Shown here: positions 1 through 64,000 of the stretch, piece by piece | Numbering within the stretch: position 1 is the first letter of the stretch | How the letters are laid out: each line of letters opens with the position of its first letter | Source: Tribonema minus | Taxonomy: Eukaryota > Sar > Xanthophyceae > Tribonematales > Tribonemataceae | NCBI GenBank assembly: GCA_017506865.1 | Contig: JAFCMP010000001.1 | Coordinates: 1,116,001 to 1,180,000 of the forward strand | Reading direction: 5' to 3' | Length of the DNA stretch: 64,000 nucleotides | Translations under genes and position numbers: made by a program | Notes under the pieces: generated by a model | Databases searched by the model: none | Told to the model about the DNA's origin: nothing | What the model saw: only the letters and a program-made list of their open reading frames with translations

Positions 1-1126
1 TGGGCGCCCTGGTGGGTGACCAGCGCTTTCACCCATCACCAGGATCCATCGACAATGTCGCCAGCTGCGCTTTGAGCAGAACTTTAAGACACAGTCTTGA
101 TAATTTCTGCACACGACTCAGGCTGTCATGCCCTTTATCAAGCAGCTGAGTCGGCGCCTGGGCCAACATTTGCTTTGCTATTTGCCTCTGGTGTGACATG
201 CAACAGTTCAGCAGGCGCCGGGCCTAACTTTTCAACGCCATATAGGGGTAGGTAGGCTACAGCAGTATGTAGTGAAAACCGAGATTTGTCGCTCAAGAAC
301 ATGATGAAGGAGGGTGTTACACAGGTAGCATTGCAACCTGCTGCATCATGCCAGCCAATGGTCTGGCAGGAGCTGGCCATCTACATGATATGCATAAAGC
401 ACCAGGATTCACTGCGAATACAGCAAGGCAGCTGGAGACGCGCTCTTGCCACATACTTCTAGATTATGTGTCAACGCAGGGCAGAAGGATGGCAGGTCAC
501 ACAACATCGCATCAGAGAGTTTCAGCTACCACCTGGGGCTTCCTGTATGATACCGCCGGTGTTTGTCCTGAAGTAGCTCCATATTAGTGGTCGTAACCCT
601 GCGCCCTAGCTAGCAGCGACTGAGAGTGATTGCCACTACTCTTCCTAGAAACCCGCTAGAGCAAGATTGAGAGAAGCCCCCCCCCCCATCTGAACGCTGG
701 ACTGTGCAGCTAGCTGCGATGACACTTGCAAAGATACAGGTAAACTGTAACCTGTCTCAATTGCCTTCTCTGTTGTTCTCTGATTTCCCAGGCACCACAA
801 CCAAGAGTCACCATCAACATGGCGTCTCAGTCATCCCGCACCACACATGACCACTCCGCACACCATGGTGCTCACTCGTATAAAAGGTCCACGCAGCTGA
901 ATGCACAGAGTAACAACCAGAAGCAGCAAGTGTAGCAACAACAAAGCGCTTGCTCGCGCAGGGGCAGCAGAGCCTTGTGCTGCTTGTTGTCCTCTATAAT
1001 CCAGAATAAAATCTGCAAATCTGCATGCGCACACCAGCAACTACCTATGCAAGTTGGAAAACTACACCAAAGTGTCTGATGACAGGACCTGACGCTCAGC
1101 GCCGCTAGCCCTGTGGCGCGTCCGCC
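1..1126. other. no gene recognised (left edge)
   Basis: I see no supported coding region here. Open frames of up to 80 codons occur on both strands but show no recognisable domain and no splice logic. A C-homopolymer lies near 678-688 and a TATA-like TATAAAAG near 880-887 on the plus strand, without a recognisable gene behind it. The right part should contain the 3' flank of the minus-strand BTB gene. Confidence 0.4.
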
Positions 1127-2160
1127 CTAAGCGACGCCGCGTGAAACGAAGCTCTCCGCGGCGCGGCGCCAGTGCCGCCCCACCACCTGCGCCTGCACAT
1201 CCCCGAACCCCAGCTGCTGCAGCACGTCCGCCCCGCTGGTAGCGCCGCCTGCATCCAGGTCTAGGAGGCGGCCATCCGACTGCGGCGGCAGGCAGCAGTT
1301 GGCGACGCCGCCTGCGAAGCGCGCGCCGGCCGGCCCCCTCCTCGGCGACGGCACCCACCCCCCAGGAGTACTCGTAGTCGCGGGGTTTAAAGGCGTCGTC
1401 CGAGGCGCTCAGCCAGAGCGACAGCACGTGCGCCAGGGCCTCCGCGGCGGTCGCGCCCGGCGGCAGCACGAGCGGCCGCCAGTGGAACTGCCGCAGCAGG
1501 GCGGGGGTCAGGCGCGCCAGGCACTCCCCCGTCTGGCGCTGCTCCTCGCAGTCGTGCCGCAGGTGCGCGTGAATGATGCGCGCGGGGTCAGCGTCTGCCG
1601 CGACCTTCTCTCGCGCATCGACCAGCATACCGCCTTCGGCCCAGCCCTGGGGGCCGGTGGAGTCCTGCTGGTACGTAATAGCGTATGAGAACTGCCCCGC
1701 GCGAGCGGAGGGGACCACCGCCACGCCGGCCTTGAGCAGCAAGTGGAGCGCGTACATTGACTTGTTCAGCAACGGCGCCTTGGTGTATGTAGAGAGCCCT
1801 TGCGCAGAGGAGCAGAGGCTGGCCCGCCTGCAGCAGCGGCGCAGCAGGCGAGCGAGCCTCCTTGATCGCATCCAGCAGCCCTGCGACACAGTAAAACTCT
1901 TCCTCCAGCTGCAGGGTGTCCCACTGGTAATCGCTGAAGTTTGAGGGCACCACCAGCCTGCGGTTCCTCAAGAAACCCAGCACGTACTCGAAGGAGGGCC
2001 CGTGTCTGTCAATGAAGGCCTCCCCCTTGTCTGTCGTTGGGAATGGCTTTTCATGCGCCAGCGCAGCAGCGAAGAAGCTGCTCCCCCCTCCCAGCCTCAG
2101 GGTCGCATCGGTTGTCTCGTACTCAATGCCACCCACATTCAGCACCAAAATCTGTGCCAT
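1127..2160 (-). CDS. BTB/POZ (KCTD-type T1) domain protein, frame disturbed
   Basis: The protein starts at the ATG at 2160-2158 with MAQILVLNVGG, the first strand of a T1/KCTD-type BTB domain. The domain continues for about 105 residues through FIDRHGPSFEYVLGFLRN and the EEEFYCVAGLLDAIK helix, which is typical spacing for this family. KCTD proteins oligomerise through this domain and often act as cullin-3 adaptors; that role is family knowledge, not visible here. Around 1800-1860 the reading frame shifts by one base without a convincing intron. It resumes as STYTKAPLLNKS and runs to YEYSWG. A second change near 1310-1360 can be explained by a 43-nt GT-AG intron (GTGCCG to TTCGCAG), after which the frame runs to a stop at 1127. 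The first shift may be an assembly indel or real damage. The C-terminal part is unrecognised. Confidence 0.7.
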
Positions 2161-3554
2161 GCTGCTCTTTGTACACTTTGCTTGTTGCTCGCTGTTGGTC
2201 GTGCTTCCGCAGCTGTTCGTGAGCTCATCTTGTTTGCTCCTGGTTATGATCCAAAAAACTTCAACAACCGGACTTGCAGTTGAAGTGTGAGCCAGTTCGG
2301 GAGGGGTGTCGGACGGCAATGGTAACTTGAAGCCTGCATGAGAGTGCAGCGCATTCCCTGACAGTGCCATGGAGGTCTACACTTCGCGATACCGAGACTC
2401 GTAGCCGCCGCGGAGGCGGCTGCAGTGAGGAAAGCGGCAATAGGCCTTTTTGAAGGCTATCTGCCTGACCACAGCTTGCCTTGTCCGATGAGGTTGTGAT
2501 GCCACATGTTGTTATCTTTGGTGATCTCTCACTTCACTCTGCTCTGAGGTTCATCTCTACGCAGCAGTGCTTTTCCCTGTGCTACTCCGCGCCCATGGAC
2601 AAATGCCTTGGCCCAGCATAGCGCAGCTTTCACTGCACAACGCAACCAACATGCCTCGGGCAGCGACAGTCGATAGTATACGCAATGCTGCAATGCAGAT
2701 GCCTCGCAGCTTGTGCGAGCAGCTTACGTCGCTGCAATGTGATCGAGATGCAGTTCCCTCAGCCGTGCTCCGCTGCCGCCGAGCGCACTCGGCATGCTCT
2801 TTGTGGGGTGCGTGGTGAATGTAAGAAACACATGGTCGACCGTAAGCACATTCAGGATCAGCCTCAGTGACTGACAGTGAGGGTTATTGCCACAATGGCG
2901 GCGCAACGGGCCTCAGTTCGGCCCCTAAAACATCTTTGTGATGTCAGAGGGTGCCCCCTTCGTCAAGTCACTAGGGTCGCCGGACTAACAGCAGTGCACT
3001 TGAAAGGAAAGAAGTATCTCGCACTCGGGAACAGGTTGTGTTGTATTAGCGTTGGCGGAAGCAGCGACCATATTACTCGTGCAGTCGCCACTTTCTTCTG
3101 CCGACCCACCCGCGGCACGCACCAAGACTAAAAGGGGGCGGCAATCCGTCATCGCCGCCGCGCCGTTGGGCACAACGGCACTTCACAGCATTCTGTGTAG
3201 AGCCCTACTGGTCGGCTGGCAAGCCCCGTGTGTCATGCCAGCTTCACCCGCAAGATCTGGGCCAAATCTGGTGGAATCTGAGATGCGGAGAGCCAGGCGC
3301 GAAAGTGATCACGAGAGTGAGCTTTTGTATGTCCTGACACGCGCGACGCATGTGCAGTAGCAACGATAAGCGGTAGCGCCGTGGGCGGGCAAGAGCGCCA
3401 GCGCCGATATGCCAAGGCATCGCGCACAGCGTAGAGTGCTGCGAAGGGTATCAGAAAGTGCCGGAGGTGACTCCAACTTCAACAGCAGCGCACCGCGTCT
3501 CTGGACGCACTTCAATGCAACTGCACATGCTGCGCGTCTGGGCATAGCGGCCGC
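2161..3554. other. intergenic spacer between BTB gene and importin-4 3' end
   Basis: This stretch holds the upstream region of the minus-strand BTB gene and the 3' flank of importin-4. Both-strand open frames of 60-102 codons are present but none resembles a family or carries consistent splice sites. An overlapping frame runs through the BTB start from 2370, but the T1 domain begins at MAQILVLNVGG, so the upstream extension is not taken as coding. Confidence 0.4.
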
Positions 3555-6500
3555 CTACTGTCCCCGCGACCTGAAGGCATGTAGCTCAGCACGCATTAGC
3601 AAAGCCAAGACTCTGACCTGCTCGATGGCGGCCGCCATTTGTGGACCCATTTCGCTGACCAGCTGCGGGTCCTTCAGGCCGGCGGTGATCTTGGCCTTCA
3701 CTGCGTCGTCGGCGATGCTGCCTTCCGCTAGCGCCTGCGTGTGAGAGAGGGTGTGCATAGATGGCGCTGGTCAGCTGCGCAGTGCCCCGTAACTGGTGCC
3801 GAATGCTCATTGGCGCGCGTGCGGCCGCAGACAAGCAGCGCGTGCGCTGTGGCCCGCAGATGTCTGTATATGGTTGGCTTTTGAGATTGCCATCAGCACC
3901 AGGACACGTGAGAGGCTGCCTTCCAGGGGTTGAAACACAAACAAGAAGCCTACCACCAAGCCCTGCTGAGTTGCGATGAGGCAGCAGCGCAGCTGCGCAG
4001 CACGTCGTTATGATGATGGCCAACAGCAACCGGATGGCGCATGTTGCGCCACATGACATTTGGGCAGTTACACCGGACCCTCACGCTGACAGTAGAGCAC
4101 CTGTGCAAGATGCACCCTGAAAGCGTGCCAGGGCCCAAGCGGAATCGACGCACCTTTGCGAGCACCGTCATGATGGCCGGCAGCGACGCCAATGCGGCCG
4201 GGTGCCGCATCTTGAGCAGGCCGATGACGCAGCCGTACACAGTCTCGTTCTCCTGCGCGTCGACCTTGAGCGGCAGCGCGCTGAGCAGCGCGGGCAGCAC
4301 CTGAGCAATGACACGCAACACACACACATTTCAGATCCCGCACGCGTTTGGCTGTAAGCTCCTCTACTCACAGTTAAGGACTTCGGTTCACAAATGGCGC
4401 TGCGCGTCAGGACGCATGCTCTTTTTTCTGGTAGTTGGATATTTTGGTCACAAAGGGCGCTACTCTGTGTTGTGACGGTGCTCGCCTGCGCAAAGGGGGC
4501 ACGTCAACAGCACCCTTCAAAGTTCTCGCTGCCATACTGCTTGTTCAAGGCTCGACAGGCATGCCCCTTCTTGCATGACATATACTTGATTCTTGTATGA
4601 CATATACTTCAAGTGCAATGTCCTCTGCCTGCGAGAACATGTCATCTGTCTTTGCCCCCCACCTGCTGCATGGCGGCGGGCGCGGCCATGACCCTGTACT
4701 TACCCCCTATCCTGTACATACCCCCTATCATATACCTACCCCCTATCCCTACATACCGCTGCACCCCCTGACCCCCCACCTGTTCCATGGGCACGGCGCC
4801 GGGCGCGGCCATGACGATGCGCGCCACGGCCGCCGCGGCGTTGTCGAGCAGCCCCCCCTCCGTCGACCCCTTGCCGGCCTTCTGGAAGATGGGCGCCAGG
4901 AGCTGAGCGGTGCCGCGGCGCAACCGAGCGGGAGAGTCACAGGGAGAACATGGTAAGACAAAGCCTGAAGGTGATATACAGACCATATTGGGATTTGATG
5001 CCCAAAATCTGATCATCTGCAATCTCTGCAAAATGCAAAACACAATTATCAAGGTCCAGAAAAGCGCAGGCATGTACTTCAAAGAGTGCGCACTGACTTT
5101 GGTCATGAGCATAATCTCACTCATGTATAGTGTGCGCGCCTGCAGCAGCTTGAGCATGTTATACCTGCAGTACTGCACGGCGCGCGCATGCGCACGTGCG
5201 AGTCCAGAACGACAACAGCTCTGCCTTGATCGCAACCATAAATCCATTCTCCCGTTACTTGTCCATAATGAATCCATTCACTCACAGCGCGCGCGTGCGC
5301 ATACCTGCTGCAACTCATTAACCCCAAAATTCATTCATCATGAATTCTGATGCTCGACAGCGTGCACGCACCTGCAGCAGCTCCAGCACGTGGGGCGTGA
5401 TGCTCTCGCCCGCGCCCTCCGCCAGGACGCCCGCGCAAAAGCACGTGTTGCGCACCACGCGGCTGGGGGAGCGGGGAGAAGGGGGAAAAGGGGGGGGGTT
5501 GAGGGGTAAGGCCGGGGTGTGATGAGCGAAACAGCCACGGCGATGAGTGGGTGGTGCCAGATCATAGGGCAGCGACAGCCCTGTCTGTTATGCTGGCTGG
5601 GTTGTGTGTTCTGTGCTTCGCGATAAGAAGAGAAATCAGGATTGGTTGCGGCTCCGGCAGAGGGAGGGGATCAATACAAAATGGCACTTGAGCGCCTCCG
5701 ACATGACTGCAGATGAGCACTGCAGCAGCTGTATTGACTCGTGCAAGGCAACAGACAGCTGCTGCAGGAAGGCGCATTATGTTCACAAATCACAGCCTGC
5801 GCTGCATCGAGGGAAAGGTGGCACTACAGTAGGTGACCATTTTGTACCTCCCCGCCGCCCCCAAAGAAATCAGGGTGATGACGCCTGTTACTCGTGCTGG
5901 TGCAGGCATGCAGTGTCAAGATGTGACCTGGAGCGTCCACCGCAATGCGAGTCTTGCATCATGGACCTCCAAAAGATGCGCTTGTACGCTGCGATTACTC
6001 ATCACGTCATAATCCACAATCGTTCTCACGCGCATCGCACGTCAGCCGGCGTTCATAATAAACGTGCTGTGCACCGCCAGCATGACGTGCTTGCTGCGCC
6101 TAGCAAGACGTGGCTTCCGCTTCAAGGTAGTGAGTGCATACATGAGAAGTATGCATAGAGTGTCGACATTTCACATCCACTTCTCGTCTGAGAGGGTCAT
6201 ACGTACAACGCGTGCAACGTGATGGAAGTGTGTACATAATGGCATTTGCTCTTGCGCACCTGTCAGAGTCCTTGAGACCCTTGCGCACGGCCGGCATGAC
6301 GGACGGCACGTACCGCGGGCCGACGGGCCCCAGTACTTGCATCACCTGGGGCAGATGATGATCAGCATGCATGCATCATCGCTCAGCAATCACACATCTC
6401 AGCACTCACACGCAACATTGCTCAACAATTCATGAACGCCAACCCTCAGCGATGGCCACCACGGCCCAGCAGTCACGCACGTCACCGTTGCTCAGCGATC

Positions 6501-9500
6501 GCGCACATCACTGCTCAGCAGTCACATGCATCATTGCTCAGCAATCGCTCGCGCATCACCACTTGAAATCCCACGTGCATGGCTGCTCGGCGAATGCACA
6601 CCATCGCTCATCAATCACACAAACGTCACTCACAAATCATGCCTCCATGCACTCGGCGATCACACATGATTCTATGACCCCACACGCATCACTGCTCAGC
6701 AATTCCACATGTCGCTCAGCAAACACACGGCACGGCTCGGCACCATTCCCAGCAATCGCACACCACGGCGCAGCAACACAGCGGTGGCCTCAGCGGGATC
6801 AAGTGATCTGGGCCTACTACTTCAAATGATGCGTGCAGGACACATCACAGGCGTGATGGCACAGCAGCACGGGCACGAGCGAGCGGTGTCTTCAGAGCAG
6901 TCGCAGAGCGCCGCTGCAGGCTTGGGCGCCGGCGCGCCGCGCGCGGGAATTCGACGCAGGCGCGGCGGCGGCGCTTAAAACATACAAGACATCATTGTAC
7001 CAGGAGCTGCGGGACTTTGAGCTGCTGCATACATCCATGAGAATGTACCCAGTGCATCTGGATACGGCGAGCGCGGTTTACGACGAGAAGATAAATCAAT
7101 GACGAGCATTGCTATCACGGGTAGACGTGCAGCGCAGCACAGCGCCACCGAGCGCACCTCAGCAATGGCCCCCATGTACGTCTGCCTCTCCGACGCCGGG
7201 TTGGACCCCCTGGTCCTCTTCAGCAGCATGGGCAGGAACGTGTCAAAGAAGGAGGAGAAGGGGGGGCCAATCACCCGCGCGAGTTCGCCGATCTGGCCGA
7301 GGAGCGGGGGGGGGAAGCAGGGGGCAGGGAAGGTGATGCGGCAACAATTGTGAGGCATGGGATACAATGACCACCTGGCTGGCATAAAGGCGTTCTGGAT
7401 ATTGTTGGCTTTTGGTCCGGCTTTTGGTCCACGCGCCAAAGAGAACCAGCAGATTGTAGCTGAGGACTTCGCGGCTCGGGTTAGGGTTAGCGGAGAGCAC
7501 GCGTTAGGCTTCAGGAGGGCGGCGAGAGGCAGCGCAATCTGCTACTCAAAAGCAACACCTCCCTTTGCCGTTCGACTGTTACACCAGCTGCCTATGTTGG
7601 TGGTCCTGCCGCACAGTAAACGGAGCCAGAGGTGATGCCTAATCATAACCCTGAGCTGGTGCGTGACTCGTCGGCAGGCTTGTAGCAGGGCAGCACTGGT
7701 CAGACAAGTTCACCACGGCCGTCATCAGTCCTCACCCCACGCGCAACCGGGCCAAGCGCTCACAGTTACTTCCTCACCGGAGCATGTGGGCAGAGGCGCT
7801 CTGTTCATTCGCCGAGCATCGAAAGCGATGATGAGCATAAACTCCAAATGTGAGGCAAGAAATGAGCGCCGGGCACAGTGACATGCCAGCGATGGCATGC
7901 AAGCCAAATAGGTATCGGCCACATATCAATTATCGTGTTCATGACTGCTTCAGCTTGCGGTTGGCGGCGTGTGACTCACCAGATCTGAAACGGCCTCGTC
8001 GAGGTCGCCGTCTGAGCCATTAGCGTCGTCGTCCTAATAAGAACAGTAACGAAGACAGAATAGCCGCGCAAGACAGACGAGTTTGAGCACACAACGTTGC
8101 GGCGGCAGCGCTGCGCGTGGCAATTGTGAAGACATTGACACGGTCCTTTCAAAAATCAGGCCAAGACACAATAGTCATGCACAGGCCACGATACACAACC
8201 CGTTCTCATTAGACAAGGATTGCCATTCAAGCAATGTGTCTGTACAGTAGCGGGGCGGGCAGGCAGGGTATGTAAGGCATGTAGAATGCAACTGTTGCCT
8301 CACGCAACGATTGCGCGTGTGAGACTTCGAGGCTCAGTGACAGGCACAGCGGGCTCCGTGACGGCTAACAAGGGGTCGATAGAGGCGCAAGACATGAATT
8401 ACGTGGGGGTCAGATCCACCGCAACAACTTCGACGGCAAGGTCAACTGTAACTTCAACTTGCAGCAGCGCTCACCTCCTCTTCCTCCTCGTCGCCGGACC
8501 CGGTCGGTCTCGGTCCGCTGTGCGGTCACAGCAACAACGAAAAAGTGACGTGTGCAATGGCGGCGTCAGAATGCGCAAGCCAGTACATCACCGCGGCTAA
8601 TGAGTATGTGCGCATGAGTCCGATCCATGCTGCTGCCGCAGAGCGATGCTGCCGCCAGCGTCCGCGCGCGTTACACCATAGACTTCAGGTTCAAGTGACA
8701 CACCACAAGCGTCGAGTTTCAGCTATGGCTTACGTACAGTAGGTGATCCAGCGCAATGACCGCGGCCGATGGAATCAGGAGAGCGAATATGGGATGACAG
8801 GTCAGGCGCGTATTTTTTGCTAGCCTGCCCCTGCTTCGTCGTGATGGTGATCAGCAGCCGTACTGATGGTGCTCATCAAGTAAGCATGCTACATACCTAC
8901 GCAACCTATCCTGCATCCTGCTGAGCGCTTGCGTGCCCATGAATGCCGCCCCCCGCAACCATGAATCTACCTATTCTAGCATCGGGTTAGAATTTGGGCT
9001 AGGTGCCTGTCAGCTACGGTTTGGGTAGCTAACGCGGTGCAATGACTGAAGTGAAGGCCAGATGCCGTGATCAGGACAACGGACACAACAATGACAAAAA
9101 TGGCGTACTAGGTCCGTGTTAGGAGTCCATCTAGACAAGGGAAACGGTGATGACAAGTGAGGAGTTCTTGTGTTGGGCAAGGGCTACGGTTACGTACCTG
9201 TCGTCGTCGTCTTCGACGTCCGTTTCCTGGCACGGCGCCTGTGAAAAGGGGACCAAGGGGAGGCGGCACAGCGTGAAGGGGAGCGCACGACAGGAGTCAA
9301 CACGAGCGGAACCAAAAGACAGACAATGACGAACATATCAAATGACAGCAAGTGCAGGGCCAGAACACAGACCACAAAGACCGCATCCATTGACAGGCGA
9401 GGATGATGGCGTTGCTTGTAAAATGCTCGCGCTTGACCAAGGCGGGCAACTGAGTCGAGGCACGCTGGGTGACGGCCGACGGCACCGGAGTAAGGGCGTC

Positions 9501-12500
9501 CGAGAGACAAGAAGGCGCTTCTTCCTTGCTGTATGACGCACACGCGGCCGCATGGCCCCCTTACCGAACACCCCTGACCCACCCCTCGTCCTGACCCTCA
9601 CCATAAACGTTGCTGCTGGACCCATGCGGCGCCCGCATTGCTCCGTGCAATTCGCCGGGCAGGTCATTCGTAGGAGTGGAACAAAAAGACGCCACCGCGC
9701 CGCGCGCACGCGTGCAGGCTACCACCAGCTGGCACAGCGTGCGAACTCACCGAACGGGCAAGTGGGCCGCCACAGAGCGATGGCGCGAGCAGCACCTCTG
9801 CAGCTCCAACTTCATGTTGAACTTGCACTTTCAAAGGTGACTCACCTTGCCAGTGAGGAACTGCGCCACGAGTTGCATGGTCTCATTGAGGTGCGGCGTG
9901 AGCGCCATGGGGCCAATCTGCGCCAGCACGCCTGCGCAGCGGGAGAGCGCAAGCGCGGCAGCAGCTGCAGCTCAAGGCGCTGCCTTCATTCAGGCACCGG
10001 GACAGAGGCATAGGAGAGCTGGCGCAAGCGGAGCAGCTGCAGCTGAAGGGAGCTTGCTGCCTAAATTCATGCAACAGGACAAAGGCGTAGGCAAGCTGGC
10101 TTTGACCATTGGCTCTTGAAGATGCAGCTCACCACCGGCTGCGATTGCAGCAACTCGCGGCGGTCGGTACTGGCAGCTGACGCCTTCCTTTGCAACCTTC
10201 GAGCAACAGCACGGTCGCGCAGTTACGGCGACAGCAAAGGTACACGCGCAGCGCCGTGTGGCATGGGACGTATACCAGCCTTTCTGCAGAAGCCGCGCAT
10301 GCGTGCGTGACGACTGCGCAGTCGACGTCCTCCTTTATGCTGTTGAAAAGCGGGAGCATCGCCAGCAGCACTCGCACTGAGCGGTGCGATGCAACACTCA
10401 AACACCCTGTTGCAACTAACCATGCAACGGCAGTGCTCTAGGGGAGGGGGAACATATGCTTCAAGAGTACGCCAACCTAGAACCAAGAGCAGCGCACGCG
10501 TGCGCGACAGCAGCAGAGTCGACGATCTCCTTGATCACCTAGAGCGGCAGCAGCGCCGCAATGCTACAGCGACACATGAATAAATTCAAGTTCACCACCA
10601 TGAGTATGTCCAAAGTTCAGCGCTGTGAGGCACGGGACGCATTGACCCACCTCCGGGCGCCGCGCACGCGTGGGCGACGACGACCGAGTCGACATCCTCC
10701 TTCATGACCTTGAGCAGCAGCATCGCCGCAGTGTTAATGCTACAGCGATACATACATAATTTCACGCTCACCACATAAATATGTCCAAGTTCACCCCCAT
10801 GACGCACGAAACACGCCAACCCACCTCCGAGGGCCGCGCACGCGTGCGCGACGACGGCCGAGTCGACATCCTCCTTCATGACCTTGAGCAGCAGCATCAC
10901 CACGGCGCTGGTGAGCTGCGTTGTGTGGGGGTGCAGGGGGATGGTCTGGCCCGCGACCCACTCCTCTTCTGCGGGGGGGTGGACAGCCACGGAGACCCCT
11001 GCCACTGACTTCAGGCAGTTGCACACCTGTTTGAGGGGGGGTGAGGGGGGGGGGGGGGGGGGGGGGGCAATTTGAGTGATCGTTCTTCCATGAGTTGCCG
11101 CTGTGATCAAGCTAACGCATTTCTTGATGATTCGTAAACAGGGTAAGAGGGGGGGCAGTCTGAGTATCGAAGTTGGTACTGTCACAGAGAGCGAGAGAGC
11201 ACCACGCGCTCTGTCGTGTTTTGGCAACTGTTGCCCCATCTAGTGCGCAGTTGCAGAGGGCCTCCATTTGTGCAGGCATGTGCCATATGCGCTTACATGC
11301 CCCAGACCACACTGTATACCTACATACCCTGCCAAAATCACATGCCTGCCTGCGCTCCCTACACAACCTCCCCGACAATACGCGGAGACAATTAGCCAAG
11401 CATGGCGTGCGGTCGTCGACGATACACTACATGCCTACATTGTATATAGTATACTCTACTTGGCACATGCCTACACGTCCCTGCGCCGCTCACCTCGCTG
11501 CAGGCCTCCAAGCGTCAGCTCTCAGACCATGGCGCACATGCGCGCCTACGCCACCACATGCATGCATATTCTACTCTGCACATGCCTACATACCCCATTA
11601 CGCCACCACATGCATCCGTACCCAATTCTGCACATGCCTACATACCCCCCCCCTCTCCCCCCCCCCCCCCCCGGTCACCTCGCTTCAGGCACTCCAATGA
11701 TGGCCTGCAGGTGCGTCTCTGCACATTGCTACATACCCCACTACGCCACCAAATGCATACCTACCCTACCCCGCACATCCCTACATACCCCCTGCTCACC
11801 TCGCTGCGGATCTCCGAGTGCCAGCTCTCCGTGTTGGCGCGCAGGCACTCCATGACGGCCTGGAGGTGCGGCTCGAAGGGGGCGGGGGCAAACTCGGCGA
11901 GGCCCCCCAGCGCGAGGAGCGCTGCCTTCTTCTTGTCCAGCTCCGCCGTGTGCACGCCGAGCATCTTGGAGTACGCCTCGGCGTCTATCGAGGAGCCACT
12001 CGCGTCCGAGTCGTCGTCGTCGTCCGCGTCGATGGCGGCGGCGTCGACCTCTCTGTGGCGCGTCCGGGGCAGTTGAGTGTCAGCAAACCTTCAGTGATGA
12101 ACAAAAGTATGACTGCATCGCATGAAAACGCTCTCAAGTGTCCATCGATACAGAACAGTGGGTGAAACACTTGCGTAGGAGGCGTCATTATCTGCGCCGA
12201 TGCCGGCGTCGTCGGCCTGTCTGCGGCGTACTTGTTCATCAGAGCATTTGATAATGATCATGACTATGCTGCTGCCGCCCCACGATCTGCCGCACGATGT
12301 GTTCCAGAACAGAACGCGCGCACGCTCCGCGCCCGGATCAGAATAACTCTTGAGCGTGCATCGCCGCACAGCCACGTGCGATTGGTAGCAGATCTTCGCT
12401 TGCATGCCTACACGCGCTCTTTGTTGGGGAAAACACCTATGTTTGTACTCACGTCCCAGGTAAATGACAGCCACGCACAAAATGACAGTCCGCTCAATGA

Positions 12501-15500
12501 CGGTATGCACGTCTCATACTTGCACCGCACTCAGTCTGTGCTGGCGCCGCCGCTCGATGCCTTCACGCCACGGTGTTGAGAGCAAACTCTTACTACCCCT
12601 AGGGAATGTGGACAGAAGTTAAGGGAAGGCGTTTCAGAAATCCATGCAACCGGCTTGTACAACTGGCACAAGCATCACACTCACTCTACGTTGCCTGCCA
12701 ACGCCTGCAGGCCCTCGCCGCCGTCGCTCTCGTTGATCTGCAAGCGCCGCCACACAGAGAGCAGATCGCACAACCAGTCAGAACGGCGGCATGATACAAA
12801 TGTAATACTTCAATACTTCAAAGGTAATGGGTTGTTGTAATGGTAGTGTTCTTCTTGAAACATGCCCGCGCCAGCAAAGCGTCGCCGGTGTGAGGTGCTT
12901 CATCGTGGTATCCATGAACAGTTGATCTGCAGGCGCCGCCACAAATAGAGCACCACCAGCAAGCGGCAGCATTATGCAAACAAGAAAATGAGCTTGGTTC
13001 TGCAGACGATTGTCAGGGCCAATGACGTATCGCTGGTCAGACGTGGTTCGCTGTGGCAACATAAACTGTGTGTGGGTTATGCAGTGTGCACCTGCAATGG
13101 CTGTTTCATGAGCTGTACCATAAGCATGCCTCATGAGATACTTCAAGAGCTACTTCCGAGTATATCGATGTCCACCAAAGTGACGTGATCGTCGCCTGAG
13201 CTCTGTGACGATAATGGCAGTTACCTCCGTCAGCTTTCTCAGGCAAAGTTCAACTACATCCATGCTCAGCGTAAGTGACGTGACTGTCCCCTGAGCACTG
13301 CGACCACAAAAATCGTCGCCTGAAACGCTGTGACGATGTGGCAGGTACCGCCAACAGGAGGTGCAGCACGAGGTCGTGTAGGTTCACCCACAATCAATGT
13401 CATCGACGGTGACGGGCACAGCAGCCTGAGCATTGCGATCACAAGAACAACGCCGGGGCCACCACGTCAGCAGGTGCGGCATGAGATCACGCTGGGCTCG
13501 AGTGCAATGACGATGACAGGCATTGTGGCCTGAGCGCTGTGACCCACGCGGCAGTTACGGCGGTTACGACAGTTACCTCCGCCAGCACATGCGGCACGAG
13601 CAAAAGCTGGATTCAAGTGCATTCAAGTGCAGTAGCGGCGACGTGCGTCGTGGTCTGAGCGCTGTGACCCACGCGGCAGTTACGGCGGTTACGGCAGTTA
13701 CCTCCGCCAGCAGGTGCGGCACGAGCTCGGGCATGAAGGGCGCCATCTGGTCCTTGAGGACCTTGGAGAGGTTGGCAAAGAACGTGTAGGCGAATTCGTG
13801 CAGCTCCACGTTGTCTATCTTGAGGCCCTCGGATGCGCTCTGCATGCACATGTTGACGTAAGGCTGCACAAGGGGGGAGGGGGGGGGGGGGGGGGCAGTG
13901 TTGTTGGTGGCGTGCAAAGGGATGTCAGGGTTATAGATCGTCATCTGCACATGAAGCACGTGATGCTCTCTCCACAGCCGACGGGAAGCACGTCTCACAA
14001 ACGAGAAAAGGTCGGCGATATGAACTCACAAACTACTAGGGAGGGACACTTCCGACAGATGTGCATGCGAGGCATGATGCATTCTTGTTGCCAATGCAAC
14101 TCATTTCCAGAGCGCTGGATGCTGTGTGACAGCAGCGGTCGATGTTGACAAGGAGTACTCTCATGCATGCTGCCGTTCCGATTGCTTAGACGTTGCAATA
14201 TGCTAGCACCCATGTTACAAAGGCGCCAACGCTGATGATGTATCTGAGACCAAACAAAATACATAATGCTAGGTGAGAGCTGGTGGGTGTCCGCACGATG
14301 TTCTGGCGCAAAACTGTTGTTCTTCAAGGTCCAACTGCCGCTCGCCGAAACCCTAGGCGTTCACAGACATGGCAAACATCGAGTACAACATGCGCATACA
14401 CATTTGCCACAGTCCGCGACATGAATAATAGCACTATCAATCGGAAGAACGGTAAGCTGACACATTGTCACCCTCCAACTTCATATTTCAAGTACTTGAA
14501 CTTGAAACACCTCAATACACATTACGTACGTACGTACCTGGAAAGCCTCCGCCTCGACGGCAATGGCAATGTGCCCCATGCACTCCAGCGCCCTGCCCCT
14601 GAGGGCCATCATGGTGTCGTCCGTGATGAGCAGCATCTGAGGCACACAGGAAAAGAAAAAGCAGTTCCAATTCCAGCTATAAGTGATTTCTTACCGTAGT
14701 AGTTCAAAATGAGAAAGGAGGGCATTCAAACATAACCTGACCCTAACCCTGACCCTGAACGCATGCTCACACCCCGCGCAAGGGAGCGCACCGTTGCAGG
14801 TGCCTGCGACACACTTCAAACTTGTAGTTCTTGATAGAGCAAGGCATAATCCGAACCTGAGCGCATGCTGGAAACCCCGCAAACAGCGGCAAACCGTGTG
14901 GAAGCGCGACCAACTGGCAAGACAATGAGGCGCACATGCCAGAGCACCGTTTCTATCTGCGTTGAAAAGTTCTTGGCAGTCGTCAGTCTGACGACAAAGG
15001 CGGGGGTCGGAAGTGCGGCGATGATGATGAGCAGAGCCCTAACTCTAACTCTAACCCTAGGTAGCGGCGCAATCACCGCACAAGCATGCGGGCCCAGGGT
15101 TAGTTAGGGTTAGAGTCAGCAATTGGGGTGTAACCTCCTCCCAAATAAGTGAACATCCCAAGCCGATAGAGTCGCCCGGACACCACAAGGCTGCCGTGAT
15201 TCAGCATATTTGGTTCGGAACACACTCTGATATGGGTCATGTCTTCGTCTGCGTGGGCAAGTTCGGGGTGCGCCTGTAGCAGTGTGTGTCACCTGTCTTA
15301 AGAAGCTGACGGTGCCGTCGAGGTAGCGCGTGAACGCCTTCTCCGCAGCGATGGCGGTGGCGGCGATCGCCGCGACGCTCATCTCCTGGACAGCGCGCTT
15401 GGGGGTTTGCAGCATCTGCGGCATAAATGGCAGTTACGCACCGTAAAATAAGGAGGACAAGAGATGAGCAGCAAAAAAGTGGACAATGCAACTTTTAAGC

Positions 15501-18500
15501 TAGTACTTTGAAGTGTGAGTTTGGTTCAAAGTTGAAGAAGCGGCGATCGCCGCGACGCTCATCTCCTGGACGGCGCGCTTGGGGGTTTGCAGCATCTGCG
15601 GCATGAGAAGCGACAGTTACGCGCAGCGGCGATGAGGGGCGGAACTTCACGGCGCGGAAGATGCAACTTCAAGCGAGCGCTTGAGGTGCAGACTCGCATC
15701 ATAGTTCAAAATGAGGCGACCGCAGGAATGCTCATCTCCTGGACCGCGCGCTTGCGGGTTTGCCGCATCTGCAGCAGTTGCGCACGACGAATGCATCAGA
15801 GCAGGACTCAGCGCGCAGAGGCGCATGATGTGAGAACAATCGAGCACAAGATGGGCCTGAGAGGCGATCGCAGCGATGCCCATCTCCTGGGTTGCAGGCT
15901 TGGGGGTCTGCGGCATCTGCAGCGTTTGCAGCGGTGATACGCAAGACCGGGCTAGTTTAGCCAGGCCCTACAACGCAAAGGCGGGTGCTGCAAGCACACC
16001 CTGAGTGTGTATTTGGTTCAATGCTTCACCGTAACACACACATGTACTTTTCATTGATTCTCGCCCAGGGCGCTAATAAGCCCAGATGAATGGTATCTAC
16101 GCTTGCTGTACGGAATCTACATGTCGTGTGACGGTTTGAAAGAGTCTCAAGGACCACCACTCATGTACATCCGTGACACGCACCTGCACCAGGCGCTGCA
16201 TCAGCGGCTCGAGGAAGGGCAGCACGGTGTCGGGCTGCAGGTTCTCGCAGAACATCTCGAGGACGTAGCACGAGACGCCCTTGACGTTGTCCGTCGCGTC
16301 GTCGAGCAGCATGAACACCACGGGGAGGATCTCCTGCGCGCGAAAGCACACGTGCACGAGCAAATGCGGCAGCGACAGAGTGGTGAGACGGGCTGCTCGC
16401 GCAGGGCTCTCCCTTGAGATTTCACAACCCTGTTTGGTGTTGCAGTGCTGTTGAGGAGGAAGGTCATCACATTCTTACCAATTTTAGTATTGGGACAGAC
16501 GCGCCTGTGCCCTGGGCTGGCGCGTCCAAGGTATGTATACAATACTATTCTCTAGTTACTGTATGTATCTTGACGTTGTCCGTCGCGTCGTCGAGCAGCA
16601 TGCACATGACGGGGAGGATCTCCTGCGCACGCGCGGGCACACGCGCACGGGAGTGCAAACGCGGCAGCGACGGAGCGGTAAGATTGCACCTGTGTGCGCG
16701 TGGCTTGTGAGACCGTTGCGTGCACACGTGCACGCGCACGTCTCTTGCTCGGGATGGCATGTTCTCCAGTACAGATACGATGGAATTTGCTATTCATCTC
16801 AAAGAAGAAACCAACACTGACCTCTGTGACGCTTGTCGAGCGCGGCTTGTGGGAGCGTCGCCCAAGCGCGCAAACGCAGAGCGCGGCAGTCACAGCTCGG
16901 GCGAATGATGTGCAGCCACAACTTCAAACAGGCGAGAAGGCGGCGAAAGGCGCACTTTTGCATCCAGTAGAGTGTCTTGCTCATGGCCGAAACACTTGGA
17001 GTGACGACCAAGCCCCCCTGTGCGGTCTGAACTTGCATGCCACATTCAGGAAAGTGTGCAGTGCTGGCCTGCTGCGTACCACACGCTCACAATGTGCGAC
17101 ACCAGCACAGGTGGGGCGCAAAAGCTCACAATGTGTACACGCCGCCGACGGACACCAGCGCACAGGTGCGGATGCATGTGCATACCCTGTGCCCGGCCCC
17201 CTAATTCAGCGCTCCCAAATAGCACTTCAGCAATCCTTGCGCTCTTGGTACTTGGAGTAATGCACCTACATGTGGTCATGCACCAAGTGTACGGTCATCA
17301 GTGTAGCTGCATCTTCAAGCAGTGACGCACCGCGTGGTACTCGAGGATGTCCGGCTGGCAGTGCTCGCTGAGCTGGCCGAGGCAGAAGCACGCGCACTCG
17401 CGGACCGCCGGCTCGGGGTCCACCGCGGCGTGCAGGATCTTGGGCAGGATCTGGTCCAGGTTCATGCGGATGAGCTCGTTGCAGCCTGAGGAAGGGGGAA
17501 GGGGGGGGGGGGGGAAGGGGCGATTAAATTGCTGAGACACTGATGCACCAGTTCGGGACTCCAAGGTTTACGGATGATACAGGCGGTAGCGCTTGAGGTG
17601 GGACGCGCGCGCTGGCGTGCGCGTGGAGCTTCCGCACGTGGGAGCGTGGTGTTCTTGCGCACTCCCGCGCATCGTTTTGGGCGCAATGTGCTGATGTGCG
17701 CTGTAGACCGTGCGCGGGCGCGCATGGACTGCCGCACAGCATCAGCACCGCTGTCTGGCGATGGCGCGACGTCGTTATTGCATGTGTGCGTCTCAAAGCG
17801 CCTGCAGCACGTGCTCACCGGCATAAGCTGAGAGACCTCAAACTACACCATGTATTTCGTCGGCTTCGGTGATGGCGCTCGTGACCGCGACGCCCCCTCG
17901 CGCTTCGTGTGGGGATGGACTGTCATGTATAGGGGTAAGTATATCGCGTGCAGTTGTGTGCAATGAGCGACACCACCAGTTCATCAAGGACCTGTACACC
18001 GCGTGCTTGCGGCTGAGCACTCAGAGACCTCACAGACCTAAGTAACTTCACCTTTGGAGATGGTATTGCGTGCGCTCGCGTGCAAGGCGCACCGCAAAGG
18101 GCCAGCACTGCGCCTGCTTGCGGCTAGGCACTCAGAAACCGCACAACCTAGGTAACTTCACCTTCAGAGATAACGCCCATGACTGCGACGCCCGCCTGCC
18201 ATCACTGTAGGTGCGCATTCAACGGTGACAACTCACAAGCTTTCACCGTTGAGTCATGCATGAACCTCAACCCCATGTCCTCTTACTATTTGCGTATTTT
18301 TTTGTAATCAACTTCACCTTCCGTGATGACGCCCATGACGGCGACACCCGCCTTGCGCGTGTGCGGGTCGGGGCTGTCAAAGCACTGCCCGCACAGCTCC
18401 ATCGCGGGCGGGAAGATGAACCTGCCCGGGAGGTACAGGGCCAGCTGGTCGAGCGCTGCCTGCGCGGCACAAGTAGGGTTAGGGTTAACGTTGGGGTCAG

Positions 18501-21500
18501 GGTTGGGCTAGGGTTACGACAAAGCTCGTAGGGGAAGGTGGCTGGGCGAGCACTGCCGCCGCGGCCAGAAACCTCAGGGTCCTTGCTGCGTCCGCTCAGC
18601 AAACCTTAACTCAGACTTGAAGTGCCGTGAACAGGGATCAGATGTCCATTTTCCGTCATCGTGGCGCTGTCCGCACATGTCAAGAGGCTGCGGGTACGCG
18701 CATTGGCAACTACAATGGCCTACTGCATTGCCTGTGTACTTGGCGCTCAACCGGACCTCAACTGGAATGTACACGGCGCGCCTCAGTCGCAGTGTTCTCG
18801 CGTGAGTTCACGTGTGAGAGTGCGCTCAAGTACAGGCAGGACGTGCAGAGCTTCCCGCGGGAGCTCACGCAGTCAGTTGAGCGCGCAGCGCACCCTGGAC
18901 TGCGCGTGTACCCCAGCGAGGCTTGGGCAGCGGCCAACACTCCGCCCAACCTCGGCTTGAACTTGAAATGGGCACACCTGACACTCACAGCCGCAGAGTT
19001 CACGCGAGAACACTCCAGTGCACCTGCGCGATGGACTGCGTGTTGGCGCCGTCGTAGTCCTCGTCGCTGTCCTCCTCAGCACCTGCGAGCGCCTCGTACG
19101 TGATCCAGCTAACCTCAACTTGAACTTGAAGGGCACATCACTCACCTGCGCTATGGACTGCGTGTTGGGACCGTCGTAGTCCTCGTCACTGTCTTCTTCA
19201 GCGCCTGCGAGCGCCTCGTACGTGAACAGCGCATTTGCCGCGCTGCCCGTGTGTCCCGCGATGAGCTCGACCTGGGGGGGAGGGTCAGGGCCGAAGCGTT
19301 GGGGTTAGTTTAAACCCGACCAGAAGACGCCTAGGGACCGAGCAAACAGGACATCCGGCTGCTGCTGCAGGCATTGAGAACTCACGCTCATCAGTCAGGA
19401 ACAAGATGTAAGGGGAGACAAATCAATAGCACAAGACTAATGATGGCCTTGAGTGCCGTTGACGCTGGTCAGCAACGGTCCATCACGCGGCGCGCTGGCT
19501 CGACGATCGCGCCGAGACCGCCCGGGGGAGCAGCGCCCGCGACATGATGGTGAAGTCGATGAGCTGCGACACAGCACAGCGCAGGGCCCTCAGCGGCGCT
19601 CGCTGCGTGCTGCCGCAGGCGCGCGCGCACTCGTGTGAAGGCCTGACACGCGAGCGCATCAATGCTGGGCTAGGGTTAGGGTTACGGTTGGCGCGCGTCC
19701 CCGTCATACGGCACATATACCCCCGCTCCAGCTCTGCCTCAGGCAAGCACTTCCAGGGAAGACGGGGACATGGTGTTGCCGGGGACGGAGGGGGGTAGTC
19801 GAGGGGGTGCTTCGGGCATGCGCATGGGACAGACAAGGAGGTATGTACATATGTAGGGCTGATGGCAAGGGCTTCAGGTCTCAGCGTCATCGTGACAAGT
19901 CGCCCATAGCGTTGCCATGAGTTCCGATGGCGACAGCGCATGGCAAGAATGAAGCAGCGTTGATACTGCAGTACAGTCTGCCTCAGAGTTTGGGTGGGTG
20001 CCGTTGCCATGGTTGGTACCCAGAATGCACGACACTGAGCCCCTTTTGCCGTCGCAGATACCGTCGCAGATACCTGAACACAGGTTCGCAGATACTGCAA
20101 CACAGGGTCACCGGCGGCATTGATACGTAGTACATTGTGCCGCGCTCACCATGACTTTGAGCACCGCGGGCACGCAGCCGGTCTTGCCGAGCGCCTTGGG
20201 CTTGAACTCGGCGAGCGTGCCGAGCACAAGCGAGGCGGAGTCGCGAGTCGTCATCTCCAGTGAGTCGTTCCGCAGCACGCACAGGATGAAGTCAATGACC
20301 TGTCGCGCACAAAAAAGGACACCAGCCGCTGCGAATGAGTGTCGAGGCTGGCTGGTATATACCCAGATGAGGGGATTGTAGGCATGTACAGCGTGGGGGG
20401 GGGGGGGGGGGCATTCAGGCCGTGCAACGGGGGCGGGGGGGGCGGAAGGGGGGGGGGGGGCAATCAGCAAGACTGCAAGGATGGCGTGGTAGGCAGGCAG
20501 GCGCAAAGCGCGTGTGGCAATGCTGTGTATTCGATGCTCATATGATGCGCATGTGGCAATGTCATGTACTTCTATACAACATGCACACTGCACGATATGA
20601 AAAACGCACTTTAAGGTAAACAATGCATCTACTTGATGATCAACCCAGACGCATCTCATACTAAACAGTGCCTGCTCCTCAACTTGACCCTGCCCTCAAT
20701 CCAGCCCTACCCCTAACCTGCGGCAAGCCATGACGGCAATTTACTCGCGCAGACTGCCCTCATGAGCTTATCGCTGTTCTGCATCTGTGCTCGTTGACAT
20801 CGCCGCCGCGGCTGCGCACAGGCGCTGCTGCTGAGCCGTTGATGCCTTTACTGCAGATGCTCGCTTGCGCGCTGCAATCTCGCTTGCATGCTGCAATTCG
20901 GCTTGCTGTTCCAACGGAACACCAGACTCAGAGTCGCACTCAGGACGCCATAGCCCTAGCCCAACTAACCGTAACCCACTAACCCCACTTGAGCCCCCCA
21001 CCTGCGTCAGGTACGGCGTGATGATGGGCAGCGGGCTGTTGCAGAGGTCCACAACTCCTTTGAAAACGAGGCTGAGGATTAAATATCCCGAACACAGTCC
21101 ACATATCGCGATCAAAGTCACCCGGCCCTTCCAACACTTCTCCCAGCCCTAATCGAACGATAACTCCACCTCCCACCTGCGTCAGGTACGGCGTGATGAT
21201 GGGCAGCGGGCTGTTGCACAGGTCCGCGAGGACGTCCATGACGTGGCACACGCTAGTCTCGTCCGCGCGCGCGACACACTGCTGCGCGACGGCGAGCGTC
21301 GGCGGTATGAGGTCCGCAAAGACCAGCGCCTCCTGCTCCATGCTCAGGTACGCGAGCAGGCTGCTCGAGCTCTGCAGCGCGGCGACCTGGACGCGCGGGC
21401 TGGGGTCCACCAGGGCCTGCGCGGGTTCGAGTCGCACAAGGACGTGTGCTTTTTCTTTGTGAGTATGACTATAGCGTGTGCCTCGAGCAGGTACAGGTCA

Positions 21501-24500
21501 ATACATGTCATGCACACTGGAGCTCTGCAGCGCGGCGACCTGGATGCGCAAGCTTGGGTCCACCAGCGCCTGCGCGGGTTTGAATTGCATGTGTGTTGTA
21601 TTATTTTCGTGAGCATGACTGGACAAGTTTATGTCAAGCAGGCACAGGTGTCATGGTTGAATATCAACATAAGCCATGCGCGTTGAAGCTCTGCAGCGCC
21701 GCGACCTGAACGCGCAGCTCAGGTCCACCAGCGCCTGCGCGGGTTCAAATTACACGGGGGTCGTGTTTTTCATGTTCTAGCGGGATCAAATCGCATGAGT
21801 GGCGTATTTCTTCATGATGCATCTGGGATATACGGTATAAAGCTCAAGCATGTCCCTCACGTGTATATCACTGTATGCCGCGCACGTTGGAGCTCTGCAG
21901 CGCAACAATTGAGATGCACAGACTGGGGTCCTCCTGCGAGATCACATTACTTTGAAGTATGTTGCTTTTTCAATGTGCTTATTGCGATTCCTGGGTTTCA
22001 TTTGTGGGGGATCACATGCGTGTTGCCTTCTCAATGTGCTGATTGCTATTCCTGTCCCTAGCTAATAATACGCATTCAGGCGAATGGCAAAGAAGGCTTT
22101 GTTTGTGACAGTGGGTGCGCCACTTCGTATGTCTCCTGTGCCCTCTGCCACGGGCGCTGTGTCCCTCGTGACATGAACCGTATTCTCTACTGTAGTGCGC
22201 GCGCACATCCCATAGGGCCTCAGCTAGGATACAATGGACTGACATGACACTGCGTGATGATCGCTTGGTGACAAAGAACACATGTACAGTACCTTGGACA
22301 TGGCTGATTGAATTAGGGCTAGGGTTACGACGATCCACAGAGGGACGCGTCGACGGTCCGCACTGCGGCGCTTCTGCGCGTTGCGCGTTCGTCACATCTG
22401 GCGGCGTGCAGCACGCATTTGCACCACCCTGCGCAGCGCGCGCACGCCCGGGATGTGACGCTCCCTGCATCGTGCTTACCCATACCCATACCCCAGCAGC
22501 TTGGCAACTGCCATAACATCGTGAATCGGGCAACCCTGCAAGAGCAGCGCCTTCCACGGACACGAAAGTCCGCCGCGCCGTCTCCTTGCACTCGCGCAAA
22601 GTGCCTTGGCATGAACCACCTCCCCTCAGGAACCAGAAACCACAGCCACGGCCTGACCATGTCAAAAACTTCAATTCTACAGTGGAGTACTTCAAGTACA
22701 TCACGACGCGTCGCAGCAGCAGAAGCAGTGTTCCAGCGACGCAAAGAGTGCCTTGACGACCCCCCCCTCCACACACACACACACACACACACAATCTCGA
22801 AATCATGACAACGGTCTTAGATACTGTATACATCGAGCGACGCGCCTGCAGATACAGCCCCCTCAGCGGCCTGACCACGTGGAAAACTTCAACTTTACAG
22901 TGGATATTTCAAGTACATCACATCCGCGTCGCAGCCACCGGAGCAGCGTTCCAGCGACGCAGAAGTGCGCGCCTTGACAACGCCCGCCGCCCCCCCGCCC
23001 CCGCATCCAACAATCATGACAATGGTGATACATGCTGTTTACGTTGAGCGACGCGTCTGCAGGTGCAGCGGGCTCAGCAGCGCAAAGCGCCGCGCGACCA
23101 CGCCTCCAGCTGTTTTGGTGCATTTATGGTCATGACATTTGAAGAACTAAAAGTAGACCATGTATGCACACTCCCACATCGATCAGATTCTGACAAAATT
23201 ATCAAAACGAGTCACGAACCTGCAGGAAAAGCGTCTTGACCGACGCAAAGCCCCTCCCCTCCCCGCGCCGCACCCAACCCCCGGGTATCGCGACAATGAC
23301 AATCGCTCGAGAGGGGATTATTTATGGCAGCTGTCAACAATGATATATGGTATCATACACCAGCAGGCTGCGGAGCGCACCTGCAGGAAGAGCGCCTTCA
23401 GTGACGCAAAGTGCGCCTTCAGCACGTCGCCGACCGTCTCCGTGAGCTCCTGCAGCATGACGAACGCCAGCTCGCGGTGCTCCTCGCTCCCCCCCTGCCC
23501 CGCGCACGTCGCAATGAACTGCAGCATCTCCGGCCAGCCGCCGCCGCTGTCCGCAAACAGCTGCTTCGCGAGGGACGCCATGAGCGTCGCGACGGCGTGC
23601 CGCACGAGCCGCTGCGGCTCCTGGCCCACCGCCGCCAGCAGCGCGTTTTTGACCTGGCAGCGCGGGAGCGCAGGAACATGCAGCGTAGCGGCATGAGAAA
23701 AGTCGCAGCCGTGTTTATTGGAATTACTGGTGTGAGCGACGCCATGAGCGTCGCGACGGCGTGCCGCACGAGCCGCTGAGGCTCCTGGCCCGCCGCCGCC
23801 AGCGGCGCGTTTTTGACCTGCAAGCGCAGCATGCACGGGTGCACAGCGAAGCGGCACGAGAATAGTCGCGTCCGTGACTGAGGAGCCGGCGAACGCGATG
23901 GCGCCGCTGCGGCTCCCGGCCCACCGCTGCCAGCAGCGCGTTTTTGACCTGGCGGCGCGCACGCACGCACGAGCGCCATGCAGAAACATGACGATGGTCG
24001 CATCTGTGATCACCAGTGAGAGGAGCTGGCGAATGCGACAGAGGAGGCGAAGGAGGCGCCGCAGCGCCTGGCCCGCCGCCGCCGGCAGCGAGTGGTTGAC
24101 ATGCAGTGGGGGGGCACAGAAGGGCAATGGCGGCACGGCCGCGCACAAGTGGCGCCGGGGCACCTGGCCGACGGCCATCGGCGACGCGCCGTTGGCGCAG
24201 ACGTTGGGGCTGTGTACACACGGAATTGTCGATTGAGCGTTGGAGCCGCCGATGCGACACGCTGATGCACGCACGAGGCGCGCCGGTACGTGCGGGATCT
24301 CGCATGCGACTTCGTCGTCGTCGCCGTCTCACGCGCGATCGCAGCGCGGGCGACGCGAGAACCGCAGCGCCGGAGCAGGGGCGAGAAGCGGCGGGGCTAC
24401 TAAAGTTGAAGTTGAGGTTGAAGTGGACAGGGCTGCGGTCGCTGCAGCGCACGACTGCGTGCGCGCGGCGCGACAGCACCTGCCCTTGCTATCGTTGTCA

Positions 24501-27290
24501 TGCTCTGGCACGCCAAGACCCTGTGAATCCATAGAGTGCCAGAGCATGGGAATGCTGCGAGCTGTATCTCCACCAAACTGCCTCCATGAGGTGAACGTGA
24601 AGTTGATGTTGAAGTTAACCGGCTTTGACATACCTGAGCCTGCTCCTCTGGGGTGAACTTGGCCCAATGCGCAGCGATCTTCTTCTTCAGCAGCACCGCC
24701 GCCAGCTGCCGCACCTGCACGAATGCAATCAAACTTCATTTCATCAGAGCACGTCTCACATGCGAAGATGCGAGATCCAGCCAGCTTCACGGTGCAGCGG
24801 CAGCAGCTGTTGCCGTCAGTGCCTCTGGCACCATCAACTACTGCTGCTGCCGAAGCTCCATTCACCACAGCGTGTTGATGTGCCAGGTGTAGAGATCACG
24901 CCAACTTCAGGTGTAGAGATCACGCCAACTTCAATATCCACAAGCAGAAGGCGTGTTATGTAGTCCAGAGACCACGTCAACATCGATATCGCGGCAGGGA
25001 CCACGCCAACTTCAATGAAAGCAGCAGGCTTGCTTCTGACGCCGGTCACGTCGCAACACACATTCCCGCAGACGCGTACAAACTCCGACTGCTTACACTT
25101 CGGCACACAATAATGGGATTGCATGCGAAAGCCTGCGCTTTTGCCGTTTGCCGCGCCGGCATGCTCGATGAAACCGCTCACATCATGACTGCGGGTGCCA
25201 GACTCAACATAGTGTATGGTACAAGTTGAAGTAAGAATTGGTGACGCAGCAGTAAATCCGGCCACTCATGTCGCCGTGGGAACAGTCCGAACTCAACTTC
25301 AAGTCCTGACGTGCCGGCAACAGCCTACCTGTCCGTGCGCGCTGATCTGCATGGTGCCCATGCGCCGCGACGCTGAATGCTTCAACTTCACACACACCAG
25401 CGCAAGTTCAAGGCTAACATCTCGTCACGCAGCGCAGCACGCGCTGCCTGCGGCATCTTTGTGTACGCAGTGCTGCAGCTCCGTGCAGAGTCGGCACTTT
25501 GCATATAACAAGCGCACCTGAGCGTGCATGCTGGTCTGCATGAGTTCCCGAACAACTTCGAGCAACCTCAGCTTCAAGTGCTTTGCGTTTAGGTTCTGCC
25601 ATGCAGACCCAATTAGCCCCCACATGGTCATGCAGGCTGATCTGTACAGTGCTCACGGGCGCCAGCACGCATCGCGAATTCGTTGCGTACTCGGCGCTGC
25701 AGGTCACTGCAGAGTCGCGACTCGCACGCCCAACCTCAAGTTGAAGTTCAGTGAATTCAAGTTTCAGTCGCGCAGGCCCCTAGCCCACCTGTTCGTGCCG
25801 GCTGATCTGCATGGTGCTCATGAGCGCCGGCATGCACTGCGGCTTCTTTGTGTACTGCTTCAGGTCCTTACAAACTCAGTGAATTAACCTGAACTTCAAC
25901 TTATGCAAGTTCAAGTTCTGTCTTGCAGACCGTCCAGCTCACCTGTTCGTGCGGGCTGATCTGCATGGTGCTCATGAGCGCCGGCACGCACTGCGGCTTC
26001 TTAGTGTACTGCTTCAGTATCTCCTCCGCCGCCTTGATCTGCTCCGTGTCGTTCACGAAGCACCGCAGCATGATGGGCTCCAGCGCGGCAGGGTTGCTCC
26101 GCAGCTGCGCGTAGTGCAGCGCAAAAAAACATCAGGCTGCGGCAGCGGCGACCACAGTTGTTGGTGGAAGGCACTTGCGGCTGACCATCCCTGGTCACCC
26201 AGACCTCTACGATCTTTTGATTCGTTTTCATTAGGAATAATACTGTACAACAGGCATCCTATGCCCGATGTCGTTTTCTGGGCAGGCCGCGCGCAGGCAA
26301 AAGGGGTGAACGCGGCAGTTGCGTGAAGAGGATTGTGAAACAGGGGGATTGGGGACACACACGGTGCACGCTTCAGTGCGTACAATCATAGTGGTACTGC
26401 CAACACGATGCAGATACACGGCTCCTGCAGGATTGAGTTGCAGTTGAATAAGGCCGGTCAAATGTGTGTATTTCATAGACGTTGTGAAGCAACAAGAATC
26501 TGAGGCTTTTGACGAGCCCTCTCGCCGAATAAACCATTGTGTCAAGTATATAATGGGAGGCACTGGCATATTGCGGTACCAGATCATTGTAAAAGTGCAT
26601 CACGAAAGTGAAGTGGAGCGTCAACTGACAAACCTACCGCAGCTAACTACACACAATTGCGGCAGCGCCGTCAGCATCGTGCTACGCAAACGCGGCCAAG
26701 AGTACTCCAGCTACTGTACCCTGTCACGAGGGGCAGCAGAAGTGGACCTCCTGGCTGCTCTGCTTGTTGCTCACACTTTGCACCGCACGCTTACAGTAGT
26801 GGTTGTTGAACCATGTAACATTGCTGCAGTATTTCCAAATTTGCATGGTGATGCACCACTGCCATAGTCTAAAATCACTACTTTTTGTTGGCAGTCTAAA
26901 ATGCCTGCAGGACCAAAACTGCACCGTTCCCGTCACCGTGTGAAGTGGCAGGGTCACTGAATGAAATTAACACAAGGTTAGCATTTGCCACACATAGCAA
27001 CATCTTGCATGGGCCAACAGCAATGGCACCAGAGCAGCAGACTGCTTTGTGACTTGAACCAAATAAAGTACCTGCTGACCAATTGAGCACCCATCACGCC
27101 TTCAACACCTCTGTATTGGCTCTGATGACACAGGCGTAGGCACGATCTGCGCCGAAACAGATGCTTGCACCAGGCAGCGCGGTATTGTGGCTCAATACAC
27201 TCTGGAGGGAGGGAGATGACATTCACCATAAAGTGTGCGGCCGTCTCTCACCTCAGCCACATGGGCGGCTATTTGCTCCTTGGTCGCCAT
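3555..27290 (-). CDS. IPO4: importin-4 (karyopherin beta, HEAT repeats), 25 exons
   Basis: HEAT-repeat nuclear import receptor that binds RanGTP and carries cargo such as histones through the nuclear pore (family knowledge). I rebuilt 25 exons, all in phase: 27290-27252, 26104-25943, 24714-24634, 23653-23381, 21416-21177, 20299-20150, 19271-19146, 18459-18318, 17485-17331, 16333-16184, 15415-15293, 14636-14538, 13863-13702, 12048-11800, 11026-10825, 9931-9846, 9238-9198, 8517-8475, 8033-7980, 7292-7158, 6345-6260, 5462-5372, 4902-4780, 4300-4154, 3734-3555. The product is about 1,112 residues, matching the family's 1,050-1,080. Exon 3 (VRQLAAVLLKKKIAAHW) is the conserved importin-beta N-terminal segment. 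CLGQLSEHCQPDILEY and LPALLSALPLKVDAQE follow the IPO4 order. Acidic loops lie near residues 635-654 and 818-859. Most exons end CAG before GTG and most introns are phase 0. The 13-codon first exon (MATKEQIAAHVAE) and the last exon's 3' end are the least certain. Confidence 0.88.
4651..4760 (-). repeat. echo of importin-4 exon 23 (donor side)
   Basis: Bases 4651-4693 repeat 4773-4818: the same CCACCTG splice-donor edge followed by GGCGCGGCCATGAC, about 125 bp from the true exon end. Between them lies a short tandem of TACCCCCTATC units (about 4699-4750). Confidence 0.75.
5136..5322 (-). repeat. echoes of importin-4 exon 22 (donor side)
   Basis: The donor edge of exon 22 (GCACGCACCTGCAGCAGCTC at 5364-5383) recurs in degraded form at about 5136-5158, 5163-5195 and 5286-5320, each with CTGCAG or CTGC next to GCGCGC-rich sequence. 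Confidence 0.6.
6365..6785. repeat. degenerate minisatellite in importin-4 intron 20
   Basis: Imperfect tandem units built on GCTCAGCAATCACACAC and ATCATTGCTCAGC run for about 420 bp, with unit length drifting around 22-35 bp. The array lies upstream (in transcription sense) of exon 21. It makes translated frames rich in His, Ser and Thr that are not genes. Confidence 0.7.
9950..10112. repeat. two-copy tandem repeat beside importin-4 exon 16
   Basis: Two divergent units of about 75-85 bp follow one another, both containing GCAGCTGCAGCT, a CATTCAGGCA or CATGCAACA block, GGGACA or GGACAA, and GGC-TAGG-GAGCTGG. They lie in the intron on the acceptor side of exon 16. They are too diverged to say whether they derive from the exon. 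Confidence 0.5.
10296..10745 (-). repeat. three echoes of importin-4 exon 15 (donor side)
   Basis: The donor end of exon 15 (CACCTCCGAGGGCCGCGCAC and the following GAGTCGACATCCTCCTTCAT) recurs near 10648-10740 (offset 174 bp, almost intact, donor included), 10495-10560 and 10296-10350 (progressively degraded). Read on the minus strand, the copies still resemble the KVMKEDVDSAVVAHACAA segment. Confidence 0.88.
11047..11067 (-). repeat. poly-C tract at importin-4 exon 15 acceptor
   Basis: A G run on the plus strand, so poly-C in the transcript, lies 15-40 nt upstream of the exon 15 acceptor. It probably serves as the polypyrimidine tract. Similar runs precede exons 9, 13 and 20. Confidence 0.6.
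11478..11790 (-). repeat. echoes of importin-4 exon 14 plus CATGCCTACATACCC minisatellite
   Basis: The exon 14 donor edge (CTCACCTCGCTGCGGATCTC at 11795) recurs at 11488-11532 and 11674-11715. The later copy keeps the CAGGCACTCCA-TGA-GGCCTG block of the exon. Between the copies lie tandem units of the type CACATGCCTACATACCCC and TACGCCACCACATGCAT. Confidence 0.8.
13190..13625 (-). repeat. four echoes of importin-4 exon 13 (donor side)
   Basis: The exon 13 donor edge (GCAGTTACCTCCGCCAGCAG at 13694-13713) and the preceding GAGCGCTGTGACC recur near 13195-13255, 13325-13380, 13425-13480 and 13530-13605, at about 110-130 bp spacing. The nearest copy keeps GCGGCAGTTACGGCGGTTAC almost intact; the farthest are strongly decayed. 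Confidence 0.85.
14735..15120. repeat. interstitial telomere-like TTAGGG patches
   Basis: Degenerate CCCTAA/CCCTGA runs occur near 14740-14757 and 15040-15060, and TTAGTTAGGGTTAGAG near 15099-15116. Isolated patches also occur at 7480, 18476, 19668, 20935, 22317, 48245 and 50718, nearly all in introns. They are too short and mixed to be a telomere. Confidence 0.6.
15541..15925 (-). repeat. three echoes of importin-4 exon 11 (acceptor side)
   Basis: Bases 15541-15604 repeat 15361-15424 with one visible mismatch, exactly 180 bp away, including the acceptor (CAG before ATGCTGCA in minus sense). Shorter, weaker copies lie at about 15725-15777 and 15862-15920. All start at the exon's 5' edge and stop inside it. 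Confidence 0.92.
16039..16165 (+). repeat. dispersed repeat family B, copy 1
   Basis: About 125 bp containing CTCGCCCAGGGCGC, AGCCCAGATGAATGG and GAATCTACATGTCGTGTGAC, inside importin-4 intron 10. Related copies lie at 50380-50515 and 53655-53768 on the same strand and at 56655-56740 reversed. Confidence 0.8.
16560..16745 (-). repeat. echo of importin-4 exon 10 (acceptor side)
   Basis: CTTGACGTTGTCCGTCGCGT and the following GAGCAGCATG, GACGGGGAGGATCTCCTGCG occur at 16570-16630 and in the true exon at 16280-16337. The copy includes the acceptor and about 60 bp of upstream intron. A weaker copy of the intron part follows at 16680-16740. Confidence 0.85.
17860..18200 (-). repeat. three echoes of importin-4 exon 8 (donor side)
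   Basis: The exon 8 donor region (AACTTCACCTTCCGTGATGA at 18310) recurs at 18145-18195 as AACTTCACCTTCAGAGATAA with GCCCATGACTGCGACGCCCG, at 18045-18085, and in weaker form at 17863-17910. Confidence 0.75.
19014..19105 (-). repeat. echo of importin-4 exon 7 (donor side)
   Basis: Bases 19020-19101 match 19144-19225 closely, offset 124 bp. They share ATGGACTGCGTGTTGG, CCGTCGTAGTCCTCGTC and GCGCCTCGTACGTGA. The donor edge is present in both. Confidence 0.92.
20996..21050 (-). repeat. echo of importin-4 exon 5 (donor side)
   Basis: This 55-bp segment repeats 21172-21226 with one visible mismatch (GTTGCAGAGG against GTTGCACAGG), offset 176 bp, donor site included. Confidence 0.93.
21500..21950 (-). 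repeat. three echoes of importin-4 exon 5 (acceptor side)
   Basis: The exon 5 acceptor region (GAGCTCTGCAGCGCGGCGAC through GGTCCACCAGGGCCTGCGCG) recurs near 21521-21590, 21689-21750 and 21888-21945, spaced about 155-200 bp. The first two keep the CTGCGCGGGTT acceptor; the third is decayed. Exon 5 is thus echoed on both sides. Confidence 0.9.
22500..23262 (-). repeat. echoes of importin-4 exon 4 (donor side)
   Basis: The exon 4 donor edge (ACCTGCAGGAAGAGCGCCTT, then CAGTGACGCAAAGTGCGCC) recurs near 22537-22565, 22725-22765, 22845-22880, 22950-22985, 23055-23105 and 23218-23262. The last keeps ACCTGCAGGAAAAGCG and GACGCAAAG. AAAACTTCAA and TTTCAAGTACATCA occur in two successive units, showing that whole units were copied. 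Confidence 0.8.
22771..22793. repeat. (CA)n microsatellite
   Basis: About eleven perfect AC dinucleotides, inside the exon 4 echo array of importin-4 intron 4. Confidence 0.95.
23738..24080 (-). repeat. three echoes of importin-4 exon 4 (acceptor side)
   Basis: Bases 23738-23822 repeat 23575-23660 (GCCATGAGCGTCGCGACGGC, GTGCCGCACGAGCCGCTG, GCGCGTTTTTGACCTG), offset about 163 bp, with the acceptor. Shorter copies lie at 23905-23955 (again ending GCGCGTTTTTGACCTGGC) and near 24050-24075. One copy carries an in-frame stop, so it cannot substitute for the exon. Confidence 0.9.
25320..25875 (-). repeat. four echoes of importin-4 exon 2 (donor side)
   Basis: The exon 2 donor region (CACCTGTTCGTGCGGGCTGA, TCTGCATGGTGCTCATGAGC) recurs near 25783-25870 (offset 154 bp, nearly identical for about 80 bp), 25615-25690, 25515-25550 and 25325-25385. 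Similarity falls with distance from the exon. Confidence 0.92.
26135..26233 (+). repeat. dispersed repeat family A, copy 1
   Basis: About 100 bp containing GCAGCGGCGACCAC, TTGGTGGAAGGCACTTGCGG and GATCTTTTGATTCGTTTTCA, in intron 1 of importin-4 just upstream (in the sense of that gene) of exon 2. Related copies lie at 51145-51247 (+) and 63541-63645 (-). Confidence 0.85.
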
Positions 27291-28543
27291 CACAATGAGC
27301 TGCTCCTCGCCGCTGAGCTAATCGATGGAGTCTCCCCGCTTCCTGCCGCCAAGAGTGGTGGCTCTGCTTTCTTCGCAGTACTTGCAAGTTTGAATCTGTA
27401 GTTCAACTCCCGCCTTCGCCTCTGTGGCTGAGGGCACGCGCATACATGAACACGCATTCCACATTCGAAGTATCCTATGGACTTCAGGTTTTATAGCTGG
27501 ACACTTTGTCTGCTGCTCATGAAGGGGCTCCCGCGGAGGGGCAAAGCAGAAAGCATACATGTACGGATGTCAACAAGCTAATGATTTGTATGTTGGAACT
27601 TCGGTTTGCGAAATTCTACAGGACGAGGCCAATGCAAGACCAAGCTGCCGCAGGTTCGCAGTCAGTGAGCAGTGCGGCAAGCACATGCCAACAATCCTGA
27701 GCAGCAGCGAGGCACCACTGCATGACACACTGGTAGCACACGGCATCGCGCCCTCACACCCCTGTATGCGTTCTGCCGAGAAAGCACTACTGTAGGCGCT
27801 CTCTGCATTCACACGGCCCAACTTGTTGAACAACTCCGGCCTGTGCACAGTGCTCAACCGCTCGCCGTCCATCGGTATACCTACCGCTAGCCGCCAGCAG
27901 CGCCGTCAATGACGCAAACAGCACCTCTCAGCGGGCATCAATTACTGGGCGCAGAGGCATGAGGCAAGAGACGCAGGGTGTGTGATCTGATGTACTTCAT
28001 TGGATCTTGATGCTCTCCTGCGGTAGGCCAGCCCCCCGCCCCGGCAGGTTGTGCACCCACAGGTTAGGTTTCAGAAAACGGTGGAGAAAGGGAGGCCAGG
28101 TTTGCCGCTGAACCACAGGCAGATGCTGCCCTTTACGGTTTCAGAATGCACAACAGTTGACGGTTGTCTGAGTGCAGGGCGGTACGGCTTTGCTGGTCTG
28201 CCGCCAATGCCACGTCATCATCATGGGCCTGCCGTGCACATGGCCGCGTGCCTCTGATACTCTCGGCTTTCCGCCGATGGGCGCTGTTTGGGGCCATCAG
28301 CTGGCCGTCCTTCGGCCGACGCGGCGACGCGGCACCGCGCATGGCTTGCGCTCGCGAGCGCAGCAGCAGCGCTCAGCGCAGCACCTCCAGCAGTACATGC
28401 GCACCGCCGGAGTACACTCCGAGTACACAAGTACGGGCGGCTGAGAGCGGGCGGCGCGCCGCAAGGGGGGCATCAGGGCAGGCACACGCCCTCATGAGAT
28501 AACTGCCATGTTGAACGCTGCCGCTGCTGCGCGCGCGCTGTCG
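27291..28543. other. spacer upstream of importin-4
   Basis: No gene is supported here. It should hold the importin-4 promoter and the 3' end of the upstream minus-strand gene. Open frames of 60-112 codons on both strands show no domain. Confidence 0.4.
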
Positions 28544-30129
28544 TCAGCCGACCGTCTCCCACTGTATCGTGACGCGGCGCCGCACCGCGCGCGCGACGCT
28601 CACGAGCGCGGCGTCGAACGCGTAGCGCGCCGCTAGAAACGCGCTCGGCGCGCGCGGCGCCCCGAGCACGACGCCCAGCGCCGCCGCGTGCACGTACAGC
28701 GACAGCAGCAGCGGCTGCCTGCTGAGCACTGCCGCGAGGCCGAGCGCGCCGACGAGCGCCGCCGCGGCGGTGTGCGCGGCCGTGGCCCCGGCGCCGTCGG
28801 CCGGCGGTTTCGTGAACGGCCCGGGGACGCCGGTGAGCGGCGGCGGCTCGACGCGCGCGGGCGCGGCGATCCACTCGCCGCACGCCGCGTTGAGCGCAAG
28901 GGCCGCGTAGTTGAGGGCGAGGATGCAGGCGAAGAGGGCCTGGAGCCAGCGCAGCTCCAGAGCGTCCGCGGCGTGCGGCTCCGGCCAGCTGATGGCCGTG
29001 TACGCGACGCCCGCATTGAAGGTGCCGCCGCTCGCGTCCTCGTCGTTGGTCGTCTGCGGCGCGCAAGCGCGGGGGGGTGGGGGGATGGGGGGGGGGGGGG
29101 GGGGGGAGGAGAGTGAGCTCCCCTCAAGCGTATATTGCAAGTGACATGCACTGCAGCCGGGCAGCACACGCTGTCCGTGTTCAAGGTTCAAGGTGTTGGT
29201 GTGAGGTTAGGAGGGGTGGGGGATGGGGGCGGTGGGGGAGGAGAGCTCATATGCATCAGATCTGCTGAACCTCGTACGGATCCCCGCAGCAATCATCAAT
29301 GGCTGAGACTTAAACCATGTATAGGCACTGCCACAGTTGGCGGTGCCCCTGAGTGTAGGGTGTGCCGAGGCTGAAACAGGTAGGTAGCACCGGCTGAAGG
29401 CGGAGCCGCCAGCGCCCTCCGTGTCTCATGGTCAAGCTCTCATGTTGGTGATCGCCAGCAACGTTGACTCAGCGCCTGGCATGTGTCCCTGAGATGTCCG
29501 TGGGTGCGCGAGGACGTGACAGGCGGCACTACGGCAGCGCTCGGCACACGTGCACGCTACATGTTGCACCCAAGCGGGGGCGGGGCGACTGCTCAGGCCC
29601 CGCGGCAAGTCGGACAAGACCTTGTCAGACACCCACCCACAAACAAACGTTTACTTATAGAGGAGCAGTCGGTTAATGATCTGTAAGGTTTTTTGTGTTG
29701 CGAAGTCGCACTCAGATCAGATCTAAAATCTACACATCAACTGTGGCGGAACTCGCAAGGCTGTGCAACTCTGGTGCATTATGAGCACGGCCCAGAGCCG
29801 TCCAACAACTAGACCCTCCTCCTGCCTTGTGGCTTCCTTGCTCCCTTCCCAACTATAGCTGTCTTGCTTGTCTGCTTGTAGCAGTTCTGCCTTCTTGCAA
29901 GTGCAACATTTGTCACCTGATTGAGCGGCAGCCCCAGCAGCCACCCCCCTCCCCACGACAGCTGCACTGGCACAGTCCCGCTGATTTCCTCACTCGGCAC
30001 CGCTGTCGCCAGGCTAGGCTTGTGGTAGTACAGCAGGCTAGGCAATGGCTTCGCCGCATCGTCCCCTGTGCCATCCGCAGCATGCGGGCTGGCTGAGCGC
30101 TTGATGTTCATGCTGTCTGCCTGACCCAA
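28544..30129 (-). CDS. unrecognised multi-pass membrane protein
   Basis: A terminal exon runs from 29053 (acceptor after a poly-C tract, GCGCCGCAG) to a stop at 28544 and encodes 169 residues. Hydrophobic stretches LFACILALNYAALALNAA and ALVGALGLAAVL then LLSLYVHAAALGVVLGA suggest three membrane segments. The C-terminus ends RRRVTIQWETVG. A plausible first exon is 30129-29917 (MGQADSMNIKRSASP to LLGLPLNQ), ending CAG before GTGACA. Joined directly in phase 0 the product is about 240 residues; a further small exon in between cannot be excluded. The gene diverges from the MYB gene with under 300 bp between starts. I do not recognise the family. Confidence 0.5.
29085..29106 (-). repeat. poly-C tract at acceptor of membrane-protein exon
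   Basis: A long G run on the plus strand, poly-C in the transcript, ends about 30 nt upstream of the acceptor at 29054 and probably acts as its polypyrimidine tract. Confidence 0.55.
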
Positions 30130-30417
30130 TGCACAAAGCTACAGCTGTTGATAAGCGGCTGTAGGCAATGGCATCCTGATGCTGTAGTGAGCGATGTGCC
30201 AGCTGCAGGGTTGAATGGGGGGGGGAGGGGGAAAATTACACACGGTTTCACGATGTAACCGAACTGCTAAAACGGAGCCGCACAGGAGCCCGACACAGGG
30301 CGTAGGACGCTGCCTAAGGACCAGCTGCTTCTGCGCTCTGGCCGTAGCCCTTGTTTGCTTCAGCGAGGCCGTCTACATTGCATGAGTGCATACTGCTGAG
30401 GCTCTCGAGTCGCCGAC
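30130..30417. promoter_or_regulatory. shared divergent promoter region
   Basis: The 288 bp between the start of the minus-strand membrane-protein gene and the plus-strand MYB gene must contain both promoters. It carries a short G-run and no recognisable TATA box. Inferred from gene layout only. Confidence 0.4.
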
Positions 30418-33400
30418 ATGCACCTTCCCCTTAAGCTAGAACACGGCATGTCCGCAGCCACCGGCGAGCTGGAGTCACCGAATCTCTCGTCGTTCGAGCT
30501 CTCGCCAGGCGGCGGCACTCCCGAGTCGACGGACACTCAGGGGGGGTTTTGCAAGGCGCGACGATCATGGTCCACGAAAGAGGACGCCGCCATCAGAAGC
30601 CTCGTAGACAAGCTTGGCATGCAAGCATGGTCACAGGTGGCGGCAGCGATGGAAACTGAGTACGCGATATTTGGCAGGACCAGCAAACAAATTTGGGAGG
30701 TCAGTGACCTTGGTCACGAGTCCAAGCAGAAAAAAAATCTGCAGCTATCGTGTATGTTCCAGCTGAAAGAAGTATGATTGAACACAATAGCTTCATCGCT
30801 TCTTTCATGATTCAAAACGAGTGTGATGCGTTCCCTGTGCACCGGGATAGACAACAGCGTGGCAAGGCATGGATGCAGCAGCTAATCAGTAGCAGCTGGA
30901 CTGGGCAATTCCTGCAGTCTGTGACCTTCTCACTTGACCCAGGTGGCGTTGTGTTATTGGTGCCATCGACAACTAGCTCGGGCACACACAAGTGCAGTGG
31001 CACAACAACATATGACCAATATAGCGACTACTTGCTGTGATCATGCGCCGACTGTTGTCCCAACCCCCCTCCTCGCCGGGCAGCTAGGTCAGCCACTGAA
31101 TACCCGTGCAGCCGCCATGTATGTACGGGCGGGCGTCAAGCGGGGACGCATTGTGGCTGGCACGCACGTGCAGTACTCGTGTGCTTCAGCTCAATCCTCG
31201 ACCCATTAGAGCCTGCATTGAACAGCTCACTCCGTATTGTGCAGCGCCCACGCACCCACGTGTACCTCATGTCATGCAGCAACAGCCTCAGAGCGACCAC
31301 CTCTCACAACCTGCCTGATCTCATCTCGCATACCCCTTGCCACCCAGCCCTACTGACCCCCCCCCCCCCCCCCCCCCCCCCCCAACAAACCATAATTATT
31401 CGACTGCGCCGCGCAGCGCTGGCACAACCACCTGTCGCCGGGCATCAGCAAGGCGCCGTGGACGCCGCAGGAGGAGCGCGTCATGGCTCAGGTGATGCTC
31501 AGCAGAGGCCTGCAGCCTTGTGACGTAACTGGCGCGCGTCGCAGGCGAACAGCAGAGCAGCAGGAAGACCGACGCCTGTGGCTTGGATCGTGGAGGGACC
31601 ACAACAGCTGTGCTTGCTGTGGCTGGGACTGAGAGAGCGATTGCACGTTTTATTATTATTACAGAGAGATGAAAGTGGGTGACGTTTTTCGCCCTCCTTA
31701 AGGGCCCTGGCGCTGTGAGATCATTGTGTGCCATTGGTGCCACTTGCGACATATCTTTATTTATCCAGTGCCTGTCTCATATGTTTGGTGTTGCCTTTGT
31801 GTTCAAATGTGCCACTGGTGGCCCCAGCGCCACCGCCCCTGCCTGCTGGTGCTGCTTGCTGCTGTGCGACATCCATATGCATCGATATCAGTACCCCAAA
31901 GTTGTAACTAGCCTGCAGAGACACTAGGACAAATGTGGCACAGTTGCCACCGCCAGGCGAGGGCCCTGAAGGAGAACGAAAAACGTCACCCACTTTCATC
32001 TCTCTCTTTTATTAGACGGGGCTGTGGCGATGACGCTCCGCCTAGGGCTTGAGCTTGTCGCACTGCAACCAGGGCTTGGTCCCCCCTCACTACGTCATTT
32101 GGCTCATAGTTCATCATGACCTGTCGGTGAAAGTCTGGTGATTGCAGACGGGCTGCACGCTCTCTGCGCACCGGGGGTCTCGCCTGGCCGCTGCACATGT
32201 GAACCTCTTGTCGCAGGGCTAGCATCACCCAGCGTGCGCTGCGCAATCGATCCGCCAGATTCGGGCAGAACGCTGCGGCGGGCGTGCTGCTGACGCCATC
32301 GCTCCTTGTCTTGCATGGCTGTCGTCAGCTCGTGTCATGAGACGTCGGGTTGACTCCCGCAACGAGCGCAACCCTTATTTCTACTGCGATGTTTGTAACA
32401 TTTGCGCCGCACGGCCCATGCGCTACGCACACTCCCGGTGTTGCGCAGGCACACGCGGAGCTCGGCAACCGGTGGTCCGAGATCGCCAAGCGCCTCCCCG
32501 GCCGCACCGACAACCACGTCAAGAACCACTGGTACTCGTCCATGCGCCGCAACGTGCGCCGCCTCACGCGCGAGGTCGGCGGCGACGAGCACGGCGGCAG
32601 CGGCGGCGGCGGCGGCGGCGGCAGCGGCAGCGGCGGCAGCGCCGAGAAGCGCAAGCTCAGCAGCAGCAGCAGCGGCGGCGGCGGCGGCGGCAGCGCGAGC
32701 GAGGACAGCGGCGCCGGCGGCGCGCCGCGGCGGCGCCGCAGGGCCGCGCCGCTGGCGGAGCTGCAGCGCTACTTCAAGGCGGCAACGGTCGCGGCGGACG
32801 ATGCGGTGGCGAAGGCAAAGGCGAAGGCGGCGGCAGCGGCGGATGGCAGCGGCGGCGGCGGTGGCGGCGGCGGCGACGGCGGCGACGGCGGCGGCAGCAC
32901 GCTGTCCGTCGATGTGGATGAGGCGCTGCTTGCCGACAGCACGGGGATCAGGCCGCTCAACTCGCCGATGCGGCGCATGGCGCTGCTCGTTGCGGGCCAC
33001 AACGCGGACTTCCGTGAGCGCCTGCGCGCGGAGCTCGCCGCCAGCGGCGGTCTGCACTGCGACGCTGCCGCCGCCGGCGGCAACAGCGCAGGCGGTGACG
33101 GCAGCGGCGGCGGCAGACAACACGATGAGCGCAAGCCCGCAGCGGTGGCGGCATGGGGGGGCAGCAAATCCGCACGCGGCGATGCCGGTACGAGTGCTGC
33201 ACAGCCTCCTGCTGCTGCTGCTGCTGCCGCTGCTGCCGTCCCCGCAGTGCGCCGTGGGCGTTCAGCCGCCGCAGCAGCGGCTGGCGCCAGCCGTAGCGAC
33301 ACCGCTGCCGCCGCCGCTGCTGCTGCCGCCGCCGCGGCCGCAGCGGCAGCGCCCGAGGCCGTGCCGCCGGAACGCGCCGCTGCGCAACCAAACACGGAGG

Positions 33401-34077
33401 CATGCGCGCCCCGCGGAGGCAGGCGCGGCAGCACCGCGACGCCGCCCGCGCACGCGCTGAGCCGGCTGCGCAGCGCCGATGCCATCGCCATGGTCACGTT
33501 GCTGAGCGAGATGCGCTCGGGCGGCAGCCGGTGCGGCTCCCCCGCCCCCGGGTCCCCCGCCCCCGGGTCTCCGGTAGTGCCGGGCGCCGCCGGCGCCGCT
33601 GCTGCTGCCGCTGCCGCTACCGCTGCCGGTGCACAGGGGGAACCACAGCTGCTGGCGCCTGCCGCCAGCGGCAGTGCAGCAGCTGCTGCCATGGAGGACG
33701 CGCTGCCGCCGCTGAGCATCTGTGATGGCGGCGGCGGCGGCGGCAGCGGCTGCGGCGGCGGCGGCACGCCGCAGGCACGGCTGCTGGCGCGCTGGCACGC
33801 TGCCGCGCCATCGCCGCTGCTGACGGAGCTGATGAATGACGGCGGCGTGCCCATGACCATATCTCTGGGCAGCGGCGGCGGCGGCGGCGGCATCGGCGGC
33901 AGCAGCGCTGGCGCCCTCCACTCGATGAGTCACGCGTTCGCACGCGATGCCGCGCCGCACTCGGAGCCGCACGGCGGCGGCGGAGGCGTGGGGGCTCTGC
34001 AGCAGAGCGGCAGCGGCGGGGGGCGGGAGATGGGGGACGAACTGCTGGCGGCGGGGGGCAGCCCGGTGGCGGGATAG
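30418..34077 (+). CDS. two-repeat MYB transcription factor, 3 exons
   Basis: Exons 30418-30699, 31417-31491 and 32449-34077 join in phase 0 to 661 residues. Repeat one (residues about 48-100) has [10 protein letters not shown]71 and IWERWHNHL. Repeat two (about 106-150) has [29 protein letters not shown] and W147, which is the classic second/third MYB repeat with the [11 protein letters not shown] recognition helix. Such proteins bind DNA in the nucleus. Residues from about 160 on are low complexity (poly-Gly, poly-Ala, Ser) with scattered ordered patches such as LLSEMRSGG and LLTELMNDG. The start is the first ATG ahead of the domain. Donors are GTCAGT and GTGATG; the exon 2 acceptor follows a poly-C run. 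Intron 2 carries an inverted-repeat element and an rRNA fragment. Opposite-strand frames over exon 3 are shadows of GC-rich repeats. Confidence 0.88.
31358..31383 (+). repeat. poly-C tract before MYB exon 2
   Basis: A run of about 25 C bases lies 33 nt before the acceptor at 31416, consistent with a pyrimidine tract made of a single base. Confidence 0.75.
31655..32014. mobile_element. MITE-like element with ~50-bp terminal inverted repeats
   Basis: The left end (31663-31713, containing GATGAAAGTGGGTGACGTTT and TTCGCCCTCC) is repeated inverted at the right end (31957-32007, GAACGAAAAACGTCACCCAC and TTTCATCTCTCT) with only a few mismatches. GCGCCA/GGCGCC-like bases continue inward. T/A-rich ATTATTA and TTTATTA flank both sides. 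The element is about 345 bp, has no coding capacity and sits inside MYB intron 2, as expected of a non-autonomous DNA transposon. A target-site duplication is not clear. Confidence 0.8.
32309..32383 (+). rRNA. small-subunit rRNA fragment inside MYB intron 2
   Basis: GCATGGCTGTCGTCAGCTCG, a variant GTGTCATGAGACGTCGGGTT and CCCGCAACGAGCGCAACCCT reproduce the universally conserved 16S segment around E. coli positions 1050-1110. About 75 bp are recognisable. The preceding GAACGCTGCGGCGGGCGTGC (near 32270) loosely resembles the 5' start of 16S rRNA, which would make the insert rearranged. It is bacterial-type SSU, not nuclear 18S, so it is probably an organelle-derived insertion (mitochondrial more likely than plastid, given the substitutions) and not a functional gene. 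Confidence 0.85.
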
Positions 34078-35466
34078 AAGTACTGCGAAAGAGAAGCACT
34101 TGAGCGCGTGCATGTGGTTGCGGGCGGTGCCGGTATTTGTGCGCGGTGCGGCAGTGAGCAAGCGATCTTAGATGCAGTGGTGCTGACGGCGGGGGGCGGC
34201 GACGCGGCAAACTTCAATGGAGCAAGCTTCAAGTTCAACACGGCGAGCGCTCACGTCAGGTTTGGCTGCGCTGGCCGGTCAAGTGCGGCGTGGGACACCG
34301 GGGCGAGCGGCGCATGCCACACCAATATCTGTTCTGCATGAGGGGGCGGGGGGGGGGATATGCTGGCCCCTTATTTATTGCTGTACTGCTCCAGGTAGAT
34401 CCCTGCTGAGCCGCGGATGCATATACGAAGCGTATTGTGCTCTACGGGGCAGCACCTCTATGTATGAATGCATGTTGATAATATATGCTATAAACGTCTC
34501 TCATCGCCTGCGCCCTTGGATCCAGACCAACTCCCAACATGCTTGTTCTGCACCGCCTCTGATTGTAGTTTCGTGATTCTGCGCTGACAATAACTTGCGT
34601 ACCACTCTGGCAGAATCTAAATGTACCTTGTGACACTTGCACTGAAGCTTGCTGCCACACTCTACATGCACGACCCCTTCAAACGCGCACCGACGCGAAC
34701 ACTCAGTTTGATGGGCCATGGACGACATGGGCCTGCTGCGTGCAGACGGGCATGGAGGCTTGGTCGCATATGTCCCCTGGGACCCCCCCTCTACATATGC
34801 CCCCAATGGCCTTTAGAAGGGGGGGAAGGGGAAGGGCCCTGGGGGCAAGGTCGCATACCGCTCTAGGTCAACTGCAGTTAGCAAGTGCACGCTGCAAGCA
34901 TGCTGGGCTGCGGATGCTTCTGGTTTCATGACCCCCGGAGGAGTTCCAAAATCGCAACCTGCCACATTGTCTCTGTGCTGAAAGCCATACCAAGATGAGT
35001 AGTGCAAACAGTTTTCCAGAAAAGCCCTTCTGCTTGCGAGCTTTCCAATCTGCACGCAGTCAGCTGTTTGCCTTGACAAAAGCTACTGATGCTCGCAAGT
35101 GCTCTAGCAGCACCGGGCACCACACGTGGCGAGCGGTCCGATCCGTAGCATTGCTCAGATGCAGTATTTTGATGAAGTGTCTAAATAAGCGCAATCATCA
35201 TTTGTGAATAAAAACATGGCAAGGCTGCCACACACGTGACGCCACCATCTCAGAAGCATGCCATGCAAGTAGCTCATCTGCGTGGTCGCATGGCCACAAT
35301 TAAGCAGGCCGCGTCGTCCACAGCATGCTGGATGCGAGTGCACGCGACAAAAGCATCTCAAGGGGGATCACGCCATGTGTACATGCGAGCCGCAGCAACG
35401 CCGCCGCCGCTTCCATTTACGCCTATGCACAGTTGACTGCTACTGTAGCGCACTATTAGTGCGCTA
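34078..35466. other. spacer between convergent MYB and CEP295-like 3' ends
   Basis: No gene is supported. The region receives the 3' ends of two convergent genes. It contains an AACTTCAATGG / GCTTCAAGTTCAAC cluster near 34209-34240 and short G-runs near 34343 and 34820. Frames up to 119 codons lack domains. Confidence 0.4.
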
Positions 35467-38400
35467 TTAGCGCCCGCGCTCGCTGCGGTGCCGCCGCTTC
35501 TCGTCCGCGCGCGTCGCGCGCAGCCGCTCGATGCGCGCCGCCTCCGCCGCCGCGCGCGCGCGCGCCGCCGCCGCGACCTCCGGCAGCGCGTTGTACGTGC
35601 GCGCCGAGCGCGCCATGGCCTCCCTGAGTGGCACCCGCTCCCTCTCCCCTATCCCTATTCGGGGCCTCATAGGGCCCCCCGTGGGGCTCCCCGCGCCCCC
35701 GCCCGGAGGACTCGCAGCAGCAGCGCTCAGCTGCAGGCCTGCGTCAGCAGCAGTGGGGCTGGCGGCAGCGGCAGCGGCGGCGGCGGCGCGCGCGGCGCGA
35801 CGCTGCTCGCGCTCCGCGCGCCGCCGCGCCACGGCGGCCTCGCGCTCGCGGCTGTTGGCGATGAAGGCGGCGGCGCGCGCGGTGAAGTGCGCCGCCAGCG
35901 TCTCGCCGCCCGCCTGCGCCGCAGCCGCCGCCGCTGCGCCCTCCCCCTCCGCCGCCGCCGCAGCCGCCGCCATCTCCTGTCCTGAGCCGTCGTCGCTCTC
36001 CGCAAATGCATTGAGCGTCAGCGGCGACGCGGTCTCCGCTAGCGCTGCGACGTCCCACCCCACGGAGACACCGGCGCGGGGGCTGAGGTGCGGCGATCGC
36101 AGCGGCGCCATGAGCGAGTCCGCGCTGCGGTCCGAGGGCAGCAGGCTGTCGCCGGAGATGGAGCTCAGCGCGCTCGCCATCGCCGCAGCGCGCACGGCAG
36201 CGGCGGCAGCCGGCCGAGGGCTGCGCGCACGACGGGGCGAGGGGGCTCCCGCGCTGCTGCCGCCGTCGCCCAGGCTGTCTCTGCTGCTCGGCAGACTGAT
36301 GTCGCGTGGGGAGGCGCCGTATGACACCTGCGCGGCGCGCGATGAGCTTGTGTAGGTGTCGTCGCCGCTGTGCCGCCGCAGCTCAACGCTGCCGCCCCCG
36401 CCGCCGCTGCTGCTGCCGCCGTCGCTGCTGCTGCCCGAGGCGGCGTGCGCGCTGTGCGACCTGTAACTGAACCGGCCGTCGTCGCCGACAGGGGCAGCAG
36501 GCACTTCCAAACCGTATGAGTGGTAAACGTCCGGTGCGCTGCCGCTGCGGGACTGCGATGCGCTGCTGCTGCCGCCGCTGGGCGTGTGCTCAGCAGCGTA
36601 CGAGAGCGCACCGCTCGCGCCGCCGCCGCCGCTGCTGCCGCCGGCCCCCGCGCCGCCGCTGCCGCTGCCGCCAGGCGACGTGTGCCTGAGGCTGGCAAAC
36701 AGCGAAGAAGCCTCCTCTTGGTACTGCGAAAGCGTTGAATTGTCGAGGTCGGACGCCGCAGCCGCGGCGGCGGCCGAGAGCGCGGCAGCGGCGCCAGCGG
36801 GCAAGGCAGTGCTCGTGCTGAGCGACAGCGTGGACGGCGACTCGCGCAGCTGCTGCTGCTGCCCGAGCTCCGAGCGCAGCGGCGACAGCGAGGAGGCGGA
36901 CGACGGCGTGTACTCGCCGCTGCCGGTGCTGCCGCCTCCGGCTGCGCTGCCGCCGCCGCCGCTGTTGCCGCGGCGCGCAGCAGCGAGCGGAGGCGGAGAC
37001 CTCGTGCTAGGGCTAGGGGCGGGCGGGTGCTGCGCGCACGCGTCGAAACTGCGCTCCGGGCTGCTGCTGGACCCCAGCAGCGCTGCCGTTAAGCTCAGCG
37101 TCCCAGTGCTCAGCATGCCGGCGCCAGGCCGCGGCGACGGCGGCGGCGGCGACAGCGACCCCGAAGAAAATGATGCCAGGGAGCCCAGCGGCGAGTCGGG
37201 CTGAGGCAGCGGCGCGGCGGCGGCGGCGCCGCCCGCGACGGCGCTGCGGATGGACGCGCTGCCGCCGTGCGCGGGGAAGCGCTCGGGCGGCGACGCGATG
37301 CTGCCACCGCCGCTGGCGCCGCTGCCAACGCTGCTGCTGCTGCTGAATCGAGCGGCATCGCCGTCGCCGCCAGCGCCTGTCGGGCCGCCCCGCAGTGAGT
37401 AGTGATGTTGGGGGGATCCAGGGCTGGCACTGCCGGCGCTGACGTATGAGGCGCCGCTGCCGCTGCCGCTGCCGTGAATGGCGTCGCGGGATGGCAGCAG
37501 TGCCGCACTGGCTGCCGCGCCGCCGCCGCTGCCAGCACCGCCTCCAGCGCTGCTGCCGCTGTGAAGGGATGTGTCAGTGCCCAGTGACGTACGTGCATCA
37601 GGCTGGACGGCGCCATCATCGTAACTGAGCGGCGAGGATGCTGCTGCTGCTGCTGCTGCCGCCGCCGCCGCAGCATCGCGACCTGCCCGCTCAGGCGCCC
37701 CGTGCCCGCTGCTGCTGCCGCCGGCTGGAGCGGCAGCGCCGCCGGCAGCAGCGTCGCGCACAGCGTCTGACACGGCCCCAAATGAGTCCAGTGGCGAACC
37801 TGCGCTTGCTGGTCCCCATGCACCAGGCGCTGCGTACCCAGCAACATATCCCAAGTCTGGCAACGAGATGAGAGGCGCATTTTGGCGTGCGCGTGCACTT
37901 GCTGAGGCATGTGACGAGGACAGGAGCGAGTCTGAGTCACCGGCGCCGCGCGCCGCCAGCGCAGAATCACGCGGCAGCTCGTCCTCAGCGCCGCCGCTGC
38001 TGCCGCCGCTGCTGATGCTGCTCGCCGAGCGCGCTCGCGGCGCTTCTGCGCCAAACCGCTGCGCATCCCACGCCTTTGCTGCCGCGGCGCCGCCGCCGCC
38101 GCCGCTTCCACCGTCGCTGTAGGCGGAGCCGCCGCTGCTGTAGCGGGAGCGCGCGGCGCTGCCGCCCAGCGACCGCTGCGCCTGCGCCAGATACCTGTCC
38201 AGGGACCGCAGTCCGCCGCCACTGCCGCGGCCGCTGGCGGCAGCGCTCAACGTTGTGAACCCGCTCGCGTCGCTGCTGTCGCTGCTGCTGTCATCGCCGC
38301 CACGCCCGCGCGCAGGCGGTGCGCGCTGCGGCGACAGGGCGCCGGCCTGCGGCGGCGACGGCAGCGCTGCGGGCGCGCCGCCGTGCGCCGCCGCCGGCGC

Positions 38401-39492
38401 CGCCGCTGCTGGCCCGCGCTGCCGCCACATCGCAGACGCTGCTGCTGGTGCCGCGCCGCCGCCGCTGCTGTCCAGCGGCGGCGCCTCCAGGCTGCGCATG
38501 ATGTCATCGAGGCGCGCCTCATACCTCGAGGCAAAGTCGCCATCGTCATTGTCGTTGCCGCCACTGCTGATGGCATCACCATTTTCGCTGCCGCCGCCGC
38601 CGCCGGCACGGCCGCTGCTGCCGCCCGTCCGCAGAGGCGCATCGAGGCTGCGCATGAGATCGTCAAGGCGCGACGCATCAGCGTCGTCGCTGCTGCTGCT
38701 GCCGCTGCCGCCGCCACGAGCGGCGCCGCCGCGGCCGGCGCCCTTGAAGCGCCGCAGCTCGCTGAGGAACGTGGCGTACGACGCCGCGGAGGAGGCGACG
38801 CGCGAGGCCTCACTGCCTGCGGCGGCGCAGCGCAGGCGTGGACAGAGTGCACAGGATGGGTTTACCACGATTGCGCCATGCACACCCGCAGCATGCACGA
38901 CGAGAGGGCGTGACCCTTGCCCTAACCTTTTAAGTTAACAAGCTTTCAAGTTAAAACTTACCCGAAACCCACCCCCCCTGAGCATGCATGAAGGGAGGGG
39001 AGGGGGGGCACGCCACTGTGGTAGGACCGCCACCGCATGCGGACGCATTGTAACCCTGCGTAAGCGTGACACGCGGTGTAGCCCCCGTTTTCTCCGCCCT
39101 TGCATGCATGATGCGATGACCTTTAATGCGCGCTTCAACTCCATTCAGCAGCAAGCCCCGCCCTGAGCGTCACAGCCTGGGGCAGGACATTATGACAGGC
39201 CTCGCTGTGCTTGCGCGCTGCGCAACTTGTCAACCGCGTTGCGCTCCCGCACTCACCCTCGTCCGCCATCGCCGCGGCCACATCGCCCGCGGGCGTGACG
39301 CCGCTCTCCTCGTCGGACGCAGCGCTGCCTGCGCCGCTGCCGCCGCCGCTGCTGACGCGGCCGCTGCTGCCGCCGAACGCCGTCGCCGCCGCCGCCCTCT
39401 GAACCCTGAGCGCTGCACCTGCATCCACGTCCCCGTGCTCGCTGCCACCGCTGCCGCTGCCGCCGCTGCTACTGCCGTACGCGCTGCGCGGC

Positions 39493-39523
<31 letters not shown>

Positions 39524-42500
39524 CGCGCCCGCGCGCCGCTGCCGCCAGCGCGCCGAGGGCCTCGCGCTCTGCGCCGCGGCCCGCAAGGTGTGCGGCTTCG
39601 CGCGCCAGTGCGTCATCGTCCCACGTGCTGATGCTTGTGGCAGTGCTTACCAGGCCGCTGCCGCCGCTGCAATCGTCGTCCGAGGGCGCCTCCAGCAGGC
39701 CTATTTTTTTGAAAGGGGGGGAAGAGGGTGTGTGGAAACAGCAGCCTCCTCAAGGTTTCGTTGTCTGCGGCGGAATGCGTGTGTCGACGTGAAGGCAGAG
39801 TGTACGAGCGCTGTGAACAGTGCACTTGCTGTGCAATAATGACCGTGCGGCGCGACGCTGACGATGCGCCGCTGCTGCGCACGGGCACACCTGCACGCGC
39901 GCCGGCCGCGCTGCATTAGCCACAACTTCATCTCAGTATTATACAAACACCTCACCTGCCAGCCTGCCCGCAGAGCCGACGCCGCTGGCGTGCCACGCGC
40001 GTGACCCCAACGACGACGACGACGCCAGAGACGAGGAGGCGGCGGACGCGCTGCCGCCGCCGCGCGCCGCGCCGCCGCCGCCGGCAGCAGCGTCGCGCGC
40101 GGACGCGCCCGTGCGCGCGCGCGTGTACAGCTCAAAGGGCGTCAGCGGCGGCGACGCGCCGGAGGAAACTTCAACTTCAAGTCTGCCTGCCCGTGGGGGG
40201 GTCGCGGGCCGCCCCCCCCCGCCTTCACGCGCCGCCCAGTCGAACAGGTCCGACGACTTCGCCACCGCCGCGGCTGCCGCCGCAGCTGGCGCCCTGCCGC
40301 TGCTGCCGCCGCCGCCGCCGCTGCCGCCGCTGCGTACGCGCGACGCATCGAGCCGCGCCAAGTACTCATCTAGGCCGTCCACGCCCAACAGCCCACCGCT
40401 GCCGGCGGCGGCGGCGGCAGCGGAGTCCCACGAGCTGAGTGGGGAGCTGGCACCGCTGCTGCCGACTGCCGTTGAGCGTTGCTGCTGCTGCTGCGCATCT
40501 GACGGGGAGCGCAGCCACGGCCGCAGCGCGGCGCTCGCCAGGCTGCCGCCGTACTCGCTGCCGCTGGCGCTGCTGGACGCGCGCTGTGGTGGCAGCGGCG
40601 ACACCGCCGCTGCCGCCGCCGCGGCACGCTGCGGCGACGCCGTCGGCGCCGGCGCACTGAGGCTGGGGCCCCCCGACAGGAGGCTCGACTCGTCGCCGCT
40701 CGACAGCAGGTCGTCCAGTGCCTGCGCTGCGTCCGCGCCGCCGCTGCCTCCAGCGCCGGCGCCGCCGCCGGTGTAGCGCGCGACGCGGCGCGCGCGGCGG
40801 GCGGCGCGACGCGCGGCGTCGGCGCTCGACGAGCGGTACGAGCTGCTCGCGGACGTGGACGAACGCGCCGAGCTGTCGAGGCCGGGGTAGCGTGTCAGCG
40901 CGCTGCGCGGCGCGCTCGTGTCGGTCGTCGCGAGCGAGCCGCCCGCGCGCGCCGCCGCTGCCGCCGCCGCCGCGCCGCCGCCGCGCACGCCCGCCAGCGA
41001 CACCCAGTCCACGCTGCTGCCCGCGGAGGAGGGGGTGCGCAGCGAGCCGCTGCTGCTGCTGCCGCCGCCGCCGCGGCGGCGGCGTTCAGCGCGCGGTGCC
41101 GCCGCGGCACCGAGCAGCAGCTCCGACCAGTCATCGCTGCCGGCGTCGCTGCCGTCGCCAGCATCGCTCAGCGAACGCAGCGACGACGGCTCGGCGCGGC
41201 GCCGCTGCTGTTGCCGCCGCTGTTGCTCAAGCGCTTCCGCGTCCGCGCTGCCACTGTCGGCGTCACTGTCGCCAGATGACTGCAGCGAGCTCGCTGCGGC
41301 TCGCTGCTGCTGCTGCTTCCTCGGAGCACTGCTGTATGCTGTTGCACTGCCATCCTCGGAGGGCGCGCCATGCCGCCGCAGCAGATTCCGCAGCTCCTTG
41401 TCAAGATCGGGCAGCGACGCTTCGCTGGCGTCTACGCTCGGCAGCACTGCGCTGCTGCCGCTGTCGCCAACTTCGCTGTCAAAGGAGGCATCCGTTTCTG
41501 ATGAAGCGGCGCTGCCGCCATCAGCAGTGACCGCAGCTGCACGCTGTGGACCTGGCGCAGCGGCAGCATGCTGCTGGCGGTGCACGCTGCGAGCATGCGC
41601 CGCCGCGGCTGCGTCGGCTGCCGCCGCTGCTGCTGCCGCGTCATCTGCCGCTGGAGAAGGGCCGTCAGCACGGGCTGCCTCCGATGCGCCAAGCGAGCGG
41701 TCAGCGCGGCTAGCGGTCTCAGCGATGCTGGCAGCAGCGCCTGCAGCAGGCCGAGCCGAGACTGGTGCCGTGCGTGCCGCGTGCGCGCCCTGCTGCTTGC
41801 GACGCTCCTGGCGCGATGCGCGGGCGGCCGGCTGCTGCTGCGGCGCGGCAGCGGGCGCCCTCGTGCTCTGAGAGCGCTGAGGCTGCTGCCGCTGCGGCTG
41901 CTGCTGCTGCAGCTGCCGCAGCTCGGCAGCAGCCGCCGCTCTCTCCCTCGCAGTCGGCGCGTTCGCGGCCGTGGCTCTGAGGGCTGCTGCGCTGCGCTCT
42001 GCTGCCGCCGCTGCCGCGCCGCGCGGCGCTGCCGCAGCGCCCTGCCGCGCCTGCGCGCCCCGTGCCGCCGCTGCTGCGCCCTCCTCGACATCTGCGCTCT
42101 CCACCTCATCTGCCCCTTGTGATGGCTTGCCCCTGGCAGCGGCATCGAAGTAGCCCGCTGCAGTGCCACCCCGCGAAGCAGCTCTGGGTCCGCTGCCGCC
42201 GTCTGCCACCGCCGCCACCGCTGCCGCCGCAGCAGGCGCCTCTGCTGCGTCCGGCGCCGCTGCGGCAGCTTCAGGGGATGGCGAGCGCGCCGCCGCCGTC
42301 ATGCGCCAGCCGGCGGCGCCGACCGTAAACACGCGCGTCGCGCCGGCGTCGCCGTCGAGCGCGACCGCTGCCGCAGGCTCCGCCGCAGCGCCGGCGGCAG
42401 CAGCGTCGGGCGGGGACTGCGTGCCTTCCGGCCACGGCATGGTGGCGTGCGCGGCCGCCTGCGGCGCCGCTGCTGCAGCTGCTGCGCCGCGCTGCGGAGC

Positions 42501-45500
42501 GTCGCCGCCGCTGCGCTGAGCGCCGGCGTTCTGGCGACGCGCGGCAGCGCCAGGGCGGACGGGCGCCGAGGGCGCGGCCTTGGCACCAGCGACGGCGCGG
42601 TGTCCGGCAGGTGCCTCCACGTCCGCGCGCTCTTGTGGAGCCGCCTGGTCAAGCGCTGCAGAGGCAGCGGCGGCGGGCGCTGCGTGGGCATCGGCGGACC
42701 GTGCGGCGGCAGCGCCGGCGCGTGCCGCGCTGCGCTGCGCCGCTGCCTCCACGCCTGCCGCAGCAGGGGTCGCTTCGGCAGCTGCTGCAGCGGCTCGGTG
42801 CGCAGCAGTGGGCCGTGCATCCGTCTGCCGTGCCGGCGGCGTTGTGGCAGCAGCGGCGGCGTCTTCCCGCTGAGCGGTAGCGGCCGCAGCGGCAGCAGCA
42901 GGCGACGACCCGTCACGCGCTGGCTCAGGCGCCGCCGCTGCCGCTGCACTCACCATTTCAGGCAGAGTGGCAGCCTCAGACACACCGCTTGTGCGCTGCG
43001 CTGCGTTGGCAGCGGCACCGGCAACAGCGCCGCCGCCGCCGCGCGGCCGCGCATCAAGCCATTGCGGCCCATCGGCTGCCGCTGCCTGTTCCGAGCCGCT
43101 GCCGCTGCCGCCGCCGCCGCCTGCTGCAGCGTCCACGGCGCTGCTGCCGCCGCCGCTGCCATGAATGCTTACGCGTGTGGCGGCAGCGCCGCTGCGGTCG
43201 TCGCGGGGAGGCAGCGGCACTGGCGGCGGCGGCGGCAGCTGCGCGCCGGTGGCGGAGGCCAGCAGCTGGCCGCGCAGCAGTCGCAGCTCTTCGGACATCG
43301 CGGGGGGGAATGGCAGGGCGCTGGCGGCAGCGCTCGCGGCAGGGGGTAATTGCAGGGGGGGGCGAGGGACTTGTTCGTCTTGAACTTGCGCGTCTGCACA
43401 CGGGCCAGCGGGGATGAACAGGGGGGTATCATGTGAAAGTTTTCATAGACAGGGGATGCGCAGGGGGGTGGGACGTGTGGAGCGGCAGAGGGGGCTTCAA
43501 GGCACGCAGCCAATGGTGGGCTGCTGGTAAGACGTGGTGCTCAGATAAGCTGGAATGCGGCTGCTACCCAGCAATGAACCCACGGAGTAGCAGGGTCATG
43601 TCGAGTGTTGAACACAGGACGAATTGTTGAGATGAGACCTGGTCGCAGGCAGACGGCGCTTCGCAACATGCTGAGGCACTCTTGCACCCCCAGACATGCG
43701 GCTCGTGGGTTCGCTCGAAGAAGGAGTCCGCGGCCGCATGCAAGTTGCAGTAGCCGTCTACTTCCGCACCTCAAGGGTGTGGCACGCCGCTCACGCAGCA
43801 CGTGCTGCGCCTTGCAGCCGTCTCACCAAACGCCCTTCGTGCCACTGCAATCTGCACTACCATGCAGCAGCAGCAGCAACGCTTCACGCAACAGCGGCGG
43901 CACACGAGCACTCACCGCCCTCGCCGAGCCCGTGGAACTCCAGAATGCACCGCTCAAACTCCGCCGTCGCGCGCTCCTGCGCCGCAGTCTGCAGCGCCGC
44001 CTGCGCGCGCTGCGCCGCCGCCATCGCCGCCAGCGACGTGCTGCCGCCGCTGCCGCCGCCGCCGCCGTCGCCGCGGCGCGCCGCCCGCTCCGACGCTGCC
44101 GCGTGCGCGAGCTGCGCCTCCGCGCGCACAGCCGTGCGCGCATCTTGCTCCCTGCGCAGCGCCTTCGCGCCGCGCGCCGCCGCCGCCGCTGCCGCCGCCG
44201 CCGCCCGCTGCGCGGCGTCCGCGCGCTGCGCCGCCAGGCGGCGCCGCTCGTGCGCCGCGGCGTCGAGCACTGCGGCTGCCGCGCCGCTGGTGCCGCCGTC
44301 GACGTCGTTGTCAGCATCGTGCGCGGCGCAATCTTCGCAGCCGCCGCTGCTGCCGCTGCTGCCGGAGGCGCTGCAGTCCTGCAGTGCTGCGGTGTTGAAG
44401 TGACGCACCACGGAAGTTCTCACGAATGCGGCGCCGCGGTCCTCCACACGCACCGCCATCTGTGGGACAGAGCTCATTGTTTCAAGAACCACATTGCCGC
44501 CGCGCTCAGCGGCGGCGGCCGCCGCTGCTGCTGTCCTCTCCGCATCCGCCGCAGCAGCTGCCGTGGCAGCGGCGGCGGCGGCGGCAGCGTGAGCGCGCTG
44601 CGCCGCCGCCTCCGCTGCGACGACCGCCTGGCGCTCCAGGGCCTCCGCGCGCGGCTGCAGGCGCTGCTGCCGCTGCTCCTGCACGCGCGCCAGCGACAAG
44701 CGGAAGCGCCGCTGCTGCTGCGCCGCGGCGGCGGCGGCGGCGCCGCGCTCCACGTCGCGCCGCTCGTACGCCGCCAGCGTCGCGCTGGCGTCCGCGAGCC
44801 TGTGCGTGCGGCCCATGCCAATCAGCTGCGTTTGGAGGGCGCTGTTGAGGGTGCTGAGCCGCGCGTGCTTGGCGGCGCGGAAGTCGGCGGCGCACGCCGC
44901 GAGCGCGCCGCGCCGCGACGCGCGCACGCGCGCCCTGTAGTCGTCGAGGCGCGACGCCGCGATGGCCTTGCTCTGCGCGCGCACCTGCGGCGGCGGCGGC
45001 GGCGGCGAGAGAGGACGCCTGGTGTGTGAGCATCGCTCAGCACTGCGGTCAGCGCTCTGTGCGTACAATCGTGCGGGGCGAGGTGGTTGGGGTGCTAGAC
45101 CACGTCAAGGTAGGCGGATGCGTGAGGCCTGTCAGCATGTACACTATAGGCTGTGGCAGTAACGCCAACGAGCACAGGACGTGAGGAGCGCTCGATAGCG
45201 TTCTGTGCAGTCATGCGGGCTGCGGGCTGTGCACCAAGCACATCATGTGTACTGAAGATTGTGCTGTGCAGCTGTGAGATGTGGAATAACTTGCCAATAA
45301 CATCAAAACATGGGACACCACAACGACGACTTGGAGGGCGCACTGGCCAGGCTCCGTCAAGTCGATGCAACTTCGGGTGGTTGGTTGGTGCCAAACCAAC
45401 ACCACATTGCGCACTTGAAGCAAGCAAAGTGTTCCCTGGGTATATTATACATGAGAGGCACACGAGATACCTCCAGGGGCATGCTATTGACCTTACCTGA

Positions 45501-45797
45501 ATCAGGTTGGCTTCGATCGCAGCCTCCGTCGAGGCATGCTCAGGCTACGGACCCAGACAGACATCGCAGTTAGGTCCACAAATGTCACGTCACCAGTGAG
45601 CATGCCGGTGCGATCGACGGAGCTACAGTTAAGGGTCTACGATGGACCGCGCAGCTCACCTGTTGCAGTCTCACTAGCCTGAGCTGCTTCTCCGCCTCTG
45701 CCCTCAGTCGCTGTTCCTCCCCTGAGCTCAGCTTCAAGTGCCTGCGGCTGAACTCACCACCGCCCAGGGCGGCCGCCTCTCCCTCGTAGGGCGGCAT
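35467..45797 (-). CDS. CEP295: CEP295/ALMS-family centriolar protein, 2,777 residues, 5 exons
   Basis: Exons 45797-45660, 44984-43916, 43288-39956, 39700-39257 and 38816-35467 join in phase. The N-terminus (SRRHLKLSSGEEQRLRAEAE, then LRLVRLQQVRAQ across the first junction) aligns with the start of CEP295, where KLRLSPNEE is followed by a charged helix. LNSALQTQLIGMGRTHRLAD and the VVLETMSSVP to VVRHFN stretch also fit. The last 145 residues form an ALMS motif: FIANSREREAAVARRRAERE, a linker, then SARTYNALPEV and a basic helix ending RRHRSERGR. CEP295 and its fly relative Ana1 load centriole components and allow centriole-to-centrosome conversion; ALMS motifs target centrioles. The middle is Ala/Ser/Gly/Gln-rich low complexity with recurring RLDDLMRSL, RLDDIMRSL and ALDDLLSS modules. 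Size matches human CEP295 (about 2,600). Orthology rests on the two termini. Confidence 0.8.
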
Positions 45798-45948
45798 ATT
45801 GCGGCAATCTTACGCCGTGTTCGAGCGCTCGACCGCCAGATAACGTGTGCTAGGCACCGCTGAAAGAAAGAAAGTGGCAGTTGGGGGGGGGGCGACTAAC
45901 TCAACTTCAAGTGTCGCATGAAGTAGTGGAGAGTTGTACGCGAGAAAC
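45798..45948. promoter_or_regulatory. shared divergent promoter region
   Basis: Only about 150 bp separate the starts of the CEP295-like and neuferricin genes. The gap includes a short G-run and AACTTCAAGTGTCGCATGA. An in-frame ATG at 45934 is an alternative start for neuferricin. Confidence 0.5.
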
Positions 45949-48900
45949 ATGGCGCAGGAAGGCACAGCGCGAAGACGAGTGGTGCTGACGAAGAATGAAC
46001 AGACCGACGCCGAGCCCACCGCCGCAGAAATTGCTGATGCCGCGGATGCCGCTGTAGCAGATGCAGCTGCAGCTGCTGCAGCACCTGCGGAGCCGCCGCC
46101 GCCAAGAGGTGGGGCTGGTGTCAATGACAACGTGCTTATTGTGATCTTCTTGCGTCACCTTCTCGTGCCAGTTGACTGCTGTGTTTGCTACATTTCCACC
46201 TAAACCGAATATTATCGTGTCCAAGAACTGACACTTGTGCCTTTGGGTTTTCGGCGTCGGACACCTTGGCAGCTCCCAGGCCGAAGCCAACTATGCTCAG
46301 GCAAGTGACAGACGTCAGCACTTCGGCCACGTATGACACGCACCTCGCAACTCCTGAAGCAGCCCATGTTCATCTGGATTGCACTGACACTACATAGCTT
46401 GTTGGTACTGGGCCTCACAGTAGTTCTGTCATAGCCACATTCTTGCTGCTCTGAGTATAGCATGACAATACAGAAGAACCCATCAACGCGGCTGATCGAC
46501 CACTGCATTGGTGATATCAGAAGTAGCTCGGCAGGCCGCCGCGTGTGCCGCATCATCCTGTACAGGCCAAATTGTGATTTACATGTGTAGAAAACCCTGT
46601 AAAAAAAACTGTTCCCGCAGAGGAAGCCTGACGTGCATGGACCGTCTCTCGCTCTCCCAGGACGCTGATCATATACGGGCTTCCAGCGCTCGTGCTGTGC
46701 TTCATCTACGGCTACAACCCGATAACGGAGCTGCGGTTGGCGTATGGCGAGCTCACGGGGAGCTATCCGCTCTACACACAGGAGCAGCTGGCGAAGGCAA
46801 ACTCCCCGAAGCGCCCGCTCCTAGTGTGAGTGCCAGTGGCAAGTGTGACATGCGTGGTGCTGGCTGCCTGCAGCGCTGCGCACTTGCCGCCCTGCCGCTC
46901 ATGTGCTTGCGATCTACCGCAAACCCACACAAAGCTGTGAGCCGCATCCTCCACGTGAGGCATGTGACCAGGGCAAGCGCCACCGCACGGGCAACTCGCC
47001 GTACGCGGGGTTCTGCCGCCGCGACGGCTCGCGCACGCTCGCAGCAAAATTCAAGCAAAACTCGACGGTGCGACTGCTTGCTGGTCACGTGTCATGCCGA
47101 CGGCGTTGTGCGCTCCTCGCTAACGTGCGCAGCGTCGTCGGCCGCACCTACGACGTGACGAGAGGCAAGCACCACTACGCGGGCGATGCGTCGTGCGCGG
47201 GGTTCTGCGGCCGCGACAGCTCGCGCGCGCTTGCAGCAAACTTCAACTTTAACTTACGGCGACGCTGCTCGCTATTCACGCGTACTGCCGACGGCGTCGT
47301 GCGCTCCTCGCAAACGTGCGCAGCGTCGTCGGCCGAATTTATGATGTGACGAAGGGCAAGCACCACCACACGGACGACTCGCTGTACGCGGGGCTCTGCG
47401 GCCGCGACGGCTCGGCGCGTTCGCGACGGGCAAACTCCAATATGAACTTGCACTTTGTACTTCTCCTAAACTCCGACGCAGCGTCGTCGGCCGCATCTAC
47501 GACGTGACCAAGGGCAAGCACCACTACACGGGCGACTCGCCGTACGCGGGGTTCTGCGGCCGCGACGGCTCGCGCGCGTTCGCGACAGGCGACTTCACGG
47601 CGACGGGCCTGACGCCGGACCTCGCGGGGCTGGAGCCGAAGCAGTGCCGCGCCGTCGCGGACTGGGCAGGGTTCTACGACAAGGACGACAAGGCAAGCGC
47701 TGCTGTACGCGCACGTGGCATATACATGTTTGTTGCGTGCAGTGTGGCGAATGCATGCGCGTGGCATGTGCATGCCGTTGAGTACGTGCTGTGGTGTGGT
47801 GGTTGTTTTGGGGGGGGGGGTGGGGCAGATTTGGGGTGCGGTGAAGCATGCTCAGCAGTTGCTGAACTGGATTCTGCCTGCAGAACATTGAGCAAGCATT
47901 GCGCGGTGTTTCGCTCGTGACGCGGTGCGTGCGCTTTGGTTGCTTCATGTATTGAAGGGACTGAGCGTTGCGCACGCTGTCGGCAAAGTTTGGTGTCAGC
48001 AGCGCTGGTGTCTTTGGGCCAGGGCGGGGCTGCTGCGCAGCGTTAGGTTTAGGGTTGTAATATGTCGGCAAGGCAGCTATCAGATGTCCGAGCTCATTGT
48101 TGGTGTTGCTGTTGGCCGGGAGGGGTGGTGTGACTCGTGGGGTATCAGGGGCATGCAGGCTGCAGGGCTCAGGTTGGCAACGTGAATGAGCAGTTGATCA
48201 GTGCTTGTTGATTTAAGCCCAGGTCCATGCAGCGCATGATCGCATTCTGGAAGGGTGAGGGTTAGGGTTCGGATCTCTGCGGCATCCACTCCAATGCCCT
48301 TCAGCGTCGAGATGCAGTGTGATGTTCATGCAGCAGTGCTCACAAAGGGGGGGGGGGGGGGGGGGATCCTGCCACACTACGTTTGACTGATCCCACAGAG
48401 GCCGCTCTCTGTGCACATAGCTGATCACAATATTGCGCTTTTCCAGAAGGCATGTGCCGCAGGTGCACAATCGTTTCACCGTCACTCGTCACGCATGATT
48501 AGGCTGCGGTCGTGCGCATCCATTCCTCCTGTGCAGTACGATGAGGTCGGCAAACTGGTTGGACACTTCTATGATGCGCGGGGGGCGCCGACGGCGGCGC
48601 TGCGCGCCTTTGAGGAGTGCGTTGCGGAGGGGGAGAGGGAGGCGATTTAGGCTGCAACTGCACAATTGTTTCGCTGTCACTTGTCACCGCATGACCGTGT
48701 TGCACTTGCGCGTGTCCTTTCCGTTCAGTACGATGAGGTCGGCAAACTGGTGGGACACTTCTATGATGCACGGGGTGCGCCGACGGCAGCGCTCCGCGCA
48801 TTCGAGGAGTGCGTTGCTGAGGGGGAGAGGGAGGCGCAGGAGGCGGCGCGGCTGCGGGAGCTGTATCCGCCCTGCAGCTCGCGGTGGGCACAGGTGAGCG

Positions 48901-51753
48901 GTTACGTCAGTTACGCCCATTGCGCTTGGAGTGCTCCAACTCCTTTTAGAGACCAAGACTTCACATAGAATGAAGAGTTGGCCCTGTGTAATGCACCTGT
49001 GCATCATTAGGACCAATTGTATGCTTGTGCTTGATAAAGTATGGTGCTTGACAGAAGGCCGAGGGGCAGGTGTGCCTACTTGCTTGGCGCAGCACAAGCG
49101 TGCAGCGCGGTGCGGTACTAAGTGCCAATGCTGGCCAACGGCTGTAGCACCGCTTTACGAGGCGCTCGTCAACACCACGCAGCTGGGCTAGACTGACTGC
49201 GTCGGGACTTCAATAATGCAAGCTTGGGCATACGTGAGCACGGACCTGCTTTCAGTGTGTCAGGCAACAAGTGGAGCATACATTATGCTATGTTTGCTTT
49301 GTTCTGACGTTACCCATGGGTGCACATCGCTCACGCTACATGACACACATACGCCGCGTTCGGTACGCCACCGCTCTCGTGAAACGCAGCGCCGCGACCA
49401 CTGTACGTGCACAGGGGGAGGGGCGCGAGGTCTGTTGCGGTGAGGTGAACAACGCTCATCCGACATGACTTGTGCACTTGCAGGGGGGGGGGGGGGGGGA
49501 GCTCAAAGGCTGCATCTGAGACGATACACATGTACACTGCGACCAGCGGGTTGCTCTCAAGATCATCCCTGTTGCTTGCAGAGGGAGGGGGTGAGGTCTG
49601 ATTCGACGAGGGAGGGGAGCAGCATTGCAGATGTTACATACATGCGCTGCGTCCAGCGGACTGCTCTCAGTCATCGTCACTGTTGCTTGCAGGGGGAGGG
49701 GGGCGAGGTCCGGCGCGACGAGGGCAGCGACGGCATCTCAGATACATACATACACTGCGTGCAATGGGCCGCTCTCAATGCTGTCGTCGCTGTCACTCAC
49801 AGGGGGAGGGGGGGCGAGGTCTGGTGCGACAAGGGCGGGGGCAGCATCGCAGATGATACGCACATGCATTGCGACCAGCGCGCTCTCAATGTCATCGCTG
49901 TCACTCACAGGGGGAGAGGGGAGAGGGACCTGGTGCGGCAAGGTGCAGGCGCTCATCCGACATGATACGTACGTACGCTGCGCGCGACACGTGTGCCGCT
50001 CTCAACGCTGTCGTCGCTGTCACTCACATGGGGAGGGGGCGAGGTCTGGTGCGACGAGGGGCGGGGGCGGCATTGCAGATGACACATACATGCACTGCAT
50101 CTAGCGGACTGCTCTCAATGGATCATTTCTGTTTGTGTACTTGCAGGGGGGGGGGGCGAGGTCTGGTGCGACGAGGGCGGGGGTGGGGATGGCGGCAAAG
50201 AGAAAAAGGTGCCGCGTAAGATGCACGCGGGGGGCAGGTGCGGCTGTTACGCGGTGGGGCACGCGCTGGCGCACGCGCGCGACCTGCCGCCCTATGAGGT
50301 ATGTATGTACTGCACCTGATCATGAAAGTAAAGTGCATGTTGAAGTTCAGATAAAATGCCATACATAAGATGTATGCATGTACTGCACTCTTTGTATGAA
50401 TATTGCCTAGGGCGCGAGAAACCCCAGATGGTGGATGTCCAGCTTGCAACCAGAATTTACGTGTGTCTTGCGAACATGTTGAGAGTGTCTCAATGCGCAC
50501 CGCCGATCACTTCAAGATGGCATTACCAAATGGCATCTCCCCATGTGCTGTACAGTGTACACCACATGAAGAGTAAAGGGCATGTTGAAGTTCAGCCGAA
50601 AGCGCCCGCAGATCATGGCGTGTTGGTCTGCTTGCTTGTCTGAGCAAGCGCGGGGTGCCGACACGACGGAGCAGACTAGGCTTCATGTCGCAGTATGAGC
50701 ATCCTTCTGCATCATATGAGGCGACCCTAACCTAACCCTATGGCGCGCGCGCGCGATCTGCCATCACACTTCACTTGAAGTATGAGGTATGTAGGTATAC
50801 TTTAAAGCTACATACCTGATGCTTCAAAAGCAATACCTGTCATGCCACCGCAATGAGGTTTACCCTACAACTGGCCCTAAATGAGGCATGCGCATGGAGC
50901 GCAGTCTGGCGTATGCGCATACATGGCGTACCTGCGGGCAGCAGGAGCGCGGCAACCTGTTGCCATATCATATGTCCATATGATGTATGTTGCATACGTG
51001 CCGACACACAAAATATATGCTGGCCTACCGAACACGTGAGACCTCTCCATACTGAACACCCATGCTTTGAATGCTAAAAAGCTTGCACACAGAAGTCTTT
51101 TTGTCTACTGTGGTTATGGTGGCACTGTTTGACTCGTGGCCAATGACTGCAGCAGCGGCGACCACGGTTATTGGTGGAAGGCACTTGCGGCTAACTTCCC
51201 TTGTCACCTGGAGCTCAATGATCCTTTTGATTCGTGTTTCATATGCTATGAGGATCTGGGGATATGCAGACGGACGGACATGCATACCCTCTTTGTGGCC
51301 CCTCATTCGGCACGCGTATCGGAGAGAATGTCTGTAGGGGAAGACGTGAGAGATTTCATACATGGCGTGGCTGCTTCAAGTGACCACTGCATTCTGCATT
51401 AGCAGCTTCAGCTGTTGTCATTGCAAGCGATGCTTTGGACCATGCTCCATATGCTGAATTGTACGTCGGCATGGCATTCACTTCGACTTGCACTCACCGT
51501 ATTCGTGTGTTGCTCTGCCCGTCACGGTGCTTTCCGCTCATCAGAATGTCACACTTGATGGTGTACTTCAGTTGTAACTCATCATCTACCTGCCAGTGCA
51601 GCATCCGCCCGTACCCATGTGGCGTGCGCTGTTCAATGACCTGCCCACGGCCTTGTTGACTCTGACTCTGACTTGTTGGTCTGCCGCTTTGCTGTTCCTT
51701 GGTCCTCGATGCAGGGCTGTGACCCCGAAAGTTCAAGGTGCAAGACGCCATGA
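45949..51753 (+). CDS. CYB5D2: neuferricin-like cytochrome b5/MAPR protein, 7 exons
   Basis: Exons 45949-46108, 46273-46300, 46661-46825, 47482-47692, 48729-48893, 50147-50298 and 51715-51753 give about 306 residues. After an acidic/Ala-rich N-terminus comes a membrane anchor (LIIYGLPALVLCFIYGY). The heme-binding MAPR domain follows: LYTQEQLAKANSPKRPLLVV, GRIYDVTKGKHHY, AGFCGRDGSRAFATGDF, ADWAGFYDK. The neuferricin tail is present: VGKLVGHFYDARGAPTAAL, YPPCSSRW, EVWCDEGGG, VPRKM, GGRCGCYA and a final YEGCDPESSRCKTP. Family members bind heme and sit in the endomembrane system. Introns 2 and 4 start with GC (CAG/GCAAGT, AAG/GCAAGC). The poly-G at the exon 6 start is one base off for a perfect frame, probably a homopolymer miscount. 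Start 45934 is possible. Confidence 0.87.
46970..47440 (+). repeat. three echoes of neuferricin exon 4 (acceptor side)
   Basis: The acceptor and first 90-110 bp of exon 4 (GCAGCGTCGTCGGCCGCATC, TACGCGGGGTTCTGCGGCCG) recur near 46975-47060, 47128-47240 and 47319-47440, at about 160-190 bp offsets. Copies translate to variants such as YAGLCGRDGSA and CAGFCGRDSSRAL, then break off into unrelated intron, two of them followed by AACTTCAAC-like bases. Confidence 0.93.
48460..48650 (+). repeat. echo of neuferricin exon 5 (acceptor side)
   Basis: A unit of 192 bp is tandemly duplicated. TACGATGAGGTCGGCAAACT occurs at 48537 and 48729, and the 75 bp of intron before each also match (GTGCACAATCGTTTCACC against CTGCACAATTGTTTCGCT). 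The first copy is cut after GAGGGAGGCGA and lacks the second half of the exon. Confidence 0.95.
49400..50070 (+). repeat. seven echoes of neuferricin exon 6 (acceptor side)
   Basis: Units of about 105-115 bp repeat the acceptor and first bases of exon 6: TTGCAG or CTCACAG, GGGGAGGGGGG, CGAGGTCTGGTGCGACGAGG, then a GCAGATGATACATACATGC, GCGACCAGCG, CTCTCAATG block. Copies start near 49408, 49478, 49576, 49687, 49796, 49905 and 50027; the full exon follows at 50147. This is the longest echo array in the window. Confidence 0.92.
50380..50515 (+). repeat. dispersed repeat family B, copy 2
   Basis: Contains GGGCGCGAGAAACCCCAGAT, GTGGATGTCCAGC, CAACCAGAATTTACGTG and GAGAGTGTCTCAATG, matching copies at 16039, 53655 and 56655. 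It lies in the last intron of neuferricin. Confidence 0.8.
51145..51247 (+). repeat. dispersed repeat family A, copy 2
   Basis: Contains GCAGCAGCGGCGACCACGGT, TATTGGTGGAAGGCACTTGC and GATCCTTTTGATTCGTGTTT. It lies in the last intron of neuferricin. Confidence 0.87.
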
Positions 51754-52899
51754 TGACGACCTTCAAGAAGCCAGTGTACAAGTCCCGGCATACTCTTCCT
51801 TTTGTACAGATATGCATTTTCCTGCGTACGCGCCTAACGGTCGCAAGTCAAGGCGTGGCACATGCAAATACTACTTCTTATTTGAAGTCAATAGCACTTG
51901 TCTGGCACATGCCAATTGAACCAGGTGCTGTCTACCATCCCCGCATGGTCACGTTGTGTGTCTTTCGTGTGTGTGCTGCTGATTGTGCTGGTGCGAGTGG
52001 TGTAGTAATCGGGCATGAACTTCAGGACACTCGCCCTTAGCAGCTGCAGACTCGCTGTGCAATGCTCAGATTTATCTGCTGCATACAGGCACCACCAAGA
52101 CTTGCACTTACAATGCCAATTAAGTCATTCGCTTTCCTGAAAGCTGAGTGTTGATTATGGCTGAAATAGCGCGTGAAACCCTGAGCCGGGGCGCAGCAGA
52201 TTGGTTTCTGACACGTGGCACGCATTGATGTGCGACCAATTGAGCCTGTGCCCTACGATGTGAGATTGTGTGCTCCGCAAAGGATGCGGTGTATGACACT
52301 GCAACATACAGTAGCAAGTCAAAGCAAAGGTGATCCAAGTGACTGTGAGATCATACTCACAGCGCAGCAAGGCCTCTCAAAGGACCTTGTGCTAGGGTGC
52401 TTGTCATGGATGACCTGCTCATGAAGCATACTCCCACGGAAGGCTACTATTAGTGCAGGTGCGTGGTTGTCCACCGGCAGGCCTGGGCCAGCAAAGCGGC
52501 AGACTATTATAATGCTTCGAGACATGCACGGATGAACAGAGAAACGCAAAAACAATCAAGTGCACAATGGGTAAAGGTTGCGTCGCATTGATGGCGGACA
52601 TGGTCCGTTGGTTTTGTGTTTTGTAGGTTGGCACACAATGGGCAGCTGCAACAACCTTTGCCAGCCCCCCCACCAGGTTGCATGGGGGACCGTGCTGCCT
52701 TGCACGATGCTAATGCGCTGCCAGAGGCCAGCGGCAGACCTGACTGACCCCCAGGCGCTCGTTGAGGGCAGGCAGATGAGGCACGCGCCCCACCAGTTGA
52801 CCGCTTTCGAGAGACAGTGCGACGAGCACCTGCTGAGCACTGAGCACTGCTTGCAATGCTGTAAGTGGCACTGCCGTCTTGGGCACACAGCGCAGGGAC

Positions 52900-53285
52900 G
52901 TGCCGGGGGGGCGACCACCCGAAAGCGAAGATGGCCTGGTTGCCCCCCCCCCTGCGGCAAGGGACCCGAGAAAGCTGCTGCAAGGGGCACGGAGGAGGGG
53001 GGGGGGGGGGGGGACGGGGACGGCACCCCCGTGCGGCAAGGATGCCGTGGGAGCTGCTGCCGAGTCCTGCAAGGGGCAAGGGAGGGGGGGGGGGGGGGGG
53101 GAGAGGGCGCCCCCCTGGACGAGGACGGTGCCTGACTGATGCGGCAAGGCCGCCACCTGTGACAGCGAGCAGTACAGGGGCACGGCGGAGGGGAAGGTCG
53201 CGCACCTAGACGAGGGCGTGTGACAAGGGCGCTCGAGGAGCTACCGAAAAGTGCACGGGCCACGGCGGGAGGAAAAGGGGCGCAC
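52900..53285. repeat. degenerate ~90-bp tandem array with poly-G spacers
   Basis: Four diverged units share GCGGCAAG, GCTGCTGC or GGAGCT, CAAGGGGCA or CAGGGGCA, CACGGAGGAGGGG and a following G run (G tracts near 52995-53013 and 53086-53101). It looks like an echo array whose parent exon I cannot identify. Confidence 0.6.
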
Positions 53286-53654
53286 GCACCGCCCGCTCAA
53301 CGGAGTGAATTCGTGCGCCACAGTGTCATGTCAAGGCTGTACACTTGAAGGAGACACACGTGCAAAACCGCAAGTGCCATGCAGTGACATCATATGCCAG
53401 TGAACGTAGGCAGGGTCTCTCTTGGTGGCACAGAACCGGCAAGGCTCGTTGCCAGGCCCCTGCACCACAACAAGGTGGAGACCGCATTCATGGGGGAGCT
53501 ACCTACACGAGCAAACATGCATGCAACGCCGGCATGAGCAGCAAGCCAAGCCACAATGAAGCGGTATGCACCGCACCCTCAGCAACAGCAGCAGCATGTG
53601 TCTCAGACGCTATAAGCGCAAGCCTGGGCCAGGCCATGTGCGAGGGTGGTGCCT

Positions 53655-53768
53655 GTACTTTTTATTAATTCTCGCTCAGGGCGCGAAAAAGCCCAGATGA
53701 TTGGCATCTAGCTGTAAGGAATCTACATGTCGTATGACAGTCTGAAAGTGTCGCAACGACAACCACTC
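53655..53768 (+). repeat. dispersed repeat family B, copy 3
   Basis: Contains TTAATTCTCGCTCAGGGCGC, AGCCCAGATGATTGGCATCT and GAATCTACATGTCGTATGAC, closest to copy 1. Confidence 0.85.
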
Positions 53769-54984
53769 AAACGCCGCCGCCGCCAAATGGCATCTCGGGG
53801 TCCTCCCCTACGTCCTCCTCCATGTGCCCCCTGTACCTCTTCATTGGCGCTTAACTTGGAGCAATCAGACAAGCACTCACTGTTGAACACAGGCAACGGT
53901 CCTGAAGGGCAGGGGGCGGCAGTACCCCTCTCCTTCAGAGGAGGGCACCCATCGGCGGCTAGGCGCCCTCCCGCGGATCATTGTGACCTCTCTCATCACT
54001 GCTTAGAGTGCCGACCGTGATCAATCAGGCTGTCGCCATTAGATGGCAGTACGCTCTGTGCCATCACAGCACTGCCGCCGCTGCTGAGCGTCTGGCGCTG
54101 TTCAGCAGCAGCAGTGCGGGCCCAGGCAGTCGACACGAGGTCGACCTCTTTGCGCCTGGGGCTTCCTGTGTTCATACAGCAGCGCTTGTCTGTTACTCAC
54201 CTGGTGTGTGGAGGCGTGGTGCCGGACCGGTTCATGCCCAGGCCAAAGCGTTCTTCGTGCTCTCAACAAAGAGGTGCGCGAACGATATGGTACCTCCAGG
54301 CATCTCCCGCCACTTGAACATCCAGTGCTCTGAGAAAGCACTCGGGCTCGTTTCCGGAGCCGATGTGATTACTAGTCTTGTAGAAGCCTTGTAAAAGCCT
54401 ACTGGAGGTCTCAGCCGCTGGGGCGTAGAACAGGAGAATGTCAACTTTCGCAAGTACGTGATGAGCGAGCCAGGCAGCGATAGCGGGCGCAGGCCTCAGA
54501 CTAAACTTATACCAGGGCGATAGCTCAGATACACGCCTGCGCAGCTGGCGCGCGTGCCTCTGCGTGGAGCGACACTAGGGATCATCGGCAGCGACACTGC
54601 CGATATAAAATATCGCCATCAGGCCTGCCCGCGCATGACGACGGCCAAAACCCTGAAGTTTGTTGCCGCCGCTCTCGCAACAAAGCATCTGGTGGCAAGG
54701 CTCGCATATATGTTGTGGCCCGGCCTGCTGCTTCTTGCTGCTCCTTCTCGCCTCTCAGCAAAACCGTTCTCAGCAAAACCGTTACTCTTCTCGAAACTGA
54801 AAACACTTTGTTTGCAGAACTAGTTCTGGCTCTGTTCAATCTTGGTCACTTCCAGATTTCCTTCACTTCCAGATTTCCCTGGAATCCCGGTAAACCCCCA
54901 AGGTTCGATCAAGGTGGTGTCGGTGTCGGTGCCAGTGTCAACATGTTTTGGGCTCGCTGCAAACTGCCTTTACCCTGCCGTCAG

Positions 54985-55208
54985 AATCTGGCATGCTGCC
55001 GTATGCTGCAAACCCTAGATACTGACTAGCCCAACATTTACACACCAGCTATGGCGTTTCAGTGCAGCTGGCAACAAGCATTTGAAATGCTTTGCAGAAT
55101 CTGGCTTGCTGCCGTATGCTGCAAACCCTAGATACTGACCAGCCAACATTTACACACCAGCTATGGGGTTTCAGTGCAGCTGGCAACAAGCAAGCATAAA
55201 TACTTTGC
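54985..55208. repeat. 112-bp tandem duplication
   Basis: AATCTGGCATGCTGCCGTAT to GGCAACAAGCATTTGAA is followed directly by a second copy (AATCTGGCTTGCTGCCGTAT to GGCAACAAGCAAGCAT) with few differences. Both contain ACCCTAGATACTGAC and ACACACCAGCTATGG. Recent by its high identity. Confidence 0.93.
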
Positions 55209-55369
55209 ATGCTTGTGGTCTGCACTCATATATCGATGTCTCAGGCAGTGCACCCTGCTGGCAAGTACCAATTAGACGCCCATGCCGCTCTGCTGTTGCC
55301 AACAGAGCATATGCAAATGCCAAGGGAAACGTTGCGTGTGTATTGACAATTCCATTGCTTGCAGCATGG

Positions 55370-55800
55370 GGCCCTCCACCAAAGCGGCAAGGTGTCTCCG
55401 CGCGCCGCCGTCAAAGTCATCCAGGATGAGCGCTGCCGTCATTGCGAACCCCACAGATGTCCATGCTGCAATGCAGCGCTGCCGTGCAAATGATTGAACA
55501 CAAGCCGTCACAACAACTTCCAGGCCTGCGGCAGTGGCCGTCGGAAGCAGCGGGCAGGTGGTGGTGGTGCCGCCGTCAGTCGTCCAGTGAGAGCGCTGCC
55601 GTCTCGTACTGTGGCAGACTCTGTTGCGTACCAAAAGACGCCCATGCTGGTCTGCTGTGACAGTCAGAGCATATACACATGTCGTACTGTGGCGGTGTGT
55701 ACAGTAGGTAGTTACATCCCCACGGCCTGCAGCAGGAGCCGTCCAAGACAGCGGGCAGGTGGTCTGCGCTGCTGTCACAATCTTCCAGGGGTGAGCCCTG
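55370..55800 (-). repeat. three echoes downstream of the SNAPC4-like terminal exon
   Basis: The 3' coding end of the last exon (GCCTGCAGCAGGGGGCCGTC, AGCGGGCAGGTG, GCTGCCGTCGAAATCGTCCA) recurs near 55722-55800, 55533-55600 and 55375-55440, spaced about 160-190 bp, beyond the stop codon. A TGTAA-type polyadenylation signal candidate (minus sense) lies at 55712-55716 inside the first copy. Confidence 0.88.
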
Positions 55801-55865
55801 CCACCGCACAGGCGTCGCTGCTGCAACTCCAGCGCTGCCGTGCAGACACACTCACAGCGTCTTCA

Positions 55866-56981
55866 CTACATCTCCATCGCCTGCAGCAGGGGGCCGTCAA
55901 AAACAGCGGGCAGGTGATCCGCGCTGCCGTCGAAATCGTCCAGGGTCAGCGCCGCCGTCTCGCCAGTGCGCCGCAGGTAGCGCGGTGGCAGCTTCCCCGC
56001 GCCCATGCGCCGCGCGTGCTGAGTCGCCTCGAACTCCGGGTGCAGCGCCTCCCAGCGGTGGCGCACCTGCGTGCGCGCGCGGCACGATTTGTTGAAGCTG
56101 ATGAGCCGCGGCATGCATTGTTGGGGTTGGTGAGCGGCCGGGGGGTGTCACTGTTGAGCATCTGTTGCCGCTTGATGAGCGACCGGGGGGGTGTCACTGT
56201 TGAACGTCCGATGTCTGTGGCGGCGGCGCGCGCAACGCGCTAGGTGCGGCGCGGTCGCTGGCACACAGCGTTGCACTCATCCGGCACGTGGCGCCGCGGT
56301 ATCAACTGCAGGTGCAACGCCTCCCGGCAACCGCATTGACTTGCATCACGAGCATCATGACAGCAGCAGCAGCAGTCATTGTTGAGCATCAACAGCACGC
56401 ATGGGGTCAGCTCCTCAAGTTCTCGCGCTGCTGCTGCTGAAGAAAGGTGCTCGTGAGGCGTGGCGTAGGACGATGCGTACACTGTGGTGGCCACGCAAAG
56501 CGTTTAGTGTTCGCCTCTGGAATGCGGTCGCCGCCGCTGCGCCGTCGCGGCACGACGACAGCACACAGAAATCACACATGGACGTCACCGTCTCGCCGAC
56601 CGCACAGCAACCAGTGGCATCTGATCAGCATCAGCAAATCACATACTTCAACAGGTACATGTAGATTCTGGTTGCAAGTCCATGGACATCCACCATCTGA
56701 GTTTTTTTGCGCCCTCATCGAGACGTAAAATAAAGTACATGTCGTAGGCGCAAGCAGCTCACCATGACGTCCGTGCGCCCGCCGCCCATCCGCCGCGCAA
56801 TGTCGGACCACCTCCCCGGCCCCAGCTCGCGCGTGAGCGCCCCCAGCTGAGCATCCTCCGCGGGCGTCCACCCCCCCCTCCGCACCGCCGGATTCACCGC
56901 CTCCGTCCACTTCTCGCGGCAAGCCGCCGCGGAGCGTCCCCCCTTGACGTACTCCGCGACCGCCTTCCAGTTGATCTTAGG

Positions 56982-57022
<41 letters not shown>

Positions 57023-60000
57023 CGCTGCCGCCGCCGCCGTTGTCGCCGCTGTCGCCGCCGTCGTCACCGCCGCCGCCGCCGCCGCTGCGCGTTGAGCACG
57101 CCTTCACCGCGAGGCACAGGCGGCGCAGCTGCAGCTGCGTCCAGGGGTGCTCCTTGGCGCGGCGCAGGCGCGGGTTCAGCGACTGCGACCAGCGGAGCTG
57201 CGGCGAGAGAGGGCGACGGTGGTGGCGGCGCGCGCGAAAGATGTGAGGCGGCGGCGCGGCGGCGGCGCGGGACAGCATCAGAAGCGCTTTCAGGGTGGCG
57301 GCGGCGGCAGAGGACAGTGTCAGAAGCGCTCTGAGACTGCGCGCACGCGAGGCGAGTCGGTGGCGGCATCGCCGTACTATCGGCGGCGGCGGCGGCAGCG
57401 GCAGTGGCGGCGCGCGCGGGAGATGTGAGGCGGTGGCGGCGGCGGCAGAGGACGGTGTCAAAAGCGCGCTGAAACGGTGCGCGCGGGTGGCGAGTCGGGT
57501 GCGGCGTCACCTTGCGTACGCCATTGCAAGCACATGAGTTGTGCACAGGAGACGGATCGGTTACAGTGTCGCCGAACGCTGTTGGCGGCATCGCCAGAGC
57601 AAACAGCGTCGCCAGGCACCGCTGGACCCGGTGAGATTGACCCTCGGGCAGCGGCAAGTTGGCCTGCGGCACCGTCGTACAGAGTCAGGCGCACGCGGAT
57701 GTGTGCGTAGGGGGGCACATCGACTATGGCATCGCCGTACAGGCCGTCGGAGGGGCGCCGAGGTTGTGCACAGGAGGCACGTCGTCTGCGGCGTCGCCAG
57801 ACACGATCAAAGGGACTCACATGCACCTCCACGCTGGTTGTTGGCGGAACGCTGAGGATGAACGCTCGATCGCGGCGCCGGTGTGGCACCGCAGTCCCTC
57901 ATCACCGACACGAGGAACACATTCGAATCCGCACGCAGGTGCGCCTCGGCGGCCGACCGTGCTAAGCAAGCCCCAACCATGACACCCGGCGGCGTCGCCG
58001 CCAGCGACGATGCAGCCTGCACCGCGTGCCTGCATCACATGGGGTGACAGCGAGCACTGCCGCGGCGCCGTCGCAATGGCTGAATCAGAAAGATGCGTAC
58101 AAAATCGACACGAGTGAGGTCGACTGACGCGGTGGAGCGTGCGAGAGACTGCCAGAAGCGGTCGCGCAGCGCGGCGTGCTCGCGGTGACTGCGATGTCCA
58201 GCGCGCGAGGCGCGCGTCCGCTGCGGCAAAACGCACCCAGGCCCTCGGTGGCACTCACGGCACCTCGTGTGACCAAAGCAGGGCTACAACGTGTCACAAA
58301 GCAGGGCTAGAAACAGGCGTGCGGCGCCGTAGGGCACGCGCGGCGCCCACAAACATACGTACGCACCCGGCACTGCTGCCAGTTCTTGGTGCCGACGTCC
58401 GCAGCGACGCGCCGCCACGTCTGCGCGCCGTGCGCCTCCACCGCGCCGCGCAGCAGCGCGTCCTCCTCCTCGCTCCACCGGCTGTCCACGCCGCTCGCGT
58501 TGAGCGTCTGCTGGAAGTGGCGCAGGCACTGCACCGCGGAGCGCGAGCCGCCGCCGCCGCCGCCGCCGCTGGCGCCGCTCACGTCCGCCGCAACGCCGCA
58601 CCAGTCGTGCTCGCCGCGCGCGCGCGCCGCCGCCAGCAGCGCCTTCTCCTCCGCCTTGCTCCACGGCGTGCGCAGGGGGGTGACGTGCGGGCCGCACGCG
58701 TTCGCCCACGCGGCGCGCGCGTCGTCGGCGCTGCGCATCGCGAGCTTCGCCGTCGACGCCGTGCTGCGCGCCGCCGCCGCCACCGCCTGGGGGGGGAGTG
58801 GGCGGGGGGGGGGGGGGGGGGGGGGCGCGCGCAGTGTGCAAAGACCAATGATTGATCGGCAGCCTGATGCGCAGTTTTGTGCGTTGCGCGGTATGTAGTA
58901 CCTCAGGGTGTTGATAGAATGCAGTTTGCGACTGTGCCTGTGGATGCCGACGCTGTTCACTGATGCATAAGAATGAACGGTAGCCAAAAGTGGATGCCAG
59001 CGCCCAGCACACACCCACGCACACAGACACCAATGCATCAATTAGTAGGACTCATGTGCGATACCGCAATGAATCAATGAATCGTTGCAAGTGCCGGAAG
59101 AAGACGCGGCCACGCAAGTTCCCCGAGACAGCTGCACAAGCATCCAACTATACATACCCCCCCCCCCCCCCAAAGCACCATACACCGACCACCCGCCAAA
59201 GCACCAAATACCTACTTTAAACTGCATCAATGCAAGTACGTCATATACATGCCTCCCAATCCACTGCCATGGTACATCCACATCTGCAGCACATGACTTT
59301 CCCCCTCCCGATACCCATACATACCCCCCAGTCCACCGCCGCAGCGTTCGCCGCCATCTGCGCCTCCGGGAACAGCCGCGCCACCGTCGCCGCGAGCGCG
59401 CCAAGCTCGGCGCGCGTCCACGGCACGTCCACATTTGCAGTGACACAACATCAAAACACCGCATGCACGCACGACGCACCCAACCCCCTCCCCCCCCCAA
59501 CCAATCAATACCCATACCCACCTCCCAGTCCACCGCCGCGGCATCCGCCGCGGCGTCCGCCGCCGTCTGCGCCTCCGGGAACAGGCGCGCCACCGTCGCC
59601 GCGAGCGTGTCGAGCTCGGCGCGCGTCCACGGCGCCGACAGCGCGCGCGCCGCGCTGCGCGCCTTCGCCGCGGCGGCGCCGCCGGTCGCATTTGCGAAGG
59701 CCTCGCTCTCGAGGAAGCGCCGCAGCGCGAGGAACGGCGGCATGGGCGCCGCGGCGCTGGTGAGGCGCGCGGGCTGCTGCATGCGCGTGCAGCGCGCTGC
59801 GATGTCTGCGGCGGCGGCGGCGGCGGCAGTTGCGCAGGCGGTTACATGGCGGTTACAGATCATATTTCTTTAGCGCTTTACAGTCGATGCGGCGGCGCTG
59901 GCGGGGTGCCCGCAGCGGGCAGCGAACGCGTGCAGCGCGCGGCGACGGCTGAGGCGGTGGTTACACAGCAGTTACGGTCCAAGTACGCTGTGTGCGCTTC

Positions 60001-61735
60001 AAATGCAATGACTCAACGTCACCGCCCCTCTGCAGCAAATGGGCATGTGCGCCTTCGTCGATCTATATCTGGCTGCTGCTGCACGCTGGAGCATTGGCGC
60101 TGACGCCACGGCGCGCCTGTCAACGCCAGTGAAGCTTCCTCCACTGCGGAGGACGGCACAAACTGCAACGTCAAGGCTCCCCCCTTAAGCTCACTGTAAA
60201 GTTGAAGTTGCTGCCTGCCAGTGCTCATGCAGCACCGGGATGTGTACACAGCTAGGTGGGCTGCTGTTGTACGTTGCTAATGGCGATCTAACTCTCAATG
60301 GCGGCATGTGCGAGCGTTGATGCCTCCGCACGTGAGGTACCACTCTGTGCACGCTGAGTCATCCGCTCTGATGTACTGGTAGACCATTTTTGTCGGGGTT
60401 GTGGAAGAGCCCTATAAGTTGTGTGTTGATGCATCTTGGAGTTGCAACGAATGATGATGCCATAACTCATTAAAGGTCTGCGCCGCGCAAGTGGTGGACC
60501 ACAAACTTTGCGATGTGTTTCGGTCGGAGTATCGTGGGGGCAGGCTCAACAGCAGCCAGAGACGCATGGAAGTTGAAGGTTATCTGCCCTTCGCAGAGGA
60601 ACTTCAAGTATGTCTGGTGTGATGGTTGCGGCGCCAAAGCGCCAGACGATCATTACAACACTTGCTACGAGTAGAGACAGCTTATCAATACCTCAGGATG
60701 CGCAACTTCTGCATTGAGCGTTTGCCAACCATGCATCGCGCTCCCACAAGTCGCGCACGCACCCGCTTGGAGCTCCGCTCTCCTGGCCGCGTTGGCATCC
60801 AGCACGGCATTCAGCTGAGCAATGCGCGCCTGCAGCAGCGCAATCACAGCATCGCTCGCCGCCCTCGCCTCCGCCTCTGCCCCGCCCCCGTGTGCCGCCG
60901 CTGCCACCGCCGCCGCCGCCGCCGCCCTCGCCTCCGCCTCCCCCCCGCCCCCCTGCGCCGCCGCTGCTGCCGCCGCCGCCGCTGCCGCCGCCGTCGCCGC
61001 CGCCGCCGGCTCACCCGCTGACTGCAGCTGCTGCTCAGCACCCAACAGCGGCGGCGGCGGCGGCGGTGGCTGCGACGCTGACTGCAGCTGCTGCTCAGCA
61101 CCCCGCGGTGGCGGCGGCTGCAGCGGCAGCGGCTGCGGCGGCGGCACTTGAAGTTGTGGTGCCGGGGCCAGCGCAGTTGGCGGGGCCTGCACCTGCGGCA
61201 GCGGCAGCCACCACTGTCCGAGCGCCGCTGCGCCGCGTGGCGGAAGCAGCGGCTCCGGGAGCAGCGGCGCGCCCGGAGGCGGTGCAACCTCTGAGGACGC
61301 CTGCAGCGCGACCGGCGCCACTGGCAGTTGGCGCTGCGCTGGTGCCTGAGGCTGCGCTGCCTCTGCTATTGTGGGCTGCAGCGGCGGCGGCAGCTGCGCT
61401 GCTGCTGCTGCCGCTGCTCCTGCTGCGCTCTCGCTCACCGGCGTCCTCGTGAGAACAGGGAAGGTGGGGGGTGGTAATACTGCAGGCATCGGCGGCGCTC
61501 CTGCTGGTGCTGCTGCCATTGCGAGCAACGCTGCTGCCGGATTCGATGGCTCCGTTGCGATCGTGATAGGTGTTGCGGCAGTGGCTGCTGGTGTGGTTAA
61601 TGGTAAAGGTGATGCTGTCTGAGCTGGTGCCACAGGCGCACCGGAACTTAAGGACAGCGGAGCACAAGCTGCTGCGCCTGCTGCAACAGCGGCAGCTGCT
61701 GGGGTAGGCAGCGACTGTGGCAAGAGGGCGTGTTG

Positions 61736-61767
<32 letters not shown>

Positions 61768-61909
61768 CCGCCGCCGCCGCCGCTGCTGCTGCTGCTGCTG
61801 CTGCATCATCGGCGTCTTGCCGCGCGCGCTTCCGTATGGGCAGGTGCAGGTGCTGGTTCGGCATCGTACCGGCGGCCTGCGCCAGCACGCGCAACGTCGC
61901 AGCAGCCAT
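55866..61909 (-). CDS. SNAPC4: SNAPC4-like multi-Myb snRNA transcription factor, 5 exons
   Basis: Exons 61909-60763, 59805-59522, 58786-58367, 57197-56763 and 56066-55866 join in phase to 828 residues. After a basic KRARQD patch and a long Ala/Pro/Gln-rich segment, a helix (AVIALLQARIAQLNAVLDAN) precedes tandem Myb repeats. These are APWTRAELDTLAATV to VDW; TPWSKAEEKALLAAARARGE to SAVQCLRHFQ; SRWSEEEDALLRGAVEAHGA to NWQQCRLRW; HPWTQLQLRR to REKW; and GGWTPAEDAQLGALTRELGP to RTDVMVRHRWE. Several Trp-rich repeats plus the N-terminal helix suggest the largest SNAPc subunit, which binds snRNA gene promoters. Repeat junctions cross exon junctions exactly, supporting the model. Another multi-repeat Myb protein is possible. 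A poly-C run precedes exon 3. Confidence 0.78.
56655..56740 (-). repeat. dispersed repeat family B, copy 4 (reversed)
   Basis: In minus sense it reads GAGGGCGCAAAAAAACTCAG, ATGGTGGATGTCCATG and CAACCAGAATCTACATG, closest to copy 2. It lies in the last intron of the Myb gene, just beyond exon 4. Confidence 0.8.
57205..57530 (-). repeat. tandem repeat in the SNAPC4-like gene, intron 3
   Basis: Units of about 125-130 bp share GGCGGCGGCAGAGGACAGTG or -GGTGTCA, AAGCGCTCTGA or AAGCGCGCTGA, GGCGAGTCGG and GGAGATGTGAGGCGG. They begin right at the exon 4 acceptor, so they appear to copy the acceptor-proximal intron. Confidence 0.7.
58800..58824 (-). repeat. poly-C tract at acceptor of the SNAPC4-like gene, exon 3
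   Basis: A long G run on the plus strand, interrupted once, ends about 15 nt upstream of the acceptor at 58787 in transcript sense. Confidence 0.7.
59240..59435 (-). repeat. echo of the SNAPC4-like gene, exon 2 (donor side)
   Basis: Bases 59333-59430 repeat 59526-59625: CCAGTCCACCGCCGC, GCGCCTCCGGGAACAG, CGCCACCGTCGCCGCGAGCG and GCGCGCGTCCACGGC, offset about 193 bp. A short further trace (CCCAATCCACTGCCATGG) lies near 59257. Confidence 0.9.
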
Positions 61910-62401
61910 GTGAATCCTACTGCTACATACGCACGTTGCGCAAGGCGGTCAAGGCTGCCCTTAGGGTCTACGGTACGACCTCAATGCATTTTGCAGTACC
62001 TGTGTGATGTGCAAGTTGCCAAGTGTAATGCATACACAGCGGAGAATTGCACGATGAGAAGCTGATAGCCTGCCGCAGGAATCAGCCTTCAGGACAAAAC
62101 GAGAGCAATTAAAATTTTAAACCTCAGATGGTCGGCACATCGCGAATCAGCTCCAATGTGCAAACATGATGTTCCACTGCAAGGCGACTCAAAAACAGAT
62201 GCTATCACGAGATACCTGAACGCACCTCCTCGCCGCTCCGATTTCTGTTCGGATCGTATTCAAACTTCAAGCTGTTGAAGTCCCCAACTTCCATGCTCTG
62301 CACGTGTTCCACACACATACACCGCTACCTCCTGTTGCTCTGCCGGGCGTAGATCGCCAGAGCTTTCAAGCTTCTAACAGACAAGCCGGGAGGCAATCGA
62401 C
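61910..62401. other. divergent spacer
   Basis: About 490 bp between the starts of the SNAPC4-like gene and the small plus-strand gene. No coding region is supported. AAACTTCAAGCTGTTGAAG occurs near 62263. Confidence 0.4.
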
Positions 62402-63167
62402 ATGGCCCGAACTGCGGTGCTCGTGCTGTCATCATGTGTCCTGCTGCTTGCACTAGCAGTGGTTCGATCACAATGGGATGGCGGCATGGATCCTAGAGAA
62501 GAGGAGTACTTTGCTGCGCGCATGAGGCAACCCCAGCGACAAGGAGGGCTGTACCAGGAGCCTCAGCGCAAGTGAGTGCTTTTCTTTTCAAAGTTGGTGC
62601 ATTCTCAGTCGCATGTTTCACGAGATTACACATTCAGATGTGCGGTGTGCATAACTGTACAGTCGCAGCTAATATTGTGCGCAGCTCCTCACTCTGGATC
62701 ATGCACAACGCCTTCTCTGTCAAGCGCTACTGCCCAAGTAGGTCGCGTGACACGTTTTTGTCACAGCTACCTTGAACGCGTGACATTACTCGGCTTGGTG
62801 AAGTCAGGAAGCACGGGGCTCAGCGGACGCATCACCTTATCAGTTACTCCAATATGATCAATGTGTGGATTCACTTATGCTTCAGACTCACGCACACCGG
62901 TACTGCCAAACCGAAACGGTTGCTGGGCTTGCTCTCACCATCCCTCGCCGAAAGCCTGCACCTACACACAACAGATACTTTTGAGCGGATTTGAACGAAG
63001 CATGCCTCATGGACATTGCCGCTCTTGTGTCTGCAAGGCAATCCATGCTGCCACTCGTGGGAGGACTGGTGGGCGGGTGGCTTCTGGACATGCAGCTGAC
63101 TCGGAAGGCGGACCGGAAGAGGAAGTTGTCGCATGAACACGACAAGAAGGTAAACCGCATCCTTTGA
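62402..63167 (+). CDS. small secreted or membrane protein, 2 exons
   Basis: Exon 62402-62571 starts with a signal peptide (MARTAVLVLSSCVLLLALAV, cleavage likely after VRS) and an acidic/Gln-rich segment ending PQRK, then a GTGAGT donor. Exon 2 begins at 63038 after TCTGCAAG and restores the frame: QSMLPLVGGLVGGWLLDM, a glycine-zipper-like membrane segment, then a very basic tail RKADRKRKLSHEHDKK. It either reads on to a TGA at 63165-63167 (99 residues) or is spliced again at GTAAAC (63150). The family is not recognised. An uncleaved signal anchor plus a second segment would make a two-pass protein. Confidence 0.55.
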
Positions 63168-64000
63168 GTAATGATGGTCACCTTTGAAGGTGCATCATTT
63201 TTTAACTTCCCAGTTGCCAAGGTGATCGACTCTGCGCAAAGGCATCCGCCATCGCATGCGTATGGCGATGGTCCAGTGCCCAGTTGCACCGTGTGCATGG
63301 CGAGTTGCGGTCCAGTTTTTTTAAAAAGCTTGGCGTTGTCTGCCCCTGCCCATTCTCTGGGCATGCCGGCCATGACGTCGGGGTCAAAGCCCGTGCATGC
63401 TCTGTTTCCAGGATGACCAGGCCAGTGGAAGGTACAAGTGGGCGGAGAGCATTTCACGTTCTGGACTGATCGTGCGCGCATTCGCAGGTTGCACACGCAC
63501 CTTCAAAGGCAATATAATACGTTGGCTCAGAGGCAATATAATATGAAAAACGAATCAAAAAGATCGTTGAGCTCTAAGTGACAAGGGATGGTTAGCCGCA
63601 AGTGCCTTCCACCAATAACCGTGGTCGCCGCTGCTGCAGTCATAACATGTTGGCTGACCCAAGACACTGCTGACACACAACTGCGCAGCTGACAACTGCG
63701 CTGTGATGGGCTCAGAATGCAATCTGGCCACAGCCTCCAAAGAATCGCGGGACTAAGGCGCCCGCGCGGTGTACTGCAGCTGAGTGCGTACTTCAAGTAG
63801 CAGGTTTCATTTGCAGTCAAGCGGCATGGCTCAGCTTCAAGGCCTGCGATTGGTCCCGTGTTATGAAACCGACGAGCTGTGCAGCCCGGGTCGGCAGCGA
63901 CAGCGCGCAAAAACCGTTACCTCTTGTGAAACTGACGCGCTCCGGTCGGCGCTCCCCCTGTCGTCGTCACGCACGCCAGGCGCTGGCGCAGCGGCTGCAG
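63168..64000. other. right edge, no gene recognised
   Basis: No supported coding region apart from a possible further exon of the preceding gene. It contains family A repeat copy 3 at 63541. Confidence 0.4.
63541..63645 (-). repeat. dispersed repeat family A, copy 3 (reversed)
   Basis: In minus sense it reads GACTGCAGCAGCGGCGACCA, TATTGGTGGAAGGCACTTGC and GATCTTTTTGATTCG. It is closest to the copy at 51145. Confidence 0.87.

Follow-up and report, generated by a model that had tools for sequence, protein, structure and literature searches.

Exon stuttering on the dot chromosomes of chicken is the closest described counterpart of the structures reported here (Hron et al. 2026, PMC12954441). 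There, the lateral part of an exon together with its donor or acceptor recurs as imperfect tandem repeats within the adjacent intron, while the exon itself stays intact. The screen returned 236 introns in 115 genes; dot chromosomes hold 190 of them, amounting to 3.4% of all dot introns. It found 1–44 copies with a median exon part of 36 bp; pure-intron repeats occur too. The setting is mainly one of small GC-rich chromosomes, a property outside the screen's definition. Stuttering in gerbils is mentioned as unshown data, and the authors speculate that the repair of DNA under replication stress, or non-crossover conversion in meiosis, may be at work. Tandem duplication within genes has also been described as a supplier of splice signals (Hellsten 2011, as related in a citing paper), and a study of potato RdRp describes a duplicated intron–exon structure (Ma et al. 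2016, PMC4974935). Introners (PMC7789003) form families of related elements, many of them bounded by terminal repeats, whose members are dispersed among numerous genes.

The window analysed here, a stretch of 64,000 nucleotides from the 158 Mb genome of the ochrophyte alga Tribonema minus, carries confirmed echoes of splice junctions within its introns. The preliminary description knew of no genome that stutters in this way; the chicken dot chromosomes precede it with the same anatomy. As in chicken, the source of the copies lies at the exon border and spans the splice site, and pure-intron repeats are present alongside the echoes. Unlike the birds, the host is an ochrophyte, echoes occur at 44 of 110 edges (40%) in five genes on five contigs, arrays hold up to 6 detected copies, and the step is about 154 bp (the median nearest offset, with 75 of 82 steps within the 80–239 bp bins). 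The ochrophyte case and this share of echoed edges are what is new here. The open-licence literature, judged mostly by title and the start of the abstract, yielded this single paper on exon stuttering, and we recognised no description of it outside vertebrates.

Self-comparison of the window returned 44 direct repeat pairs at offsets below 1.5 kb. The offsets given earlier were recovered in the self-comparison and the edge alignments taken together (122–125, 154, 174–175, 180 and 191–195 bp). The importin-4 gene was modelled by spliced alignment of P0001, a transcriptome protein about 90–100% identical in most exon alignments; all of its introns are GT–AG, the aligner having admitted no donor but GT or GC and no acceptor but AG. 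At E ≤ 1e-3, echoes are found at 13 of its 52 edges, on 12 exons, with edge 12737 counted by 6 exon bases only. The claim of exon-edge copies in adjoining introns is borne out by this model together with the self-comparison. It had been made for three genes: echoes at modelled edges were found for importin-4, and in the neuferricin and SNAPC4-like regions local repeats only were recovered. For neuferricin, a Cyt-b5 match lies in the ORF at 47345–47920, with no such match in the neighbouring ORF at 46849–47349. In the region putatively named SNAPC4-like, Myb domains were found in the ORFs at 58307–59041 and 56715–57506 and none in that at 59042–59869, and self-comparison placed repeats at 57294 and 59311. 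The coordinates are collected in Table 1.

Table 1. Modelled gene, echoes and local repeats in the window (offsets in bp; positions are those of the window).
Feature	Position	Strand	Details
Importin-4 gene, 26 exons (25 introns)	3236..27290	-	P0001 spliced alignment
Importin-4 extra exon, absent from P0001	16184-16333	-	AG and GT at edges
Echoes 1-2 of donor edge 25943	25616..25863	-	offsets 154, 319; exon-part identity 0.96, 0.73
Third echo of donor edge 25943	25321-25375	-	
Three echoes of acceptor edge 23653	23734..24108	-	offsets 164, 295, 447; identity 0.96, 0.95, 0.82
Weak echo of donor edge 23381	23212..23250	-	offset 161; at E ≤ 1e-2 only
Pure-intron tandem duplication, no exon edge (counter-example)	22649..23081	-	offset 218; 74%
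Two echoes of acceptor edge 21416	21517..21742	-	offsets 153, 318
Echo of donor edge 21177	20994..21050	-	offset 175; exon part 48/49
Echo of donor edge 19146	19016..19103	-	offset 122; exon part 73/80
Echo of donor edge 18318	18154..18197	-	offset 156
Echo of acceptor edge 16333 of the extra exon	16569..16683	-	offset 289; exon part 51/54
Three echoes of acceptor edge 15415	15540..15924	-	offsets 180, 353, 501; identity 0.98, 0.84, 0.80
Echo of donor edge 13702	13498..13601	-	offset 125; 79 bp of homologous intron flank
Weak echo of acceptor edge 12737	12921..12952	-	offset 189; 6 exon bases
Echoes of donor edge 11800 and flank	11452..11649	-	offsets 143, 185, 310; 2 of 3 alignments end 7-8 bases before the exon
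Two echoes of donor edge 10825	10473..10727	-	offsets 174, 344; fainter copies from 10249
Echo of donor edge 4780	4655..4698	-	offset 117
Neuferricin array, units of about 191 bp around the Cyt-b5 ORF	46964..47590	+	self-comparison repeats; Cyt-b5 match
Neuferricin region, 195 bp tandem repeat	48456..48836	+	self-comparison
Myb-domain (SNAPC4-like) gene region, 197 bp repeat	59311..59633	-	self-comparison; Myb domains in neighbouring ORFs

Echoes like those of importin-4 are present in four chaperonin genes, CCT3, CCT4, CCT5 and CCT8, which lie on other contigs. These four names rest on results of the analysis; CCT1, CCT2 and CCT7 are names that we presume from sequence motifs. The models were edited by hand. 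For CCT3, before the count, two tiny exons were dropped, one end and one acceptor were moved (1187, 3987) and the last two pieces were merged. For CCT8 a 31-nt exon was dropped, one start and one end were moved and the last two pieces were merged, the end at 1868 being set by the HMM match, which stops about 9 nt before the probable donor. The first start and last end of CCT5 were moved and its terminal piece was dropped as an echo, and CCT4 lost a 5-nt piece and had one end moved. Among the best 120 of 6145 matches, CCT5 is 87% identical to Chrysoparadoxa australica and 80–84% identical to named brown algae.

Local repeats in the five genes form 58 clusters, and 44 of these (76%) take in an exon edge, against 22.2 ± 3.2 (maximum 33 in 2000 draws) when the clusters are placed at random. 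The remaining 14 contain no modelled edge, so some intron repeats are not echoes. Masking of the exons left 26 intron-only clusters, of which 9 adjoin an edge where 1.2 are expected, and a wrong-side control returned 2 and 1 of 33 exons. The comparison against other intron sequence proposed at the outset, run here in part and on few genes, thus favours the junctions. In 16 further genes, whose exon maps are HMM-defined and incomplete (L042 and L046 were left out, and one L048 HMM hit, itself an echo, was dropped), the excess is weaker, with 22 of 46 clusters at edges versus 13.8 ± 2.9 (maximum 26 in 1000 draws). Nine of the 16 gave no edge echo, among them the intron-bearing L032 (0 of 12 edges), L038 (0 of 10) and L037 (0 of 6); in L033 one edge of 16 is echoed. 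The affected stretches have a local GC of about 0.50–0.64 and lie on contigs, not chromosomes, of 0.1–2 Mb.

The splice site was said to be always included. When the search was made with the exon interior alone, the last 5 exon bases being omitted, 63 of 66 alignments came as close as 9 bases or less to the junction, and GT or AG was kept in 54 of the 63. Of 82 echoes, 61 have a homologous intron flank (p < 0.02), as do 29 of the 34 whose exon identity is at least 0.93; flank homology is not significant in the other 21. Some echoes with 95–98% exon identity stop 3–8 nt inside the intron. Echoes of both these kinds may be something other than contiguous tandem duplications. Orientation is uniform across 20 loci, with 200 direct and no local inverted repeats; five further loci likewise gave no inverted repeat, and two occur within the window at 27300–46000. 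Every array examined is private to a single junction and copies its own exon edge.

The copy nearest the intact exon is the best preserved in 16 of 22 multi-copy arrays, as the preliminary description had it, and on outward steps identity falls in 27 cases, rises in 9 and is equal in 3. Stepwise tandem duplication of a junction segment, with older copies farther out and more decayed, is supported. Growth of the introns is supported as well, the span from exon edge to farthest echo amounting to 18–44% of intron length in the five genes. Copies diverge by up to about 30%, indels included. The suggested decay of older copies is seen in the outward loss of identity but is not simple, as the exon-derived part outlasts the intron flank: two echoes share an identity of 0.859 in their exon parts and of 0.732 in their intron parts, a difference of 0.127, and an echo of CCT8 edge 4185 has no differences in 43 exon-derived sites beside a flank of about 71%. 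Splicing was judged from two transcript-derived proteins, P0001 and P0095. In both, splicing uses the copy that is attached to the complete exon; no outer copy was therefore seen to keep its function, which corrects the proposal on this point.

Introns of this alga probably lengthen through tandem duplication of junction-spanning segments, the whole-exon copy staying spliced and an echo being left behind. A segment of about 150 bp (mostly 80–240) spanning an exon–intron junction would be duplicated in tandem. Splicing would continue at the copy still attached to the complete exon, and the other, comprising a piece of exon edge, the splice site and some intron, would stay in the intron as an echo. 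Repeated hits on the same junction would build an array in which the inner copies are younger. An origin by tandem duplication across the junction is indicated because the intron flanks are usually homologous.

In simulations, run with 4 replicates per setting for long deletions, 6 for the exon–intron asymmetry under random duplication without them and 3 for all others, both the share of clusters at edges and the persistence of exon parts exceed the neutral expectation. Longer survival of exon-derived parts with no aiming gave an edge fraction of 0.53–0.66. Aimed duplication with neutral substitution reproduced the edge fraction (0.79–0.85) but not the asymmetry, echo–echo identities being 0.757–0.791 against 0.739–0.752. 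Values close to most of those measured were obtained when half of the duplications were aimed at edges and exon-derived parts evolved at 0.3 of the neutral rate; the models require about 0.15–0.3 of that rate. All settings of these aimed, survival and 0.3-rate simulations allowed no indels in the parts of echoes derived from exons, and gap rates there are thus not independent evidence. We infer that edge enrichment reflects partly preferential duplication of junctions and partly the longer survival of exon-derived pieces, which alone could yield part of it. These pieces may survive through constraint on the echoes or through recopying from the exon. A lineage in which duplication is aimed at junctions, and in which the resulting exon-derived echoes go on to change only about a third as fast as neutral sequence, is a tentative reading, somewhat short of an even chance; under it, introns would be built largely of retained copies of their own borders. 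As a guess, the duplication might be linked to splicing, to transcription or to a nucleosome-sized unit.

Selection on the exon-derived parts of echoes, which might for instance act as decoys for splicing or now and then provide an alternative end to an exon, would account for the exon-side excess in echo–echo identity. Codon positions 1–2 of echoes change at 0.052 versus 0.133 for the implied synonymous rate of the parent (ratio 2.55, bootstrap 1.42–4.11), although in multi-echo arrays the ratio of 1.94 (0.79–3.99) is not significantly above 1. Raw changes by codon position number 94, 83 and 217, and where an array has several echoes, changes confined to one of them number 53, 58 and 96; synonymous change in the parent partly explains the third-position excess in both counts. 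Changes unique to the nearest echo are spread across positions (11, 12, 16), and protein-coding constraint is rejected as the sole cause of echo conservation on this count. An in-frame stop occurs in only 4 of 82 echoes, a count without an expected value, and multiples of three are not favoured among the offsets (32, 26, 24). Echo splice sites still outscore random GT or AG of introns by a wide margin, but beyond the invariant dinucleotide the scores drop from 1.87 to 0.98 for donors (+3 to +9) and from 3.45 to 0.83 for acceptors (-20 to -4), a decay that speaks against functional maintenance of the splice sites. We regard selection of this kind as possible but unlikely.

A similarly low probability attaches to the refreshing of echoes from an unchanging parent exon by short-tract gene conversion or template switching. 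It would fit the greater similarity of the nearest copies and the presence of young-looking exon parts beside old flanks, as at CCT8 edge 4185. Refreshing should, however, equalise the synonymous rate of the parent and the rate of the echoes, whereas a ratio of 2.55 is observed. Generic similarity-driven conversion, simulated in four settings, fails to reproduce the data: edge fractions reach 0.28–0.43 only, and no sharp boundary forms, with identity of 0.59–0.71 at +12 to +17 where 0.42 is observed.

It is improbable, more so than either of these, that tandem duplications fall at random along genes, exonic ones being purged and edge-spanning ones being more easily seen by virtue of the unchanging parent exon. 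The geometry and the detection bias are real effects, and the 14 clusters lacking a modelled edge show that intron-interior cases exist. With the same detection, however, random duplication gave edge fractions of 0.21–0.41 in four settings and, with long deletions added, 0.27–0.46 in five, against the observed 0.76. The asymmetry between exon and intron sides is also too small (0.004–0.035, and 0.027–0.077 with long deletions, versus 0.127), so that long deletions and detection bias together fail to reproduce the data.

The birth of introns from duplicated AGGT-containing exon segments (Rogers model) likewise involves tandem duplication within genes, and among 49 introns longer than 450 nt there are 6 in which the upstream exon end does find a match within the final 200 nt. 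Its signature, a downstream exon start copied in the first 200 nt of the intron, was found in only 1 of these 49; the introns are moreover long, with a median of 797 nt, and what an echo repeats is its own junction and not the one across the intron, which makes this origin very improbable. The alga resembles the potato RdRp case and those of Hellsten 2011 in that tandem duplication within genes provides splice signals; there a new intron arises, whereas here duplication extends an intron already present, and the transcripts seen do not use the copied junction. An introner or transposon family, or an assembly artefact, is scarcely credible: intronic repeats are typical of both, and introners also make up intron length in protists with repeated sequence, but each array here is private to one junction and copies its own exon edge, no element family shared over many introns was found within the window (13 pairs at least 3 kb apart versus 47 nearer), and copies differ by up to about 30%, indels included.

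Duplication across junctions is thus seen in this alga in many genes and at graded ages, so that its rate, unit size, junction preference and consequences for splicing can be measured. In our judgement, little is understood of how introns lengthen when no transposon is inserted. The findings suggest that exon stuttering is not confined to the dot chromosomes of birds or to sequence of extreme GC content, so that fewer causes come into question, and its occurrence in an alga makes the cause of stuttering testable.

The importin-4 gene was modelled by aligning the transcript-derived protein P0001 (1075 residues) to the minus strand, with only GT or GC donors and AG acceptors permitted. The resulting model comprises 26 exons, and 25 of 25 introns have a GT donor and an AG acceptor. 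Self-alignment at E ≤ 1e-3 bears out the central observation of the preliminary description, as some repeats span exon edges and 13 of 52 edges have a partial copy (hereafter, echo) in the adjacent intron; four local-repeat clusters in the gene include no exon edge. The absence from P0001 of one further candidate exon suggests that it is either skipped at least sometimes or not an exon. Features of the window and related loci are collected in the table.

Table. Coordinates of individual features (positions in the window unless a contig is named)
Feature	Position	Strand	Remarks
Extra importin-4 exon, candidate	16184-16333	minus	AG and GT at edges; acceptor echo 289 bp upstream
Echoed importin-4 edge	12737	minus	among the 13; supported by 6 exon bases
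Fourteenth echoed importin-4 edge	23381	minus	emerges at E ≤ 1e-2
Dispersed repeats	26137-26231, 51143-51244, 63541-63643; also 16043-16163, 53654-53769		about 100-120 bp; 83-93% similarity; one copy inverted
Intron peptides such as KLKLRLK, LKLEF, NFNFNL	e.g. within 24100-24534, 25414-25779, 46849-47349		recurring in six-frame translations
Very long stop-to-stop frame	35467-38934	minus	1155 aa
Very long stop-to-stop frame	39939-43442	minus	1167 aa
Stretch containing both long frames	27300-46000		only two local repeat pairs
U2 snRNA gene matches	C46:1086067, C46:1089186, C132:41497, C57:74324		four, above Rfam cut-off

The dispersed repeats are possibly small mobile elements, and the recurring peptides would reflect some short DNA motif repeated in the introns. 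From the U2 snRNA gene matches, a major spliceosome is expected.

In the arrays examined, echoes are specific to their own junction. When the cut-off is set so that about 1% of comparisons with other introns of the set pass, 29 of 55 donor edges have a match in the intron downstream of them and 17 of 55 acceptor edges in the intron upstream. In the wrong-side control, two exon starts and one exon end among 33 exons have a match. The 82 echo copies, distributed over 43 edges, were aligned gap-free on the junction (random identity level 0.25). Identity to the parent junction is 0.88–0.90 over the last 18 exon-derived bases; on the intron side it goes from 0.92 (+1 to +3) through 0.74 (+4 to +6) to 0.42 (+12 to +17). 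Significant intron-flank homology is still found in 61 of 82 echoes, so most originated by contiguous tandem duplication followed by fast decay of the flank; in 21 it is lacking. The copies had been described as always including the splice site; when sought with exon interior alone, 63 of 66 extend to within 9 bases of the junction. The nearest copy is, as had been proposed, usually the best preserved (16 of 22 multi-copy arrays). The median nearest-echo offset is 154 bp, and 75 of 82 steps fall within the 80–239 bp bins. Echo splice sites are weaker past the dinucleotide, yet score above random sites; strict upkeep for splicing therefore seems unlikely.

The genome comprises 158 Mb in 554 contigs, the window being C1:1116001-1180000, and the best matches of importin-4 and CCT5 place it within the ochrophytes. 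Among the best 120 of 6145 matches to a CCT5 query of 338 residues, named brown algae are 80–84% identical, Chrysoparadoxa australica 87%, and the transcript-derived P0095 100% across the spliced residues, which backs the CCT5 gene model. Chaperonin and kinesin genes were located genome-wide by family searches, exon by exon. Across twenty loci (139 kb), 200 local repeat pairs are direct and none is inverted; the load is uneven, with more than 30 pairs in three loci and zero in seven. Three random 10 kb stretches contain 11, 9 and 4 clusters. In importin-4 and the template-based models of CCT3, CCT4, CCT5 and CCT8, 44 of 58 clusters take in an exon edge, versus 22.2 ± 3.2 (maximum 33) in 2000 random placements; in the few genes covered, junctions are favoured over other intron sequence. 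Three of the 14 edge-free clusters fall in a part of CCT3 where the template lacked residues and exons are unmodelled. Sixteen further genes have incomplete exon maps defined by HMM; in these, 22 of 46 clusters lie at edges versus 13.8 ± 2.9 (maximum 26, 1000 placements), and nine of the 16 lack edge echoes. Density differs sharply by gene: CCT3 has 5 of 12 edges echoed and CCT5 12 of 20, and the chaperonin-type loci L032, L033 and L038, which we take to be CCT7, CCT1 and CCT2, have 0, 1 and 0. The feature is real and junction-centred, present in several genes and contigs, and absent from others.

The edge bias could be illusory if duplications were uniform, exon-internal ones were purged, and constraint on the parent exon kept edge-spanning ones detectable for longer. 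This is improbable: simulations run on these genes under identical detection give edge fractions of 0.21–0.41 under uniform duplication (four settings), 0.27–0.46 with long deletions (five) and 0.28–0.43 with similarity-driven conversion (four), versus 0.76 observed. Moreover, with exons masked and intron homology only, 9 of 26 clusters abut an edge versus 1.2 expected.

Two intronic echoes decaying neutrally should diverge about equally on either side of the old junction. Echo–echo identity is 0.859 on the exon side and 0.732 on the intron side (unrelated intron 0.636); gap openings per column are 0.011 and 0.064, respectively. The identity difference of 0.127 compares with 0.004–0.035 in neutral simulations, 0.027–0.077 with long deletions and 0.013–0.082 with conversion. 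An intron-free codon comparison of the nearest echo per edge with its parent points the same way: divergence is 0.052 at positions 1–2 and 0.148 at position 3, which means that synonymous change in the parent runs at 2.55 times the rate in the echo (bootstrap 1.42–4.11) if 72% of third-position changes are synonymous. The ratio falls short of significance in multi-echo arrays alone (0.79–3.99), and no clear codon pattern is seen among the changes that only the nearest echo carries. In simulations with zero aiming of duplications at edges and exon-derived parts changing at 0.15–0.25 of neutral, the edge fraction rises to 0.53–0.66. Aiming 70% of events at edges with neutral substitution gives 0.79–0.85 and does not reproduce the echo–echo asymmetry. 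With half of events aimed and 0.3 of neutral, the fraction is 0.81 and identities are near those observed, with an overshoot in echoed edges (54 versus 44) and intron-only clusters (36 versus 26). These models require slower change of the exon-derived part, and they make aiming likely, though not certain.

The arrays show repeated tandem duplication across junctions, with a unit of typically about 150 bp; we infer a preference of the duplications for junctions. The unit is close to nucleosome size, and a nucleosome-sized unit behind the duplications is only a suggestion. The sequence stuttering that Hron et al. (2026, PMC12954441) describe on chicken dot chromosomes takes in exon stuttering, in which splice sites are copied too. 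The anatomy in Tribonema minus fits the definition of their screen; the alga differs from the stuttering described there in lineage, edge frequency in the examined genes, local GC and regular step. The link to GC-rich sequence that they propose may be weakened by the algal case, in which affected stretches span about 0.50 to 0.64 GC. Intron gain by tandem duplication (PMC4974935) shares the raw process, but there introns are created. The algal echoes are a variant of a phenomenon named in 2026, and two departures from neutral expectation make a genome-wide study worthwhile.
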